A stretch of DNA of 37,268 bases from IMG/VR virus record IMGVR_UViG_3300045999_002292, positions 1 through 37,268 of that record. The stretch is one strand, 5' to 3'. Shown here in pieces: positions 1 through 37,268 of the stretch (within the stretch, counting starts at the first letter, position 1; each line of letters starts with the position of its first letter). The position numbers and the translations under genes were made by a program. The DNA is from a virus. The notes under the pieces were generated by a model, which saw nothing but the letters and a program-made list of their open reading frames with translations, searched no databases and was not told the origin of the DNA.

Positions 1-126
1 GTTGTGGTCGGCTTCCAATCCTGTTGCAAAAATCAAGTTTTTAGGCTCAGCAATTACTATTGTGTTTGCAGGTAAGCCATTGATTTCTTCGATTCTGTAT
101 TTACCAAAAATTAAGTTAGTGTTTGC
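1..126. repeat. Terminal direct repeat, left copy
   Basis: The first 126 bases are identical to 37142-37267; the next base differs (G here, T at 37268). The repeat lies inside the capsid gene and keeps its frame, so joining the ends restores one intact gene. A repeat of this length is what an assembler leaves on a circular or circularly permuted molecule. A true short terminal repeat cannot be excluded, but its position inside an essential structural gene makes an assembly overlap more likely. Confidence 0.95.
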
Positions 127-783
127 GTCGCCTCCTAAACCGTTAGAAATTCCTTTAGAAATTAACCAAAAGTTGTATGCTTGTGCAACATCAGGAGAAA
201 CACCTACTCTTAATGAGCGTCTACGGATTGCTACGGGTACTGCGGCTAAAGCAAGTTTTAACATTGCCTCTACGTTTGTTTCAGTAACCACATCCAAATC
301 TACATCAATAACACTTGCATCGGCTAAAAACAATTTCAAAAGCCCGTCGAACTCGTCAGCGTTTGCACCGTCACCGTTCCAAATATTATCGTCTAACTCC
401 TCAGCAGTTTGAGCTAATTTCTCAACTGTAATAGCATCCATAATATCAGATGGTGCGTTGTTATTGTGAGCACTTGCCCCCATTGATTCTGAACTCCATT
501 GTGCTCTGAAATCTTCTTTACATACTGAAAAATCATCTTTGAATTTTTTAGGTATTAATTTTTTTTCAGATAATGTAATTGCACCCGCAGGAAGAAACCC
601 ACAAGTATATTCTCTTTTGCCTCCTGTTAACTCAATTTTTCTTAAATTAAGTTCGTAGTTTACGTTTTCAAATCTCGATACAAATCCTTTTGCTAATGTA
701 TCAGCTTCTTTAAACGCTTGACCTATAATCTCGCCCGCTTCTCTTCCTGCGTAGTTTGATGTTACTGTTGTAGTAGTTGCCAT
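1..783 (-). CDS. Major capsid protein (HK97-fold type), N-terminal 261 codons; split by the window ends
   Basis: The start codon is at 781-783 and the frame is open to base 1; the last 43 codons and stop lie at 37013-37141 on the other side of the junction, giving 303 residues. The protein starts with Thr-rich residues (MATTTTVTSNYAGREAGEII) and has the alternating acidic and hydrophobic pattern of tailed-phage shell proteins. I name it from context: it follows an XkdF-like protease/scaffold gene (1216-2328) and a small beta-rich protein (805-1209), the usual order protease, decoration, capsid, and precedes a tail-tube-like gene. No catalytic motif or signal peptide is visible. It should be expressed from the late promoter at 2329-2360. 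A structure search against HK97-fold shells would settle the call. Confidence 0.78.
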   Translation of the reverse strand, partial: MATTTTVTSNYAGREAGEIIGQAFKEADTLAKGFVSRFENVNYELNLRKIELTGGKREYTCGFLPAGAITLSEKKLIPKKFKDDFSVCKEDFRAQWSSESMGASAHNNNAPSDIMDAITVEKLAQTAEELDDNIWNGDGANADEFDGLLKLFLADASVIDVDLDVVTETNVEAMLKLALAAVPVAIRRRSLRVGVSPDVAQAYNFWLISKGISNGLGGDANTNLIFGKYRIEEINGLPANTIVIAEPKNLIFATGLEADHN

Positions 784-804
784 ATTTCTTTTTTATTTAT
801 TTAA

Positions 805-1209
805 TTAAACTGCTGTGTATGTGATAGCTCCTGCCAAAGCACCAAAGCCGTAAGCATAGAAGTTAGTACCGTCTGAATAGATTTCAACAAAATCCCCTAC
901 TGTTTCAGCCGTCGCAACGAATGAAATTGTGTTCTCGTTTGCACCAAGTACCAAAGTACTGTTAACATCTGCCGAACCTTGAATAACATTTGTTGCTGAA
1001 CGTAAAGTCCAGTTAGTAGTTGCAAATGCTAACCCTACTGTAAAACGTGCTTTCCATCCTGCGATTGCTACCGCTGGTAATGTTACTTGTGCTCCTGTTG
1101 CTCCTGCTAGTGTAAAAAACTTACCACTATCACTAGCATCTAAAGTAGTCGCTCCTGTAATTGTTTCGGTGCGTACTGCTAATTTTTCATCTCCGTAAAC
1201 TATTGACAT
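805..1209 (-). CDS. Small beta-rich virion protein, probable head decoration protein
   Basis: This 134-residue protein is rich in Thr, Ala, Gly and Val, with short alternating strands and no charged helix (for example ITGATTLDASDSGKFFTLAG), as expected for a compact beta fold. It sits between the protease/scaffold gene and the capsid gene with only 6 and 21 bases on either side, the place where lambda-like phages encode the protein that stabilises the expanded shell. No sequence family is recognised with certainty. It could instead be a fibre-like or carbohydrate-binding head appendage. Co-transcription from the late promoter at 2329-2360 is expected. Confidence 0.6.
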   Translation of the reverse strand: MSIVYGDEKLAVRTETITGATTLDASDSGKFFTLAGATGAQVTLPAVAIAGWKARFTVGLAFATTNWTLRSATNVIQGSADVNSTLVLGANENTISFVATAETVGDFVEIYSDGTNFYAYGFGALAGAITYTAV

Positions 1210-1215
1210 ATTTAT

Positions 1216-2328
1216 TTATTTTAATTGGTTAATTTTACTAAAAATTCTTTCTTTTGCGTTTTTAGGTTCGCTCATTGTAACCTGTGCTTTAATTGGTTTT
1301 GATGCGGGTTGATTTGCCATTTCTACAAATTGTGCTCTCAATTCTTTCAACTCCTCTGATTGCTCTGAGTACTTAATCAAAATTGATTTAATTGCACTTT
1401 CAATTTCACTTGAAATTTTAGCATCGTTTGAAACTTTACCACCTTCTTCGGGTTGTGCCATTTCAGCAGGTGCATCTACTTTAACTTCTTCGCTTGGTTT
1501 TTCTACCAACTCGCCTACTTTACCTTCTTCGGTAACTATCATAATAAGATTTGATTCTAAAGGGTATTCTCCAACGGGAACGGGAACTCTCATTCCATCC
1601 TCCGCAGTAACCCAAACCTCGCCTCCTACTGTTAGCATTTCGCCCTCAAACTCAAACATAACCGCTTCATCTTCCGATTTTAAACTACCCAACTGAATAG
1701 GTTTATCAGGAAATAAAGCAAGTCTTATCTGATTTGGCAAATCTGAAAGCATTTGTATAATGCCTTTTTCTGCTTGTTCACTCATATTAATTGATTTTAA
1801 ATTTACTTCTTTTAAAGATAGCATTGCATCGATTGAAAACCCTTGCACTTTGCCTGTCTTAACGTAGTTATTCCAAACATCGTCACTATCTACTTTCATT
1901 GTAGCCATCCATGAACCTTTTGGATAACTAAAACCTAACGCATTACTTTTATCGTTTTTTGTATCTTCTATAATCCAACTTTCAACAAAAGTAACTCCTT
2001 CAATTTTATTCTTGCTATCATGTTCAATTGTTGAATTTTGATGATACTTATTTTTGAAAAAAGAGTAAGAAAGATTTTTAATTGTTGCCTCGTTAAAAAC
2101 TATATTAAATTCTTCGCCTCCCTGATTTCTATAAATAGGTTTATTCGGTTCTAAAACTAAACCCATTAAAATCCGTTGCTCTTTGTCAACTTCTTTTAAC
2201 TGAACTTCATGTTTACTTAGTGCAATAAATAAACCTTCCATAGCTGGGTTTTCTACTAAAGAAACGGCATACACTCCCGTATTTTCTCCCTCGTCAAATA
2301 TTGCCTCGTAGGTTTTGAGTTTATTCAT
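1216..2328 (-). CDS. XkdF-like prohead protease fused to a C-terminal scaffold region
   Basis: The 370-residue protein is numbered from the ATG at 2326-2328. Residues 50-170 match the PBSX XkdF-like prohead protease pattern: GLVLEPNKPIYR, an IEHD motif (His103), VESWIIEDTKNDKSNALGF, WMATMKV and GFSIDA (Ser165). His103 and Ser165 are the likely catalytic pair. Residues 290-370 are Glu/Lys-rich and predicted helical or coiled, like a scaffold that is removed during maturation. A longer reading frame to 2466 is possible, but it would run through the late promoter and give an unrelated N terminus; the conserved promoter-to-ATG spacing decides for 2328. It is the first gene of late operon C, followed by the decoration and capsid genes. 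Confidence 0.82.
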   Translation of the reverse strand: MNKLKTYEAIFDEGENTGVYAVSLVENPAMEGLFIALSKHEVQLKEVDKEQRILMGLVLEPNKPIYRNQGGEEFNIVFNEATIKNLSYSFFKNKYHQNSTIEHDSKNKIEGVTFVESWIIEDTKNDKSNALGFSYPKGSWMATMKVDSDDVWNNYVKTGKVQGFSIDAMLSLKEVNLKSINMSEQAEKGIIQMLSDLPNQIRLALFPDKPIQLGSLKSEDEAVMFEFEGEMLTVGGEVWVTAEDGMRVPVPVGEYPLESNLIMIVTEEGKVGELVEKPSEEVKVDAPAEMAQPEEGGKVSNDAKISSEIESAIKSILIKYSEQSEELKELRAQFVEMANQPASKPIKAQVTMSEPKNAKERIFSKINQLK

Positions 2329-2360
2329 ATTGTTAAAACGTTTTGATATTATTTTTGTTA
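2329..2360 (-). promoter_or_regulatory. Late promoter C, ECF-sigma type
   Basis: Read on the minus strand: TAACAAAAA (2360-2352), 7 nt, AAAACGTTTTAA, 2 nt, then ATATG of the protease gene. The same layout with identical spacing occurs at 9402-9433 and 35980-36011. AAC and CGT are 16 nt apart, the spacing known for ECF sigma promoters. CGT ends 9 nt before the ATG, so a transcript would be almost leaderless. The core AAAACGTTTT is also a perfect palindrome, so operator function is an alternative. Confidence 0.75.
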
Positions 2361-2365
2361 CACTT

Positions 2366-2398
2366 TTGTAATTTGTATTGAAATATTTTATACATTTG
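2366..2398 (+). promoter_or_regulatory. Bacteroidota-type promoter for the plus-strand gene at 2421
   Basis: A -7 box TACATTTG (2391-2398, consensus TAnnTTTG) lies 22 nt from the base of a TTG at 2366-2368 and 22 bases before the ATG at 2421. It is back to back with late promoter C. Confidence 0.6.
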
Positions 2399-2420
2399 TT
2401 TTTTAATAAATAAACATTCA

Positions 2421-2624
2421 ATGAATAAAGAAGACAAAGAATTTTTAATGATATTGTTATTTTCAATAATACCGATAATATTTATTTATCTTACTTTGTT
2501 AGGGTTTACTTTTTTATTTATTAATAAAATATCTTATACTCTTGGCTATTGGTTATATTTTCCTTTATCTATATTTTTAGGTATATTTATAACTTATTTT
2601 GTTGTAAAAAAAGCAAATAAATAA
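2421..2624 (+). CDS. Small two-helix membrane protein, moron-like
   Basis: This 67-residue protein has two hydrophobic segments at about residues 9-33 and 39-60 and a Lys-rich end (VVKKANK), so it is probably an inner-membrane hairpin. It is one of only two genes on the plus strand. It has its own host-type promoter, and its stop codon directly abuts the stop of the tape measure gene on the other strand (2624/2625). This placement suggests a separately transcribed accessory gene, for example for superinfection exclusion or lysis control. No family is recognised and the role is inferred only from topology and position. Confidence 0.65.
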   Translation: MNKEDKEFLMILLFSIIPIIFIYLTLLGFTFLFINKISYTLGYWLYFPLSIFLGIFITYFVVKKANK

Positions 2625-4172
2625 CTATCCCACACTCGCAGTATTAACTATATTTCTATCCAAAGCCTGAGCAGAAGTAACATTACCACTTACTACATAC
2701 GCTTGAATAGGTTGTTGTTGTTGTCCTAACCCCTGTGCAATTTGGTTAATACCCGTTCCTCCTACTAAATTAAAAGATGGGGCGGTTGGTGCTTGACCGC
2801 CTCCGCTTCCAGTATCACCTCTTGAAACATTACCGCCTCCTTTTGATGGGTCGGTTGCTAAAATCTTTTTAATTTGCAACGCACCAAACGCACCTGCAAT
2901 ACCTGCTTGTATAAATGGATAAGCGGGAAAGAATGTTGTAATAGGTGATGCGGACGCAGTTTTAAAAGTACTTAATACTGCCTCGTATGCACTAATTGTA
3001 GCCTGAGCAACCGCAACCCCTTTAGCAACCTTTGAACCTTCGCCAGCTATTTCAGAAATTAAAGCCAAAGTTTGTTGTGCCATTTGAACTTTAGCACCCA
3101 TTAATATTTCCTCTCTTCGTTGCATTTGGTCGGAAATATTCGCCTGAGCGTCTGCGGTTGCAATAAGTTCGTTAATTGCGTTGGTTGAATTTTCTTGCAG
3201 TCTTTCGCTATTGGCTATCGTTATCGCTTTCTGTCTTTCATCTTCGGCTTTTATAATTTTATATTTTAGCCTTTCAATCTCCGCTTCAAATTCTTCAATC
3301 TCTTTTAACTCTTGTGCTCGTCGTGCTTTTAATTCGTCTTGCTTTCTTTTATATTCGGCTCTTTCAGATTCTATTTCCTTTTGTCTAGCCTCGTTTCTTT
3401 TTGCCTCTCTATCTGCATCCGCTTGACCAATCTCAAAATTTCTCTTAGCTCTTGCTTGTCTTAAATATTCATCTAATTCCTCTTGGCTTTTTATTTCGCC
3501 ATTTCTAAACATCTCAGTAAGTTCTAACGACTTTTTAAGATAGTCCTCATTTGCTTTTAATTTTCTATTTGTAAACTCGTCATGCTTGTAAGCATTCAAT
3601 TCTGTGTACATTGTGCTTTTATCTAAAGCCTCTTTTGATTTTCTTTCAAATTCATCTAAGGCTCTTGTCGCATCTGAGGTTATACCAACAAAATCAGTAA
3701 CCGCATCTACTATTTTACCTATAAAATCCCCTACTATTTCAAGTGCAGGAATGAAACTCATAACTGCCTTTTTAACCTTATCAAAGTTCGCAATAAGCAA
3801 ACCTACTCCAACAACTAGTGCACCAATCCCCGTTCCTATCAAAGCAAGTTTAAATGCTTTCATTGCACCCGTAGAAGTACCCATTACAAAAGCATAGGCT
3901 TTTTGAGTTGCGATTCCTATTTTAGACTGTTTCCCAAATAGGGAACTCGCTTCGACCGCATCTTTAAAAGTCATTGCTAACCCACCCGTTGCATCGTTAA
4001 GTAAACCCATTGCCCCACCGTTATCTAAAACCGCTTGTTTGGTTTGCTTTTGCGTACTCTCAAATGATTCCGTTGTTTTATCCAACGCTTTCATCGAAGT
4101 GTCTAACTTATCAACGTTTGTTATTGCACTCGAGGTGTCAACGATTATATCTATTTTCTTTTCGATAGCCAT
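2625..4172 (-). CDS. Tail tape measure protein
   Basis: The 515 residues show the expected order: helical N terminus, hydrophobic membrane-like stretches at about 100-130 (ALIGTGIGALVVGVGLLIA) and around 145-165, a long charged coiled coil at about 190-350 (heptads rich in Glu, Arg and Lys), and an Ala/Gly-rich C terminus. This is a short tape measure, so the tail is likely short for a siphovirus. It follows the tail chaperone and tail completion genes in late operon B and is the operon's last gene. The upstream small gene overlaps its start by 22 bases. Family assignment is by architecture, not by a specific motif. Confidence 0.8.
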   Translation of the reverse strand: MAIEKKIDIIVDTSSAITNVDKLDTSMKALDKTTESFESTQKQTKQAVLDNGGAMGLLNDATGGLAMTFKDAVEASSLFGKQSKIGIATQKAYAFVMGTSTGAMKAFKLALIGTGIGALVVGVGLLIANFDKVKKAVMSFIPALEIVGDFIGKIVDAVTDFVGITSDATRALDEFERKSKEALDKSTMYTELNAYKHDEFTNRKLKANEDYLKKSLELTEMFRNGEIKSQEELDEYLRQARAKRNFEIGQADADREAKRNEARQKEIESERAEYKRKQDELKARRAQELKEIEEFEAEIERLKYKIIKAEDERQKAITIANSERLQENSTNAINELIATADAQANISDQMQRREEILMGAKVQMAQQTLALISEIAGEGSKVAKGVAVAQATISAYEAVLSTFKTASASPITTFFPAYPFIQAGIAGAFGALQIKKILATDPSKGGGNVSRGDTGSGGGQAPTAPSFNLVGGTGINQIAQGLGQQQQPIQAYVVSGNVTSAQALDRNIVNTASVG

Positions 4173-4303
4173 TTTCTCTTAACTTTATAAATTCCTGATT
4201 TTACCGTAGTAGGTATTTCGTGTTTTCCTTTTGCTATTTCCGTAAATTCTCCAGCACCGAAATAGTCTGATTTATGCAACGCTTCAATTATTTCTGTTAT
4301 CAT
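4151..4303 (-). CDS. Small hypothetical protein of the tail operon (50 aa)
   Basis: A 50-codon frame starts at the ATG at 4301-4303, which overlaps the stop of the preceding gene in an ATGA junction, and ends inside the start of the tape measure gene (22-base overlap). It fills a gap that would otherwise be empty in a tightly packed operon. The protein begins MITEIIEALHKSDYFGAGEF and ends very basic (KVKRKWLSKRK). The overlaps indicate translational coupling. No family is recognised; by position it may be a tail assembly factor or a small baseplate part. Confidence 0.6.
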   Translation of the reverse strand: MITEIIEALHKSDYFGAGEFTEIAKGKHEIPTTVKSGIYKVKRKWLSKRK

Positions 4304-6339
4304 GGTGTAATAGTATTATCAAAAGAATTAATTAAATTTAGTTTAGATATTCCGTTGGTTAAATTCAAAGTGAAATTATCTATTCTGTAATAGTTGTCTT
4401 TGATTTTTAAAACATCGTTTAGTTTTAATGAACTTAATATTTGTAAAGGCAAATGAGAAGTAAAAGCAAATGAGCGTCTTTTAATATTAAATATACTTTC
4501 GATATAGTTTTTATGATAATTAGTATAAAGAGTGTTTTGTATTAACGTACCATCCCAAGTGCTAAATTCAGCACCAAATACAGTTGAATAAGTTTTCGTA
4601 TCCAACGGGAATACATGGGAAGGGTTGTTAATGTCACCACCTAAAATAACTTGCGTTGCTGTATCATCTATAAAAGATAATTGTTTAGAACCCAAGTCAC
4701 TAACATCATTATAAAATATAACGGGTTTTGGATTAACCGCATTAAAATTTTCATCTATAATAGCACCGTATTGAATTGAAGTTAATTCGTTGTCATCAAT
4801 ATCTAATAATCTTTCAAATACAACTTGCTCAAACGGAATCTTATATTCCAATGTGTCACCGTCTAAAGGTTTACCATTTTCATCTGTAAGGTTTAACTCT
4901 TCATCACCATAAGCAATTGTAGTATTCTTTTTAAATTGAACATTTAATATTGTTGAAGGGTCTTCAAAATTGAAATTGATTTCTCTTAATATTTTACCTC
5001 TTGATACTTCTACATCTGAAAAATCAATGTATCTAGTTATGTCTATAAGTTTACCCTCAGCATAATAATTGTTTAAAGTGTTTATGTATATCTCGTCACT
5101 CTCTTGAAAGACAACCAATTTAAACATTTTAAACAACCCCGTTAAAAAATCAATTACTTTAATTTTAGGAATGTTTTTATTTATTTCAAAAGTTGGAAGT
5201 ATAGATTGACCAGTAGCCAAAACCTCCCCGTTTACGTTTGCGATACTGCCTATTTGGTCAATAAATAAAGTAGCATCAAAATCAAAACCTACACTTGTTT
5301 CAATAAAAAATGTATAGCTAAAATCTGTGCTTGGTACTGTTTGTATTGAAATTGTACCCGTACTGCTTGAACCCGTTCTATTTACTCTTAAAACTTCATC
5401 TCCAAAGTTTTTTACTACAATTGTATAAGGTACGGTTGTAAAGCCAACATCAGGATTTACTTCTAGCCTATAATTAAATCTATTACTATTAGTAAATAAA
5501 TCCACAATAAAAGTAGTTCCTGTCCATGTATCGGTAGTCAAATCAAAATTATTAACCGTTGGAACTATACTACTGAAATTTATCTTTTGTGATTGCTGAA
5601 TACTTTTATTTGAACCCTCGTTATTTAACCACAAATAAAGATTTCTAAAATCTAAACTATCAAAAAATTGGTCTGTAAAAGTTATACCGTAATCCGTTTC
5701 AATAGCATCTATAATAGCTTTCAATCTTAAAGAGGGTCTTAAATCATTCCATACAACACCGTTAGAAGTACCCGTTACTGCTATGTTAGATAGTGCATCT
5801 GTTTGAGTAGTGTTAGCTAAATCACTATCGTAAATATATCTTTTTTTAGCGAGTAAATTATAAACGATGTTTGGTGTTAAACCATCAAAGAATAAACCAT
5901 CTGTTAATCCCGTTTCAATGTTATCGGAATTATATAAATGGTTGTATGCCGTAAGGTCTAAATCTGATAACAAATCATCGCCTAACAAATCAACTAAACT
6001 AACTAAGTTACCAAAAAATACAATTGTATAGCTTGATGGATAACCGCTTTTAACATTAACTTTTTCTAATCTCCATTTACCTGTTTTATACGGCACTCCA
6101 TCTAATTCAATCCTACCATCTACTTTTACTCTTGCATCAAAAGTATTGTCTATGTTTGCGTTGTAGTAATGTTTAAATACTTGGTTATTAATATTGGTTG
6201 CAGGAACGGTAAAATCCTTTGAGTAATCTGTTGTATTCTTTGTAATATCTGAACTGTTAGTAATAGAAGATGTTACTTCAATATTTTCATCTTGAAATAA
6301 ATCTAATCTCGTATCTCCTATGTATAATTTAACAACCAT
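4300..6339 (-). CDS. Large tail-tip/baseplate protein, putative
   Basis: This 679-residue, mainly beta-rich protein has no signal peptide or membrane segment. The N-terminal 100 residues contain DYSKDFTVPATNINNQVFKH and GKWRLEKVNVKSGYPSSYTI, a pattern I associate with tail-tip proteins of Bacteroidota siphophages. It lies just upstream of the tape measure in the expression order of operon B and overlaps the 6339 gene by one base. By size and position it could be the tail hub or the distal tail protein. No catalytic motif is visible. The call rests on context. Confidence 0.55.
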   Translation of the reverse strand: MVVKLYIGDTRLDLFQDENIEVTSSITNSSDITKNTTDYSKDFTVPATNINNQVFKHYYNANIDNTFDARVKVDGRIELDGVPYKTGKWRLEKVNVKSGYPSSYTIVFFGNLVSLVDLLGDDLLSDLDLTAYNHLYNSDNIETGLTDGLFFDGLTPNIVYNLLAKKRYIYDSDLANTTQTDALSNIAVTGTSNGVVWNDLRPSLRLKAIIDAIETDYGITFTDQFFDSLDFRNLYLWLNNEGSNKSIQQSQKINFSSIVPTVNNFDLTTDTWTGTTFIVDLFTNSNRFNYRLEVNPDVGFTTVPYTIVVKNFGDEVLRVNRTGSSSTGTISIQTVPSTDFSYTFFIETSVGFDFDATLFIDQIGSIANVNGEVLATGQSILPTFEINKNIPKIKVIDFLTGLFKMFKLVVFQESDEIYINTLNNYYAEGKLIDITRYIDFSDVEVSRGKILREINFNFEDPSTILNVQFKKNTTIAYGDEELNLTDENGKPLDGDTLEYKIPFEQVVFERLLDIDDNELTSIQYGAIIDENFNAVNPKPVIFYNDVSDLGSKQLSFIDDTATQVILGGDINNPSHVFPLDTKTYSTVFGAEFSTWDGTLIQNTLYTNYHKNYIESIFNIKRRSFAFTSHLPLQILSSLKLNDVLKIKDNYYRIDNFTLNLTNGISKLNLINSFDNTITP

Positions 6340-6914
6340 TAAACATTGTTTATTTCGTTAAACGCATATTCAAATTCAATCTCGTAATTAATTAAACGGT
6401 CTTTTTGTCTAGTCTTATACTCCAATGAAGTACTACCTAAATTAATTGGTGTCAACAAATCATTTTCGTAAATCCATGCTTTCTCGGTTAGCATAAGTTG
6501 TTTAAAAATATCGTTCATTTCCTCAGCAACAAAACCGCTATTGATTTTAATTTTAGATTTACCGTTAATGTTATATTTAACGTATTGATGATTCCCTGAT
6601 AACGGTTGTCCTCTGTCACTTTCAAACATTTCCGAAGTAGTACTTATGCTTTTAGTATTTGCTTTAAAAAATGGCAATACCATAACCGCCCCTTCTTTAT
6701 TTTGAAAGTAAACATCTAAAGAAGTAAATCTACACTCGTCTTCTATTACGAGAGTAATTGTTTCCCCGTTATAAACCACTTCGATATAATCGTCTGTTCC
6801 CGCTTCTGAAATATTAATATTAATATACTTAACTTTCTCTGAACTGTCTATTGTTGTGCCCTCGCTTATGCTTTCGCTAAGTGTACCTAAAGGAAAAGAA
6901 TCTATTGTTATCAT
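6339..6914 (-). CDS. Hypothetical tail/baseplate protein (191 aa)
   Basis: It is acidic and beta-rich (for example YININISEAGTDDYIEVVYN). Overlaps with both neighbours (4 bases with the 6911 gene, 1 base with the 4300 gene) place it firmly in the tail operon. No domain is recognised. A small baseplate component that works with the 679-residue protein is the most economical idea. Confidence 0.5.
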   Translation of the reverse strand: MITIDSFPLGTLSESISEGTTIDSSEKVKYININISEAGTDDYIEVVYNGETITLVIEDECRFTSLDVYFQNKEGAVMVLPFFKANTKSISTTSEMFESDRGQPLSGNHQYVKYNINGKSKIKINSGFVAEEMNDIFKQLMLTEKAWIYENDLLTPINLGSTSLEYKTRQKDRLINYEIEFEYAFNEINNV

Positions 6915-7669
6915 GGTATTAAATTATAAACGTTACTATAAACTACTTCTCCTTGCAACAAATCGAATAGACTTAATCTAAATTCATAATCACCGCCCGT
7001 TAAAGGAGGTGCAACAATTAAATTATAAGGACTTGTAACCGTGTCAGCGTATAGATTCCAATCAGGGTCGTCCGTTTCACGATAATAAACAGTTATATCA
7101 CTTGTAGCAACTCTATTCGTAGTAAATGTTATTTGGTATTCGTCACCTACGGAAACCTCCGTTACTAAAGTTATTGTAATTACTAACCCTGTCACCGCTG
7201 GCTCATCAATTAAAATAGGAACTACAAAAACACCCTCTCTATTCACTTTATAATCTTGAATAGGAATTAGTATTTTATTCGTTGGTGGTTGCGGGTTTTC
7301 TCCTTCCATCCCATAACCGTAACCTCTTAACAATAGTTGTATTGTTTGATTTCTTGGTATTACACTATCGTCGTAATAGATTTCTGTTTGCACCCACTTT
7401 TGATTATTACCATCTACTAATTCGGTAATAGTAACTGCGTTTGCATCAAAGTCTATAAAATCATTTACTAACCTTGCTATGTTAATCTTATCCGTTCCTG
7501 TTGATGCCGTTGGATTAAACTTTGTTATTTCATAAGTTGCCGTTGCGGGTGTTGCCGTTTTTAATCCATCCCAAACGTAAACTTTAAGCGTGTACTTTTG
7601 GCAAGTTATACCTGTTGCAACATCAACAAAAGGCACGTTAATACAAAACGGTGTTAAACTTTTAATCAT
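6911..7669 (-). CDS. Tail protein with fibronectin III-like C terminus
   Basis: The protein has 252 residues. The last 95 residues resemble an Ig or fibronectin III fold: VTEVSVGDEYQITFTTNRV, then a Y-R-E-T-D-D-P-D-W segment typical of FnIII strand C, ending LSLFDLLQGEVVYSNVYNLI. The N-terminal part (ITCQKYTLKVYVWDG) is also beta-rich. It overlaps both neighbouring genes by 4 bases. Such modules decorate tail tubes or baseplates and bind host surface sugars in other phages; here this is inference. Confidence 0.55.
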   Translation of the reverse strand: MIKSLTPFCINVPFVDVATGITCQKYTLKVYVWDGLKTATPATATYEITKFNPTASTGTDKINIARLVNDFIDFDANAVTITELVDGNNQKWVQTEIYYDDSVIPRNQTIQLLLRGYGYGMEGENPQPPTNKILIPIQDYKVNREGVFVVPILIDEPAVTGLVITITLVTEVSVGDEYQITFTTNRVATSDITVYYRETDDPDWNLYADTVTSPYNLIVAPPLTGGDYEFRLSLFDLLQGEVVYSNVYNLIP

Positions 7670-8190
7670 CCTACTATGTATTTTAATGTACTATCTAAAT
7701 CTAAACTATAAGCCTCAACTACTTCATTCGGTAATCTTTTAAATGCCAACTCAAAAGGTCTTGATATAAAGTTTGTTGTTTCTAAACCTTTATTCCAAAT
7801 GGCTCGTCTAATTAAAAACGCAGTCGATTCATAACTTAGGAATTTACCTTGCTTGTCTTTAAATTGAAAACGTTTTCTTCTTACCCATCCATCAATACCT
7901 TTTGTTAGTCCTCCTTTTCTTCCAGTTCCCGTTCCAAACTTATACGGACTTTGCGGAGCACGTTGCGAACTCGATACACCCTTAACCCCTTTATCTATAA
8001 AATCCCAATACTCTGAGGCTTTACCAAAATCAATTGAACTATAAAAACTATTCTTACCTACACTAACTGTGCTATTCATTTCTTTGTATAGCGTGTTAGT
8101 ATCTCTTTTGCCTTTACGTGTAAGGTTTGCCCTAGCTTGTTTAATAACTTCTTTGTTGAAGTCTTTTAAAACCTTTTCTAAATTAGTCAC
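7666..8190 (-). CDS. Tail completion protein, HK97 gp10-like
   Basis: The protein has 174 residues with a basic helical N terminus (LEKVLKDFNKEVIKQARANL), a central glycine-rich segment (GTGTGRKGGLTKGIDGWVRR) and a helical end. This is the layout of the HK97 gp10 family at the head-tail interface. It sits between a tail-terminator-like gene and tail-tip genes, the usual place of gp10. It overlaps the 8183 gene by 8 bases. The family is judged from pattern and order only. Confidence 0.55.
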   Translation of the reverse strand: MTNLEKVLKDFNKEVIKQARANLTRKGKRDTNTLYKEMNSTVSVGKNSFYSSIDFGKASEYWDFIDKGVKGVSSSQRAPQSPYKFGTGTGRKGGLTKGIDGWVRRKRFQFKDKQGKFLSYESTAFLIRRAIWNKGLETTNFISRPFELAFKRLPNEVVEAYSLDLDSTLKYIVG

Positions 8191-8650
8191 TTACGCAAAG
8201 ATTTAGTTTAGTATTTGGCACTTCAATTGTAAAGTCTATAATCCATCCATCTAGTAAATTCTTATCTGCAAAAACCATAGGTTCTAACGTTGGATTTTCA
8301 CTTGCCGTAATTCCTACATCGGTAAAATCTCTATACATAATAGTCCACATACGATTCAAACAAGCAAGTGTTTCGTTAAGGTTGTCAACTTCGTTATCCT
8401 GTTCCCAAAATTTATCCTCAACTACTTCTTTGTTTATATCTCTAACACATAAGCATCCAACTTGCACATCAAAAGTAATTGTATTACCGTTTGTAAATCC
8501 TGCTGAGGCAATATTGATATGAACTAACGGAAATATGTTACCCTTATTCAAATCTAATTTATCAAACTCGCCTCTTGTAACAGTATTCACGAATGAATCC
8601 GCCTCAGCTAATTCTTTTATGTAGTAGAGTACTTCTGTATATTGGTTCAT
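8183..8650 (-). CDS. Putative tail terminator/completion protein
   Basis: The 155-residue protein starts with a helix (NQYTEVLYYIKELAEADSF) and continues as strands with the phrase FPLVHINIASAGFTNGNTIT, then a second helix with LACLNRMWTIMYRDF. Small alpha/beta proteins of this length at this position close the tail tube (lambda gpU-like or HK97 gp10 partners). Its ATG overlaps the stop of the frameshifted chaperone product in an ATGA junction at 8647-8650, which supports translation of that extension. Confidence 0.5.
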   Translation of the reverse strand: MNQYTEVLYYIKELAEADSFVNTVTRGEFDKLDLNKGNIFPLVHINIASAGFTNGNTITFDVQVGCLCVRDINKEVVEDKFWEQDNEVDNLNETLACLNRMWTIMYRDFTDVGITASENPTLEPMVFADKNLLDGWIIDFTIEVPNTKLNLCVSD

Positions 8651-9401
8651 CTTAATTTATTCTTTAACATTTCTCTATTAAAAATATCCTCTTTTAACTT
8701 ATTCTTATCAATCTTATGTGCTAAGTAGGTATGTATTTCGTAAACATTCATTTGCCCTACTTGGTTAATCTTTGTTATGTCATCGTTTGCTAATTCGGCG
8801 AATGTTGCATACCACCCCCACTTCTCAAAGTAGTCACTAGCGTTTTGACCTTCTTTAGTTCCGCCTCCGTAGATTTCAGGGTATGTATCCGTAATTCTTT
8901 TGCTAAATTGAGAAAAAAAAACAATGCACCGTTAACCAAGTGTAAAGGTAATTGCTTCATTGCCTCCTCCGTTGACTGCGTTCCGTTGTATGGTTCTATT
9001 TGATAGTTACCAAACTTATCCTCGTTTATAATCGGTCTAAACAGTACTGCCATTACTACATGAAGATTCTTAACATCCATTCCCGCAGTAGTTAAGTCTG
9101 CAAATTCAAATCCTGATATGTTATCGAGGTTAGGAATAAAGCCGTATTTCTTACCGTTAAAGTCAAACTTATTTGTAAACTCAATAGTATGATTTAATGA
9201 GTTATCAATAATATCTAAACATTCTTTACGGTCTTTACTTGTCAAAAGGTCGCATGATTTTTCATCTAACTTTGTGAATATTGCTATCTTTTTACTTTGA
9301 AATTCCATTTCGGAATAGTCATGATTCTCTAACAATAGATTATACTTTTGGAACTGCCCCAAAGTAATTTCTCCAATATGTTCTGGCAATATTAGCTTCA
9401 T
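8647..9401 (-). CDS. Tail assembly chaperone, long frameshifted form (gpGT-like)
   Basis: The frame opened at 9401 reaches a run of nine T residues (minus strand; 8913-8921). A -1 shift there joins residue 163 to another 88 codons that end at 8647. The extension reads SQFSKRITDTYPEIYGG, then EKWGWYATFAELANDDITKI, then MNVYEIHTYLAHK, the kind of W-x-W plus helical sequence found in the T domain of G/GT tail chaperones. The extension has no start codon of its own, fills an otherwise empty 140-base gap, and its stop overlaps the next ATG. Predicted product: 251 residues. Known role of the family: coating the tape measure and recruiting tube subunits. Confidence 0.72.
8790..9401 (-). CDS. Tail assembly chaperone, short form (gpG-like)
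   Basis: Zero-frame product of 203 residues, first gene of late operon B. It begins MKLILPEHIGEITLGQFQKY, a common opening of Bacteroidota phage tail chaperones. After Phe163 the zero frame continues with 40 residues of lower complexity (HTLKSTEAELKKVKTLVTTL) and stops at 8790. In gpG/gpGT systems the unshifted product is made in excess and the shifted one is rarer. The start codon lies directly behind late promoter B, so the message should be nearly leaderless. Confidence 0.72.
   Translation of the reverse strand: MKLILPEHIGEITLGQFQKYNLLLENHDYSEMEFQSKKIAIFTKLDEKSCDLLTSKDRKECLDIIDNSLNHTIEFTNKFDFNGKKYGFIPNLDNISGFEFADLTTAGMDVKNLHVVMAVLFRPIINEDKFGNYQIEPYNGTQSTEEAMKQLPLHLVNGALFFFLNLAKELRIHTLKSTEAELKKVKTLVTTLRSGGGMQHSPN
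8913..8921 (-). other. Slippery site for -1 ribosomal frameshifting
   Basis: Nine consecutive T residues on the minus strand, read in frame as TTG TTT TTT TTT CTC. The T-TTT-TTT heptamer permits both tRNAs to re-pair one base upstream. The -1 frame is open for 88 codons beyond the site. No strong downstream hairpin was obvious by eye. Confidence 0.7.
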
Positions 9402-9433
9402 ATAATTAAAACGTTTTAAGTCGATTTTTGTTA
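9402..9433 (-). promoter_or_regulatory. Late promoter B, ECF-sigma type
   Basis: Minus-strand TAACAAAAA (9433-9425), N7, AAAACGTTTTAA, TT, ATATG of the chaperone gene. It lies in the 36-base gap after the terminase gene, so tail genes can be transcribed apart from terminase. Spacing is identical to the copies at 2329-2360 and 35980-36011. Confidence 0.75.
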
Positions 9434-9437
9434 TTTG

Positions 9438-10634
9438 CTATCTTATTTCTATTCCGTAAGTCTTACCCAAATGAAACACAACGTTATAACGTATTGCGTC
9501 AATAGCATGGTTATAGTTATCAATGTATAACCTACTGCCTTTATCTAAGTAAACATAGTTATTTAATTCCTTAGCTATGTTTTGGCTCGTAGGTTCTACT
9601 ACTATTTCGTAATCCTGCATTAAAGACACCCCAAACTCAATAGGTGGTTTGTCGCATCGAGTTATATTATTTCCCATTGAGCGTAACTCATCTATTAACC
9701 TACCCTCAGCATTATCCCCTATAATTAATTTACGCTCTGCAAATTCTTTATTAAGTGAGTATATTTCTGAGGTTGTTAACTTAGTTTTATAGAAACATTC
9801 TTTAACGTAGATTTTCTTTTTGGTTTTATCTATTGCAACTTCTGTTAAGGTTGTAGGGTCTATGCTATAACCGTAATCCTGACCGAATGAAGTTTGTAAG
9901 TTATCGGGGTTGAACGCTCCGAAACTCCAATTCGTAAACACAACTCCTTCGGCTTTGTCTAACCAACCACCAAGTATAACATGATTGTATTTATTATAAT
10001 TGTTTTCTTTTATTTGTTCAATTTGATTTAAGAAACTTTCTGAAAGGTTTTCGATGTTATCTAAGTAGGTAGTATGAATGTAGGTAGTATCATTCTTTGT
10101 AATATTACTTCCCGCTTGAACTCCTTTTGATTCAAAGAAACGATTGTAAATAAAATGTTCCTTTGTCGCTGGGTTTAAAATAAGTATAACTCTGTTCTGA
10201 ATATCTTTAGTCCTAATTGAAAAGTCTATCTTATCGAATGTATCTTCATCATTTAGTTCCTCCGCTTCATCTAGTACCCATGTAGTAACACCCGCTAAAG
10301 ATTTAAGGTTTGCCGTTTGCGTTCCTGAGCTTGTTTTAATTCCTTTGAATAAAATCTTTGAGCCTGTCTTAATGTTTATGATTTCATCTTTAGTAATATA
10401 GAAGTCGCTTTGTAGATTTGCGGTTTCAATCTTATCTATAAACTCAGGAATAATTGAAACGTGAGCGGAGGTAAGTGTGTATCTAGTGAATAGAATAACA
10501 TGATTACTTTCATAGGTAAGCAAAAGTAAAAAGAGGTTAATGGAATATGATTTCCCACTACCTCTACCACCTGAAACAATAAAGTATCTACTATCGCTTC
10601 CGAGTGCGTTATATTTACTCTTTATCGTTATCAA
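9438..10634 (-). CDS. terL: Terminase large subunit
   Basis: This 398-residue ATPase/nuclease drives DNA packaging. Walker A is at residues 22-29 (GGRGSGKS) and Walker B with the catalytic Glu is VLDEAEE near 133. The nuclease domain shows the acidic positions expected of an RNase H fold: GQDYGYSIDP, IIGDNAEG and NHAIDAIRY. The layout fits the PBSX/Terminase_3 group. It overlaps the small-subunit gene by 20 bases. This group is often linked to headful or cos packaging, which cannot be told apart here; headful packaging would agree with circular permutation. Confidence 0.93.
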   Translation of the reverse strand: MITIKSKYNALGSDSRYFIVSGGRGSGKSYSINLFLLLLTYESNHVILFTRYTLTSAHVSIIPEFIDKIETANLQSDFYITKDEIINIKTGSKILFKGIKTSSGTQTANLKSLAGVTTWVLDEAEELNDEDTFDKIDFSIRTKDIQNRVILILNPATKEHFIYNRFFESKGVQAGSNITKNDTTYIHTTYLDNIENLSESFLNQIEQIKENNYNKYNHVILGGWLDKAEGVVFTNWSFGAFNPDNLQTSFGQDYGYSIDPTTLTEVAIDKTKKKIYVKECFYKTKLTTSEIYSLNKEFAERKLIIGDNAEGRLIDELRSMGNNITRCDKPPIEFGVSLMQDYEIVVEPTSQNIAKELNNYVYLDKGSRLYIDNYNHAIDAIRYNVVFHLGKTYGIEIR

Positions 10635-10899
10635 ACTTAAACAATTCTTTTATACTAAAGTTATTAATATTGTGTGTTGTTTCAACTGTTTCTTTTGGTT
10701 TGCCGAATAGGTGCTCACTAATAAACAACTGTCCTCTTTGTGATTCCATTAATGTATGTACAAGTTTGGTCTTTGCCTCCTCCTCCGTTTCAACCGAATA
10801 AAAAGTCTTTAAAGCGTTTGCGAATAAAGTATTAACTTTCTCCTCGTCCGCTTTTGTTTTTCTGCCATTTCCTGCTATTGCTCCTCCTTTACCTGCCAT
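10615..10899 (-). CDS. terS: Terminase small subunit, probable
   Basis: A 94-residue protein with a Gly/Lys-rich start (MAGKGGAIAGNGRKTKADEE), a central helix pair and an acidic C terminus. Its gene overlaps the start of terL, the usual tandem order, and it is the right size for a small TerS. Its role would be recognition of the packaging start site. No clear HTH is visible, so the assignment relies mainly on position. Confidence 0.65.
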   Translation of the reverse strand: MAGKGGAIAGNGRKTKADEEKVNTLFANALKTFYSVETEEEAKTKLVHTLMESQRGQLFISEHLFGKPKETVETTHNINNFSIKELFKFDNDKE

Positions 10900-10922
10900 C
10901 GTTAAAAGTATTGTTTAAACAA

Positions 10923-11174
10923 TTACTCACAAATATATCTAACTCTATTATAATTACTTCCGTATTCTTCAATATAACCTTGAGTAGTAGTTCCGCATTG
11001 TTGACCGAGTGCAAAAGAAAACTCATATCTTTCAGGAACTAATAAACCAATTGGAGGAAAGTAAACATAGTGTTCTTTAATGCAATTACAGTTTTCTCTT
11101 TGTTCCTCCTCTGCTGAGCAACCAATTAACAAAAAGGCTACTGCTACTAATAATAATACTTTAATTGTTTTCAT
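10923..11174 (-). CDS. Small secreted lipoprotein
   Basis: The N terminus is a signal peptide with a lipobox: MKTIKVLLLVAVAFLLIGC, cleavage before Cys19, followed by SAEEEQRENCNC. The mature part is only 64 residues with five further Cys residues and many Tyr residues. Acidic residues right after the lipidated Cys resemble the lipoprotein export signal that sends Bacteroidota lipoproteins to the surface. Possible roles are superinfection exclusion or an outer-membrane spanin; neither can be shown. It is encoded next to terminase and overlaps the 51-residue gene upstream by 14 bases. Confidence 0.7.
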   Translation of the reverse strand: MKTIKVLLLVAVAFLLIGCSAEEEQRENCNCIKEHYVYFPPIGLLVPERYEFSFALGQQCGTTTQGYIEEYGSNYNRVRYICE

Positions 11175-11316
11175 TCTTAAATTTATTTAATAGTTGTTTT
11201 GTCGTTTGTATTCCATCTTCATCGCTTTCGCTAATCCAATAGTGTTTGTTTTTTATTACATTACATAATCTATAATGATTTTCAGCTAACCATTCTGCAA
11301 ACCTAATTGCTTTCAT
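11161..11316 (-). CDS. Small hypothetical protein (51 aa)
   Basis: The ATG is at 11314-11316 and the frame ends at 11161, overlapping both neighbours by 14 bases. The protein starts MKAIRFAEWLAENHYRL and contains HYWISESDEDG near residue 26. Similar 50-60 residue proteins with an opening R-F-A-E-W-L are, to my knowledge, frequent in Bacteroidota phages but have no function. The continuous overlaps support the frame. Confidence 0.6.
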   Translation of the reverse strand: MKAIRFAEWLAENHYRLCNVIKNKHYWISESDEDGIQTTKQLLNKFKNENN

Positions 11317-11704
11317 ATGTTTCAAATACTTTATCAATCATTTCAATCATCTTAATCATTTCTTTCGTTGAACTTCCGCATGAAGGACATTCAGGCTTCC
11401 AATAAGGCTTACTAAATACCTCTGAATATAGTTTGCAAATGTATAGCACTTGCTCCCATTGTAGCTTTAAAGTTCTTGTTTCTCTAAACGCTTTCCATTC
11501 ATTATATTCTTGCTCATTCAAACATCGTGCCGTATATCTTTTGGGTAAGATGTTATCAAACTTTTCTTTTCGCTTATTACATCCGCAGTCTTTACCGTTA
11601 GCGAATATCTCAACTACTTTTGCAATTCCTGTGGATTCTAAAACGTTTTTAATATCGCTTCCTAAACCTCCATGTTCAATTGTTACTTTCTTTTTTCTTG
11701 GCAT
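11303..11704 (-). CDS. Cys-rich hypothetical protein, possible zinc ribbon
   Basis: The 133-residue protein has a basic start (MPRKKK), a CGC pair near residue 39 and a CPSC pair near residue 107, consistent with one metal site formed across the chain. It overlaps the sigma factor gene by 22 bases and lies upstream of terminase. It may bind DNA or RNA; the combination with the neighbouring sigma factor suggests, but does not show, a transcription role. No family is recognised. Confidence 0.55.
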   Translation of the reverse strand: MPRKKKVTIEHGGLGSDIKNVLESTGIAKVVEIFANGKDCGCNKRKEKFDNILPKRYTARCLNEQEYNEWKAFRETRTLKLQWEQVLYICKLYSEVFSKPYWKPECPSCGSSTKEMIKMIEMIDKVFETYESN

Positions 11705-12129
11705 TTGTCTTTTATTTTTTCTTTTGCAAACTTTACTTTTCTATAAACGAACCCATAGTTAATGTTAAACTCTTTCTCGATATCTCTTAAAGACATTTCG
11801 TTTGCTAATAGTATTAATTCACGTTCACTAAAAGTTAGTTCGTTATAAGCATCTAAAATGATTTTATCTATATCATCAACTTCAAACTCATTAACATCCG
11901 CTTCTAAGTTATAAAAATCATCTAAATGTAAAGTTCCTTTTTTACGTTTTAAATCTAAAAAAATGTTTCTTATTACTATAATAACGAAAAAATCGTTAAT
12001 TTGTTTTTTACAGTCATAAAGTTTAAGATACATTTCGTTTACAAGGTCGTCAGCAAGGTATCTATCTTTGCAGATATTAAAGGCTATCTTTCTCCAATAG
12101 GTGTCTTTCTTTGCTAACTCTTCTAACAT
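11683..12129 (-). CDS. ECF-like RNA polymerase sigma factor
   Basis: The 148-residue protein has just the two domains of ECF sigma factors. Region 2 spans about 8-64: WRKIAFNICKDRYLADDLVN, then EMYLKLYD and FVIIVIRNIFLDLKRKK. Region 4 spans about 92-142: LTFSERELILLANEMSLRDI, then a helix-turn-helix FNINYGFVYRKVKFAKEKIK. An acidic linker joins them. The family recognises promoters of the type AAC-N16-CGT, and three such elements head the late operons at 2329, 9402 and 35980. I infer that this factor redirects host polymerase to late genes. The gene overlaps its neighbours, so it is part of an operon expressed before the late genes. Confidence 0.82.
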   Translation of the reverse strand: MLEELAKKDTYWRKIAFNICKDRYLADDLVNEMYLKLYDCKKQINDFFVIIVIRNIFLDLKRKKGTLHLDDFYNLEADVNEFEVDDIDKIILDAYNELTFSERELILLANEMSLRDIEKEFNINYGFVYRKVKFAKEKIKDKCQEKRK

Positions 12130-12365
12130 TACTGCATCGATGTATTAAGAAGTTTAAAATAGTTTTCCAATTCAATCAGAACCAACTCATCGTATTCAAA
12201 AAAGTATTCGTTACCGTTTATGATTAGTACTAACTCGTCATTTTCAATACTGTAACCATCTACTCTATCCATTCGTATTGATGTTTGATTAGTCTTACAC
12301 CCGAGTAATTGAGTTATTTCATCATCTTCATCTAGTACGATATTTCTAGTTAGTTTGAGTATCAT
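12129..12365 (-). CDS. Hypothetical acidic protein (78 aa)
   Basis: This acidic protein (VLDEDDEITQLLG; NDELVLIINGNEYFFEYDEL) lies directly upstream of the sigma factor gene and shares one base with it (TAATG). It probably forms strands and a C-terminal helix. Given the coupling, a partner or anti-sigma role is possible but unsupported by sequence. A TATCTTTG at 12370-12377 just upstream resembles a -7 box without a good -33 box. Confidence 0.55.
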   Translation of the reverse strand: MILKLTRNIVLDEDDEITQLLGCKTNQTSIRMDRVDGYSIENDELVLIINGNEYFFEYDELVLIELENYFKLLNTSMQ

Positions 12366-12378
12366 AAAAGCAAAGATA

Positions 12379-12930
12379 TTAAATTTCTTCTTTACTTATA
12401 TTATTTTTTTTCATTATTTCTCGGATTTGTTCAATAGCGGGGTTTATTTTGCGGATGTGAGACCAATAACCCAAATTAGAAATATCCGATTCTGATTCTT
12501 TCTCGCAAACCGCATACCCTATTTTACAAAAACCAATAAAATAGGCTTTTACCCAACTTCTACAATCATTATTTGACACCTCCACCAACTCACCGCTTTC
12601 AAAAGTTTCTTCTTCTTTTGTTTCAAACACATTTCTTTTTGATGTAAAAACATTACTACTACCGCTAGTTTGATGTGTAGTATAATTTTCTTCTTGTTCT
12701 ATTTCGGTTATTTTGATTGTGGGGAGGGTTGTTTCATATTCATAATCCCACTTGTCATAACCATTCGTTTTAAAATAAAAAGCCACTCCTCCTACTGGAA
12801 TATAATTATCCTCAGGGAAAGCCTCTTTTAAAATCTCTCTCAAAAGTTCAATATCTTTTACCTCTTTGCGGTTCATGTGAACTGCCAACTCTCCTTTTTT
12901 TACCAATTCAATTACTTTACTTTTTTTCAT
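12379..12930 (-). CDS. Hypothetical protein (183 aa)
   Basis: The ends are basic and helical (MKKSKVIELVKKGELAVHMN; IEQIREIMKKNNISKEEI). The middle (90-120) is Ser/Glu-rich and probably disordered, and residues 115-160 look like a beta-rich SH3-like region (SGELVEVSNNDCRSWVKAYF). Proteins with this C-terminal segment occur in many Bacteroidota prophages without known function. Its start overlaps the upstream 43-residue gene (ATGA). Confidence 0.55.
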   Translation of the reverse strand: MKKSKVIELVKKGELAVHMNRKEVKDIELLREILKEAFPEDNYIPVGGVAFYFKTNGYDKWDYEYETTLPTIKITEIEQEENYTTHQTSGSSNVFTSKRNVFETKEEETFESGELVEVSNNDCRSWVKAYFIGFCKIGYAVCEKESESDISNLGYWSHIRKINPAIEQIREIMKKNNISKEEI

Positions 12931-13058
12931 AATGTTTTGTTTAAATCGTTTTTAAGACTTTTGTAAAACTCGTAAACTACCGCAACTCCGATAAGTGCGA
13001 AGATAAGAACTGAAAATATCAATCCTCCGAGTATAATGTATAATATTAGTTCTAGCAT
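12927..13058 (-). CDS. Single-span membrane peptide (43 aa)
   Basis: The ATG is at 13056-13058 and the frame ends at 12927 in an ATGA overlap with the next gene. Residues 3-27 are a continuous hydrophobic helix (LILYIILGGLIFSVLIFALI), followed by a charged tail (YEFYKSLKNDLNK). Length and topology fit a small holin-like or signalling membrane peptide. It is the first phage-style gene downstream of cassette island I. Confidence 0.5.
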   Translation of the reverse strand: MLELILYIILGGLIFSVLIFALIGVAVVYEFYKSLKNDLNKTL

Positions 13059-13078
13059 AAGTGTTTAATTATTAAGTG

Positions 13079-13093
13079 TTTGCATAAGTTAGT
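13079..13093. repeat. 15-bp repeat at the downstream border of cassette island I
   Basis: TTTGCATAAGTTAGT recurs exactly at 21227-21241, which is the downstream border of cassette island II. At 21227 it contains the start codon of the 21006-21233 gene; here the ATG leads to a stop after five codons. It may mark where cassettes were inserted. Confidence 0.6.
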
Positions 13094-13118
13094 TGCGTTA
13101 ATATATTGTTATGCCCAA

Positions 13119-13466
13119 TTATAAAAGACCCTGCTCGACAGCTTTCTGCTTTGCAATTTCAATTTCTTTGGACAAACTATTGTGTATTTCCATTTTATGA
13201 CATTGACCCCAATCGCTATACATTTTGAATATAGTCCAATCATCTTTGGTTTCAATTTCAACCTTTGCTTTGGTTGGGCTTTTCTTTCTGTATTCGGCAT
13301 TTGAAATTGGTATCACAGTAAAGAATGTGCCTTGTAAAGTTTCTTCAGTAAAAAGCCCAACTAAATGGCAGTCAAATTCTCGTATTCCAAAGAATTTGCG
13401 ACCCTCAAAAATAACTGGGCATAACATCGGTTTGGCAAAATTGCCGTTTTCGTTTTCAATTGACAT
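13119..13466 (-). CDS. Cassette gene: hypothetical protein (115 aa)
   Basis: Begins MSIENENGNFAKPMLCPVIF and contains GRKFFGIREFDCHLVGLF and DDWTIFKMYSDWGQCHKMEI; mixed alpha/beta, no signal peptide. Last gene of island I, preceded by the repeat-bearing gap 13467-13566. A 63-codon frame in the same DNA (13109-13300) is a shadow. The 25-nt sequence just upstream (13485-13509) is repeated with two mismatches upstream of the methyltransferase gene. Function is unknown; it may be cargo used against host defences. Confidence 0.6.
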   Translation of the reverse strand: MSIENENGNFAKPMLCPVIFEGRKFFGIREFDCHLVGLFTEETLQGTFFTVIPISNAEYRKKSPTKAKVEIETKDDWTIFKMYSDWGQCHKMEIHNSLSKEIEIAKQKAVEQGLL

Positions 13467-13484
13467 TTTATCTAAATTTTAAAG

Positions 13485-13540
13485 TTTGTACTACTAATGA
13501 AGTTTTGTGTTCGGCAACTTCGCCAAGCCGAGAACCGTTA
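13485..13540 (-). repeat. Cassette-border element (attC-like half plus 25-nt leader repeat)
   Basis: On the minus strand TAACGG (at 13540) starts a GC-richer stretch with the stem CGGC-CTT-GGCG-AAG-TTGCCG. GTTCGGCAACTTCGCCAA (plus strand, 13509-13526) is found again exactly at 23315-23332. Bases 13485-13509 match 14262-14286 at 23 of 25 positions. The opposite GTTA arm is not evident, so this may be a truncated site. Confidence 0.55.
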
Positions 13541-13566
13541 CAGGTAATAGGGGTGTAGTGCTTCGA

Positions 13567-14238
13567 TTAAACATTTTCGTCAGAAAAAGAATTTAAAAAA
13601 CCTCCCCACTGTTCTGAAATAGCATCCGCAATCCCTTGAAATGTTTTGCTTCTTAAAGTTCTTAAATGTTCGGGTGATTTTGCTTGTTGTAAGCAATCAT
13701 AAATCCAAGTAGCTTGTCGTTTTGTTTTACCAGTCTTTTTATCCACCCACTCCTTAAACTCACCTTTTTCAACCACGTTTGTATGTTTTAATTTTGGTAA
13801 GTTTTTCAACCATAAACAAGTGCTTTTACTTGCTTTTTCTCCAAAATGATATGGATGCACAATTTGGTCAGGCTTTCTAATTTGGCTACTAATTACGCTT
13901 ATAGGGTTTTCAATTGCAATATGTTTTATTGGTGCATCCATTAATCTCCTTACAAAATCCAAAGCATCATTTTGGTTCTTCATCCGAACTTCATTTATAC
14001 TTCCATCTTTATTGTACATCGCCCAAGCACCTGCAACCGACAAATATGTACAAGGTGGGTGTGCAATCATCATATCCCATCCTTTATCAATCACTTCAAA
14101 TACATCTTGTTGGTAGTGCCATTCGGGATGCCCACCGCTACAAGGAAGCAAATCACAACTAAATGCTTCGTGTCCTAATTTTCTAAATGCTTTTGTTATT
14201 GCTTGACTTTCTTCACAAGCTACTAATATTCTTGCCAT
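13567..14238 (-). CDS. Cassette gene: C5 cytosine methyltransferase-like protein
   Basis: The 223-residue protein starts MARILVACEESQAITKAFRK (SAM-binding motif I-like position), has AHPPCTYLSVAGAW with the PPC catalytic motif at 61-63, and IENP at 109-112, the equivalent of the ENV motif. It is shorter than typical C5 methyltransferases (300 or more residues) and lacks a clear target recognition domain, like the short phage proteins of this group. If active it would methylate phage DNA and mask it from host restriction; a degenerate enzyme cannot be excluded. It lies in cassette island I between repeat elements, with no overlap to neighbours. Confidence 0.72.
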   Translation of the reverse strand: MARILVACEESQAITKAFRKLGHEAFSCDLLPCSGGHPEWHYQQDVFEVIDKGWDMMIAHPPCTYLSVAGAWAMYNKDGSINEVRMKNQNDALDFVRRLMDAPIKHIAIENPISVISSQIRKPDQIVHPYHFGEKASKSTCLWLKNLPKLKHTNVVEKGEFKEWVDKKTGKTKRQATWIYDCLQQAKSPEHLRTLRSKTFQGIADAISEQWGGFLNSFSDENV

Positions 14239-14305
14239 CGCTTTTTTTAAATTCTTTTTAATTTGTACTTCTAATTAAGTTTTGTGGTAGAAATCCCTAC
14301 TACCT

Positions 14306-14354
14306 GTAACACATGCTATACGCCATTAAAACGAGCGTATAGCACCATACGTTA
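14306..14354 (-). repeat. attC-like inverted repeat
   Basis: The minus strand reads TAACGTATGGTGCTATACGC, an 11-nt loop, then GCGTATAGCATGTGTTAC. The nine-base arms GCTATACGC/GCGTATAGC are perfect. TAAC and GTTA pair at the ends, and the TAACGT arm carries two extra bases. This is the layout of an integron attC site, although the outer boxes do not match RYYYAAC/GTTRRRY exactly. The stop codon of the 14352 gene lies in the TAACGT arm. Confidence 0.6.
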
Positions 14355-14540
14355 ACTACTCACTACTTTTTCAATTATCAACCAATAAATTGGTTTGTTT
14401 TCTATTAGTCTTGAAATCTCTCTACCCTCGTAGATTATTGATTCTACTTCAAACTCAGGTTTTTCGTTAGTGTCGCTATCGTATTGACCGCACCATTTGC
14501 CTGATACTTTGAACTCTTTACCGTATAAATTTACTGTCAT
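14352..14540 (-). CDS. Hypothetical protein (62 aa) behind a pseudoknot leader
   Basis: The small beta-type protein begins MTVNLYGKEFKVSGKWCGQY and ends YWLIIEKVVSS. It is the first gene after the structured leader at 14552-14610, with 11 nt between the leader hairpin and the ATG. Its stop codon is part of the attC-like repeat at 14306-14354. It may therefore be the original phage gene next to which cassettes entered, or a cassette itself. No family is recognised. Confidence 0.55.
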   Translation of the reverse strand: MTVNLYGKEFKVSGKWCGQYDSDTNEKPEFEVESIIYEGREISRLIENKPIYWLIIEKVVSS

Positions 14541-14551
14541 AATAAATAAAA

Positions 14552-14610
14552 ATCCCCATCAATGACCGCCAAGTGCAAAGATAGGGATGTTATGTTTCTA
14601 ATCTTGGCGG
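14552..14610 (-). ncRNA. Pseudoknot leader RNA E2
   Basis: Minus-strand order: A1 CCGCCAAG (14610-14603), B1 ATCCCTATC (14588-14580), A2 CTTGGCGG (14573-14566), B2 GATGGGGAT (14560-14552), then TTTTTATTT and the ATG at 14540. A1 pairs with A2 over 8 bp, B1 with B2 over 9 bp including one G-T; they interleave as an H-type pseudoknot. The B hairpin plus T tract looks like an intrinsic terminator. Same architecture at 18217-18287 and 20112-20184. Confidence 0.7.
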
Positions 14611-14620
14611 ATTTGTTTAG

Positions 14621-14628
14621 CAAATATA
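14621..14628 (-). promoter_or_regulatory. Candidate -7 box for the E2 leader
   Basis: Minus-strand TATATTTG matches TAnnTTTG and lies 10 bases upstream of stem A1. No TTG sits at the usual 19-21 nt; the nearest is 11 nt away. A second TATCTTTG (14583-14576) overlaps the leader stems. Bases 14629-14700 are AT-rich and hold nothing else recognisable. Confidence 0.45.
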
Positions 14629-14700
14629 AAAATAAATTTCAATAAAAAAACTATTTCGGGTATATTTTTTATGTTAATAGTGTTAATTATACCATAAAGG

Positions 14701-14859
14701 TTATATTTGATAAGCAAGGTAGTTGTATAGTTTGTTTCTTTTAAACTCTCTCCACTCTTTCAAAGTTATAATATTTTCAAATTGTTGACCCGTTGCTTTA
14801 TGGGTTGCAACTACTTTAACTTTTGTATCTAAAGGTAAAAGAAATTCTTTTGATTTCAT
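14701..14859 (-). CDS. Small hypothetical protein (52 aa)
   Basis: The ATG at 14857-14859 overlaps the upstream stop (ATGA). The protein begins MKSKEFLLPLDTKVKVVATH and contains ITLKEWREFKRNKLYNYLAY, a basic helical end. Its first four residues repeat those of the upstream gene (MKSKE), which hints at a local duplication of the start region. It is the last gene of the recombination operon before leader E2. No function can be assigned. Confidence 0.55.
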   Translation of the reverse strand: MKSKEFLLPLDTKVKVVATHKATGQQFENIITLKEWREFKRNKLYNYLAYQI

Positions 14860-15089
14860 AAAAATCCCCTTTTGTAAGTTATATAATTTTGAAAACTACA
14901 TGGATAAAAACCAATAAATTTAGTGTTTTGATTATAGTCATACGGTTTTCTTTTTAGTGCTATACTAGAAACTTTACAATTTATAGCCCAAATATTATTA
15001 TCATAATCTCTAACAATAATATATTTATTTTCATCACAAGCCTTTTTTAATTGACTTACTGTTATTCTAAAATTTTCTTTTGATTTCAT
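14856..15089 (-). CDS. Hypothetical protein (77 aa)
   Basis: Begins MKSKENFRITVSQLKKACDE, a helix followed by strands (NKYIIVRDYDNNIWAINC). Overlaps both neighbours by 4 bases, so it is translated as part of the NinB-like operon. Small size and position suggest an accessory protein of early metabolism. No family is recognised. Confidence 0.55.
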   Translation of the reverse strand: MKSKENFRITVSQLKKACDENKYIIVRDYDNNIWAINCKVSSIALKRKPYDYNQNTKFIGFYPCSFQNYITYKRGFL

Positions 15090-15523
15090 AATAAAGTTAT
15101 TTCTTCGTTAGGATTAGGTATCTGAACATTAAAATATTCAACCGCAAATTTTTGAATGTCTAAAATGTATTCCGCAAATTGTGTAGTTGTTAATTCGGTT
15201 GTCGATTTTATACGCTCGATATATTCTCCGCTTTCTTCATTTATTAAAATAGATTCTTTTAAAAATCTAAGTTTTAACATATCATGTACACTTTCGTTTG
15301 TCATTAAATATCCTGCATCTTTTAAACATTGTTGCATGATGGGTACACAAACTGCGTGATAAAAACTATTTTGCGGGTTGCTACGGCGTTTTTTTGCTTT
15401 TTGTATAGTAAGTATTACTTCTTGACCTTCAAACGTTTCTAAAGCGTTTAAAATAAGATTTCGGTTTCTATTTAATTTACCATCCGTTACCTTACTTCTA
15501 ATTTCAAATTTATCTAAACTCAT
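15086..15523 (-). CDS. NinB-like recombination protein
   Basis: The 145-residue product is counted from the ATG at 15521-15523 (MSLDKFEIRSK), two bases after the upstream stop; an ATG seven codons earlier would overlap that gene. The central segment KAKKRRSNPQNSFYHAVCVP, and then VHDMLKLRFLKESI, matches the lambda NinB/Orf family, which binds ssDNA-SSB complexes and helps load recombinases. The NinG-like gene is two genes upstream, as in lambda's nin region. The protein is cytoplasmic and no unusual feature is visible. Confidence 0.7.
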   Translation of the reverse strand: MSLDKFEIRSKVTDGKLNRNRNLILNALETFEGQEVILTIQKAKKRRSNPQNSFYHAVCVPIMQQCLKDAGYLMTNESVHDMLKLRFLKESILINEESGEYIERIKSTTELTTTQFAEYILDIQKFAVEYFNVQIPNPNEEITLL

Positions 15524-15524
15524 T

Positions 15525-15674
15525 TTAAGAATGTTTTTTAGCACTAATTATTTCCTTAACGTCTTTGTTGTTTTCTGAAAATCTTTTTTGTGCGATTGCC
15601 CAAGTAGATGCTTCTATCCATTCTTGTTTTTTTTCATTTTTTAAATTAATGTATTTATATAAATAAGTTCCCAT
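15525..15674 (-). CDS. Small hypothetical protein (49 aa)
   Basis: ATG at 15672-15674, stop at 15525. Begins MGTYLYKYINLKNEKKQEWI and is basic and helical. It fills the space between the NinG-like and NinB-like genes and its stop is 1 base from the next start. No family is recognised. Confidence 0.5.
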   Translation of the reverse strand: MGTYLYKYINLKNEKKQEWIEASTWAIAQKRFSENNKDVKEIISAKKHS

Positions 15675-15691
15675 AATTTTTAATTTAAAAT

Positions 15692-16237
15692 TTACATTTG
15701 TTTTATTAAAAGTTCGTATTTTAGTTTTTTTGCTATTAGTTGTTCACGTGACCATTTAAACTGCCTCGTGTCGTTTGCAAGTTGTTCTAACTCAATAACT
15801 GTTTGCTCTCCATATCTTTTAACTAACCCCTCTCTATACATTAATTCGTTGCCTCCTAAAAACTTATTACACCTCCTACATTGTTTATGCACATTCATTT
15901 CGTTAAAGATAACACCTGAGTAAATTTCGGCTTTTTTAAAATGTCCGCCATCGAAAATGTCTGCAATATATGTTCCGCAACTAATACATGGCAAATCTTT
16001 ATCTCTTAACCTTATCCACTTTTGAAACGATTTTTTTGCTTCTGCTTCAAATTGTGTCAAAGTCTTTAGTTTATCTTTTAAATCGTTTTTTGTTTTGTCC
16101 CATTCAATTTTTTCTTTTTTTGCTTTTAATATCTTTGAGTACTCGATAGCACAATTCATTGAACAAGCTATTTGCATAAATTGTTTTGGCTCAAATACCG
16201 TTTGACAAACTTTGCATTTTCTTTTTTTCTGTTTCAT
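15692..16237 (-). CDS. NinG/Rap-like recombination nuclease
   Basis: 181 residues. The N-terminal zinc site is formed by CKVC (8-11) and CSMNC (25-29). A helical linker follows, then the NinG signature WIRLRDKDLPCISCG, GGHFKKAEIYSGVIFNEMNV and HKQCRRCN, which supply His and Cys of an HNH-like fold. The family (lambda Rap) cuts Holliday junctions and D-loops. It overlaps the upstream gene by 4 bases and belongs to the replication/recombination operon starting at 18196. Confidence 0.85.
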   Translation of the reverse strand: MKQKKRKCKVCQTVFEPKQFMQIACSMNCAIEYSKILKAKKEKIEWDKTKNDLKDKLKTLTQFEAEAKKSFQKWIRLRDKDLPCISCGTYIADIFDGGHFKKAEIYSGVIFNEMNVHKQCRRCNKFLGGNELMYREGLVKRYGEQTVIELEQLANDTRQFKWSREQLIAKKLKYELLIKQM

Positions 16238-16746
16238 GCCTCATTTTTGTATTTGTTAAACAACTCATTAACTGAATAATTTATGTGTGCTATTATACTA
16301 TCATTATCCCAAGTACTAAAAGTTTCTTTAACTAAATTCAAATCTACATTTTTAAAAACTTCTTTGTTTAATTCAATATTAGATTTTATTTCTTCTAAAC
16401 CCTGACCATGTTCCCAAGTTGGTTTTAAATTTAAACTTTTAAAATATTGGTTTAATTCAATAAAGTTTAATTCTTGTTTTAGTTTTTCGATGTGGAATCC
16501 TAAAGGTTTCGATAATTCTTTTGATATTTCTTTATTTGCAAAATCAACCGATTGATAAACATTTGAAAACTCTTTCAAAACTACTAAATATAATTTAGCA
16601 AACAATAAATTATCATGTACTATTTTTTCATTTGACAAAGTAAACCATTCAATTATTTTATTAATAGCCTCTCCATCAGTTTCATTTGGTTTGTTTTTAT
16701 TGCCTATTGTATAAGCTAATCTTTTAAGTGCGTTTAATTCAGTCAT
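16234..16746 (-). CDS. Hypothetical helical protein (170 aa)
   Basis: Nearly all-helical, with MTELNALKRLAYTIGNKNKP at the start and IAHINYSVNELFNKYKNEA at the end. Placed between the RepA-like ATPase and NinG genes, with a 1-base gap upstream and a 4-base overlap downstream. A helicase loader or primosome partner would fit the position. There is no motif that shows it. Confidence 0.5.
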   Translation of the reverse strand: MTELNALKRLAYTIGNKNKPNETDGEAINKIIEWFTLSNEKIVHDNLLFAKLYLVVLKEFSNVYQSVDFANKEISKELSKPLGFHIEKLKQELNFIELNQYFKSLNLKPTWEHGQGLEEIKSNIELNKEVFKNVDLNLVKETFSTWDNDSIIAHINYSVNELFNKYKNEA

Positions 16747-16747
16747 G

Positions 16748-17584
16748 TTATTCGATTAAATAAGGCAGTGCATCCTTGTTAATACTAAATGCAAAATCAT
16801 CAAATTTGTAACCCCTAGAAAACGGATTATTTACTATTACATTTCCACCCTCATCAACTTCTAAATTAATAACCGTTTCTGCTTTCTTTAAAACATAAGT
16901 TCCTAAGTGTCCTAAAGGCTTCCCTGTTAACGCTGATTTGTGAATTATGGTTGTTATGTGTAAATTATATTCGTGCGTCCATTTCATAATATAATCGGAT
17001 GCCTCTTTACTCATTACTAAATCATTTGTATTTTCTACTAAGTCCGCAATTCCATCTATTGAAAGTAATTTAATATCGTTAGTAAAAAAACTCTTTTGAT
17101 TTTTTAAAAGTGCATCAATCATAAATAACCTTTCAGAAGATGATTTGTGTCTGGTTGCAAATCCTTTGTAATTATCATACTTTGCCCCTGTCATATCCTG
17201 TACTCGTCTAAAGGCTCTTTGCGTGTAGTACTTGCCCATTTCAGTATCAAAGTCTGCTATTCCGTAATCTTCCGTTCTATGGGTGCGTATGTTTGGGAAT
17301 AGCAAGTTTGAGTTACCTCCAATATACGAACCAATTAAAGCCGATTTTAAAAATGATTTCTTTGCTTTTGAAACTGCAATAATAGCTGAAAACTCTCCCT
17401 CTGTCATTACGGGTGTCGGATAATAATTTCCTTTGTATTCGTGTTGACCTACTGAGATTAATATTTTTGGTTGTTCAATTTCTACATCCAAATCAACAAC
17501 GCACTCGTTAAGCATTGCAATATAATCAATATCTAACTCAGGTTCGGTTTTACCAAAATTACTTAAATCTATTTTGTCTATCAT
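16748..17584 (-). CDS. RepA/RecA-fold replication ATPase
   Basis: 278 residues. FSAIIAVSKAKKSFLKSALI (66-85) occupies the Walker A position but with Lys-Ala-Lys-Lys-Ser instead of a normal Gly-Lys-Ser. KLLSIDGIADLV around 163-174 is the Walker B strand, and HITTIIHKSA, GHLGTYVLKKAETVINLE is the sensor region of AAA_25/RepA-like replicative helicases. It stands directly after the replication initiator, a common pairing in phages. It probably unwinds DNA at the origin or loads a helicase. The departed P-loop is a reason for caution. Confidence 0.7.
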   Translation of the reverse strand: MIDKIDLSNFGKTEPELDIDYIAMLNECVVDLDVEIEQPKILISVGQHEYKGNYYPTPVMTEGEFSAIIAVSKAKKSFLKSALIGSYIGGNSNLLFPNIRTHRTEDYGIADFDTEMGKYYTQRAFRRVQDMTGAKYDNYKGFATRHKSSSERLFMIDALLKNQKSFFTNDIKLLSIDGIADLVENTNDLVMSKEASDYIMKWTHEYNLHITTIIHKSALTGKPLGHLGTYVLKKAETVINLEVDEGGNVIVNNPFSRGYKFDDFAFSINKDALPYLIE

Positions 17585-17587
17585 AAC

Positions 17588-18196
17588 TTAAAATTTTAAA
17601 GGCATGAATTTTGGTTTTGTTTCTTGTTCAGCAATATAAGGCAAAGTGTTATTTAGTTTTGATTTCCAATTTACTATTTTATTACCGTTCCCATCTTTCC
17701 ATTCGTTAACTATCCAACTATCATATTTTAGTTTAACTAGATTTTCATTAACTTTTGGTTTTTGTTCTTTAGCATAATTTAAAAACAAATCATAAGTAGG
17801 TATTTCTATTTCTTTTATATTTCTTTTCTTTTGCTTCGCTATAGGCTTCAATGTAGGCTTAACTAAAGGCTTCGATGTAGGCTTACTTTTACTACCTCCT
17901 TTACTGCCTCCACGTACTAAATTTAAACGACTTTCGCAACTTGGAATAAAAATAAATTTATCATTAATTTGTATTAAATTTAATCGTATTAAATCATCTA
18001 AAAGCAAGTGTAAATCATTTAATTCAATTGCCCATCTTCTTGACCAAATAGTATAGTTAACTTCTATTTTATTATCGTTTAACATTGCCATATCAATCAA
18101 TTCTCTATACAAACCACGCTGAGATAAATTCAACTCAAAAACGCTATCTGAATTATTCCAATCTTTAGGATACCAAGTATAACCAAGTTTAGCCAT
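17588..18196 (-). CDS. Replication initiator, DUF1376/DnaD-like
   Basis: 202 residues. The N-terminal 80 residues (YTWYPKDWNNSDSVFELNLS, QRGLYRELIDMAMLNDN) form the winged-helix type region known from phage initiators. Residues 95-123 are Lys/Pro/Ser-rich with a four-residue period (KPTSKPLVKPTLKPIAK); this segment is encoded by 12-bp DNA repeats at 17843-17890. The C terminus (YDLFLNYAKEQKPKVNENLV, then YDSWIVNEWKDGNG) resembles a DnaD-like helix bundle. The ATP-binding partner follows after 3 bases. Leader RNA E1 precedes it. Confidence 0.72.
   Translation of the reverse strand: MAKLGYTWYPKDWNNSDSVFELNLSQRGLYRELIDMAMLNDNKIEVNYTIWSRRWAIELNDLHLLLDDLIRLNLIQINDKFIFIPSCESRLNLVRGGSKGGSKSKPTSKPLVKPTLKPIAKQKKRNIKEIEIPTYDLFLNYAKEQKPKVNENLVKLKYDSWIVNEWKDGNGNKIVNWKSKLNNTLPYIAEQETKPKFMPLKF
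17843..17890. repeat. Iteron-like array inside the initiator gene, candidate origin
   Basis: Four 12-bp units on the plus strand: AGGCTTCAATGT, AGGCTTAACTAA, AGGCTTCGATGT, AGGCTTACTTTT. A fifth degenerate unit (TTGCTTCGCTAT) precedes at 17831-17842. A very AT-rich segment lies beside it at about 17785-17830. Lambda keeps its origin iterons inside gene O in the same way. Confidence 0.55.
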
Positions 18197-18216
18197 AAAA
18201 CTAATTTTAAAAAGTT

Positions 18217-18287
18217 AAACCCCTTCAAGGGGCGGTGGACGTCGCTTACCTTGAAAGGGTTTGATGATATTTTATAGTAGCGTCCAC
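18217..18287 (-). ncRNA. Pseudoknot leader RNA E1
   Basis: Minus-strand order: A1 GTGGACG (18287-18281), B1 AAACCCTTTCAAGG (18262-18249), A2 CGTCCAC (18241-18235), B2 CCTTGAAGGGGTTT (18230-18217), then AACTTTTT and the ATG at 18196. A is 7 bp, B is 14 bp with one G-T. The interleaved order gives an H-type pseudoknot. The strong B hairpin followed by T residues can act as a terminator in front of the initiator gene. Confidence 0.75.
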
Positions 18288-18297
18288 TCTACAAATG

Positions 18298-18327
18298 CAA
18301 ATATAGTCAAAAAAATTAAACCCGCAA
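18298..18327 (-). promoter_or_regulatory. Bacteroidota-type promoter of the replication operon
   Basis: Minus strand: TTG (18327-18325), 19 nt, TATATTTG (18305-18298). The -7 box is 10 bases upstream of leader stem A1. The -33 TTG lies in the loop of the terminator at 18318-18342. Confidence 0.75.
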
Positions 18328-18342
18328 ATTAATTACGGGTTT
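18318..18342 (-). terminator. Intrinsic terminator after the SSB-like gene
   Basis: Stem AAACCCG (18318-18324) with CGGGTTT (18336-18342), loop 11 nt. Both strands have T runs after the stem (plus TTTT; minus TTTAATTTTTTT), so it may act in both directions. It ends the SSB/ERF operon just before the next promoter. Confidence 0.7.
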
Positions 18343-18350
18343 TTTTAATG

Positions 18351-18710
18351 CTAAAAGGGCAATCCATCTCCATCCATTTCATTTAAAGTTTTAACCGTTT
18401 CAAATACTTGACCTACTACTTCGCTAACTTGCGTTTCATCTGCTTTAAATATTTTCCATCCTTTAACAGAATTGAAATACTTTGTTTCGCCTTGTGGATT
18501 TACCCACTCACGACCTTGCAAATTGATTCCTACCGTTACAACTTCGCCAACTTTAAACTTATCTAACAAACTACATTTGTCTTTGTTAAACTCGATTAAA
18601 ATGTGTTGCGGATATTGTTCATCCGTGCTAACTACTAATTCTCTTTTTGAGAATGTTTCGGTAATATTTTGAGTACTACCGATTACTTTGATTTTTCCTG
18701 TTACTTCCAT
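18351..18710 (-). CDS. DUF3127 single-stranded DNA-binding protein
   Basis: 119 residues with an OB-fold-like order: MEVTGKIKVIGSTQNITETF, then KRELVVSTDEQYPQHILIEF, then VTVGINLQGREW and KYFNSVKGWKIF. This is the DUF3127 pattern common in Bacteroidota, thought to be SSB-like. The acidic tip MDGDGLPF is like the SSB C-terminal tail that recruits repair proteins. It follows the ERF annealing gene by 6 bases, the usual partner of an SSB in phage recombination. Confidence 0.82.
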   Translation of the reverse strand: MEVTGKIKVIGSTQNITETFSKRELVVSTDEQYPQHILIEFNKDKCSLLDKFKVGEVVTVGINLQGREWVNPQGETKYFNSVKGWKIFKADETQVSEVVGQVFETVKTLNEMDGDGLPF

Positions 18711-18716
18711 GTTTAA

Positions 18717-19316
18717 TTATTTAAGTGTTAATTTTAATTTGTCTTTAAGTTCAACCGTTGCTTTTTGTTCTACGGGTGTAAATGATTTGTATTGTGTTGC
18801 AAGTTCGTCTAAAGTTTTGCATGAATTTAAACGAGCCTCTAACCTTGTAACATCTATTTCTATTCTTTGTTGTTTTGGCTCTGGTTTGCGTTCTACGTTA
18901 TCAATATCATCTTCATCTGTTGCGATGTGAAAATACTTTAATAAAAAATAACGCTCAGCATAAGTTAAAGCACTTCCTAACCCTTTTTCCCAATCGTTTT
19001 GACCGTTTGCACCAAATTCATTAATATCCTTTTCTCCTGTTTCACAATCAATCCAAGTAAAACGCATCATTACTTTTGATAGTATTTCTGCTTTTGCTTT
19101 TTCGTACTGAGTACCAACCCCCGTTTTATAGTCTTGTCTTACGTTTTCAATGCTTGTAACCTCTTGTTTTAGTATTAAACCGTGTTTATTCATTAATGGT
19201 TTAATATGGTCTAAAACCTTAGTTCCTGTAACATATTCGTAATTATTACTTTTTTTGTCTTTGCCTAATCCAATTACTTCTTTTTGGATTTCTAATAGCT
19301 TTTTGTAGATACTCAT
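18717..19316 (-). CDS. erf: ERF-family single-strand annealing protein
   Basis: 199 residues. The ERF signature is clear: MSIYKKLLEIQKEVIGLGKD, VLDHIKPLMNKHGLILKQEV, then GSALTYAERYFLLKYFHIAT, DEDDID (residues about 112-138). A Lys/Pro/Gln linker follows and a helical C terminus. ERF proteins anneal complementary strands and support recombination-dependent replication and circularisation. With the DUF3127 protein downstream it forms a recombination module. It shares one base with the preceding gene. Confidence 0.88.
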   Translation of the reverse strand: MSIYKKLLEIQKEVIGLGKDKKSNNYEYVTGTKVLDHIKPLMNKHGLILKQEVTSIENVRQDYKTGVGTQYEKAKAEILSKVMMRFTWIDCETGEKDINEFGANGQNDWEKGLGSALTYAERYFLLKYFHIATDEDDIDNVERKPEPKQQRIEIDVTRLEARLNSCKTLDELATQYKSFTPVEQKATVELKDKLKLTLK

Positions 19317-19537
19317 TATTTGTGTCTTTTATTAAATAAATATTCCTGAACGTTATTTTTAGCTTTCCTTTCAGCTTTTTTCAAAGCTAAATAATACACA
19401 TCGTCTTTGTGTGTTTCGTACTCGTCAGCCTCTCGTAACTCAACGTAAGTAAATTTGCTTCTAACCTCGTTTGATAATGCGTTAAAATCATCTTCCCGCA
19501 TTCTTAAAAACATTTCTTTAGTTGCACTCATGTTCAT
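19316..19537 (-). CDS. Small charged helical protein (73 aa)
   Basis: Begins MNMSATKEMFLRMREDDFNA and ends NNVQEYLFNKRHK, a highly charged helical protein. The alternative start at Met3 is six bases downstream. It overlaps the gene upstream by 20 bases and touches the ERF start. Proteins with M-R-E-D-D-F near the N terminus are frequent neighbours of ERF in Bacteroidota phages as far as I recall. No function is known. Confidence 0.55.
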   Translation of the reverse strand: MNMSATKEMFLRMREDDFNALSNEVRSKFTYVELREADEYETHKDDVYYLALKKAERKAKNNVQEYLFNKRHK

Positions 19538-19685
19538 GTACTACTATTTTTGTATCAAACTTTTCAAAGCATTCTTGCGGTGTGTAACCACTCCAAAACA
19601 ACTCCCATTTGTAAATCATTTGACCGCTAACTTTTGAATGAAAAGTAAAGCCCAAAGTGTTTGTGTAAAATTGTAAGTAAGTCAT
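19518..19685 (-). CDS. Small hypothetical protein (55 aa)
   Basis: ATG at 19683-19685, stop at 19518. Begins MTYLQFYTNTLGFTFHSKVS and contains IYKWELFWSGYTPQECFEKF, rich in aromatic residues. The gap to the upstream gene is 4 bases, and it overlaps the next gene by 20 bases. No family is recognised. Confidence 0.55.
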   Translation of the reverse strand: MTYLQFYTNTLGFTFHSKVSGQMIYKWELFWSGYTPQECFEKFDTKIVVHEHECN

Positions 19686-19689
19686 GTTA

Positions 19690-19917
19690 TTATTTTTTAA
19701 ATTGTTTAATAAATTGTTGAAATGATAATTTATTTTCTACATCTTCATCTATTTGATGACAAAAAAATTTAAAGAAAATATCTAAAACCTCCTCCTCGCT
19801 ATACATTCTTTTTTCTTGCCATTTAGCACCCGCTGTAAAATCAACAGATTCAGTTCCACTAGCACCCATCCCAAATGTGCTTTCATATTCTCTTGAAGCT
19901 TCTTCTATCGTTTCCAT
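19690..19917 (-). CDS. Hypothetical protein (75 aa), C-terminal acidic helices
   Basis: Begins METIEEASREYESTFGMGAS and contains FTAGAKWQEKRMYSEEEVLD. The phrase F-x-x-G-A-K-W-Q plus Y-S-E-E-E-V is known to me from many small Bacteroidota phage proteins of unknown role. Its start is 2 bases after the upstream stop. Confidence 0.6.
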   Translation of the reverse strand: METIEEASREYESTFGMGASGTESVDFTAGAKWQEKRMYSEEEVLDIFFKFFCHQIDEDVENKLSFQQFIKQFKK

Positions 19918-19919
19918 AA

Positions 19920-20093
19920 CTATTGATTTATTAATTTTCTAAATTTTGCTCCTAGCTCAGCGTCGTTTGGCGTATCTTTTGCTAATTGTTGCAAATCGTT
20001 TGCTAAGTGTCTTAATTTTACTTTAAAGAAAGTATTATCTACACTTTCCGCAACATCTACAAGTAAGTTGATTTTTTCTAATAAATTTTCCAT
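19920..20093 (-). CDS. Small helical protein (57 aa), first gene behind leader E3
   Basis: ATG at 20091-20093. Begins MENLLEKINLLVDVAESVDN and is wholly helical, with heptad-like Leu/Val spacing. It heads the operon that contains ERF and the SSB-like protein, with 18 bases between the leader hairpin and the ATG. Being first behind a structured leader, it could take part in control of that leader; this is speculation. Confidence 0.6.
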   Translation of the reverse strand: MENLLEKINLLVDVAESVDNTFFKVKLRHLANDLQQLAKDTPNDAELGAKFRKLINQ

Positions 20094-20111
20094 TTTGTTT
20101 AAATTAAAAAA

Positions 20112-20184
20112 CCTTGACTTAAATCCATCGGGTCAGCGGTGGCAAAGTCAAGGTAGATTATAATGTTTTTCAAAATACCTGACC
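20112..20184 (-). ncRNA. Pseudoknot leader RNA E3
   Basis: Minus-strand order: A1 GGTCAG (20184-20179), B1 CCTTGACTT (20153-20145), A2 CTGACC (20136-20131), B2 AAGTCAAGG (20120-20112), then TTTTTTAATTT and the ATG at 20093. A is 6 bp, B is 9 bp, both perfect, interleaved as in E1 and E2. The stem sequences differ from E1 and E2, so the structure is kept and not the sequence. Confidence 0.72.
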
Positions 20185-20197
20185 GTATTTTATTTTT

Positions 20198-20227
20198 CAA
20201 AAGTAACTATTTATTTTGAGAATACAA
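20198..20227 (-). promoter_or_regulatory. Bacteroidota-type promoter of the recombination operon
   Basis: Minus strand: TTG (20227-20225), 19 nt, TACTTTTG (20205-20198). The -7 box is 13 bases upstream of stem A1 of leader E3. It overlaps the end of the 40-residue gene upstream. Confidence 0.7.
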
Positions 20228-20329
20228 AATTTTATAGTAAATTTTATTACATCTTTCAGAATTAATTCCCCTCGAATAGTAGAAGTTAATAACTCTTTTG
20301 ATGCGGGTTAGATTACTTGGTTTTTTCAT
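20207..20329 (-). CDS. Very small basic protein (40 aa)
   Basis: The ATG at 20327-20329 overlaps the stop of the HTH gene (ATGA). Sequence begins MKKPSNLTRIKRVINFYYSR and is strongly basic. The coupling supports the frame, but its short length keeps confidence low. It could bind nucleic acid. Confidence 0.45.
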   Translation of the reverse strand: MKKPSNLTRIKRVINFYYSRGINSERCNKIYYKILYSQNK

Positions 20330-20577
20330 ATTTCTAAATAATTTATTTTTGATGGGTAAATGTTAAAAATAGTGTGTACATAAATAATTTCTACATTTTC
20401 AGAAATTACTTTTTTCACTTCGGGTTGCGATTCGCATATTATTATTGCTTGTTCTTTTGTTATAAAATAAGTCCAACGACCCTTAACAACTTTTTTTTCA
20501 ACACCTATTTTTTGGCATTTTTGTTGTACTGTCCTTTCGCTAATGTGCAATATTTTAGATAATTCTAAAGGTGTCAT
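20326..20577 (-). CDS. Small HTH DNA-binding protein
   Basis: 83 residues. MTPLELSKILHISERTVQQK is a MerR/excisionase-like or HTH_17 helix-turn-helix (ISERTVQQKCQKIGV), followed by a wing (KGRWTYFITKEQAIII). Small proteins of this type act as phage regulators or excisionases. Overlaps the upstream gene by 4 bases. No integrase is present, so an excisionase role is less likely than a regulator role. Confidence 0.65.
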   Translation of the reverse strand: MTPLELSKILHISERTVQQKCQKIGVEKKVVKGRWTYFITKEQAIIICESQPEVKKVISENVEIIYVHTIFNIYPSKINYLEI

Positions 20578-20837
20578 AACGTTTCTATTTCAGATTTTAC
20601 TTCTTGCCAATAATCAGCAAAAGCATAGTATGGTGAATTAAATTCATCTATAGTTTGTTTGTTTTTACTAGAGATATAAGGACATACTTTTATAATCTCA
20701 TCAACCGCTATTAAGGCACATTGTTTGGCATTATATTCTTGCTGATATTGTATATTCATAGAATTATTTCCATCTGAAAAATATGAATAACCTATAAATT
20801 TATTTACTAACTCTATTGCTTTCTCTTTTGGTGTCAT
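20574..20837 (-). CDS. Hypothetical protein (87 aa)
   Basis: Begins MTPKEKAIELVNKFIGYSYF. The phrase EYNAKQCALIAVDEIIKVCP followed by a C-terminal YWQEVKSEIETL is a well-known pattern of Bacteroidota phage and conjugative-element proteins without known function. It overlaps both neighbours by 4 bases. Confidence 0.6.
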   Translation of the reverse strand: MTPKEKAIELVNKFIGYSYFSDGNNSMNIQYQQEYNAKQCALIAVDEIIKVCPYISSKNKQTIDEFNSPYYAFADYWQEVKSEIETL

Positions 20838-21022
20838 AACGCTAGTGCCTCCTCCACTTCAATCGCTCTTATAACTCCATTTAGTAAATGCTTTGCCTCT
20901 GTTAACTCTAATTGTGTTTTAAGTAGTTGAGCATCTTTTTTAATTAATTCTCTTTGTAGTGCCTCGTTTGAGTACTTTAATTCCTCAACCCATTTTTCGT
21001 AAGTTTCAATTGATGGTTTCAT
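20834..21022 (-). CDS. Coiled-coil hypothetical protein (62 aa)
   Basis: Begins MKPSIETYEKWVEELKYSNE and continues as one charged helix with heptad spacing (LQRELIKKDAQLLKTQLELT). Probably a coiled-coil dimer. Overlaps the downstream gene by 4 bases and the upstream gene by 17 bases. Function unknown. Confidence 0.55.
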   Translation of the reverse strand: MKPSIETYEKWVEELKYSNEALQRELIKKDAQLLKTQLELTEAKHLLNGVIRAIEVEEALAL

Positions 21023-21233
21023 TTTTGATTTGATTTTTAATTAATTTTTGTTTTGATACTAATTGACCGTTAATGTAATATGCTTTTCTTTTTTCGTTAT
21101 AGGTTAATTTTCTAAAAGTTTTAGTTCGTTTGCGAGGGCAATGTTCTAACTGATATAAAAACCCATCGTTAAGACAAACTATAAAAGGATAGTTTTTAAA
21201 TGTTTTAGTTATCTTATTTTCAATGTTTTGCAT
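21006..21233 (-). CDS. Hypothetical basic protein (75 aa)
   Basis: Begins MQNIENKITKTFKNYPFIVC and is very basic (PRKRTKTFRKLTYNEKRKAY). It may be a small nucleic-acid binder. Its start codon lies in the 15-bp repeat that also occurs at 13079-13093, at the border with cassette island II, so the insertion point is exactly at the 5' end of this gene. Confidence 0.55.
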   Translation of the reverse strand: MQNIENKITKTFKNYPFIVCLNDGFLYQLEHCPRKRTKTFRKLTYNEKRKAYYINGQLVSKQKLIKNQIKNETIN

Positions 21234-21241
21234 AAGTTAGT
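21227..21241. repeat. 15-bp repeat at the downstream border of cassette island II
   Basis: Identical to 13079-13093. On the minus strand it reads ACTAACTTATGCAAA and is preceded by GATAAC, giving a TAAC-rich junction after the stop of the PAPS-reductase-like gene. Confidence 0.6.
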
Positions 21242-21270
21242 TAGTGTTATCAACGAGTTACAGGAAATGA

Positions 21271-22161
21271 TTAGAAACTGCATACACAATTAAAATCGTC
21301 CTCCGTTTGTAACTCCATTTTTATTGTTCTTGGTAATTCTGAAAGTTTTACTAAATCGGCTATTGATTTATGTCCACGAAAAGAAACGCTATTATATTTT
21401 TGTTCTTCTTTTTTAAACCAGTCGATAAATCTTGTACCAAAAAGTATATTTTCAATTAATGTATCTTCTGATTTTTTCCAGCATAGTTCACAATTTCCAT
21501 ATTTACCGTGCATTTCTAATTTAAACGGTTGTTTTTTCCAATATTTATTTAAGTCTAATTGCGATATTGGTGTATAAAAATCAGTTAATAAAGGAAATAT
21601 CTTTTGCTTTTGTTCTTTTATTTCTGCCCACGAAATTCGCTTTGGCATATCTTCTTTTCTAAATCCTATTGCGATTTTATAATTATTTACTCCAAAAATA
21701 TCATCACACAATTTTTTAGCAGGAAGCGTCTTTAACATTTCTGAACAATAAGGCGCATCTTGGTTTGGTAATCCCTCAAATATTCCTTTGTTTTTGTGTT
21801 CAATCATTTTAGAAAATGGCTTTGCAGTCATATTCATATTTTCCCAATCAACAATTTTGTATTTAACTCCAGTTCCTAAATCATTTGAATAAACGCCTTC
21901 TATTTTTACTATTGGCATTTCCCAATACTTTTCAATTTTTTTAAGAAAATCAATCGTTTCAGGTCTTTCCATTCCTGTATTGCAAAACACAAATACTTTT
22001 TCATAATTAGCGTATTTCTCATTTGTTTGAATATGTCTTGCCATCATTGCGGAACTTCTACCACCCGAAACAGTTATCATTAACGACCCATCACTTCCTG
22101 TAACACTCGTTTGGCAAGATTGGGTTTCGGGTTTAATTTGATGTTGGTCTTGTACTTTCAT
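21271..22161 (-). CDS. Cassette gene: PAPS-reductase/PP-loop family protein
   Basis: 296 residues. The PP-loop SGGRSS is at 32-37 (MITVSGGRSSAMMARHI), followed by VFVFCNTGMERPETIDFLKK, the standard pattern of the PAPS reductase/adenylyl-transferase superfamily. Cys clusters (APYCSEMLKTLPAKK, NCELCWK, FNCVCSF) resemble 4Fe-4S or zinc ligands in phage members. Biosynthetic sulfate reduction is unlikely without partners; DNA sulfur modification or nucleotide chemistry is an alternative. In island II it is the last cassette, with only a short TAAC-rich remnant behind it. Confidence 0.75.
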   Translation of the reverse strand: MKVQDQHQIKPETQSCQTSVTGSDGSLMITVSGGRSSAMMARHIQTNEKYANYEKVFVFCNTGMERPETIDFLKKIEKYWEMPIVKIEGVYSNDLGTGVKYKIVDWENMNMTAKPFSKMIEHKNKGIFEGLPNQDAPYCSEMLKTLPAKKLCDDIFGVNNYKIAIGFRKEDMPKRISWAEIKEQKQKIFPLLTDFYTPISQLDLNKYWKKQPFKLEMHGKYGNCELCWKKSEDTLIENILFGTRFIDWFKKEEQKYNSVSFRGHKSIADLVKLSELPRTIKMELQTEDDFNCVCSF

Positions 22162-22239
22162 TGTTTAGTCTTAAATTTGATTATTCGGGTTTCTTTTTCC
22201 CAACCTCGCCAAGCGAGATAACGTTATAAGTAACTTTAC
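22162..22239 (-). repeat. Cassette-border element with TAACGT arm
   Basis: The minus strand contains CTTATAACGTTATCTCG, then CTCGC-TTG-GCGAG as a small hairpin and GGTTGGG. It resembles the borders at 13509-13540 and 23315-23345 (TAACG, about 9 nt, CTTGGCGAAGTTG). A matching right arm is not visible. Confidence 0.45.
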
Positions 22240-22413
22240 CTAATAGTGTGGTAAAGTAACTGTTTCACCTGTTTCAACATTTTCGCCAATTGGATATGTT
22301 CCGTATTCATAACCTAAAAATTTATAAATAACTTCATTATATTCAAAGAAATCACCCACTTTTAATTTATTTAGATTAAATTTTTTTACCTTAATTTTTA
22401 CATATTTACTCAT
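22240..22413 (-). CDS. Cassette gene: small hypothetical protein (57 aa)
   Basis: ATG at 22411-22413 (a second ATG lies four codons downstream). Begins MSKYVKIKVKKFNLNKLKVG and contains DFFEYNEVIYKFLGYEYGTY, a basic-then-acidic beta-type protein. It lies between two TAACGT-type repeat elements without overlaps. No family is recognised. Confidence 0.5.
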   Translation of the reverse strand: MSKYVKIKVKKFNLNKLKVGDFFEYNEVIYKFLGYEYGTYPIGENVETGETVTLPHY

Positions 22414-22428
22414 AATAAAAGCTACTTA

Positions 22429-22555
22429 TAACATTGGTTTAGCGAAAAAGCGGTTTTAGGCTTACTTCAATGTTGGTTTTGTGTTTGTGTTTTTGGTTTC
22501 TAAACCGATAATTAAGGCTTAACTTTCCGCTTCATCGCTAAGCCAAGTAACGTTA
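22429..22555 (-). repeat. attC-like inverted repeat, long form
   Basis: Left arm (minus strand, from 22555): TAACGTTACTTGGCTTAGCG continuing to AAGCGG. Right arm (to 22429): CCGCTTTTTCGCTAAACC, AATGTTA. The inner 20-base arms match at 17 positions and TAAC pairs with GTTA outside, with three extra bases in the TAACGT arm. The loop of about 70 nt is longer than in the other copies. Confidence 0.65.
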
Positions 22556-22576
22556 GGTGCAATGCCAGCAGATACC

Positions 22577-23281
22577 CTAAAACATTCGGAGTTGGCTGAC
22601 AAAATCTTTAAAACGCTTTTCTTGTGCTTTATAATAATCTTTATCTATTTCAAATCCTGTAAAGTCAAAACCATTTTTTTGAGCCGAAATTCTATTGCTT
22701 CCACTTCCCAAATGAGTATCTAAAATTTTATAGCCCTCCTTCGCATAATTTTGGTAAATGAAATCATACACCATTATAGGCTTTTGGGTTGGGTGTATTC
22801 TTCCATCATCATCTTGGGCGTGAGCACCTAACCAAAATTTGGTAATTATTCTTGCATTACTATCAATGCTTGTCAAAGCCAGTTCACAATCTGCATAGCT
22901 ATTCTCACCCGTCTTTTTATCCCACACAATAAAGCATCTTGCAGGTGGCAAATATTCGGTAAAATAATTACCGCCCCACACTATCCAATTTTTAGATACT
23001 CTCATTAATTCCTTCCAATATTCGGCATCGGGTGTGCATTTATCCCAGTCATTATCTTTATAGAATTTTTCGGCTCTTTTATTGGCTGTATTTCTATTTA
23101 TAAATGATTTTGAACCTGCCCCAATTCCGTAAGGTGGGTCAACAATAGCAAGGTCAAAATGATTATCAGAAAAGCGTTTTAAGCCCTCTACACAATCCTC
23201 ATTATACACCACAGAAGGCACTGCACCTAACACGGTATTGGCGCAATTGCCGTTCTGTTTTTCAATTAAACTTTCGTCCAT
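22577..23281 (-). CDS. Cassette gene: N-4/N-6 DNA methyltransferase
   Basis: 234 residues. DPPY is at 48-51 (LAIVDPPYGIGAGS), HPTQKP at 163-168 and the SAM-binding HLGSGS at 190-195 (DTHLGSGSNRISAQKNGFDF). Order and spacing are those of the beta-type adenine/N4-cytosine enzymes (CcrM-like group). All key motifs are present, so an active enzyme is likely. No restriction enzyme is nearby; masking phage DNA from host restriction is the probable role. It is flanked on both sides by cassette-border repeats. Confidence 0.88.
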   Translation of the reverse strand: MDESLIEKQNGNCANTVLGAVPSVVYNEDCVEGLKRFSDNHFDLAIVDPPYGIGAGSKSFINRNTANKRAEKFYKDNDWDKCTPDAEYWKELMRVSKNWIVWGGNYFTEYLPPARCFIVWDKKTGENSYADCELALTSIDSNARIITKFWLGAHAQDDDGRIHPTQKPIMVYDFIYQNYAKEGYKILDTHLGSGSNRISAQKNGFDFTGFEIDKDYYKAQEKRFKDFVSQLRMF

Positions 23282-23314
23282 AATTTCAACTTTTGTTTTT
23301 CAATTTAGCTTTCG

Positions 23315-23442
23315 GTTCGGCAACTTCGCCAATACCCATACGTTAGAGCGAAAGGTCGCAACCTTTCACTCTAACCAGCGACCCTTCGCCTAACTCACGC
23401 TTTGAGCAAGCTCTAAGCCTGACGCAAAGCGTCGCTGGTTAG
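23315..23442 (-). repeat. Stacked cassette-border elements with three hairpins
   Basis: From the left on the minus strand: a perfect 12-bp inverted repeat CTAACCAGCGAC/GTCGCTGGTTAG (23431-23442 with 23371-23382), an inner ACGCTTTG/CAAAGCGT repeat, then a hairpin AGAGTGAAAGGT-TGCG-ACCTTTCGCTCT (23372-23345, one mismatch), then TAACGT followed by TTGGCGAAGTTGCCGAAC (23332-23315). It is more GC-rich than the rest of the genome. Confidence 0.65.
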
Positions 23443-23450
23443 CGGTCAGT

Positions 23451-23804
23451 TTAGTAAGACCGCATAAAAAAGATATTATCAGAACTTATATAGCTTAATC
23501 TTGTCCCAATAGGATTACTGCAATCTATTCTTTGCCAACTTGTTTTTTGAAATCGCATATGTTGTTTAAACACTCTTACAATCCTTTTAAAAGAATGAAC
23601 TATTTTTAATTCATTACCTCTTATATAACTATACGTTGGTTGTTCATTCGATTTTTCAAATAAATTCCAAATATTTTCGCCTGTTAAACTTGATTTTATG
23701 TAGTACAAATTACCCTTGTAAATTACTTTATCATAAGTTGTTGGTTTTAAACTTTGATTAATCGCCCAAATAATTTGTCTAATTTTTACTTCTAATTTTC
23801 TCAT
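23451..23804 (-). CDS. Cassette gene: hypothetical protein (117 aa)
   Basis: Begins MRKLEVKIRQIIWAINQSLK and is basic, with SYIRGNELKIVHSFKRIVRV in the middle. It lacks a signal peptide and any recognised motif. It stands alone between inverted repeats, in the same orientation as its neighbours and without overlaps, unlike the phage's own tightly overlapping genes. Confidence 0.55.
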   Translation of the reverse strand: MRKLEVKIRQIIWAINQSLKPTTYDKVIYKGNLYYIKSSLTGENIWNLFEKSNEQPTYSYIRGNELKIVHSFKRIVRVFKQHMRFQKTSWQRIDCSNPIGTRLSYISSDNIFFMRSY

Positions 23805-23830
23805 TTTGTTTAGTGTTATAAAACCGAACC

Positions 23831-23957
23831 GCTAACAATGCATTGTAGCAATTGTGGCATCTGGCTTAATTAATAATTTGTTTTTAATCGGTTAGTATTG
23901 GTCTTTATCCGTTACATCGTGCAGGTCTAACCACAACTGCAACAATGCTTAACGTTA
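23831..23957 (-). repeat. attC-like inverted repeat
   Basis: Left arm (minus, from 23957) TAACGTTAAGCATTGTTGCA followed by GTTGTGG; right arm CCACAATTGCTACAATGCAT followed by TGTTAGC. The 18-base inner arms match at 16 positions, and TAAC pairs with GTTA with two extra bases on the TAACGT side. The loop is about 72 nt. Confidence 0.7.
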
Positions 23958-23960
23958 TCT

Positions 23961-24254
23961 TCAATTGCTACGTTTGCGTTTAAAAAGAAAGATAAAACAG
24001 CCTTTGAAAACTAAAAAAGTGCATTCTTTTTTTGACAACCAACCTGCTCTATATTCTTCAGTAGTTTTTACAACAATATAAACTATTGGATTAGTCCAAG
24101 CATCTCCATCAAAATCTTCTTTATTATTATAAAATTCAATAGTCGCAAATTTGTGCCTTGCTCTAAAATAAAAGAAGTACCCTAAAAAATAACCTTCTGC
24201 CTGTACAGGACATTTTCCGCTTGGTTTGTAAATCCATTTAAATATTTTTTTCAT
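23961..24254 (-). CDS. Cassette gene: hypothetical protein (97 aa)
   Basis: I use the ATG at 24252-24254 (MKKIFKWIYKPSGKCPVQAE); an upstream ATG at 24276-24278 would add eight residues next to the border repeat. Contains GYFLGYFFYFRARHKFATIE and a basic end (FLFKRKRSN). Aromatic-rich with two Cys. No family is known to me. It is the first cassette after the repressor-like gene. Confidence 0.5.
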   Translation of the reverse strand: MKKIFKWIYKPSGKCPVQAEGYFLGYFFYFRARHKFATIEFYNNKEDFDGDAWTNPIVYIVVKTTEEYRAGWLSKKECTFLVFKGCFIFLFKRKRSN

Positions 24255-24286
24255 AAAATTTAGTTTTAAAACTCGCAACTGAAAGA

Positions 24287-24412
24287 TAACAGTAATTTGT
24301 AGAAATGGCTAGTATTTGCAGTTTTGAATTGGTTGTTGTTTAATTTATAATTCGTTAATTTTTGTTGTGTATTCGCTTGAATTACGCCACTTCTACAAGT
24401 TGCCAAACGTTA
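24287..24412 (-). repeat. attC-like inverted repeat
   Basis: Left arm (minus, from 24412) TAACGTTTGGCAACTTGTAG followed by AAGTGGC; right arm GCCATTTCTACAAATTACTG followed by TTA. The inner arms ACTTGTAGAAGTGGC and its partner differ at two or three positions. TAAC pairs with GTTA at the ends and the TAACGT arm has four extra bases. The stop codon of the HTH gene lies in the TAAC. Confidence 0.68.
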
Positions 24413-24580
24413 CAACTCTAAATTCTTAATAATTTTTTTTAGTTTCAAATAGTTTTTGGTAGATGGGGAATCTTTGTTGTTAATCCAATTACTAACTATC
24501 TGCTGTGAGAATCCGTTTAACCTTGCAAACTCGCTTTGACTTAGTTTGTTTGTTGTTAGGTAGGTTTTTAGTTGTTGCAT
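24410..24580 (-). CDS. Cro/CI-type HTH repressor (56 aa)
   Basis: ATG at 24578-24580, stop at 24410. The protein MQQLKTYLTTNKLSQSEFAR continues LNGFSQQIVSNWINNKDSPS, a five-helix Cro/CI domain with the HTH at about 14-38. It has no C-terminal oligomerisation domain, so it is closer to Cro than to CI. A small palindrome at 24852-24865 overlapping the upstream promoter is a plausible operator, which would make the gene autoregulated. A hairpin lies 9 bases before its start. Confidence 0.72.
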   Translation of the reverse strand: MQQLKTYLTTNKLSQSEFARLNGFSQQIVSNWINNKDSPSTKNYLKLKKIIKNLEL

Positions 24581-24589
24581 GATTTAAAA

Positions 24590-24605
24590 GGGGTTTTTAC
24601 ACCCC
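24590..24605 (-). terminator. Terminator-like hairpin before the HTH gene
   Basis: Stem GGGGT/ACCCC with a 6-nt loop, followed on the minus strand by TTTT. It separates the coiled-coil gene from the HTH gene and may attenuate the repressor message. Confidence 0.5.
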
Positions 24606-24612
24606 TGAGGTT

Positions 24613-24792
24613 TTAGTTTGTTTGGTACTCGTATTCGTTGTTAAATTCTTTTTGTAATTCTGATATTTTTGTTTTAGCATTTTTTATTTCTTCTCTTAAG
24701 AAATCTGCATCTATTTCTTTAGTATTTTTTAGCATTTCAATTCTTCTTTGTTCCTTTGTTATTTGTTCGTGTAATGTTTCTAATTTTGTCAT
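24613..24792 (-). CDS. Coiled-coil protein (59 aa)
   Basis: ATG at 24790-24792. Begins MTKLETLHEQITKEQRRIEM and is one long charged helix (LREEIKNAKTKISELQKEF). First gene behind the promoter/operator at 24826-24865. Likely a dimeric coiled coil. No function is known. Confidence 0.55.
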   Translation of the reverse strand: MTKLETLHEQITKEQRRIEMLKNTKEIDADFLREEIKNAKTKISELQKEFNNEYEYQTN

Positions 24793-24825
24793 AATTTCTA
24801 TTTTTTAATTGTTAGTAACTGAGTT

Positions 24826-24855
24826 CAAAGATATAAATACTTTTTTGATTAACAA
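24826..24855 (-). promoter_or_regulatory. Bacteroidota-type promoter of the HTH operon
   Basis: Minus strand: TTG (24855-24853), 19 nt, TATCTTTG (24833-24826), 33 bases before the ATG at 24792. This is the best match to consensus spacing in the window. Confidence 0.72.
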
Positions 24856-24865
24856 GTTTTCTTGT
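24852..24865. promoter_or_regulatory. Candidate operator palindrome
   Basis: ACAAG-TTTT-CTTGT, 5-bp perfect arms, covers the -33 TTG of the promoter above. A repressor bound here would block polymerase. The rest of the gap 24866-24960 is AT-rich and contains GGAGAGTAAAA twice (24905 and 24946). Confidence 0.5.
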
Positions 24866-24960
24866 AATTATTTTTATAAAAAAGTGAAACTTTAACATTT
24901 AATAGGAGAGTAAAATACTAAAAAAACTACTTTCGTAAACTATTTGGAGAGTAAAAAAAT

Positions 24961-25689
24961 CTAATTTGCAAGTAACACGCCCGCAACAAAACCGCCCGCA
25001 ACACCAATAGCAATAAGGGTTCTGTTTAGTTTTTTACCTCTTTCTGCTTTGATTAAGTCTTTTAACTGATTATCCGCTAAAGTTTGTAAGTTATCTCTTT
25101 GCTCTGCAACCGTTTCAATTATTACATCCTTTTCGTTTATAATATCATCTTTATTTGTAACCAACGATTCATAAACTGAAATTTTATAATCGGATTCATC
25201 TAAAAGACTTTTATAAATCTTAACCTCCGCTTTTGCAATATCCCCTTTAATCAAATCGTTTCCTATTTGGGTAACTAATTGAGAGGTCATTGTTAAACTA
25301 ACATCACTGTAAGTTACAGAAGTGTTATACTTTTCTTTGAAATAACCCGCCCACGCTTTATTATCTGCGTTTTCAAAGCGTTTTAAATCTTTTTGACCCT
25401 TTGATACTACTTTATTAAGTTTAGCCGTTAAATCGTTTGTTTTAGCGTTGGACCGTTGTAGGTCCTTTTCCAACTGTTCGTTAATTCCGTACAGTTCAGC
25501 AATTTTCTCATTTGCGTTTATTGCGGTACGTTCTAAAATAGCGTTTTGTTCTTTAACGCTTTTAGATTCCGATTTTGCAAGTTGTACTTCATTATTATTG
25601 CATTGCCTAAATAGTAAAATAATCAAAAGAAATGGTAATACATAGGATTTAACGTAATCCCAAATCAAAGGTAAGTTAATTGTTTTCAT
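24961..25689 (-). CDS. Membrane protein with long coiled coil, spanin-like candidate
   Basis: 242 residues from the ATG at 25687-25689. A hydrophobic segment at 10-28 (IWDYVKSYVLPFLLIILLF) is followed by Cys, then about 170 residues of charged coiled coil, and a C-terminal hydrophobic segment (LIAIGVAGGFVAGVLLAN). Anchors at both ends joined by a long helix can span the periplasm, as unimolecular spanins do. The Cys after the first anchor lacks a clean lipobox. An earlier ATG at 25758 would add 23 residues and overlap the previous stop; the hairpin at 25733-25756 argues against it. Confidence 0.55.
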   Translation of the reverse strand: MKTINLPLIWDYVKSYVLPFLLIILLFRQCNNNEVQLAKSESKSVKEQNAILERTAINANEKIAELYGINEQLEKDLQRSNAKTNDLTAKLNKVVSKGQKDLKRFENADNKAWAGYFKEKYNTSVTYSDVSLTMTSQLVTQIGNDLIKGDIAKAEVKIYKSLLDESDYKISVYESLVTNKDDIINEKDVIIETVAEQRDNLQTLADNQLKDLIKAERGKKLNRTLIAIGVAGGFVAGVLLAN

Positions 25690-25732
25690 TTTTAAGTCGT
25701 TTAATTGTTTGATATTTAATAGTTTAATAAAT

Positions 25733-25756
25733 GTTTCCTTTATTGATAAGGGAAAC
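25733..25756 (-). terminator. Hairpin in the leader of the spanin-like gene
   Basis: GTTTCC and GGAAAC arms extended by CTTA/TAAA (9 of 10 bp) around a TCAA loop, followed on the minus strand by ATTTATTAAA. Either a weak terminator or an RNA stability element. Confidence 0.45.
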
Positions 25757-25757
25757 A

Positions 25758-25919
25758 TTATGATGTTTTAAAATTATTTTCGTTTAACCAATTTATTGCT
25801 ATATTATACGCTTTTTGTAGTTTGATAATATCCGTAGCATTACGAATAGCAATATTTACCTCAACCCCTTTACGATGATGAATGTAAATCTGAACCGTTG
25901 CTATCATTTGCTCAATCAT
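25758..25919 (-). CDS. Small hypothetical protein (53 aa)
   Basis: The ATG at 25917-25919 overlaps the upstream stop (ATGA). Begins MIEQMIATVQIYIHHRKGVE and contains IAIRNATDIIKLQKAYNIAI, a basic helical protein. Coupled to the Cys-rich gene. No family is recognised. Confidence 0.55.
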   Translation of the reverse strand: MIEQMIATVQIYIHHRKGVEVNIAIRNATDIIKLQKAYNIAINWLNENNFKTS

Positions 25920-26098
25920 TCTATATTTACTTTATATCCTAAATTTCCTAAAACATCTTTTAATATTATTGTAATATCGTCGTAATCTCCGCTAGATACC
26001 TTTTCGTCATTGATAAAAACATCTTTGCCCCAAGTATAGCAGCACCCATCACCGCAAGTGCAGTCCCATTCTTTAATCTTTATATTTAATTCAATCAT
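25916..26098 (-). CDS. Small Cys-rich protein (60 aa)
   Basis: The N-terminal half carries a C-T-C-G-D-G-C-C cluster (residues 13-20; EWDCTCGDGCCYTWG), a possible metal site, followed by acidic strands (SSGDYDDITIILKDVLG). Similar short proteins are found in Bacteroidota phages. Upstream, 26099-26185 shows no gene or clear promoter. Confidence 0.55.
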   Translation of the reverse strand: MIELNIKIKEWDCTCGDGCCYTWGKDVFINDEKVSSGDYDDITIILKDVLGNLGYKVNIE

Positions 26099-26185
26099 AA
26101 GGTTATGGCATGAAATTATATTTTTATTTTAAGGTTATTGCCTGTTACAATGTGCATTAATTATATGTTTTTGAACTTTAAAATA

Positions 26186-26278
26186 TGCAGTTTGATAAGG
26201 GAGTCGAACCCTTGCCTACATTACTCGAATGCATTCTACCCTATGCGGTTTCTCTTTACCGTTAAACTAATCGCCTAC
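26186..26278 (-). tRNA. tRNA-like sequence, probably degenerate
   Basis: Minus strand: a D-arm of tRNA type (TTAGTTTAACGGTAAA), a perfect T-arm AAGGG-TTCGACT-CCCTT, and an end ATCAAAC-T-GCA. The 5' end (GTAGGCGAT) pairs with the 3' acceptor arm over only three positions, and no 7-base anticodon loop with U33 could be placed with confidence (the middle GCATAGGGTAGAATGC gives an 8-nt loop). An extra stem GCATT/AATGT could be a long variable arm. It could be a decayed tRNA or an unusual one. It overlaps the end of the phosphoesterase gene by a few bases. Confidence 0.45.
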
Positions 26279-27267
26279 ACTATTTTATAATTAATAATTC
26301 TAATATTTTTCAAATGATAATTTCCTTCTTTATCTGTTTGAACATGAGCAAATCCATGATTATAATTATTGTATGGTGCATAATCAGGTTGTAAACCACA
26401 TAAGCAACCCGTTGACCACGTTGTAGTAACTTCTCCTTTTAAACTTTTTTCTGTATGTTCGCTAGTTCGATGATGATGTCCTATTATGCAACTTTCTTTG
26501 GCTTTCATGTACAACCCCCTTGCAGGATTAACAGGAGGTGCAAATCCTACCTGCCATTCGTGACCGTGCATAATTGGTAATTTTCCCGCCATTGCTATCT
26601 GTTTGTCCTTTATTAAAGTTACGCCAAATTCTCTAAACCTTAAAATGGTTTCAAGTTCAAAGTCTGCAATTCCTAAAAGCTCGGGTGCTTGTATTCTCAA
26701 ATAATCTTCCCACCGTTTCTCATGGTTACCGATTTTAAAATAAATAGGACATTTAAAAGTTTCTTGTAACATTTTTAAAAAGTCACGACCTATCTGTAAC
26801 TCACTTGCTAAATCTCTTTTTCTTCTGTCTTTAACAAATCTACTACCGTGATACATATCTAAAGTGTCGCCGTTTAGATACACACAATTTACTTTATTTT
26901 CTAATCCGTAATTTAACGCTAGTTCCAACGCTTTATTATCTTGATAAGGAAAATGAATATCTGACAAAATTAAAATATTGTTTTGACCTTTTGGAATTAT
27001 AAAATTTTTCCTTTCCTCATAGTCCGATTCTGGTAGTTCAAATTTTCTTGCCATAAATTGTTTTTTAGTTTGTTCTGTTCTTGGCTCGAGTTCTCCATTT
27101 CTGTTATTCTTTTCACCTCTTATGTATTGCACCATTGAACGGGAGGAGTTTTCGGTAAAATCTAAAGGAAAATCTTTTAATAAAAGTCTAGCAATTGCAC
27201 GGGTTGAGAAGTTGTGATACTTTGTGCAATACTCTAAAGCTATTTCACGTTTGTACGTTTTAGCCAT
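26275..27267 (-). CDS. Calcineurin-like metallophosphoesterase with N-terminal HTH-like region
   Basis: 330 residues. The catalytic metal motifs are complete: SDIH (D103, H105), NGD (133-134), GNHE (180-183), HGHE (234-237) and GHHH (263-266). Residues 1-60 (IALEYCTKYHNFSTRAIARL) look like a DNA-binding helix-turn-helix. The family includes nucleases of Mre11/SbcD type and phage phosphoesterases. Transcribed from its own promoter at 27303-27334. The substrate may be DNA or nucleotides. Confidence 0.82.
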   Translation of the reverse strand: MAKTYKREIALEYCTKYHNFSTRAIARLLLKDFPLDFTENSSRSMVQYIRGEKNNRNGELEPRTEQTKKQFMARKFELPESDYEERKNFIIPKGQNNILILSDIHFPYQDNKALELALNYGLENKVNCVYLNGDTLDMYHGSRFVKDRRKRDLASELQIGRDFLKMLQETFKCPIYFKIGNHEKRWEDYLRIQAPELLGIADFELETILRFREFGVTLIKDKQIAMAGKLPIMHGHEWQVGFAPPVNPARGLYMKAKESCIIGHHHRTSEHTEKSLKGEVTTTWSTGCLCGLQPDYAPYNNYNHGFAHVQTDKEGNYHLKNIRIINYKIV

Positions 27268-27302
27268 AACATTTTTGTTAGTTACTACTTTGTTTGTAAT
27301 GT

Positions 27303-27334
27303 CAAAAGTAAGTAATTATTTAATACAAAAGCAA
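27303..27334 (-). promoter_or_regulatory. Bacteroidota-type promoter of the phosphoesterase gene
   Basis: Minus strand: TTG (27334-27332), 21 nt, TACTTTTG (27310-27303), 36 bases before the start codon. The -33 part lies beside the end of the amidase gene, so early and late transcription units meet here. Confidence 0.65.
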
Positions 27335-27339
27335 TTATA

Positions 27340-27756
27340 TTACAAATTTATTTCTTTCAACCAATCAGCAGTCGAAAAAGATGGACACGCTTTAGCAACT
27401 TTTGGGAAATCTCTATGTCCTTTTATTTCTGCGTTAGGGTATCTTTTCTTTAAATCTTTTAGAAGATTGATTGTAGCTTGTTTCTGTGCGTCTGTGCGTG
27501 TGTCTTTTGGTTTTCCTGAACTATCTACACCGCCTTTATAACAAATATGTATTGAGTTAGAATTAAAACCCGCAACCCCGTTAGTAACTTGACTTTCTTG
27601 TGCTAATTGTTCAACCGTTCCGTTATCGGATATTAAATAATGATAACCAACATTTTTCCATTTAAGATTATTTTTCCAATAGTCTAAAATAGATTTTGTT
27701 GTTTGCTTAGGATTTGCCCCTGTACAATGAAGCACTATGTATAAAATGTTTCTCAT
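27340..27756 (-). CDS. N-acetylmuramoyl-L-alanine amidase (endolysin)
   Basis: 138 residues, single Amidase_2/T7-lysozyme-like domain. The zinc ligands are His10 (IVLHCTG), His114 (KGHRDFP) and Cys124 (AKACPSF), with Lys122 as catalytic partner; GYHYLISDNGTVEQL is the substrate loop. No signal peptide, so a holin is expected. It is the last gene of late operon A, after the fibre genes, and overlaps the preceding gene by one base. Role: peptidoglycan cleavage at lysis. Confidence 0.9.
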   Translation of the reverse strand: MRNILYIVLHCTGANPKQTTKSILDYWKNNLKWKNVGYHYLISDNGTVEQLAQESQVTNGVAGFNSNSIHICYKGGVDSSGKPKDTRTDAQKQATINLLKDLKKRYPNAEIKGHRDFPKVAKACPSFSTADWLKEINL

Positions 27757-28049
27757 TACGATTGACCTTTGTTAGATATACGATAATTAAAAGGTGTACC
27801 GATTGCTATTAGTCCGCTTGCTAAAGTTACTTCAGCCCAAAAAGTCCACGTGTTAGCAACGTTTAATTCATTGTTAACCGCAGGATATACTAATACTCCC
27901 GTTGTAGCATTTTCTACCGTTGCATTAAAATATCCCTCAACCCCGTTTGGATTGCGATATGCAATTCGGGTAACGGTAGCACCCGATATATTTCTATTAA
28001 CAGTACATCTTATTAAGAGGTCTGTTTGTCCTACAAATACTTGGCTCAT
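27756..28049 (-). CDS. Small Ig-like structural protein (97 aa)
   Basis: Beta-rich (FVGQTDLLIRCTVNRNISGA; YRNPNGVEGYFNATVENATT) without signal peptide. The pattern resembles the N-terminal domain of BppU-like baseplate proteins. It sits between a repeat-rich fibre gene and the amidase, and overlaps both. Probable tail or baseplate accessory part. Confidence 0.5.
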   Translation of the reverse strand: MSQVFVGQTDLLIRCTVNRNISGATVTRIAYRNPNGVEGYFNATVENATTGVLVYPAVNNELNVANTWTFWAEVTLASGLIAIGTPFNYRISNKGQS

Positions 28050-28768
28050 GGTTTACATTTATTATCTATGTTACTAATCATTTCTATTGTGTCTGTAAAA
28101 GTACTTTCAAACTCTATTAAATTCGTTAAGGTACTTGTAAATTCTATTTTGTCATTAAATATCGAATCAAATTGTATCACATCGTTTGTAATACTTTCAA
28201 ATTCTATCGTATCGGTAAATACCGAAGTGAAACAAATCTTTTCTAAATCATTCGCATCAAACGCTCGTACACTTTTTAAATCGTATTTTAACTGTATTAA
28301 ATTAGCTAAAATATTAGCGTTACCATTTGCATAGGTATCTAATAACGAATATCTTAAATTTATCGTTTCAGCTATTGCATTACCGTTTTGAGGTGCAAAA
28401 GCAGTAGCAGGATAAAGCGTGAAATTAGCCACTAAAGTACTTACATTCACGTTAGCACTTACACTAGCGGTCGCAGTAAATAAAGTATAATCAGCTACTA
28501 AAGTATCTACGTTAGCCGTTGCATTACCACTAGCAACAACATTGTTAATTATATAATTTGCCCCTAGTGTGTTTGTGCTTGTTGTTGCGTTACCGCTAGC
28601 AACAACCGATAATAGTGTGAACGTTGCGAGTAATGTGTTTGCAATTGCGTTAGCATCTCCGCTTACTCCAAAAAAATCATTATTTAAAACAACGGACGCA
28701 GGGAATTCGTCTACCCAAACGGATAGACTACCTTTTGGCGTTCCTGTTGATTTAAAATAACTAGCCAT
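28046..28768 (-). CDS. Repeat-rich tail fibre protein
   Basis: 240 residues. Residues 40-170 repeat a 26-27 residue unit (ANTLLATFTLLSVVASGNAT, NTLGANYIINNVVASGNAT, DTLVADYTLFTATASVSAN). Residues 180-230 are five 10-residue repeats of the type FTDTIEFESI/TNDVIQFDSI. Such repeats suit an extended beta-solenoid or trimeric fibre. The start MASYFKSTGTPKGSLSVWVD may bind the tail. It overlaps the next gene by 8 bases. Receptor contact is inferred. Confidence 0.6.
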   Translation of the reverse strand: MASYFKSTGTPKGSLSVWVDEFPASVVLNNDFFGVSGDANAIANTLLATFTLLSVVASGNATTSTNTLGANYIINNVVASGNATANVDTLVADYTLFTATASVSANVNVSTLVANFTLYPATAFAPQNGNAIAETINLRYSLLDTYANGNANILANLIQLKYDLKSVRAFDANDLEKICFTSVFTDTIEFESITNDVIQFDSIFNDKIEFTSTLTNLIEFESTFTDTIEMISNIDNKCKP

Positions 28769-29597
28769 GTGATATTTTGCCTGTTGCTCTTACCGTTCCT
28801 GTTGTTGTTGTACTTGCTATTTGAACGGGAAACAAACAACTTTCATTATAAATTTCAGGAAGTCCTAATCCAGTCCATTCACTTGTAAATCTTGCGTTTG
28901 CAATAGGTTGATAAATTGCACCTCTATAACGGGTTGCAGTAAATCCAAAATTACCTGCTGTTGCTGTTGATGCTGACAAAATAACTGTATTGATATCTCG
29001 AATGTACTTTCCACTATCAGCAGAAGGAATTAAACCATTTAAAGGAATCATTCTACTTGCTCTCAAAGTTCCACCTACTGCAACGTTAGTTAAGTTGTTT
29101 GAAGTCCCATCGTTATAAGTCACGTTTATAGTTGCGTTTGATGCCGTTGCACCTGTGTCCGCATACCATTCTAACCACCATTGAACATCTGAAAAATTAC
29201 TATCTCCAATTCTAGCAGTTAAATTATCGTTTGCTAAATTTGCGTTCAAGTCTAAGTTAACTGTTTGCGAAGTTAGTAAAGTTCCATTTAATCCCCCCAT
29301 ATGCATCAATCTATCGTGTATTTCTAAAGTAGTTGAGTTGTTTGAACATAACGCTTCTAAAATAGACAAATACGATGTTGCGGGTGCGGTTTGTTGTGTG
29401 AAATTAATAGCACCCAAAAGAGTGTTGTCGCAAGTAGCAGCCGTTGTTGGAATAGCACCCTGTCCTGGTTGCCCTGTTGCTCTCCAAAGACTTTGAAACT
29501 GCCCCGCAACCGCATTACTCAAAGAGGCTTTGTCTATAATTAGCCTAGTTGAGTTGTTAGCCATTGCATCTAATAATTGGTCTACTGTTGTTATCAT
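28761..29597 (-). CDS. Structural protein of the fibre cluster (278 aa)
   Basis: Begins MITTVDQLLDAMANNSTRLI, with helical N terminus (VAGQFQSLWRATGQPGQGAI) and beta-rich C terminus (ATASNATINVTYNDGTSNNL). I know similar proteins near tail fibres in Bacteroidota phages, without function. Overlaps its upstream neighbour by 1 base and the fibre gene by 8 bases. Possible capsid or tail surface protein. Confidence 0.5.
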   Translation of the reverse strand: MITTVDQLLDAMANNSTRLIIDKASLSNAVAGQFQSLWRATGQPGQGAIPTTAATCDNTLLGAINFTQQTAPATSYLSILEALCSNNSTTLEIHDRLMHMGGLNGTLLTSQTVNLDLNANLANDNLTARIGDSNFSDVQWWLEWYADTGATASNATINVTYNDGTSNNLTNVAVGGTLRASRMIPLNGLIPSADSGKYIRDINTVILSASTATAGNFGFTATRYRGAIYQPIANARFTSEWTGLGLPEIYNESCLFPVQIASTTTTGTVRATGKISHG

Positions 29598-30028
29598 TAC
29601 GCTTGTGCTAAAGTTAATATTCCACTCGCATTAAAAGTAACTGTAAAATTTCCTGCAGTTGATACAATATCACTACCAAAGTCAATATATCCTATCAATT
29701 CGTCTGCACTTGCTAAACCGCCTCGTGACTTATATAAAACCCCTGCACGTGCCGTTATTGTAGCCGTTGGTATTACGATATCGTCAGCATCAAAAACACC
29801 CGTATTATTGGTATTGTTTTGCGTTACGGTTTTACCTGCTAAAGTAACACCCCCTGCCGTATATCCTGCTCCTACTACTTCATTTGTTACATCACTTCTT
29901 TTAGTGTTAGTATCTACGTTTGGAGTATAGGCACTTGTTACCAACATCATTTTTATGGTGTCGGTATCTAAGTCAATAGAACCGTTTTGTATATCTCTTA
30001 AAAAAGAGTTGTAAATTAAATTTGCCAT
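29597..30028 (-). CDS. Structural protein with small beta domain (143 aa)
   Basis: Begins MANLIYNSFLRDIQNGSIDL, then IKMMLVTSAYTPNVDTNTKR, SDVTNEVVGAGYTAGG. This N-terminal pattern is frequent in small phage tail proteins encoded next to fibres. The end FNASGILTLAQA is hydrophobic. Role: probably a fibre-associated or decoration protein. Confidence 0.55.
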   Translation of the reverse strand: MANLIYNSFLRDIQNGSIDLDTDTIKMMLVTSAYTPNVDTNTKRSDVTNEVVGAGYTAGGVTLAGKTVTQNNTNNTGVFDADDIVIPTATITARAGVLYKSRGGLASADELIGYIDFGSDIVSTAGNFTVTFNASGILTLAQA

Positions 30029-30029
30029 A

Positions 30030-30416
30030 TTATTTTATTTTTTTAAGTGTTATTTTTTCTTGTCTTACTTGGCAATTGTCGCACGTTTCTTTATAGTCAT
30101 CAACTGTTTTTTGTAAGTGTTCTATATTGCCTTTTTGTATTTGAATAGTTGTGATTAAATCTTTTTGCGTTTCTTTTAGGGTTTTTATTTCAGCATTCAT
30201 TCCATCAAACTGCTCTTTTAATCTAAGCGACATTAAAGCGTAAACCTCATCTGTCATTTTCTGAGCGGTTAAATTTTCTTGTCTTTCTTTACCTTCTTCT
30301 TGCCCCGCTATTGCTCTTTCTTTTCGTTTAATGTAACGAATAGTAATAAGGAAAGTTAATACCGCCGTAAAAGTTCCAAACCCCCCAAAAGCTAATGCAA
30401 TTTCTAACCAATTCAT
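30030..30416 (-). CDS. Membrane-anchored coiled-coil protein, lysis candidate
   Basis: 128 residues: one N-terminal membrane helix (WLEIALAFGGFGTFTAVLTF, LITIRY) and about 80 residues of charged coiled coil with a C-D-N-C pair near the end. It is followed by a three-helix membrane protein, and the pair lies in the same operon as the amidase. It may be an inner-membrane spanin or a holin partner. Confidence 0.5.
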   Translation of the reverse strand: MNWLEIALAFGGFGTFTAVLTFLITIRYIKRKERAIAGQEEGKERQENLTAQKMTDEVYALMSLRLKEQFDGMNAEIKTLKETQKDLITTIQIQKGNIEHLQKTVDDYKETCDNCQVRQEKITLKKIK

Positions 30417-30417
30417 A

Positions 30418-30684
30418 CTATAAAAATAAAATAATTAAACTTCCAATTCCCGAACCTATTGCACTATAAAAAACATCGTTCCAATCCCATTGTACACCGT
30501 TATATCTATATGTTTGTTCGCCCTCCCAAATAACACCTCCACAATAACCAATAAACAACGCTATAATGATTATCATATAATTTTGCCACTCGGTTACATT
30601 GTGTAAAATTAAAGCCGTTAAAACTCCTATTAAGAATCCTATTCCTAAATGTTTGTGATAGTTATTTTTAAAAAAGTCTTTCAT
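30418..30684 (-). CDS. Holin candidate, three membrane helices
   Basis: 88 residues with hydrophobic segments at about 14-29 (IGFLIGVLTALILHNV), 35-51 (NYMIIIIALFIGYCGGV) and 73-88 (AIGSGIGSLIILFL), and charged ends. Size and topology fit a class I holin. It is 1 base after the coiled-coil gene and in the same operon as the endolysin. Confidence 0.55.
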   Translation of the reverse strand: MKDFFKNNYHKHLGIGFLIGVLTALILHNVTEWQNYMIIIIALFIGYCGGVIWEGEQTYRYNGVQWDWNDVFYSAIGSGIGSLIILFL

Positions 30685-30688
30685 AGTA

Positions 30689-31276
30689 TTAATTTAAAAC
30701 CCACCCGAAAACGTTAGGAGCCCAAACATTATTTGCACTCGTACTTCTATAAACGGGGTCGTTAATTGTTGGAAAATGTACTAAATCATCTATTTGGTAA
30801 GCGTCTTGTGCCCCTGTTGGTTGCACCCATACACCAATAGTTCCTGCGGGTTGAACCTCAGTAAATAAAGCGGGCACGTTAATAGGTCGCCAATCACTTT
30901 GACTTGTATGTGCTTGTACGCACTTGTATAACTTTAATTCGTTAGTATTATTAAAATCCTGACATTTTTCTCCTAAAGCATAAGATTTCTCATTTGCATC
31001 CCACAAAGGATAAACAGACTGAACCGTTAAAGCATCCGAATCGGGTAAAGTTTGTTGCTGAGTTACAACCGCATCTAAAGCTAATTTCTGAGCAAGTGCA
31101 ATTTGTTGTTGTTTGGCTTTCTCAATTAATTCCGATTGAATCTGTGCGTTTTGTTGCTCTTGTATTTCCTCATCTGAAATAATGATAGTATCATAAGGTA
31201 CTCCGTTTGGAATAGTTGTAATATCCAAAGTTTCAATACTTGTATTTTCTAAAATGTATCTATATTTCGTTATCAT
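30689..31276 (-). CDS. Fibre/adhesin with carbohydrate-binding (CBM5/12-like) module
   Basis: 195 residues. N-terminal strands and a Gln-rich helix (EEIQEQQNAQIQSELIEKAK) are followed by a C-terminal chitin-binding-like module: YPLWDANEKSYALGEKCQDF, YKCVQAHTSQSDWRPINVP and FTEVQPAG, with conserved Trp and Tyr residues. Such modules in tail fibres attach to cell-surface polysaccharides. It overlaps the 31273 gene by 4 bases. Confidence 0.6.
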   Translation of the reverse strand: MITKYRYILENTSIETLDITTIPNGVPYDTIIISDEEIQEQQNAQIQSELIEKAKQQQIALAQKLALDAVVTQQQTLPDSDALTVQSVYPLWDANEKSYALGEKCQDFNNTNELKLYKCVQAHTSQSDWRPINVPALFTEVQPAGTIGVWVQPTGAQDAYQIDDLVHFPTINDPVYRSTSANNVWAPNVFGWVLN

Positions 31277-32943
31277 GTTAAAGGAGTTGTTAATTTTAAA
31301 TCAATGTGTACATAATCTAAATAAATATTTCTCGTTGTTGTACCCGCGGTTTTTACGATATAACTTTGTAAAGATAGTTTTTTTGTTTGTCCCGTTGGTA
31401 TGTTGGTTGTATGCGTTGCCACCAAAGAATTGTTTATAAAAAACTGTACACTCGTGCCGTTCCCATTTACTATAAAAGATAGTTTTTGAAATGTAGTAGC
31501 ACTAACCGCAACACCCGTATCTGTGATTGTTCTAGTTGAATTATTTATAGTAACAACTTGCCAATTTGGAGAGGCTGTATTGTTTGTAGTTCCCGCAACC
31601 CCACCTTCATCATAAACAAAAGCTATACAATCTCCTGCATTGTTTGTTCTAGTATTAAACAATCCCGAAAAAACTAAATATCTTTCTGTTCCCGTTGATA
31701 AAGTAGGACAAACAATTAAAGCATTATGTTCTAATCTTCCAACACCTACGGGAATCGAACCCGTACTAAAACCAATAAAAGCACCCGCAAATCCTGTCGT
31801 AGTTGTTCCTGTTAAACATTCTAAAACACCTATGTTAGAAGATGTTATTTGTGTTGGGTTAGTTGTTGAACGAATAGGTATTGCACTAGAACCCGCACCG
31901 CTAGTGTTTAGGTTTAATAAAGTATCGTTTATTGATTGCCCTGTATCGTTTGACCCTAATCCGTAAAAATGATTGAAATAATTTATTCCGTATTTATAGT
32001 TTGACTTTTCAAGTTCACTTATCGGTAATTCATATTTTAAATTAAAATTATCGAGGTAAACTGCGTTAATTGTACCATCGTCTTTTCTAAATCTAAAAAT
32101 TAAACTATAGCTGTCTGAATAAGCGGATAAATCAACGGTAAATGTTTGTGAAGATGTTGTCAATTCCACATCTGTATAAGTTTCAATAGTTGTAAATGAA
32201 CCGCCTCCATTTGTTGAAACTTGAAACAAAAAAATAACATCTGGAATCGAATCAAAAGTTTCTCTCCACAAATCAAAAGACACTTCTAAAGGATTGTTAA
32301 CTGTTGGTGTTCTTAAATCCATGTTTTCAACATCAAAAACAACTTTAGAACCATCCCAAATAGGCTCAATTATTAATGATTCCCATCCATCAGGAGGAAA
32401 TGGTGCTAGATTAAATTTTTGCGTTATTTGAAAAGGGTTTCTTTGTAGTAATCCTTCTATTTGTCCTTGCGTTTTATTTGCAAAAATGGTTACACTATCA
32501 TCGGTTGAAATAGGCTCATTAGACAAAGCATCCATTAAACCTATAACATCTACTGTTGGGTCGAATGAACCGCCTCCGCTAGTGATTATATTATAAGTCC
32601 ATGTCGCACCGTTGTAAAAAACGTAAACTAAATTATTTGATGTGAAGTTAAAACCATCGATTAGAAAATCACCGTTTACGCTATAAACAACGTAACCTCT
32701 TGCAACGGTTGGAGTAGGGCTTGTAATTTCTATTCCTGTATCATTTCCTATTGAATAATAATTATCGTATTGAGCGGTTATGTCGGAAGTTACAATAATC
32801 CATTCTGCCGTTCCGCCACCACCTAAATCTGCTATATCCTGAGTAGTTGCTTTAACAGTAATACCGCCTTGAACAATTGGCACTTCCTCCGTTCCTGTTA
32901 AAGTTCCCGCTCCTGTTAATTCACTAATTTTTTTGTCAGCCAT
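31273..32943 (-). CDS. Long tail fibre protein (556 aa)
   Basis: Begins MADKKISELTGAGTLTGTEE, VPIVQGGITVKATTQDIADL, a tail-attachment motif common to fibres of Bacteroidota phages. Two Gly/Ser/Thr-rich jelly-roll-like regions follow, at about 210-310 and 340-550 (the second with GNGTSVQFFINNSLVATHTT, concanavalin/LamG-like). Probably the receptor-binding fibre. It shares one base with the preceding gene. Confidence 0.68.
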   Translation of the reverse strand: MADKKISELTGAGTLTGTEEVPIVQGGITVKATTQDIADLGGGGTAEWIIVTSDITAQYDNYYSIGNDTGIEITSPTPTVARGYVVYSVNGDFLIDGFNFTSNNLVYVFYNGATWTYNIITSGGGSFDPTVDVIGLMDALSNEPISTDDSVTIFANKTQGQIEGLLQRNPFQITQKFNLAPFPPDGWESLIIEPIWDGSKVVFDVENMDLRTPTVNNPLEVSFDLWRETFDSIPDVIFLFQVSTNGGGSFTTIETYTDVELTTSSQTFTVDLSAYSDSYSLIFRFRKDDGTINAVYLDNFNLKYELPISELEKSNYKYGINYFNHFYGLGSNDTGQSINDTLLNLNTSGAGSSAIPIRSTTNPTQITSSNIGVLECLTGTTTTGFAGAFIGFSTGSIPVGVGRLEHNALIVCPTLSTGTERYLVFSGLFNTRTNNAGDCIAFVYDEGGVAGTTNNTASPNWQVVTINNSTRTITDTGVAVSATTFQKLSFIVNGNGTSVQFFINNSLVATHTTNIPTGQTKKLSLQSYIVKTAGTTTRNIYLDYVHIDLKLTTPLT

Positions 32944-33503
32944 TATAATAATATTTTAAACCCGTTTTCTTGTAAAATAAAATCTCCGTTTTCTTGCAAT
33001 AAGAATCCACCGTCAATTATAAACCCTGCATCTTCTAAATCTTCTATAAACAAACTACTTCTGATTTCTTGCCCCTCAAAACTAAAATTAAAGCCGTTTA
33101 ATTCACTTTTACCGCCTCCTGTATTATAACTAAAGTTTGTACATTCTAAACCGTTGTAAAGTCCTAATATTTTATAGTTCCCGTTTCTGTCTTGAATTAT
33201 AATTCTATAATCTTTTTTAACTAACTTTTGTAATTCAAAAAAATCATCAGTACCTATTAAAGTAAATTCTAAATTTTGATTATAAAATTTACCTCCTTCA
33301 TTTTCTTGCATCGGTTCGTTAAAACTAATAACATTTGTTTCAAATTCAAAGATTGTAGTAGTAGGAAAACTTGTTAAATACTCTCCATCTGTAATTATTT
33401 GACTTCTTAAATACTTTACAAATGGAAATAAGTATAATTTTCTTACCCCTCCTAAATTATCTTTGCATCTTCTATCAAAACCCTGTGTTATTCTAAGTAC
33501 CAT
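32943..33503 (-). CDS. Tail-tube-like protein, paralogue of the 36452 gene
   Basis: 186 residues. It shares with the 36452-36961 product the order G-x-x-R-x-C-K, GGVRKLYLFPFVK (here)/GGVQSLFLFNFVE (there), a FEF motif, a Q-x-x-x-x-T-L-x-G-T/I-D block, QDRNGNYKILGLYNG/KDRNGVYHAVGLDDA and TGGGKSELNGFNFSFEG/TGGAKTDMNGYTITG. I read both as tail-tube folds. The C terminus has a tandem LLQENGDFILQENG repeat. It follows the connector gene (overlap 16 bases), so it may form an adaptor ring rather than the tube. Confidence 0.62.
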   Translation of the reverse strand: MVLRITQGFDRRCKDNLGGVRKLYLFPFVKYLRSQIITDGEYLTSFPTTTIFEFETNVISFNEPMQENEGGKFYNQNLEFTLIGTDDFFELQKLVKKDYRIIIQDRNGNYKILGLYNGLECTNFSYNTGGGKSELNGFNFSFEGQEIRSSLFIEDLEDAGFIIDGGFLLQENGDFILQENGFKILL

Positions 33504-34018
33504 GGTTTTCTATGTAAATTATCATCTAATTTCCATCCCGCCGTAACACTTAAATCTTTAACCGCATTTACTTCATCCTGACACGTTTTATATTCGGGCA
33601 ACATATTTTTACAAATCCATTTATTAAAACGTGAAATATAAGACTGAGCAAAATCACTATATTTTTTGGCTAAAAATTGTGCTTCTCTTTGGTCTACTAC
33701 TTCGCTATTCTCAGGAGCGTGTTTATATAAACCTCCGTTAGTTAACATATAACTTGCAATCGTTATAAACTCAGCAATAGCACTATTTTTGGTTATTGGT
33801 TTTACAAATTCGTTAAATAATATCAAATAATCACCCGTTAAAGCATCGTTTTCAAAGTCATCTACTATTTTATCGTACAAAATAGAACCCAAAAGAGGCT
33901 CAATTACTGTTACTTGTACGTTAGCAATGCAGAAAACATACTTATCTATATCAACATTGCCCCCTAAAACGGTGGTTGCGGTGATTTCTTCGGGTCTTAT
34001 AAATAGTAATTCAGCCAT
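33488..34018 (-). CDS. Head-tail connector protein, DUF6712-like
   Basis: 176 residues, mostly helical: MAELLFIRPEEITATTVLGG, then VTVIEPLLGSILYDKIVDDF, and SYMLTNGGLYKHAPENSEVV, the pattern of the DUF6712 family that lies after portal in Bacteroidota phages. Ends in a Trp-rich tail (WKLDDNLHRKPWYLE). One base after the portal gene. Likely an adaptor beneath the portal. Confidence 0.62.
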   Translation of the reverse strand: MAELLFIRPEEITATTVLGGNVDIDKYVFCIANVQVTVIEPLLGSILYDKIVDDFENDALTGDYLILFNEFVKPITKNSAIAEFITIASYMLTNGGLYKHAPENSEVVDQREAQFLAKKYSDFAQSYISRFNKWICKNMLPEYKTCQDEVNAVKDLSVTAGWKLDDNLHRKPWYLE

Positions 34019-34019
34019 T

Positions 34020-35681
34020 TTATTTTGGTAAAAAGCCTTGATTAGGCATATTAATTGGTTTTATTGATACTAAATTGTCATTAACGGGTACTTTATAACC
34101 TCGTCTTCGTGCCTCGCTTGTGCTTATTTGCTCGGATAAAGGACTATTTACATCGATTTTAACTCCTTTTTTAACGTAAATTAGCCTAAACCATTGATGA
34201 TAACAGTTTGCACCGCCTTTATAAAGCCATATCGAGTATGTATTTGCACCATTTGCACCCCATCCAGGATTAACTGCTCTGTTTTCCATTGCAATTATAT
34301 CTTCTTTTCGGTAAACCTTACCCGCTGACATCATTTTTTGACAAAATTCACGCTCAGGACTTTCTGAACCACTATAACGGTATCTAATTATAATATCTTT
34401 ATTGTCCTGTTCACTATTTGCGTTAGGATTTGCAACCCCTGTACTCGCTAAACTAAACTTTTCTTCTTCTTCATAGTCAACTTCAATCTCATGTACTAAA
34501 TCGTATTCTTCTAAGTCGATAACCTCGCCTTTATCTAGTAAATCATCTAAATCAGTCTTTTTTTTTTCACTACAACAAACATGAGTGCTTAATTGAGTAC
34601 TTGTTTGTGGTAATTCTGTTAAAGGTTTGAAATATAACTGTAAATTCATGTTATAAAAGTTCGTAATATCGTCTAACGCATCTAAAATATAGTTTTGTTT
34701 AGGTTGTATTACTCTTTTTACTAATTGTGCCTCTGCGGTGTCTAATTCATCTGCATTATTACCAAAACCTGTGTTATCTTTAATACCAAATAGCATCGGA
34801 CTTGTAACCATGTGAGCGGTTAACAATTGTTGTCTAGCCTCCTGCGTTAAATACTGCCATTGTTTGTGAGCATCGTTTACGGTTATCGGGGTAACTGTTA
34901 TTTCTGCATCCCTACCGTTAAAAGATAGTACAAATTTACCCGCGTTACTTGACCCAGTTAATTTAGATTTTATTTTTTTTTCTAAAAGGTCTTTCTCATC
35001 AGGCAACATTGAGTTACCATCGGGAATGTTTATAATATACCCAAAAGACAAACCGTTTTGAATGTGTGAAATATAATAGTTAGCTATTTCCTCTTCCATT
35101 TCAGCATAAGGCAAACCAGCGATATAATCAGGGTCGCTAAAATACTCTTTACCCGCTTTGTATGGCTTAACTACATAAATTTCTATCTCGTCTTTAGTAG
35201 TTCCAAATGTAGGGTAATAGGTAGGCTCATATTTAGTGTATTTAGTCCAATCTTTGCAATACCAATAACCCTCAATCTCATCATCTTCATTCGCTATTTG
35301 TGGTGCAATTTTATTAATAGGCAAATGGTAAATTCCTGCGATGTCTTTTCTGTCTTTAGTCTTGACTACTTGCATAGCACACTCGCCAAACATACAAAAG
35401 TCGTCAACTATATTTCTAAGGTCTTTTTTTGAAAGTAAAGAAACAAATTTAACCCAATCGGTAGTATTCGTACTTGCGTTTTTAGCTTTTATGCCTTGCC
35501 CATAAGTAAGGTTGGTATATGCTTGTAAAATACTTGCATTTGTAGGACTGCCGTTTCTTCTATCAATTATGTACTGATAGAATGAATTATTACGACCATT
35601 TAAAACCCAATCTTTAGATTTATTTTCCTCGATTTTTGGTCTTATGTAGTTGTTTAGTTGTATTAATCTTATATCACTCAT
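34020..35681 (-). CDS. Portal protein fused to a C-terminal MuF-like domain
   Basis: 553 residues. The portal core (about 1-365) contains the wing and stem pattern (VDDFCMFGECAMQVVKTKDR; AHMVTSPMLFGIKDNTGFGN; YILDALDDITNFYN). An acidic linker (372-410) follows, starting with Lys codons in a run of ten A residues, and then a C-terminal domain (RYSGSESPEREFCQKMMSAG, NRAVNPGWGANGANTYSIW, CYHQWFRLIYVKKG) like the MuF/head morphogenesis region. The fusion is known in Bacteroidota phages. It overlaps the upstream 101-residue gene by 8 bases. Confidence 0.82.
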   Translation of the reverse strand: MSDIRLIQLNNYIRPKIEENKSKDWVLNGRNNSFYQYIIDRRNGSPTNASILQAYTNLTYGQGIKAKNASTNTTDWVKFVSLLSKKDLRNIVDDFCMFGECAMQVVKTKDRKDIAGIYHLPINKIAPQIANEDDEIEGYWYCKDWTKYTKYEPTYYPTFGTTKDEIEIYVVKPYKAGKEYFSDPDYIAGLPYAEMEEEIANYYISHIQNGLSFGYIINIPDGNSMLPDEKDLLEKKIKSKLTGSSNAGKFVLSFNGRDAEITVTPITVNDAHKQWQYLTQEARQQLLTAHMVTSPMLFGIKDNTGFGNNADELDTAEAQLVKRVIQPKQNYILDALDDITNFYNMNLQLYFKPLTELPQTSTQLSTHVCCSEKKKTDLDDLLDKGEVIDLEEYDLVHEIEVDYEEEEKFSLASTGVANPNANSEQDNKDIIIRYRYSGSESPEREFCQKMMSAGKVYRKEDIIAMENRAVNPGWGANGANTYSIWLYKGGANCYHQWFRLIYVKKGVKIDVNSPLSEQISTSEARRRGYKVPVNDNLVSIKPINMPNQGFLPK

Positions 35682-35979
35682 ATCGGTAGAATCCTGCGGT
35701 TAATTTGTAACTTTGTGTTGCTTGGTCTGTTGCTATTATTTTGCCTCTATAAACTATATCGTTACCCTCTTTAATAAGTATTTCGTACTTGTCATTGTTT
35801 TGGAAAGTAAAGTCAAAAGATATATTTGTAAATCCGTTATGCGTTACATTGTAATTTGTAACCTCAGTAGTTACACCCGTTGCGGGATTTGTAAGTACTA
35901 ACTCCAATTCGTTAAAATCGTAATAACGAGGCACGAATAAAAACGAATGCGATGTATTATCAGGATTAACAACTTTCAT
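35674..35979 (-). CDS. Small beta-rich protein heading late operon A (101 aa)
   Basis: Begins MKVVNPDNTSHSFLFVPRYY, continues with short strands (GFTNISFDFTFQNNDKYEIL) typical of an Ig-like structural protein. It is the first gene behind late promoter A and overlaps portal by 8 bases. Probable minor virion protein. No family is recognised. Confidence 0.55.
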   Translation of the reverse strand: MKVVNPDNTSHSFLFVPRYYDFNELELVLTNPATGVTTEVTNYNVTHNGFTNISFDFTFQNNDKYEILIKEGNDIVYRGKIIATDQATQSYKLTAGFYRYE

Positions 35980-36011
35980 ATTATTAAAACGTTTTTTAAG
36001 GTTTTTTGTTA
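35980..36011 (-). promoter_or_regulatory. Late promoter A, ECF-sigma type
   Basis: Minus-strand TAACAAAAA (36011-36003), N7, AAAACGTTTTAA, TA, ATATG. Same spacing as promoters B and C. It is back to back with, and shares bases 36006-36008 with, the plus-strand promoter below. Confidence 0.75.
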
Positions 36012-36037
36012 TACATAAGAAAAAATGTTTACTTTTG
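36006..36037 (+). promoter_or_regulatory. Bacteroidota-type promoter for the plus-strand gene at 36054
   Basis: TTG (36006-36008), 21 nt, TACTTTTG (36030-36037), 16 bases before the ATG at 36054. Its -33 box overlaps the -35-like element of late promoter A, so use of one may block the other. Confidence 0.65.
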
Positions 36038-36053
36038 AATAAAATATTTAATT

Positions 36054-36395
36054 ATGAACTTAGATACTTACATCGGAACGCTTTATAATAAAGCAATGTT
36101 TGATTTTAACGAATACGTTGAAATGCTTTACATACAAGCAAAAAGTAAATGTTCACTAGAAACAAACAAAGGAATAAATGAAAAACTTATTGAAGATTAT
36201 CTAAAAAAACGTGGTTATACAATGAACTATATTTTAGGTAAAAGCGTAATGGTAAAAGATTTTACTTGTGTTTTTGTAGATAAGTATGCTATTGAAGTTT
36301 GGCATGATAAAACAAACAATAATAAATCAGTATTTATAAATGAAAGTTTATTAACGGGTTTGCCTATTACTTTGAAATATATGGAAAGAATTTAA
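36054..36395 (+). CDS. Hypothetical cytoplasmic protein, moron-like (113 aa)
   Basis: Begins MNLDTYIGTLYNKAMFDFNE and contains KLIEDYLKKRGYTMNYILGK and FVDKYAIEVWHDKTNNNKSV, an alpha/beta protein with no signal peptide. It is the longer of the two plus-strand genes, has its own host-type promoter, and is closed on its other side by a terminator at 36403-36424. This independent unit is typical of morons; no function can be read from the sequence. Confidence 0.62.
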   Translation: MNLDTYIGTLYNKAMFDFNEYVEMLYIQAKSKCSLETNKGINEKLIEDYLKKRGYTMNYILGKSVMVKDFTCVFVDKYAIEVWHDKTNNNKSVFINESLLTGLPITLKYMERI

Positions 36396-36402
36396 ACTAA
36401 AA

Positions 36403-36424
36403 ACCCCGTAAATTAATACGGGGT
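36403..36424 (-). terminator. Intrinsic terminator of late operon C
   Basis: Stem ACCCCGTA (36403-36410) with TACGGGGT (36417-36424), 6-nt loop. On the minus strand TTTT follows the stem, so it ends transcription after the tail-tube-like gene at 36452. Confidence 0.8.
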
Positions 36425-36451
36425 AATTAGACAAAACAAAAATCCTTTATA

Positions 36452-36961
36452 TTAAACTAAAGCCAAAAATGCGGTTATTGTCGCTGAATCCAATTTAGGA
36501 CTTAACGCTTTTGTTGTAGATACACCCGTAATAGTGTAGCCATTCATATCTGTTTTTGCTCCTCCCGTTGCTTGGTTGACTGTAAAATCAATTGCATCAT
36601 CTAAACCTACCGCATGATAAACACCGTTGCGGTCTTTTACAACTGCTGAAGTCCATCCCCTAGCTAAAAGATTAAGATTTGCCGAAGTATCAGCATCAAT
36701 TCCTTTTAACATTGCGGTAATTGTTTGAGTATTTACAATAGTTCCCTCGTTACGACTAGGAACCATGTCCTCAACTAATGTTTGTCCATCTCCTTCAACT
36801 TTAAATTCAAATACTTCTGTTAACAATGGATTGATAGCCGTAGCCTCTCCATCAACAACCGTAAAAGCATTTTCTACAAAGTTAAAAAGAAATAAAGACT
36901 GTACTCCTCCCTGAAATTCTTTACAAGCCTTCGCTCGTCCTGTTGTTATATTACAAGCCAT
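36452..36961 (-). CDS. Probable major tail tube protein
   Basis: 169 residues. Begins MACNITTGRAKACKEFQGGV, with the tube-like pattern QSLFLFNFVE, FEFKVEGDGQ, DRNGVYHAVGLDDAIDFTV and GGAKTDMNGYTITG. It is the gene after the capsid in late operon C, behind a hairpin terminator that could set its expression relative to the capsid. A longer paralogue lies at 32943-33503. Which of the two builds the tube is not decided by sequence, but the position next to the capsid favours this one. Confidence 0.62.
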   Translation of the reverse strand: MACNITTGRAKACKEFQGGVQSLFLFNFVENAFTVVDGEATAINPLLTEVFEFKVEGDGQTLVEDMVPSRNEGTIVNTQTITAMLKGIDADTSANLNLLARGWTSAVVKDRNGVYHAVGLDDAIDFTVNQATGGAKTDMNGYTITGVSTTKALSPKLDSATITAFLALV

Positions 36962-36978
36962 AATTATTTGGTTTTAAA

Positions 36979-37002
36979 AACCCCTTAATTTAATAAGGGG
37001 TT
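36979..37002 (-). terminator. Terminator/attenuator between capsid and tail-tube genes
   Basis: Stem AACCCCTTA (36979-36987)/TAAGGGGTT (36994-37002) with a 6-nt loop, followed on the minus strand by TTTAAAA. Partial read-through would lower the tail gene relative to the capsid gene. Confidence 0.72.
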
Positions 37003-37012
37003 ATGTTATTAA

Positions 37013-37268
37013 TTACGCTATCGGTCTTGCCCAAACAATCTCTTCACCGTTGTAGTAGTTTACACCTGCGTTATAAACCATAGTTCCACGCACTAAACCT
37101 GTTAACAAACCGATTTCATCCTCGTCTACTAATTTAATTTCGTTGTGGTCGGCTTCCAATCCTGTTGCAAAAATCAAGTTTTTAGGCTCAGCAATTACTA
37201 TTGTGTTTGCAGGTAAGCCATTGATTTCTTCGATTCTGTATTTACCAAAAATTAAGTTAGTGTTTGCT
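37013..37268 (-). CDS. Major capsid protein, C-terminal part
   Basis: In frame with the gene at 1-783 once the repeat is merged; this segment carries the end of the protein: EIKLVDEDEIGLLTGLVRGT, then MVYNAGVNYYNGEEIVWARP and IA with a TAA stop at 37013-37015. The last base of the window (T at 37268) differs from base 127, probably an end-of-contig error. See the entry at 1-783 for the role. Confidence 0.78.
   Translation of the reverse strand, partial: ANTNLIFGKYRIEEINGLPANTIVIAEPKNLIFATGLEADHNEIKLVDEDEIGLLTGLVRGTMVYNAGVNYYNGEEIVWARPIA
37142..37267. repeat. Terminal direct repeat, right copy
   Basis: Identical to 1-126. Together the two copies show that the molecule closes on itself, or that the contig ends overlap. 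Confidence 0.95.

Follow-up and report, generated by a model that had tools for sequence, protein, structure and literature searches.

The 37,268-nt stretch of viral DNA analysed here (hereafter the window) encodes a 148-aa ECF-type sigma factor which, as we infer, steers the host core RNA polymerase to the late operons of the phage through three late promoters placed directly ahead of their first start codons. We assign this reading a probability of roughly 0.87; it is drawn from sequence comparison, with sigma binding, start sites and timing all inferred in the absence of transcript, binding or knockout data. Its core, a phage ECF-type sigma acting on late operons via an AAC-N16-CGT layout, had been put forward in an original prediction made from this DNA alone, and now gains comparative support from co-occurrence, common targets, spacing and co-variation.

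The sigma gene lies on the minus strand at 11683-12129, ahead of terminase and upstream of the second late promoter (P2). Its product consists of sigma2 and sigma4 alone, sigma1.1 and sigma3 being absent. Pfam Sigma70_r2 and r4_2 matched it with scores under their gathering cutoffs, and the NCBIfam sigma70-ECF model TIGR02937 matched residues 13-142, covering both regions, at 43.4 bits (cutoff 42.9); the best family-level match after TIGR02937, NF058625, reached 34 bits, under its cutoff of 130. Sigma70_r2 was found in 32/32 members of the sigma family and TIGR02937 was likewise matched by all 32. Sequence similarity to PDB entries was remote (best E 0.011). An AlphaFold model of the protein gave a pLDDT of 83.7 with a domain arrangement that is not confident (pTM 0.47); its best Foldseek matches were Mtb SigE, SigL and SigH, RpoE, AlgU, E. 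coli sigmaE and SigW, which are ECF or ECF-type factors, and region 4 of the model superimposed on the DNA-bound (-35) region 4 of E. coli sigmaE with an rmsd of 1.7 A over 61 columns. Judged by its domain order and predicted fold, the 11683-12129 product is an ECF sigma, and the two-domain ECF-like factor first proposed at these coordinates is upheld. A domain search of the neighbouring 78-aa and 133-aa genes returned no recognisable anti-sigma domain. The 133-aa protein (11303-11704, minus strand), a possible sigma partner, contains Cys and its gene overlaps the end of the sigma gene. In most relatives the gene right behind sigma is homologous to Nonlabens gp35.

The motif TAACAAAAA-N7-AAAACGTTTTAA-NN-ATATG occurs three times in the window, always on the minus strand (2326-2360, 9399-9433 and 35977-36011), exactly where three identical copies had been predicted. 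The cores are identical and the differences are confined to the 7-nt spacers and the 2-nt gap. Tolerating up to 3 mismatches in a search of the window brought in no additional site, 100 dinucleotide shuffles of the window contained no match, and TAACAAAAA-N7-AAAACGTTTTAA without the ATG was also limited to 3 occurrences in the entire record. Taken by itself, AAC-N16-CGT is frequent, with 21 sites in the window when both strands are counted; only 3 of the 21 are followed by N9-ATG, where 0.2 are expected from mononucleotide shuffles (maximum 2 in 300). A position weight matrix (PWM) derived from relatives gave scores of 20.8-23.3 to the three gene starts; the highest-scoring other real gene start among 1058 ATGs reached 5.7. 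Both the 16-nt gap of the ECF layout, with CGT 9 nt from the ATG in 3/3 elements, and the absence of the motif from any other gene start are thus borne out. The putative late promoters are P1 at 2329-2360 (-35 AAC at 2357-2359, -10 CGT at 2338-2340, ATG at 2328), P2 at 9402-9433 (AAC at 9430-9432, CGT at 9411-9413, ATG at 9401) and P3 at 35980-36011 (AAC at 36008-36010, CGT at 35989-35991, ATG at 35979), all on the minus strand and each with its -10 box 9 nt before the ATG. The ends of the record (1-127 and about 37142-37268) carry a repeat of ~127 nt that differs in its last base; the contig is therefore probably a whole genome, circularly permuted, in which the three elements are probably the full set.

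All the genes headed by these elements lie on the minus strand. P1 precedes the head maturation protease (Peptidase_S78_2 / XkdF, 1216-2328), first in its operon, whose likely start is not the TTG at 2466 that the ORF finder gave. P2 stands immediately past the terminase stop and precedes a 203-aa gene (8790-9401), the first past the terminase large subunit and the head of the tail operon. P3 precedes a 101-aa small gene (35674-35979), which heads the portal operon directly upstream of the portal protein (34020-35681; PHROG 33693, E 7e-158). The protease and portal blocks named earlier as late operons stand; the label of tail chaperone for 8790-9401 lacks support, as the best match of this gene is PHROG 32199, of unknown function. 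The terminase large subunit (9438-10634, minus strand) sits between the sigma gene and P2 and is preceded on the same strand by a small gene (10615-10899) which, from its position, is probably the small terminase. Upstream of P3, past a tail gene at 36452-36961, the minus strand carries a terminator-like hairpin, ACCCCGTA...TACGGGGT-TTTT (36403-36424); the terminator scan, only slightly above chance level, was used solely for this feature. A scan of the window for E. coli-type sigma-70 promoters stayed at chance level, and Rfam and tRNA scans gave no matches. Small divergent ORFs with host-type TTTG/TAnnTTTG promoters occupy the plus strand at 2391-2624 and 36005-36395, facing P1 and P3, and the -33 TTTG of one of these promoters (36005-36008) overlaps the late -35 box of P3; comparable overlaps of host-type and late promoters occur at several late promoters of the Nonlabens phages. 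Elsewhere on the minus strand (21271-22161) is a protein that by its sequence resembles a PAPS-reductase-like (adenine nucleotide alpha hydrolase) enzyme.

We then compared about 160 related phage loci, made up of 80 contigs from a portal-anchored search and 80 loci from an independent sigma-anchored search. Searching for sigma and elements as a pair, as had been suggested earlier, found them together, targeting the same genes at a fixed spacing. The bipartite element stood ahead of the gene upstream of portal (P3) in almost all of the portal-anchored set, and ahead of the P2 gene in nearly all sigma-anchored loci reaching that gene. Elements in relatives were recognised by aligning orthologous starts, and were also sought freely in the 300 nt upstream of these starts, counting unique loci and requiring a score of at least 11 for P2. 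In this free search an element was found for the P3 gene in 55/55 unique loci (50 at exactly 9 nt), for the P2 gene in 57/67 (45 at 9 nt, 7 at 8 nt) and for the protease in 30/41 unique relatives (20 at exactly 9 nt). Because P3 elements served to train the PWM, the P3 scores are partly circular; the distances and the P2 and protease results are not. Related phages are, moreover, non-independent samples. The usual layout is AAC-N16-xGT-N9-ATG, with a spacer of 16 in the great majority and, at P2 and P3, 8-9 nt between element and ATG in almost every case. Several phages without an element at the P2 gene have one ahead of the next gene instead. No element could be recognised at the scored position for about a quarter of protease orthologues, and in several others 13-21 nt separate it from the ATG; leaderlessness at P1 is therefore not universal among them. 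Any of C, A, T and G can be the first base of the -10 box, and CAT or TAT replaces xGT in a few phages; 'CGT' is not a strict -10 requirement, and a strict CGT regular expression misses most relatives because of this variable first base. One relative, a 50% GC phage or prophage of the family on a contig of Flavobacterium sp. MFBS3-15 (L231 / L235), has the sigma gene and all three elements, which take a CATTA form and have GC-rich spacers; this relative supports flavobacterial hosts for the family.

The sigma gene was present in 18/29 portal-bearing records of at least 12 kb, including 8/8 of the near-complete ones (at least 32 kb), and a 28-kb relative lacking the sigma lacks the element too; many other sigma-less records are fragments that possibly do not reach the sigma locus. 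Within one genome, the P2 and P3 cores differ at 1.3 of 18 bases, as against 5.3 between genomes, a similarity whose observed sum was reached by 0 of 100,000 permutations (p<1e-5). Promoter distance correlated with sigma distance (Mantel r 0.50) and continued to do so when TerL distance was removed (partial r 0.48, 0 of 5000 permutations), while promoter and TerL distances showed no correlation given sigma. At the level of single residues, a recognition helix reading NYG goes with A at position -33 in nearly all phages that have it, and one reading NYQ or NYA with G. These results bear on the alternative that survives best, namely that the elements, though late promoters, answer to a host ECF sigma or to a second activator encoded by phage or host, and that the phage sigma has another role. 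Host flavobacteria do possess several ECF sigmas and CGT-box promoters (PMC9723704), and the Flavobacterium sp. genome with the phage-like locus gave two further weak ECF matches. We nevertheless regard such a division of labour as improbable, since the promoter variants are concerted within each genome and track the phage sigma independently of terminase, and since sigma and elements occur together on phage genomes and are missing together from the sigma-less relative.

We give still less credence to a reading of AAAACGTTTT as a palindromic operator bound by a repressor or activator rather than as a -10 box, the former of which the original prediction had itself held out as an alternative. 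The sequence is a perfect palindrome in 3/3 window copies, but most relatives lack the palindrome (AGTTTTAATAGT, CGTTATAATA, TTGTTCTTAT, CATTATATA); what they retain is the xGTT half, the AAC box and the spacing. Allowing one mismatch, AAAACGTTTT by itself is no more frequent in the window than chance predicts, and it is also found within genes at 7867 and 11640. The operator reading was dropped, only xGTT being conserved. Weakest of all is the notion that the elements are nothing more than sigma-A sequences or A+T-rich signals for translation initiation, common by descent. The A+T richness of the phages and the abundance of A at -3 and -6 in flavobacterial start regions (PMC6847099) speak for it. 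Against it, the host sigma-A boxes of the same phages (TTTG/TAnnTTTG) lie anywhere from 4 to 116 nt from the ATG, the element is missing at other gene starts, conservation is concentrated in the -35 and -10 boxes (0.8-1.7 bits at most positions) and drops in the variable spacer between them (0.1-0.5 bits in its middle), and the 50%-GC relative retains the boxes.

In the favoured reading, in which the phage sigma acts at P1, P2 and P3, region 4 of the sigma would recognise the TAAC(AAA) -35 box and region 2 the xGTTnTA -10 box, 16 nt apart. Host sigma-A promoters (TTTG / TAnnTTTG) would serve the early and replication genes together with the sigma-terminase operon, after which the phage sigma would activate its three promoters. 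A late element is absent ahead of the sigma operon in the window; just ahead of the 78-aa gene leading into the sigma gene, a host-type -7 box, TATCTTTG (12371-12378, minus strand), is a partial match without a clear -33 TTTG, and we infer it to be a candidate promoter of that operon. The middle expression of the sigma proposed earlier has no more than this box behind it. Within the sigma gene itself, an AAC-N16-CGT-N9 layout (11980-12010, minus strand, AAC at 12005) is common to close relatives. It is not clearly above a synonymous-codon null (4/40 in the window) and is possibly an internal promoter toward terminase, or merely conserved coding sequence.

The position of the boxes also allows the start of transcription to be predicted. 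A sigma -10 box usually lies at -12 to -6 from the transcription start. In the elements it occupies the same interval counted from the A of the ATG, and T is found at -1 in 125/132 element starts compared with 24/44 control starts; transcription would thus most likely begin at the AUG or within about 2 nt of it. The protease/capsid, tail and portal operons would then yield leaderless or nearly leaderless mRNAs, the protease exceptions carrying short leaders of about 4-12 nt. That late mRNAs are leaderless is suggested by the fixed 9-nt spacing, set against the 4-116 nt of host-type promoters, with start sites inferred from position only. Flavobacteria lack Shine-Dalgarno sequences (PMC6847099), and their not relying on them is compatible with leaderless late translation. 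Leaderless mRNAs make up only 5.5% in F. psychrophilum (PMC9723704), so that making late messages without leaders would be a peculiarity of the phage. In the P3 upstream regions of nine unique relatives (L037, L044, L051, L049, L045, L019, L027, L120 and L117), an 11-12 bp hairpin with T behind it has the -35 box (GTAACA or GTCACA) as its loop: the late promoter and the terminator of the operon before it overlap there. We lean, with reservations, towards a more far-reaching version of the model, in which sigma recognition is fused with translation start: the -10 box would be locked to the AUG of truly leaderless late operons, the -35 box of some relatives would be nested in the terminator hairpin loop of the preceding operon to form a compact terminator/promoter/start-codon unit, and the family would hold dozens of co-evolved sigma-promoter pairs.

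T4 gp55 and the SPO1 factors gp28 and gp33-34 are late or middle phage sigmas which redirect the host core polymerase to middle or late promoters, as we infer for the window sigma. To our knowledge, none of them is a classical ECF sigma2-sigma4 protein, and their promoters differ. Another comparable factor is Xpf of the B. subtilis prophage PBSX, listed as a sigma2-sigma4 factor of Group IV (PMC10141391). Like the window sigma it is a phage- or prophage-encoded two-domain sigma-like protein tied to the induction of phage genes, and the NCBIfam model 'positive control sigma-like factor' weakly matched the window sigma (region 4, E 1e-4). However, Xpf belongs to another phylum and its sequence similarity is only remote, and the window system differs in having several late promoters fixed 9 nt from start codons and spread family-wide. 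Among cellular factors, the Bacteroidota ECF sigmas of the PG0214 / GFO_1088 family share the ECF family and the CGT -10 box, with CGT-box ECF promoters described in F. psychrophilum SM6 (PMC9723704), and the sub-cutoff NF058625 match of the window sigma is a further likeness; they serve cellular regulons, T9SS components included. Also comparable is the system of Inhavirus, the Nonlabens phages P12024S and P12024L, with the same gene order and a related sigma 31% identical to that of the window (gp33/gp35, annotated merely as hypothetical with Sigma-70 region 2). These phages carry seven AAAC-N16/17-CGTTA elements 8-9 nt ahead of late genes, one of which precedes genes leading into terminase. 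They differ from the window in the number of elements (seven, not three) and in a spacer mostly of 17 rather than 16 nt; their portal is 44% identical, and the record has no annotated promoters. P12024L (L016, 16409-18674) also encodes a 2OG oxygenase, a glucosyl-HMC glucosyltransferase and a methyltransferase, and P12024S (L015, 16313-17855) has an ATPase/GNAT gene in the counterpart place, an exchangeable base-modification cassette.

A search of the literature turned up no description of a late sigma of the ECF type in flavobacteriophages, or of its promoters; this is weak evidence given that subscription papers were mostly outside the search. The earlier view that a late switch built on an ECF sigma is unusual must be narrowed: an ECF-like late sigma of a phage or prophage has a precedent in PBSX Xpf, while the late promoters of this family were not found described. 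Phage late sigmas are already known; what is new is a widespread flavobacteriophage system that joins promoter and start codon in one unit, with the reservation that no transcription was measured and that timing and start sites are inferred. It offers a testable account of the late-gene switch in widespread and little-studied flavobacteriophages, one that requires no known regulator other than a single 148-aa sigma, and predicts leaderless late mRNAs in hosts reported to have few of them. The family also supplies many matched sigma-promoter pairs, and the pairing of A or G at -33 with the NYG or the NYQ and NYA helices could make an ECF recognition code readable from natural variation.
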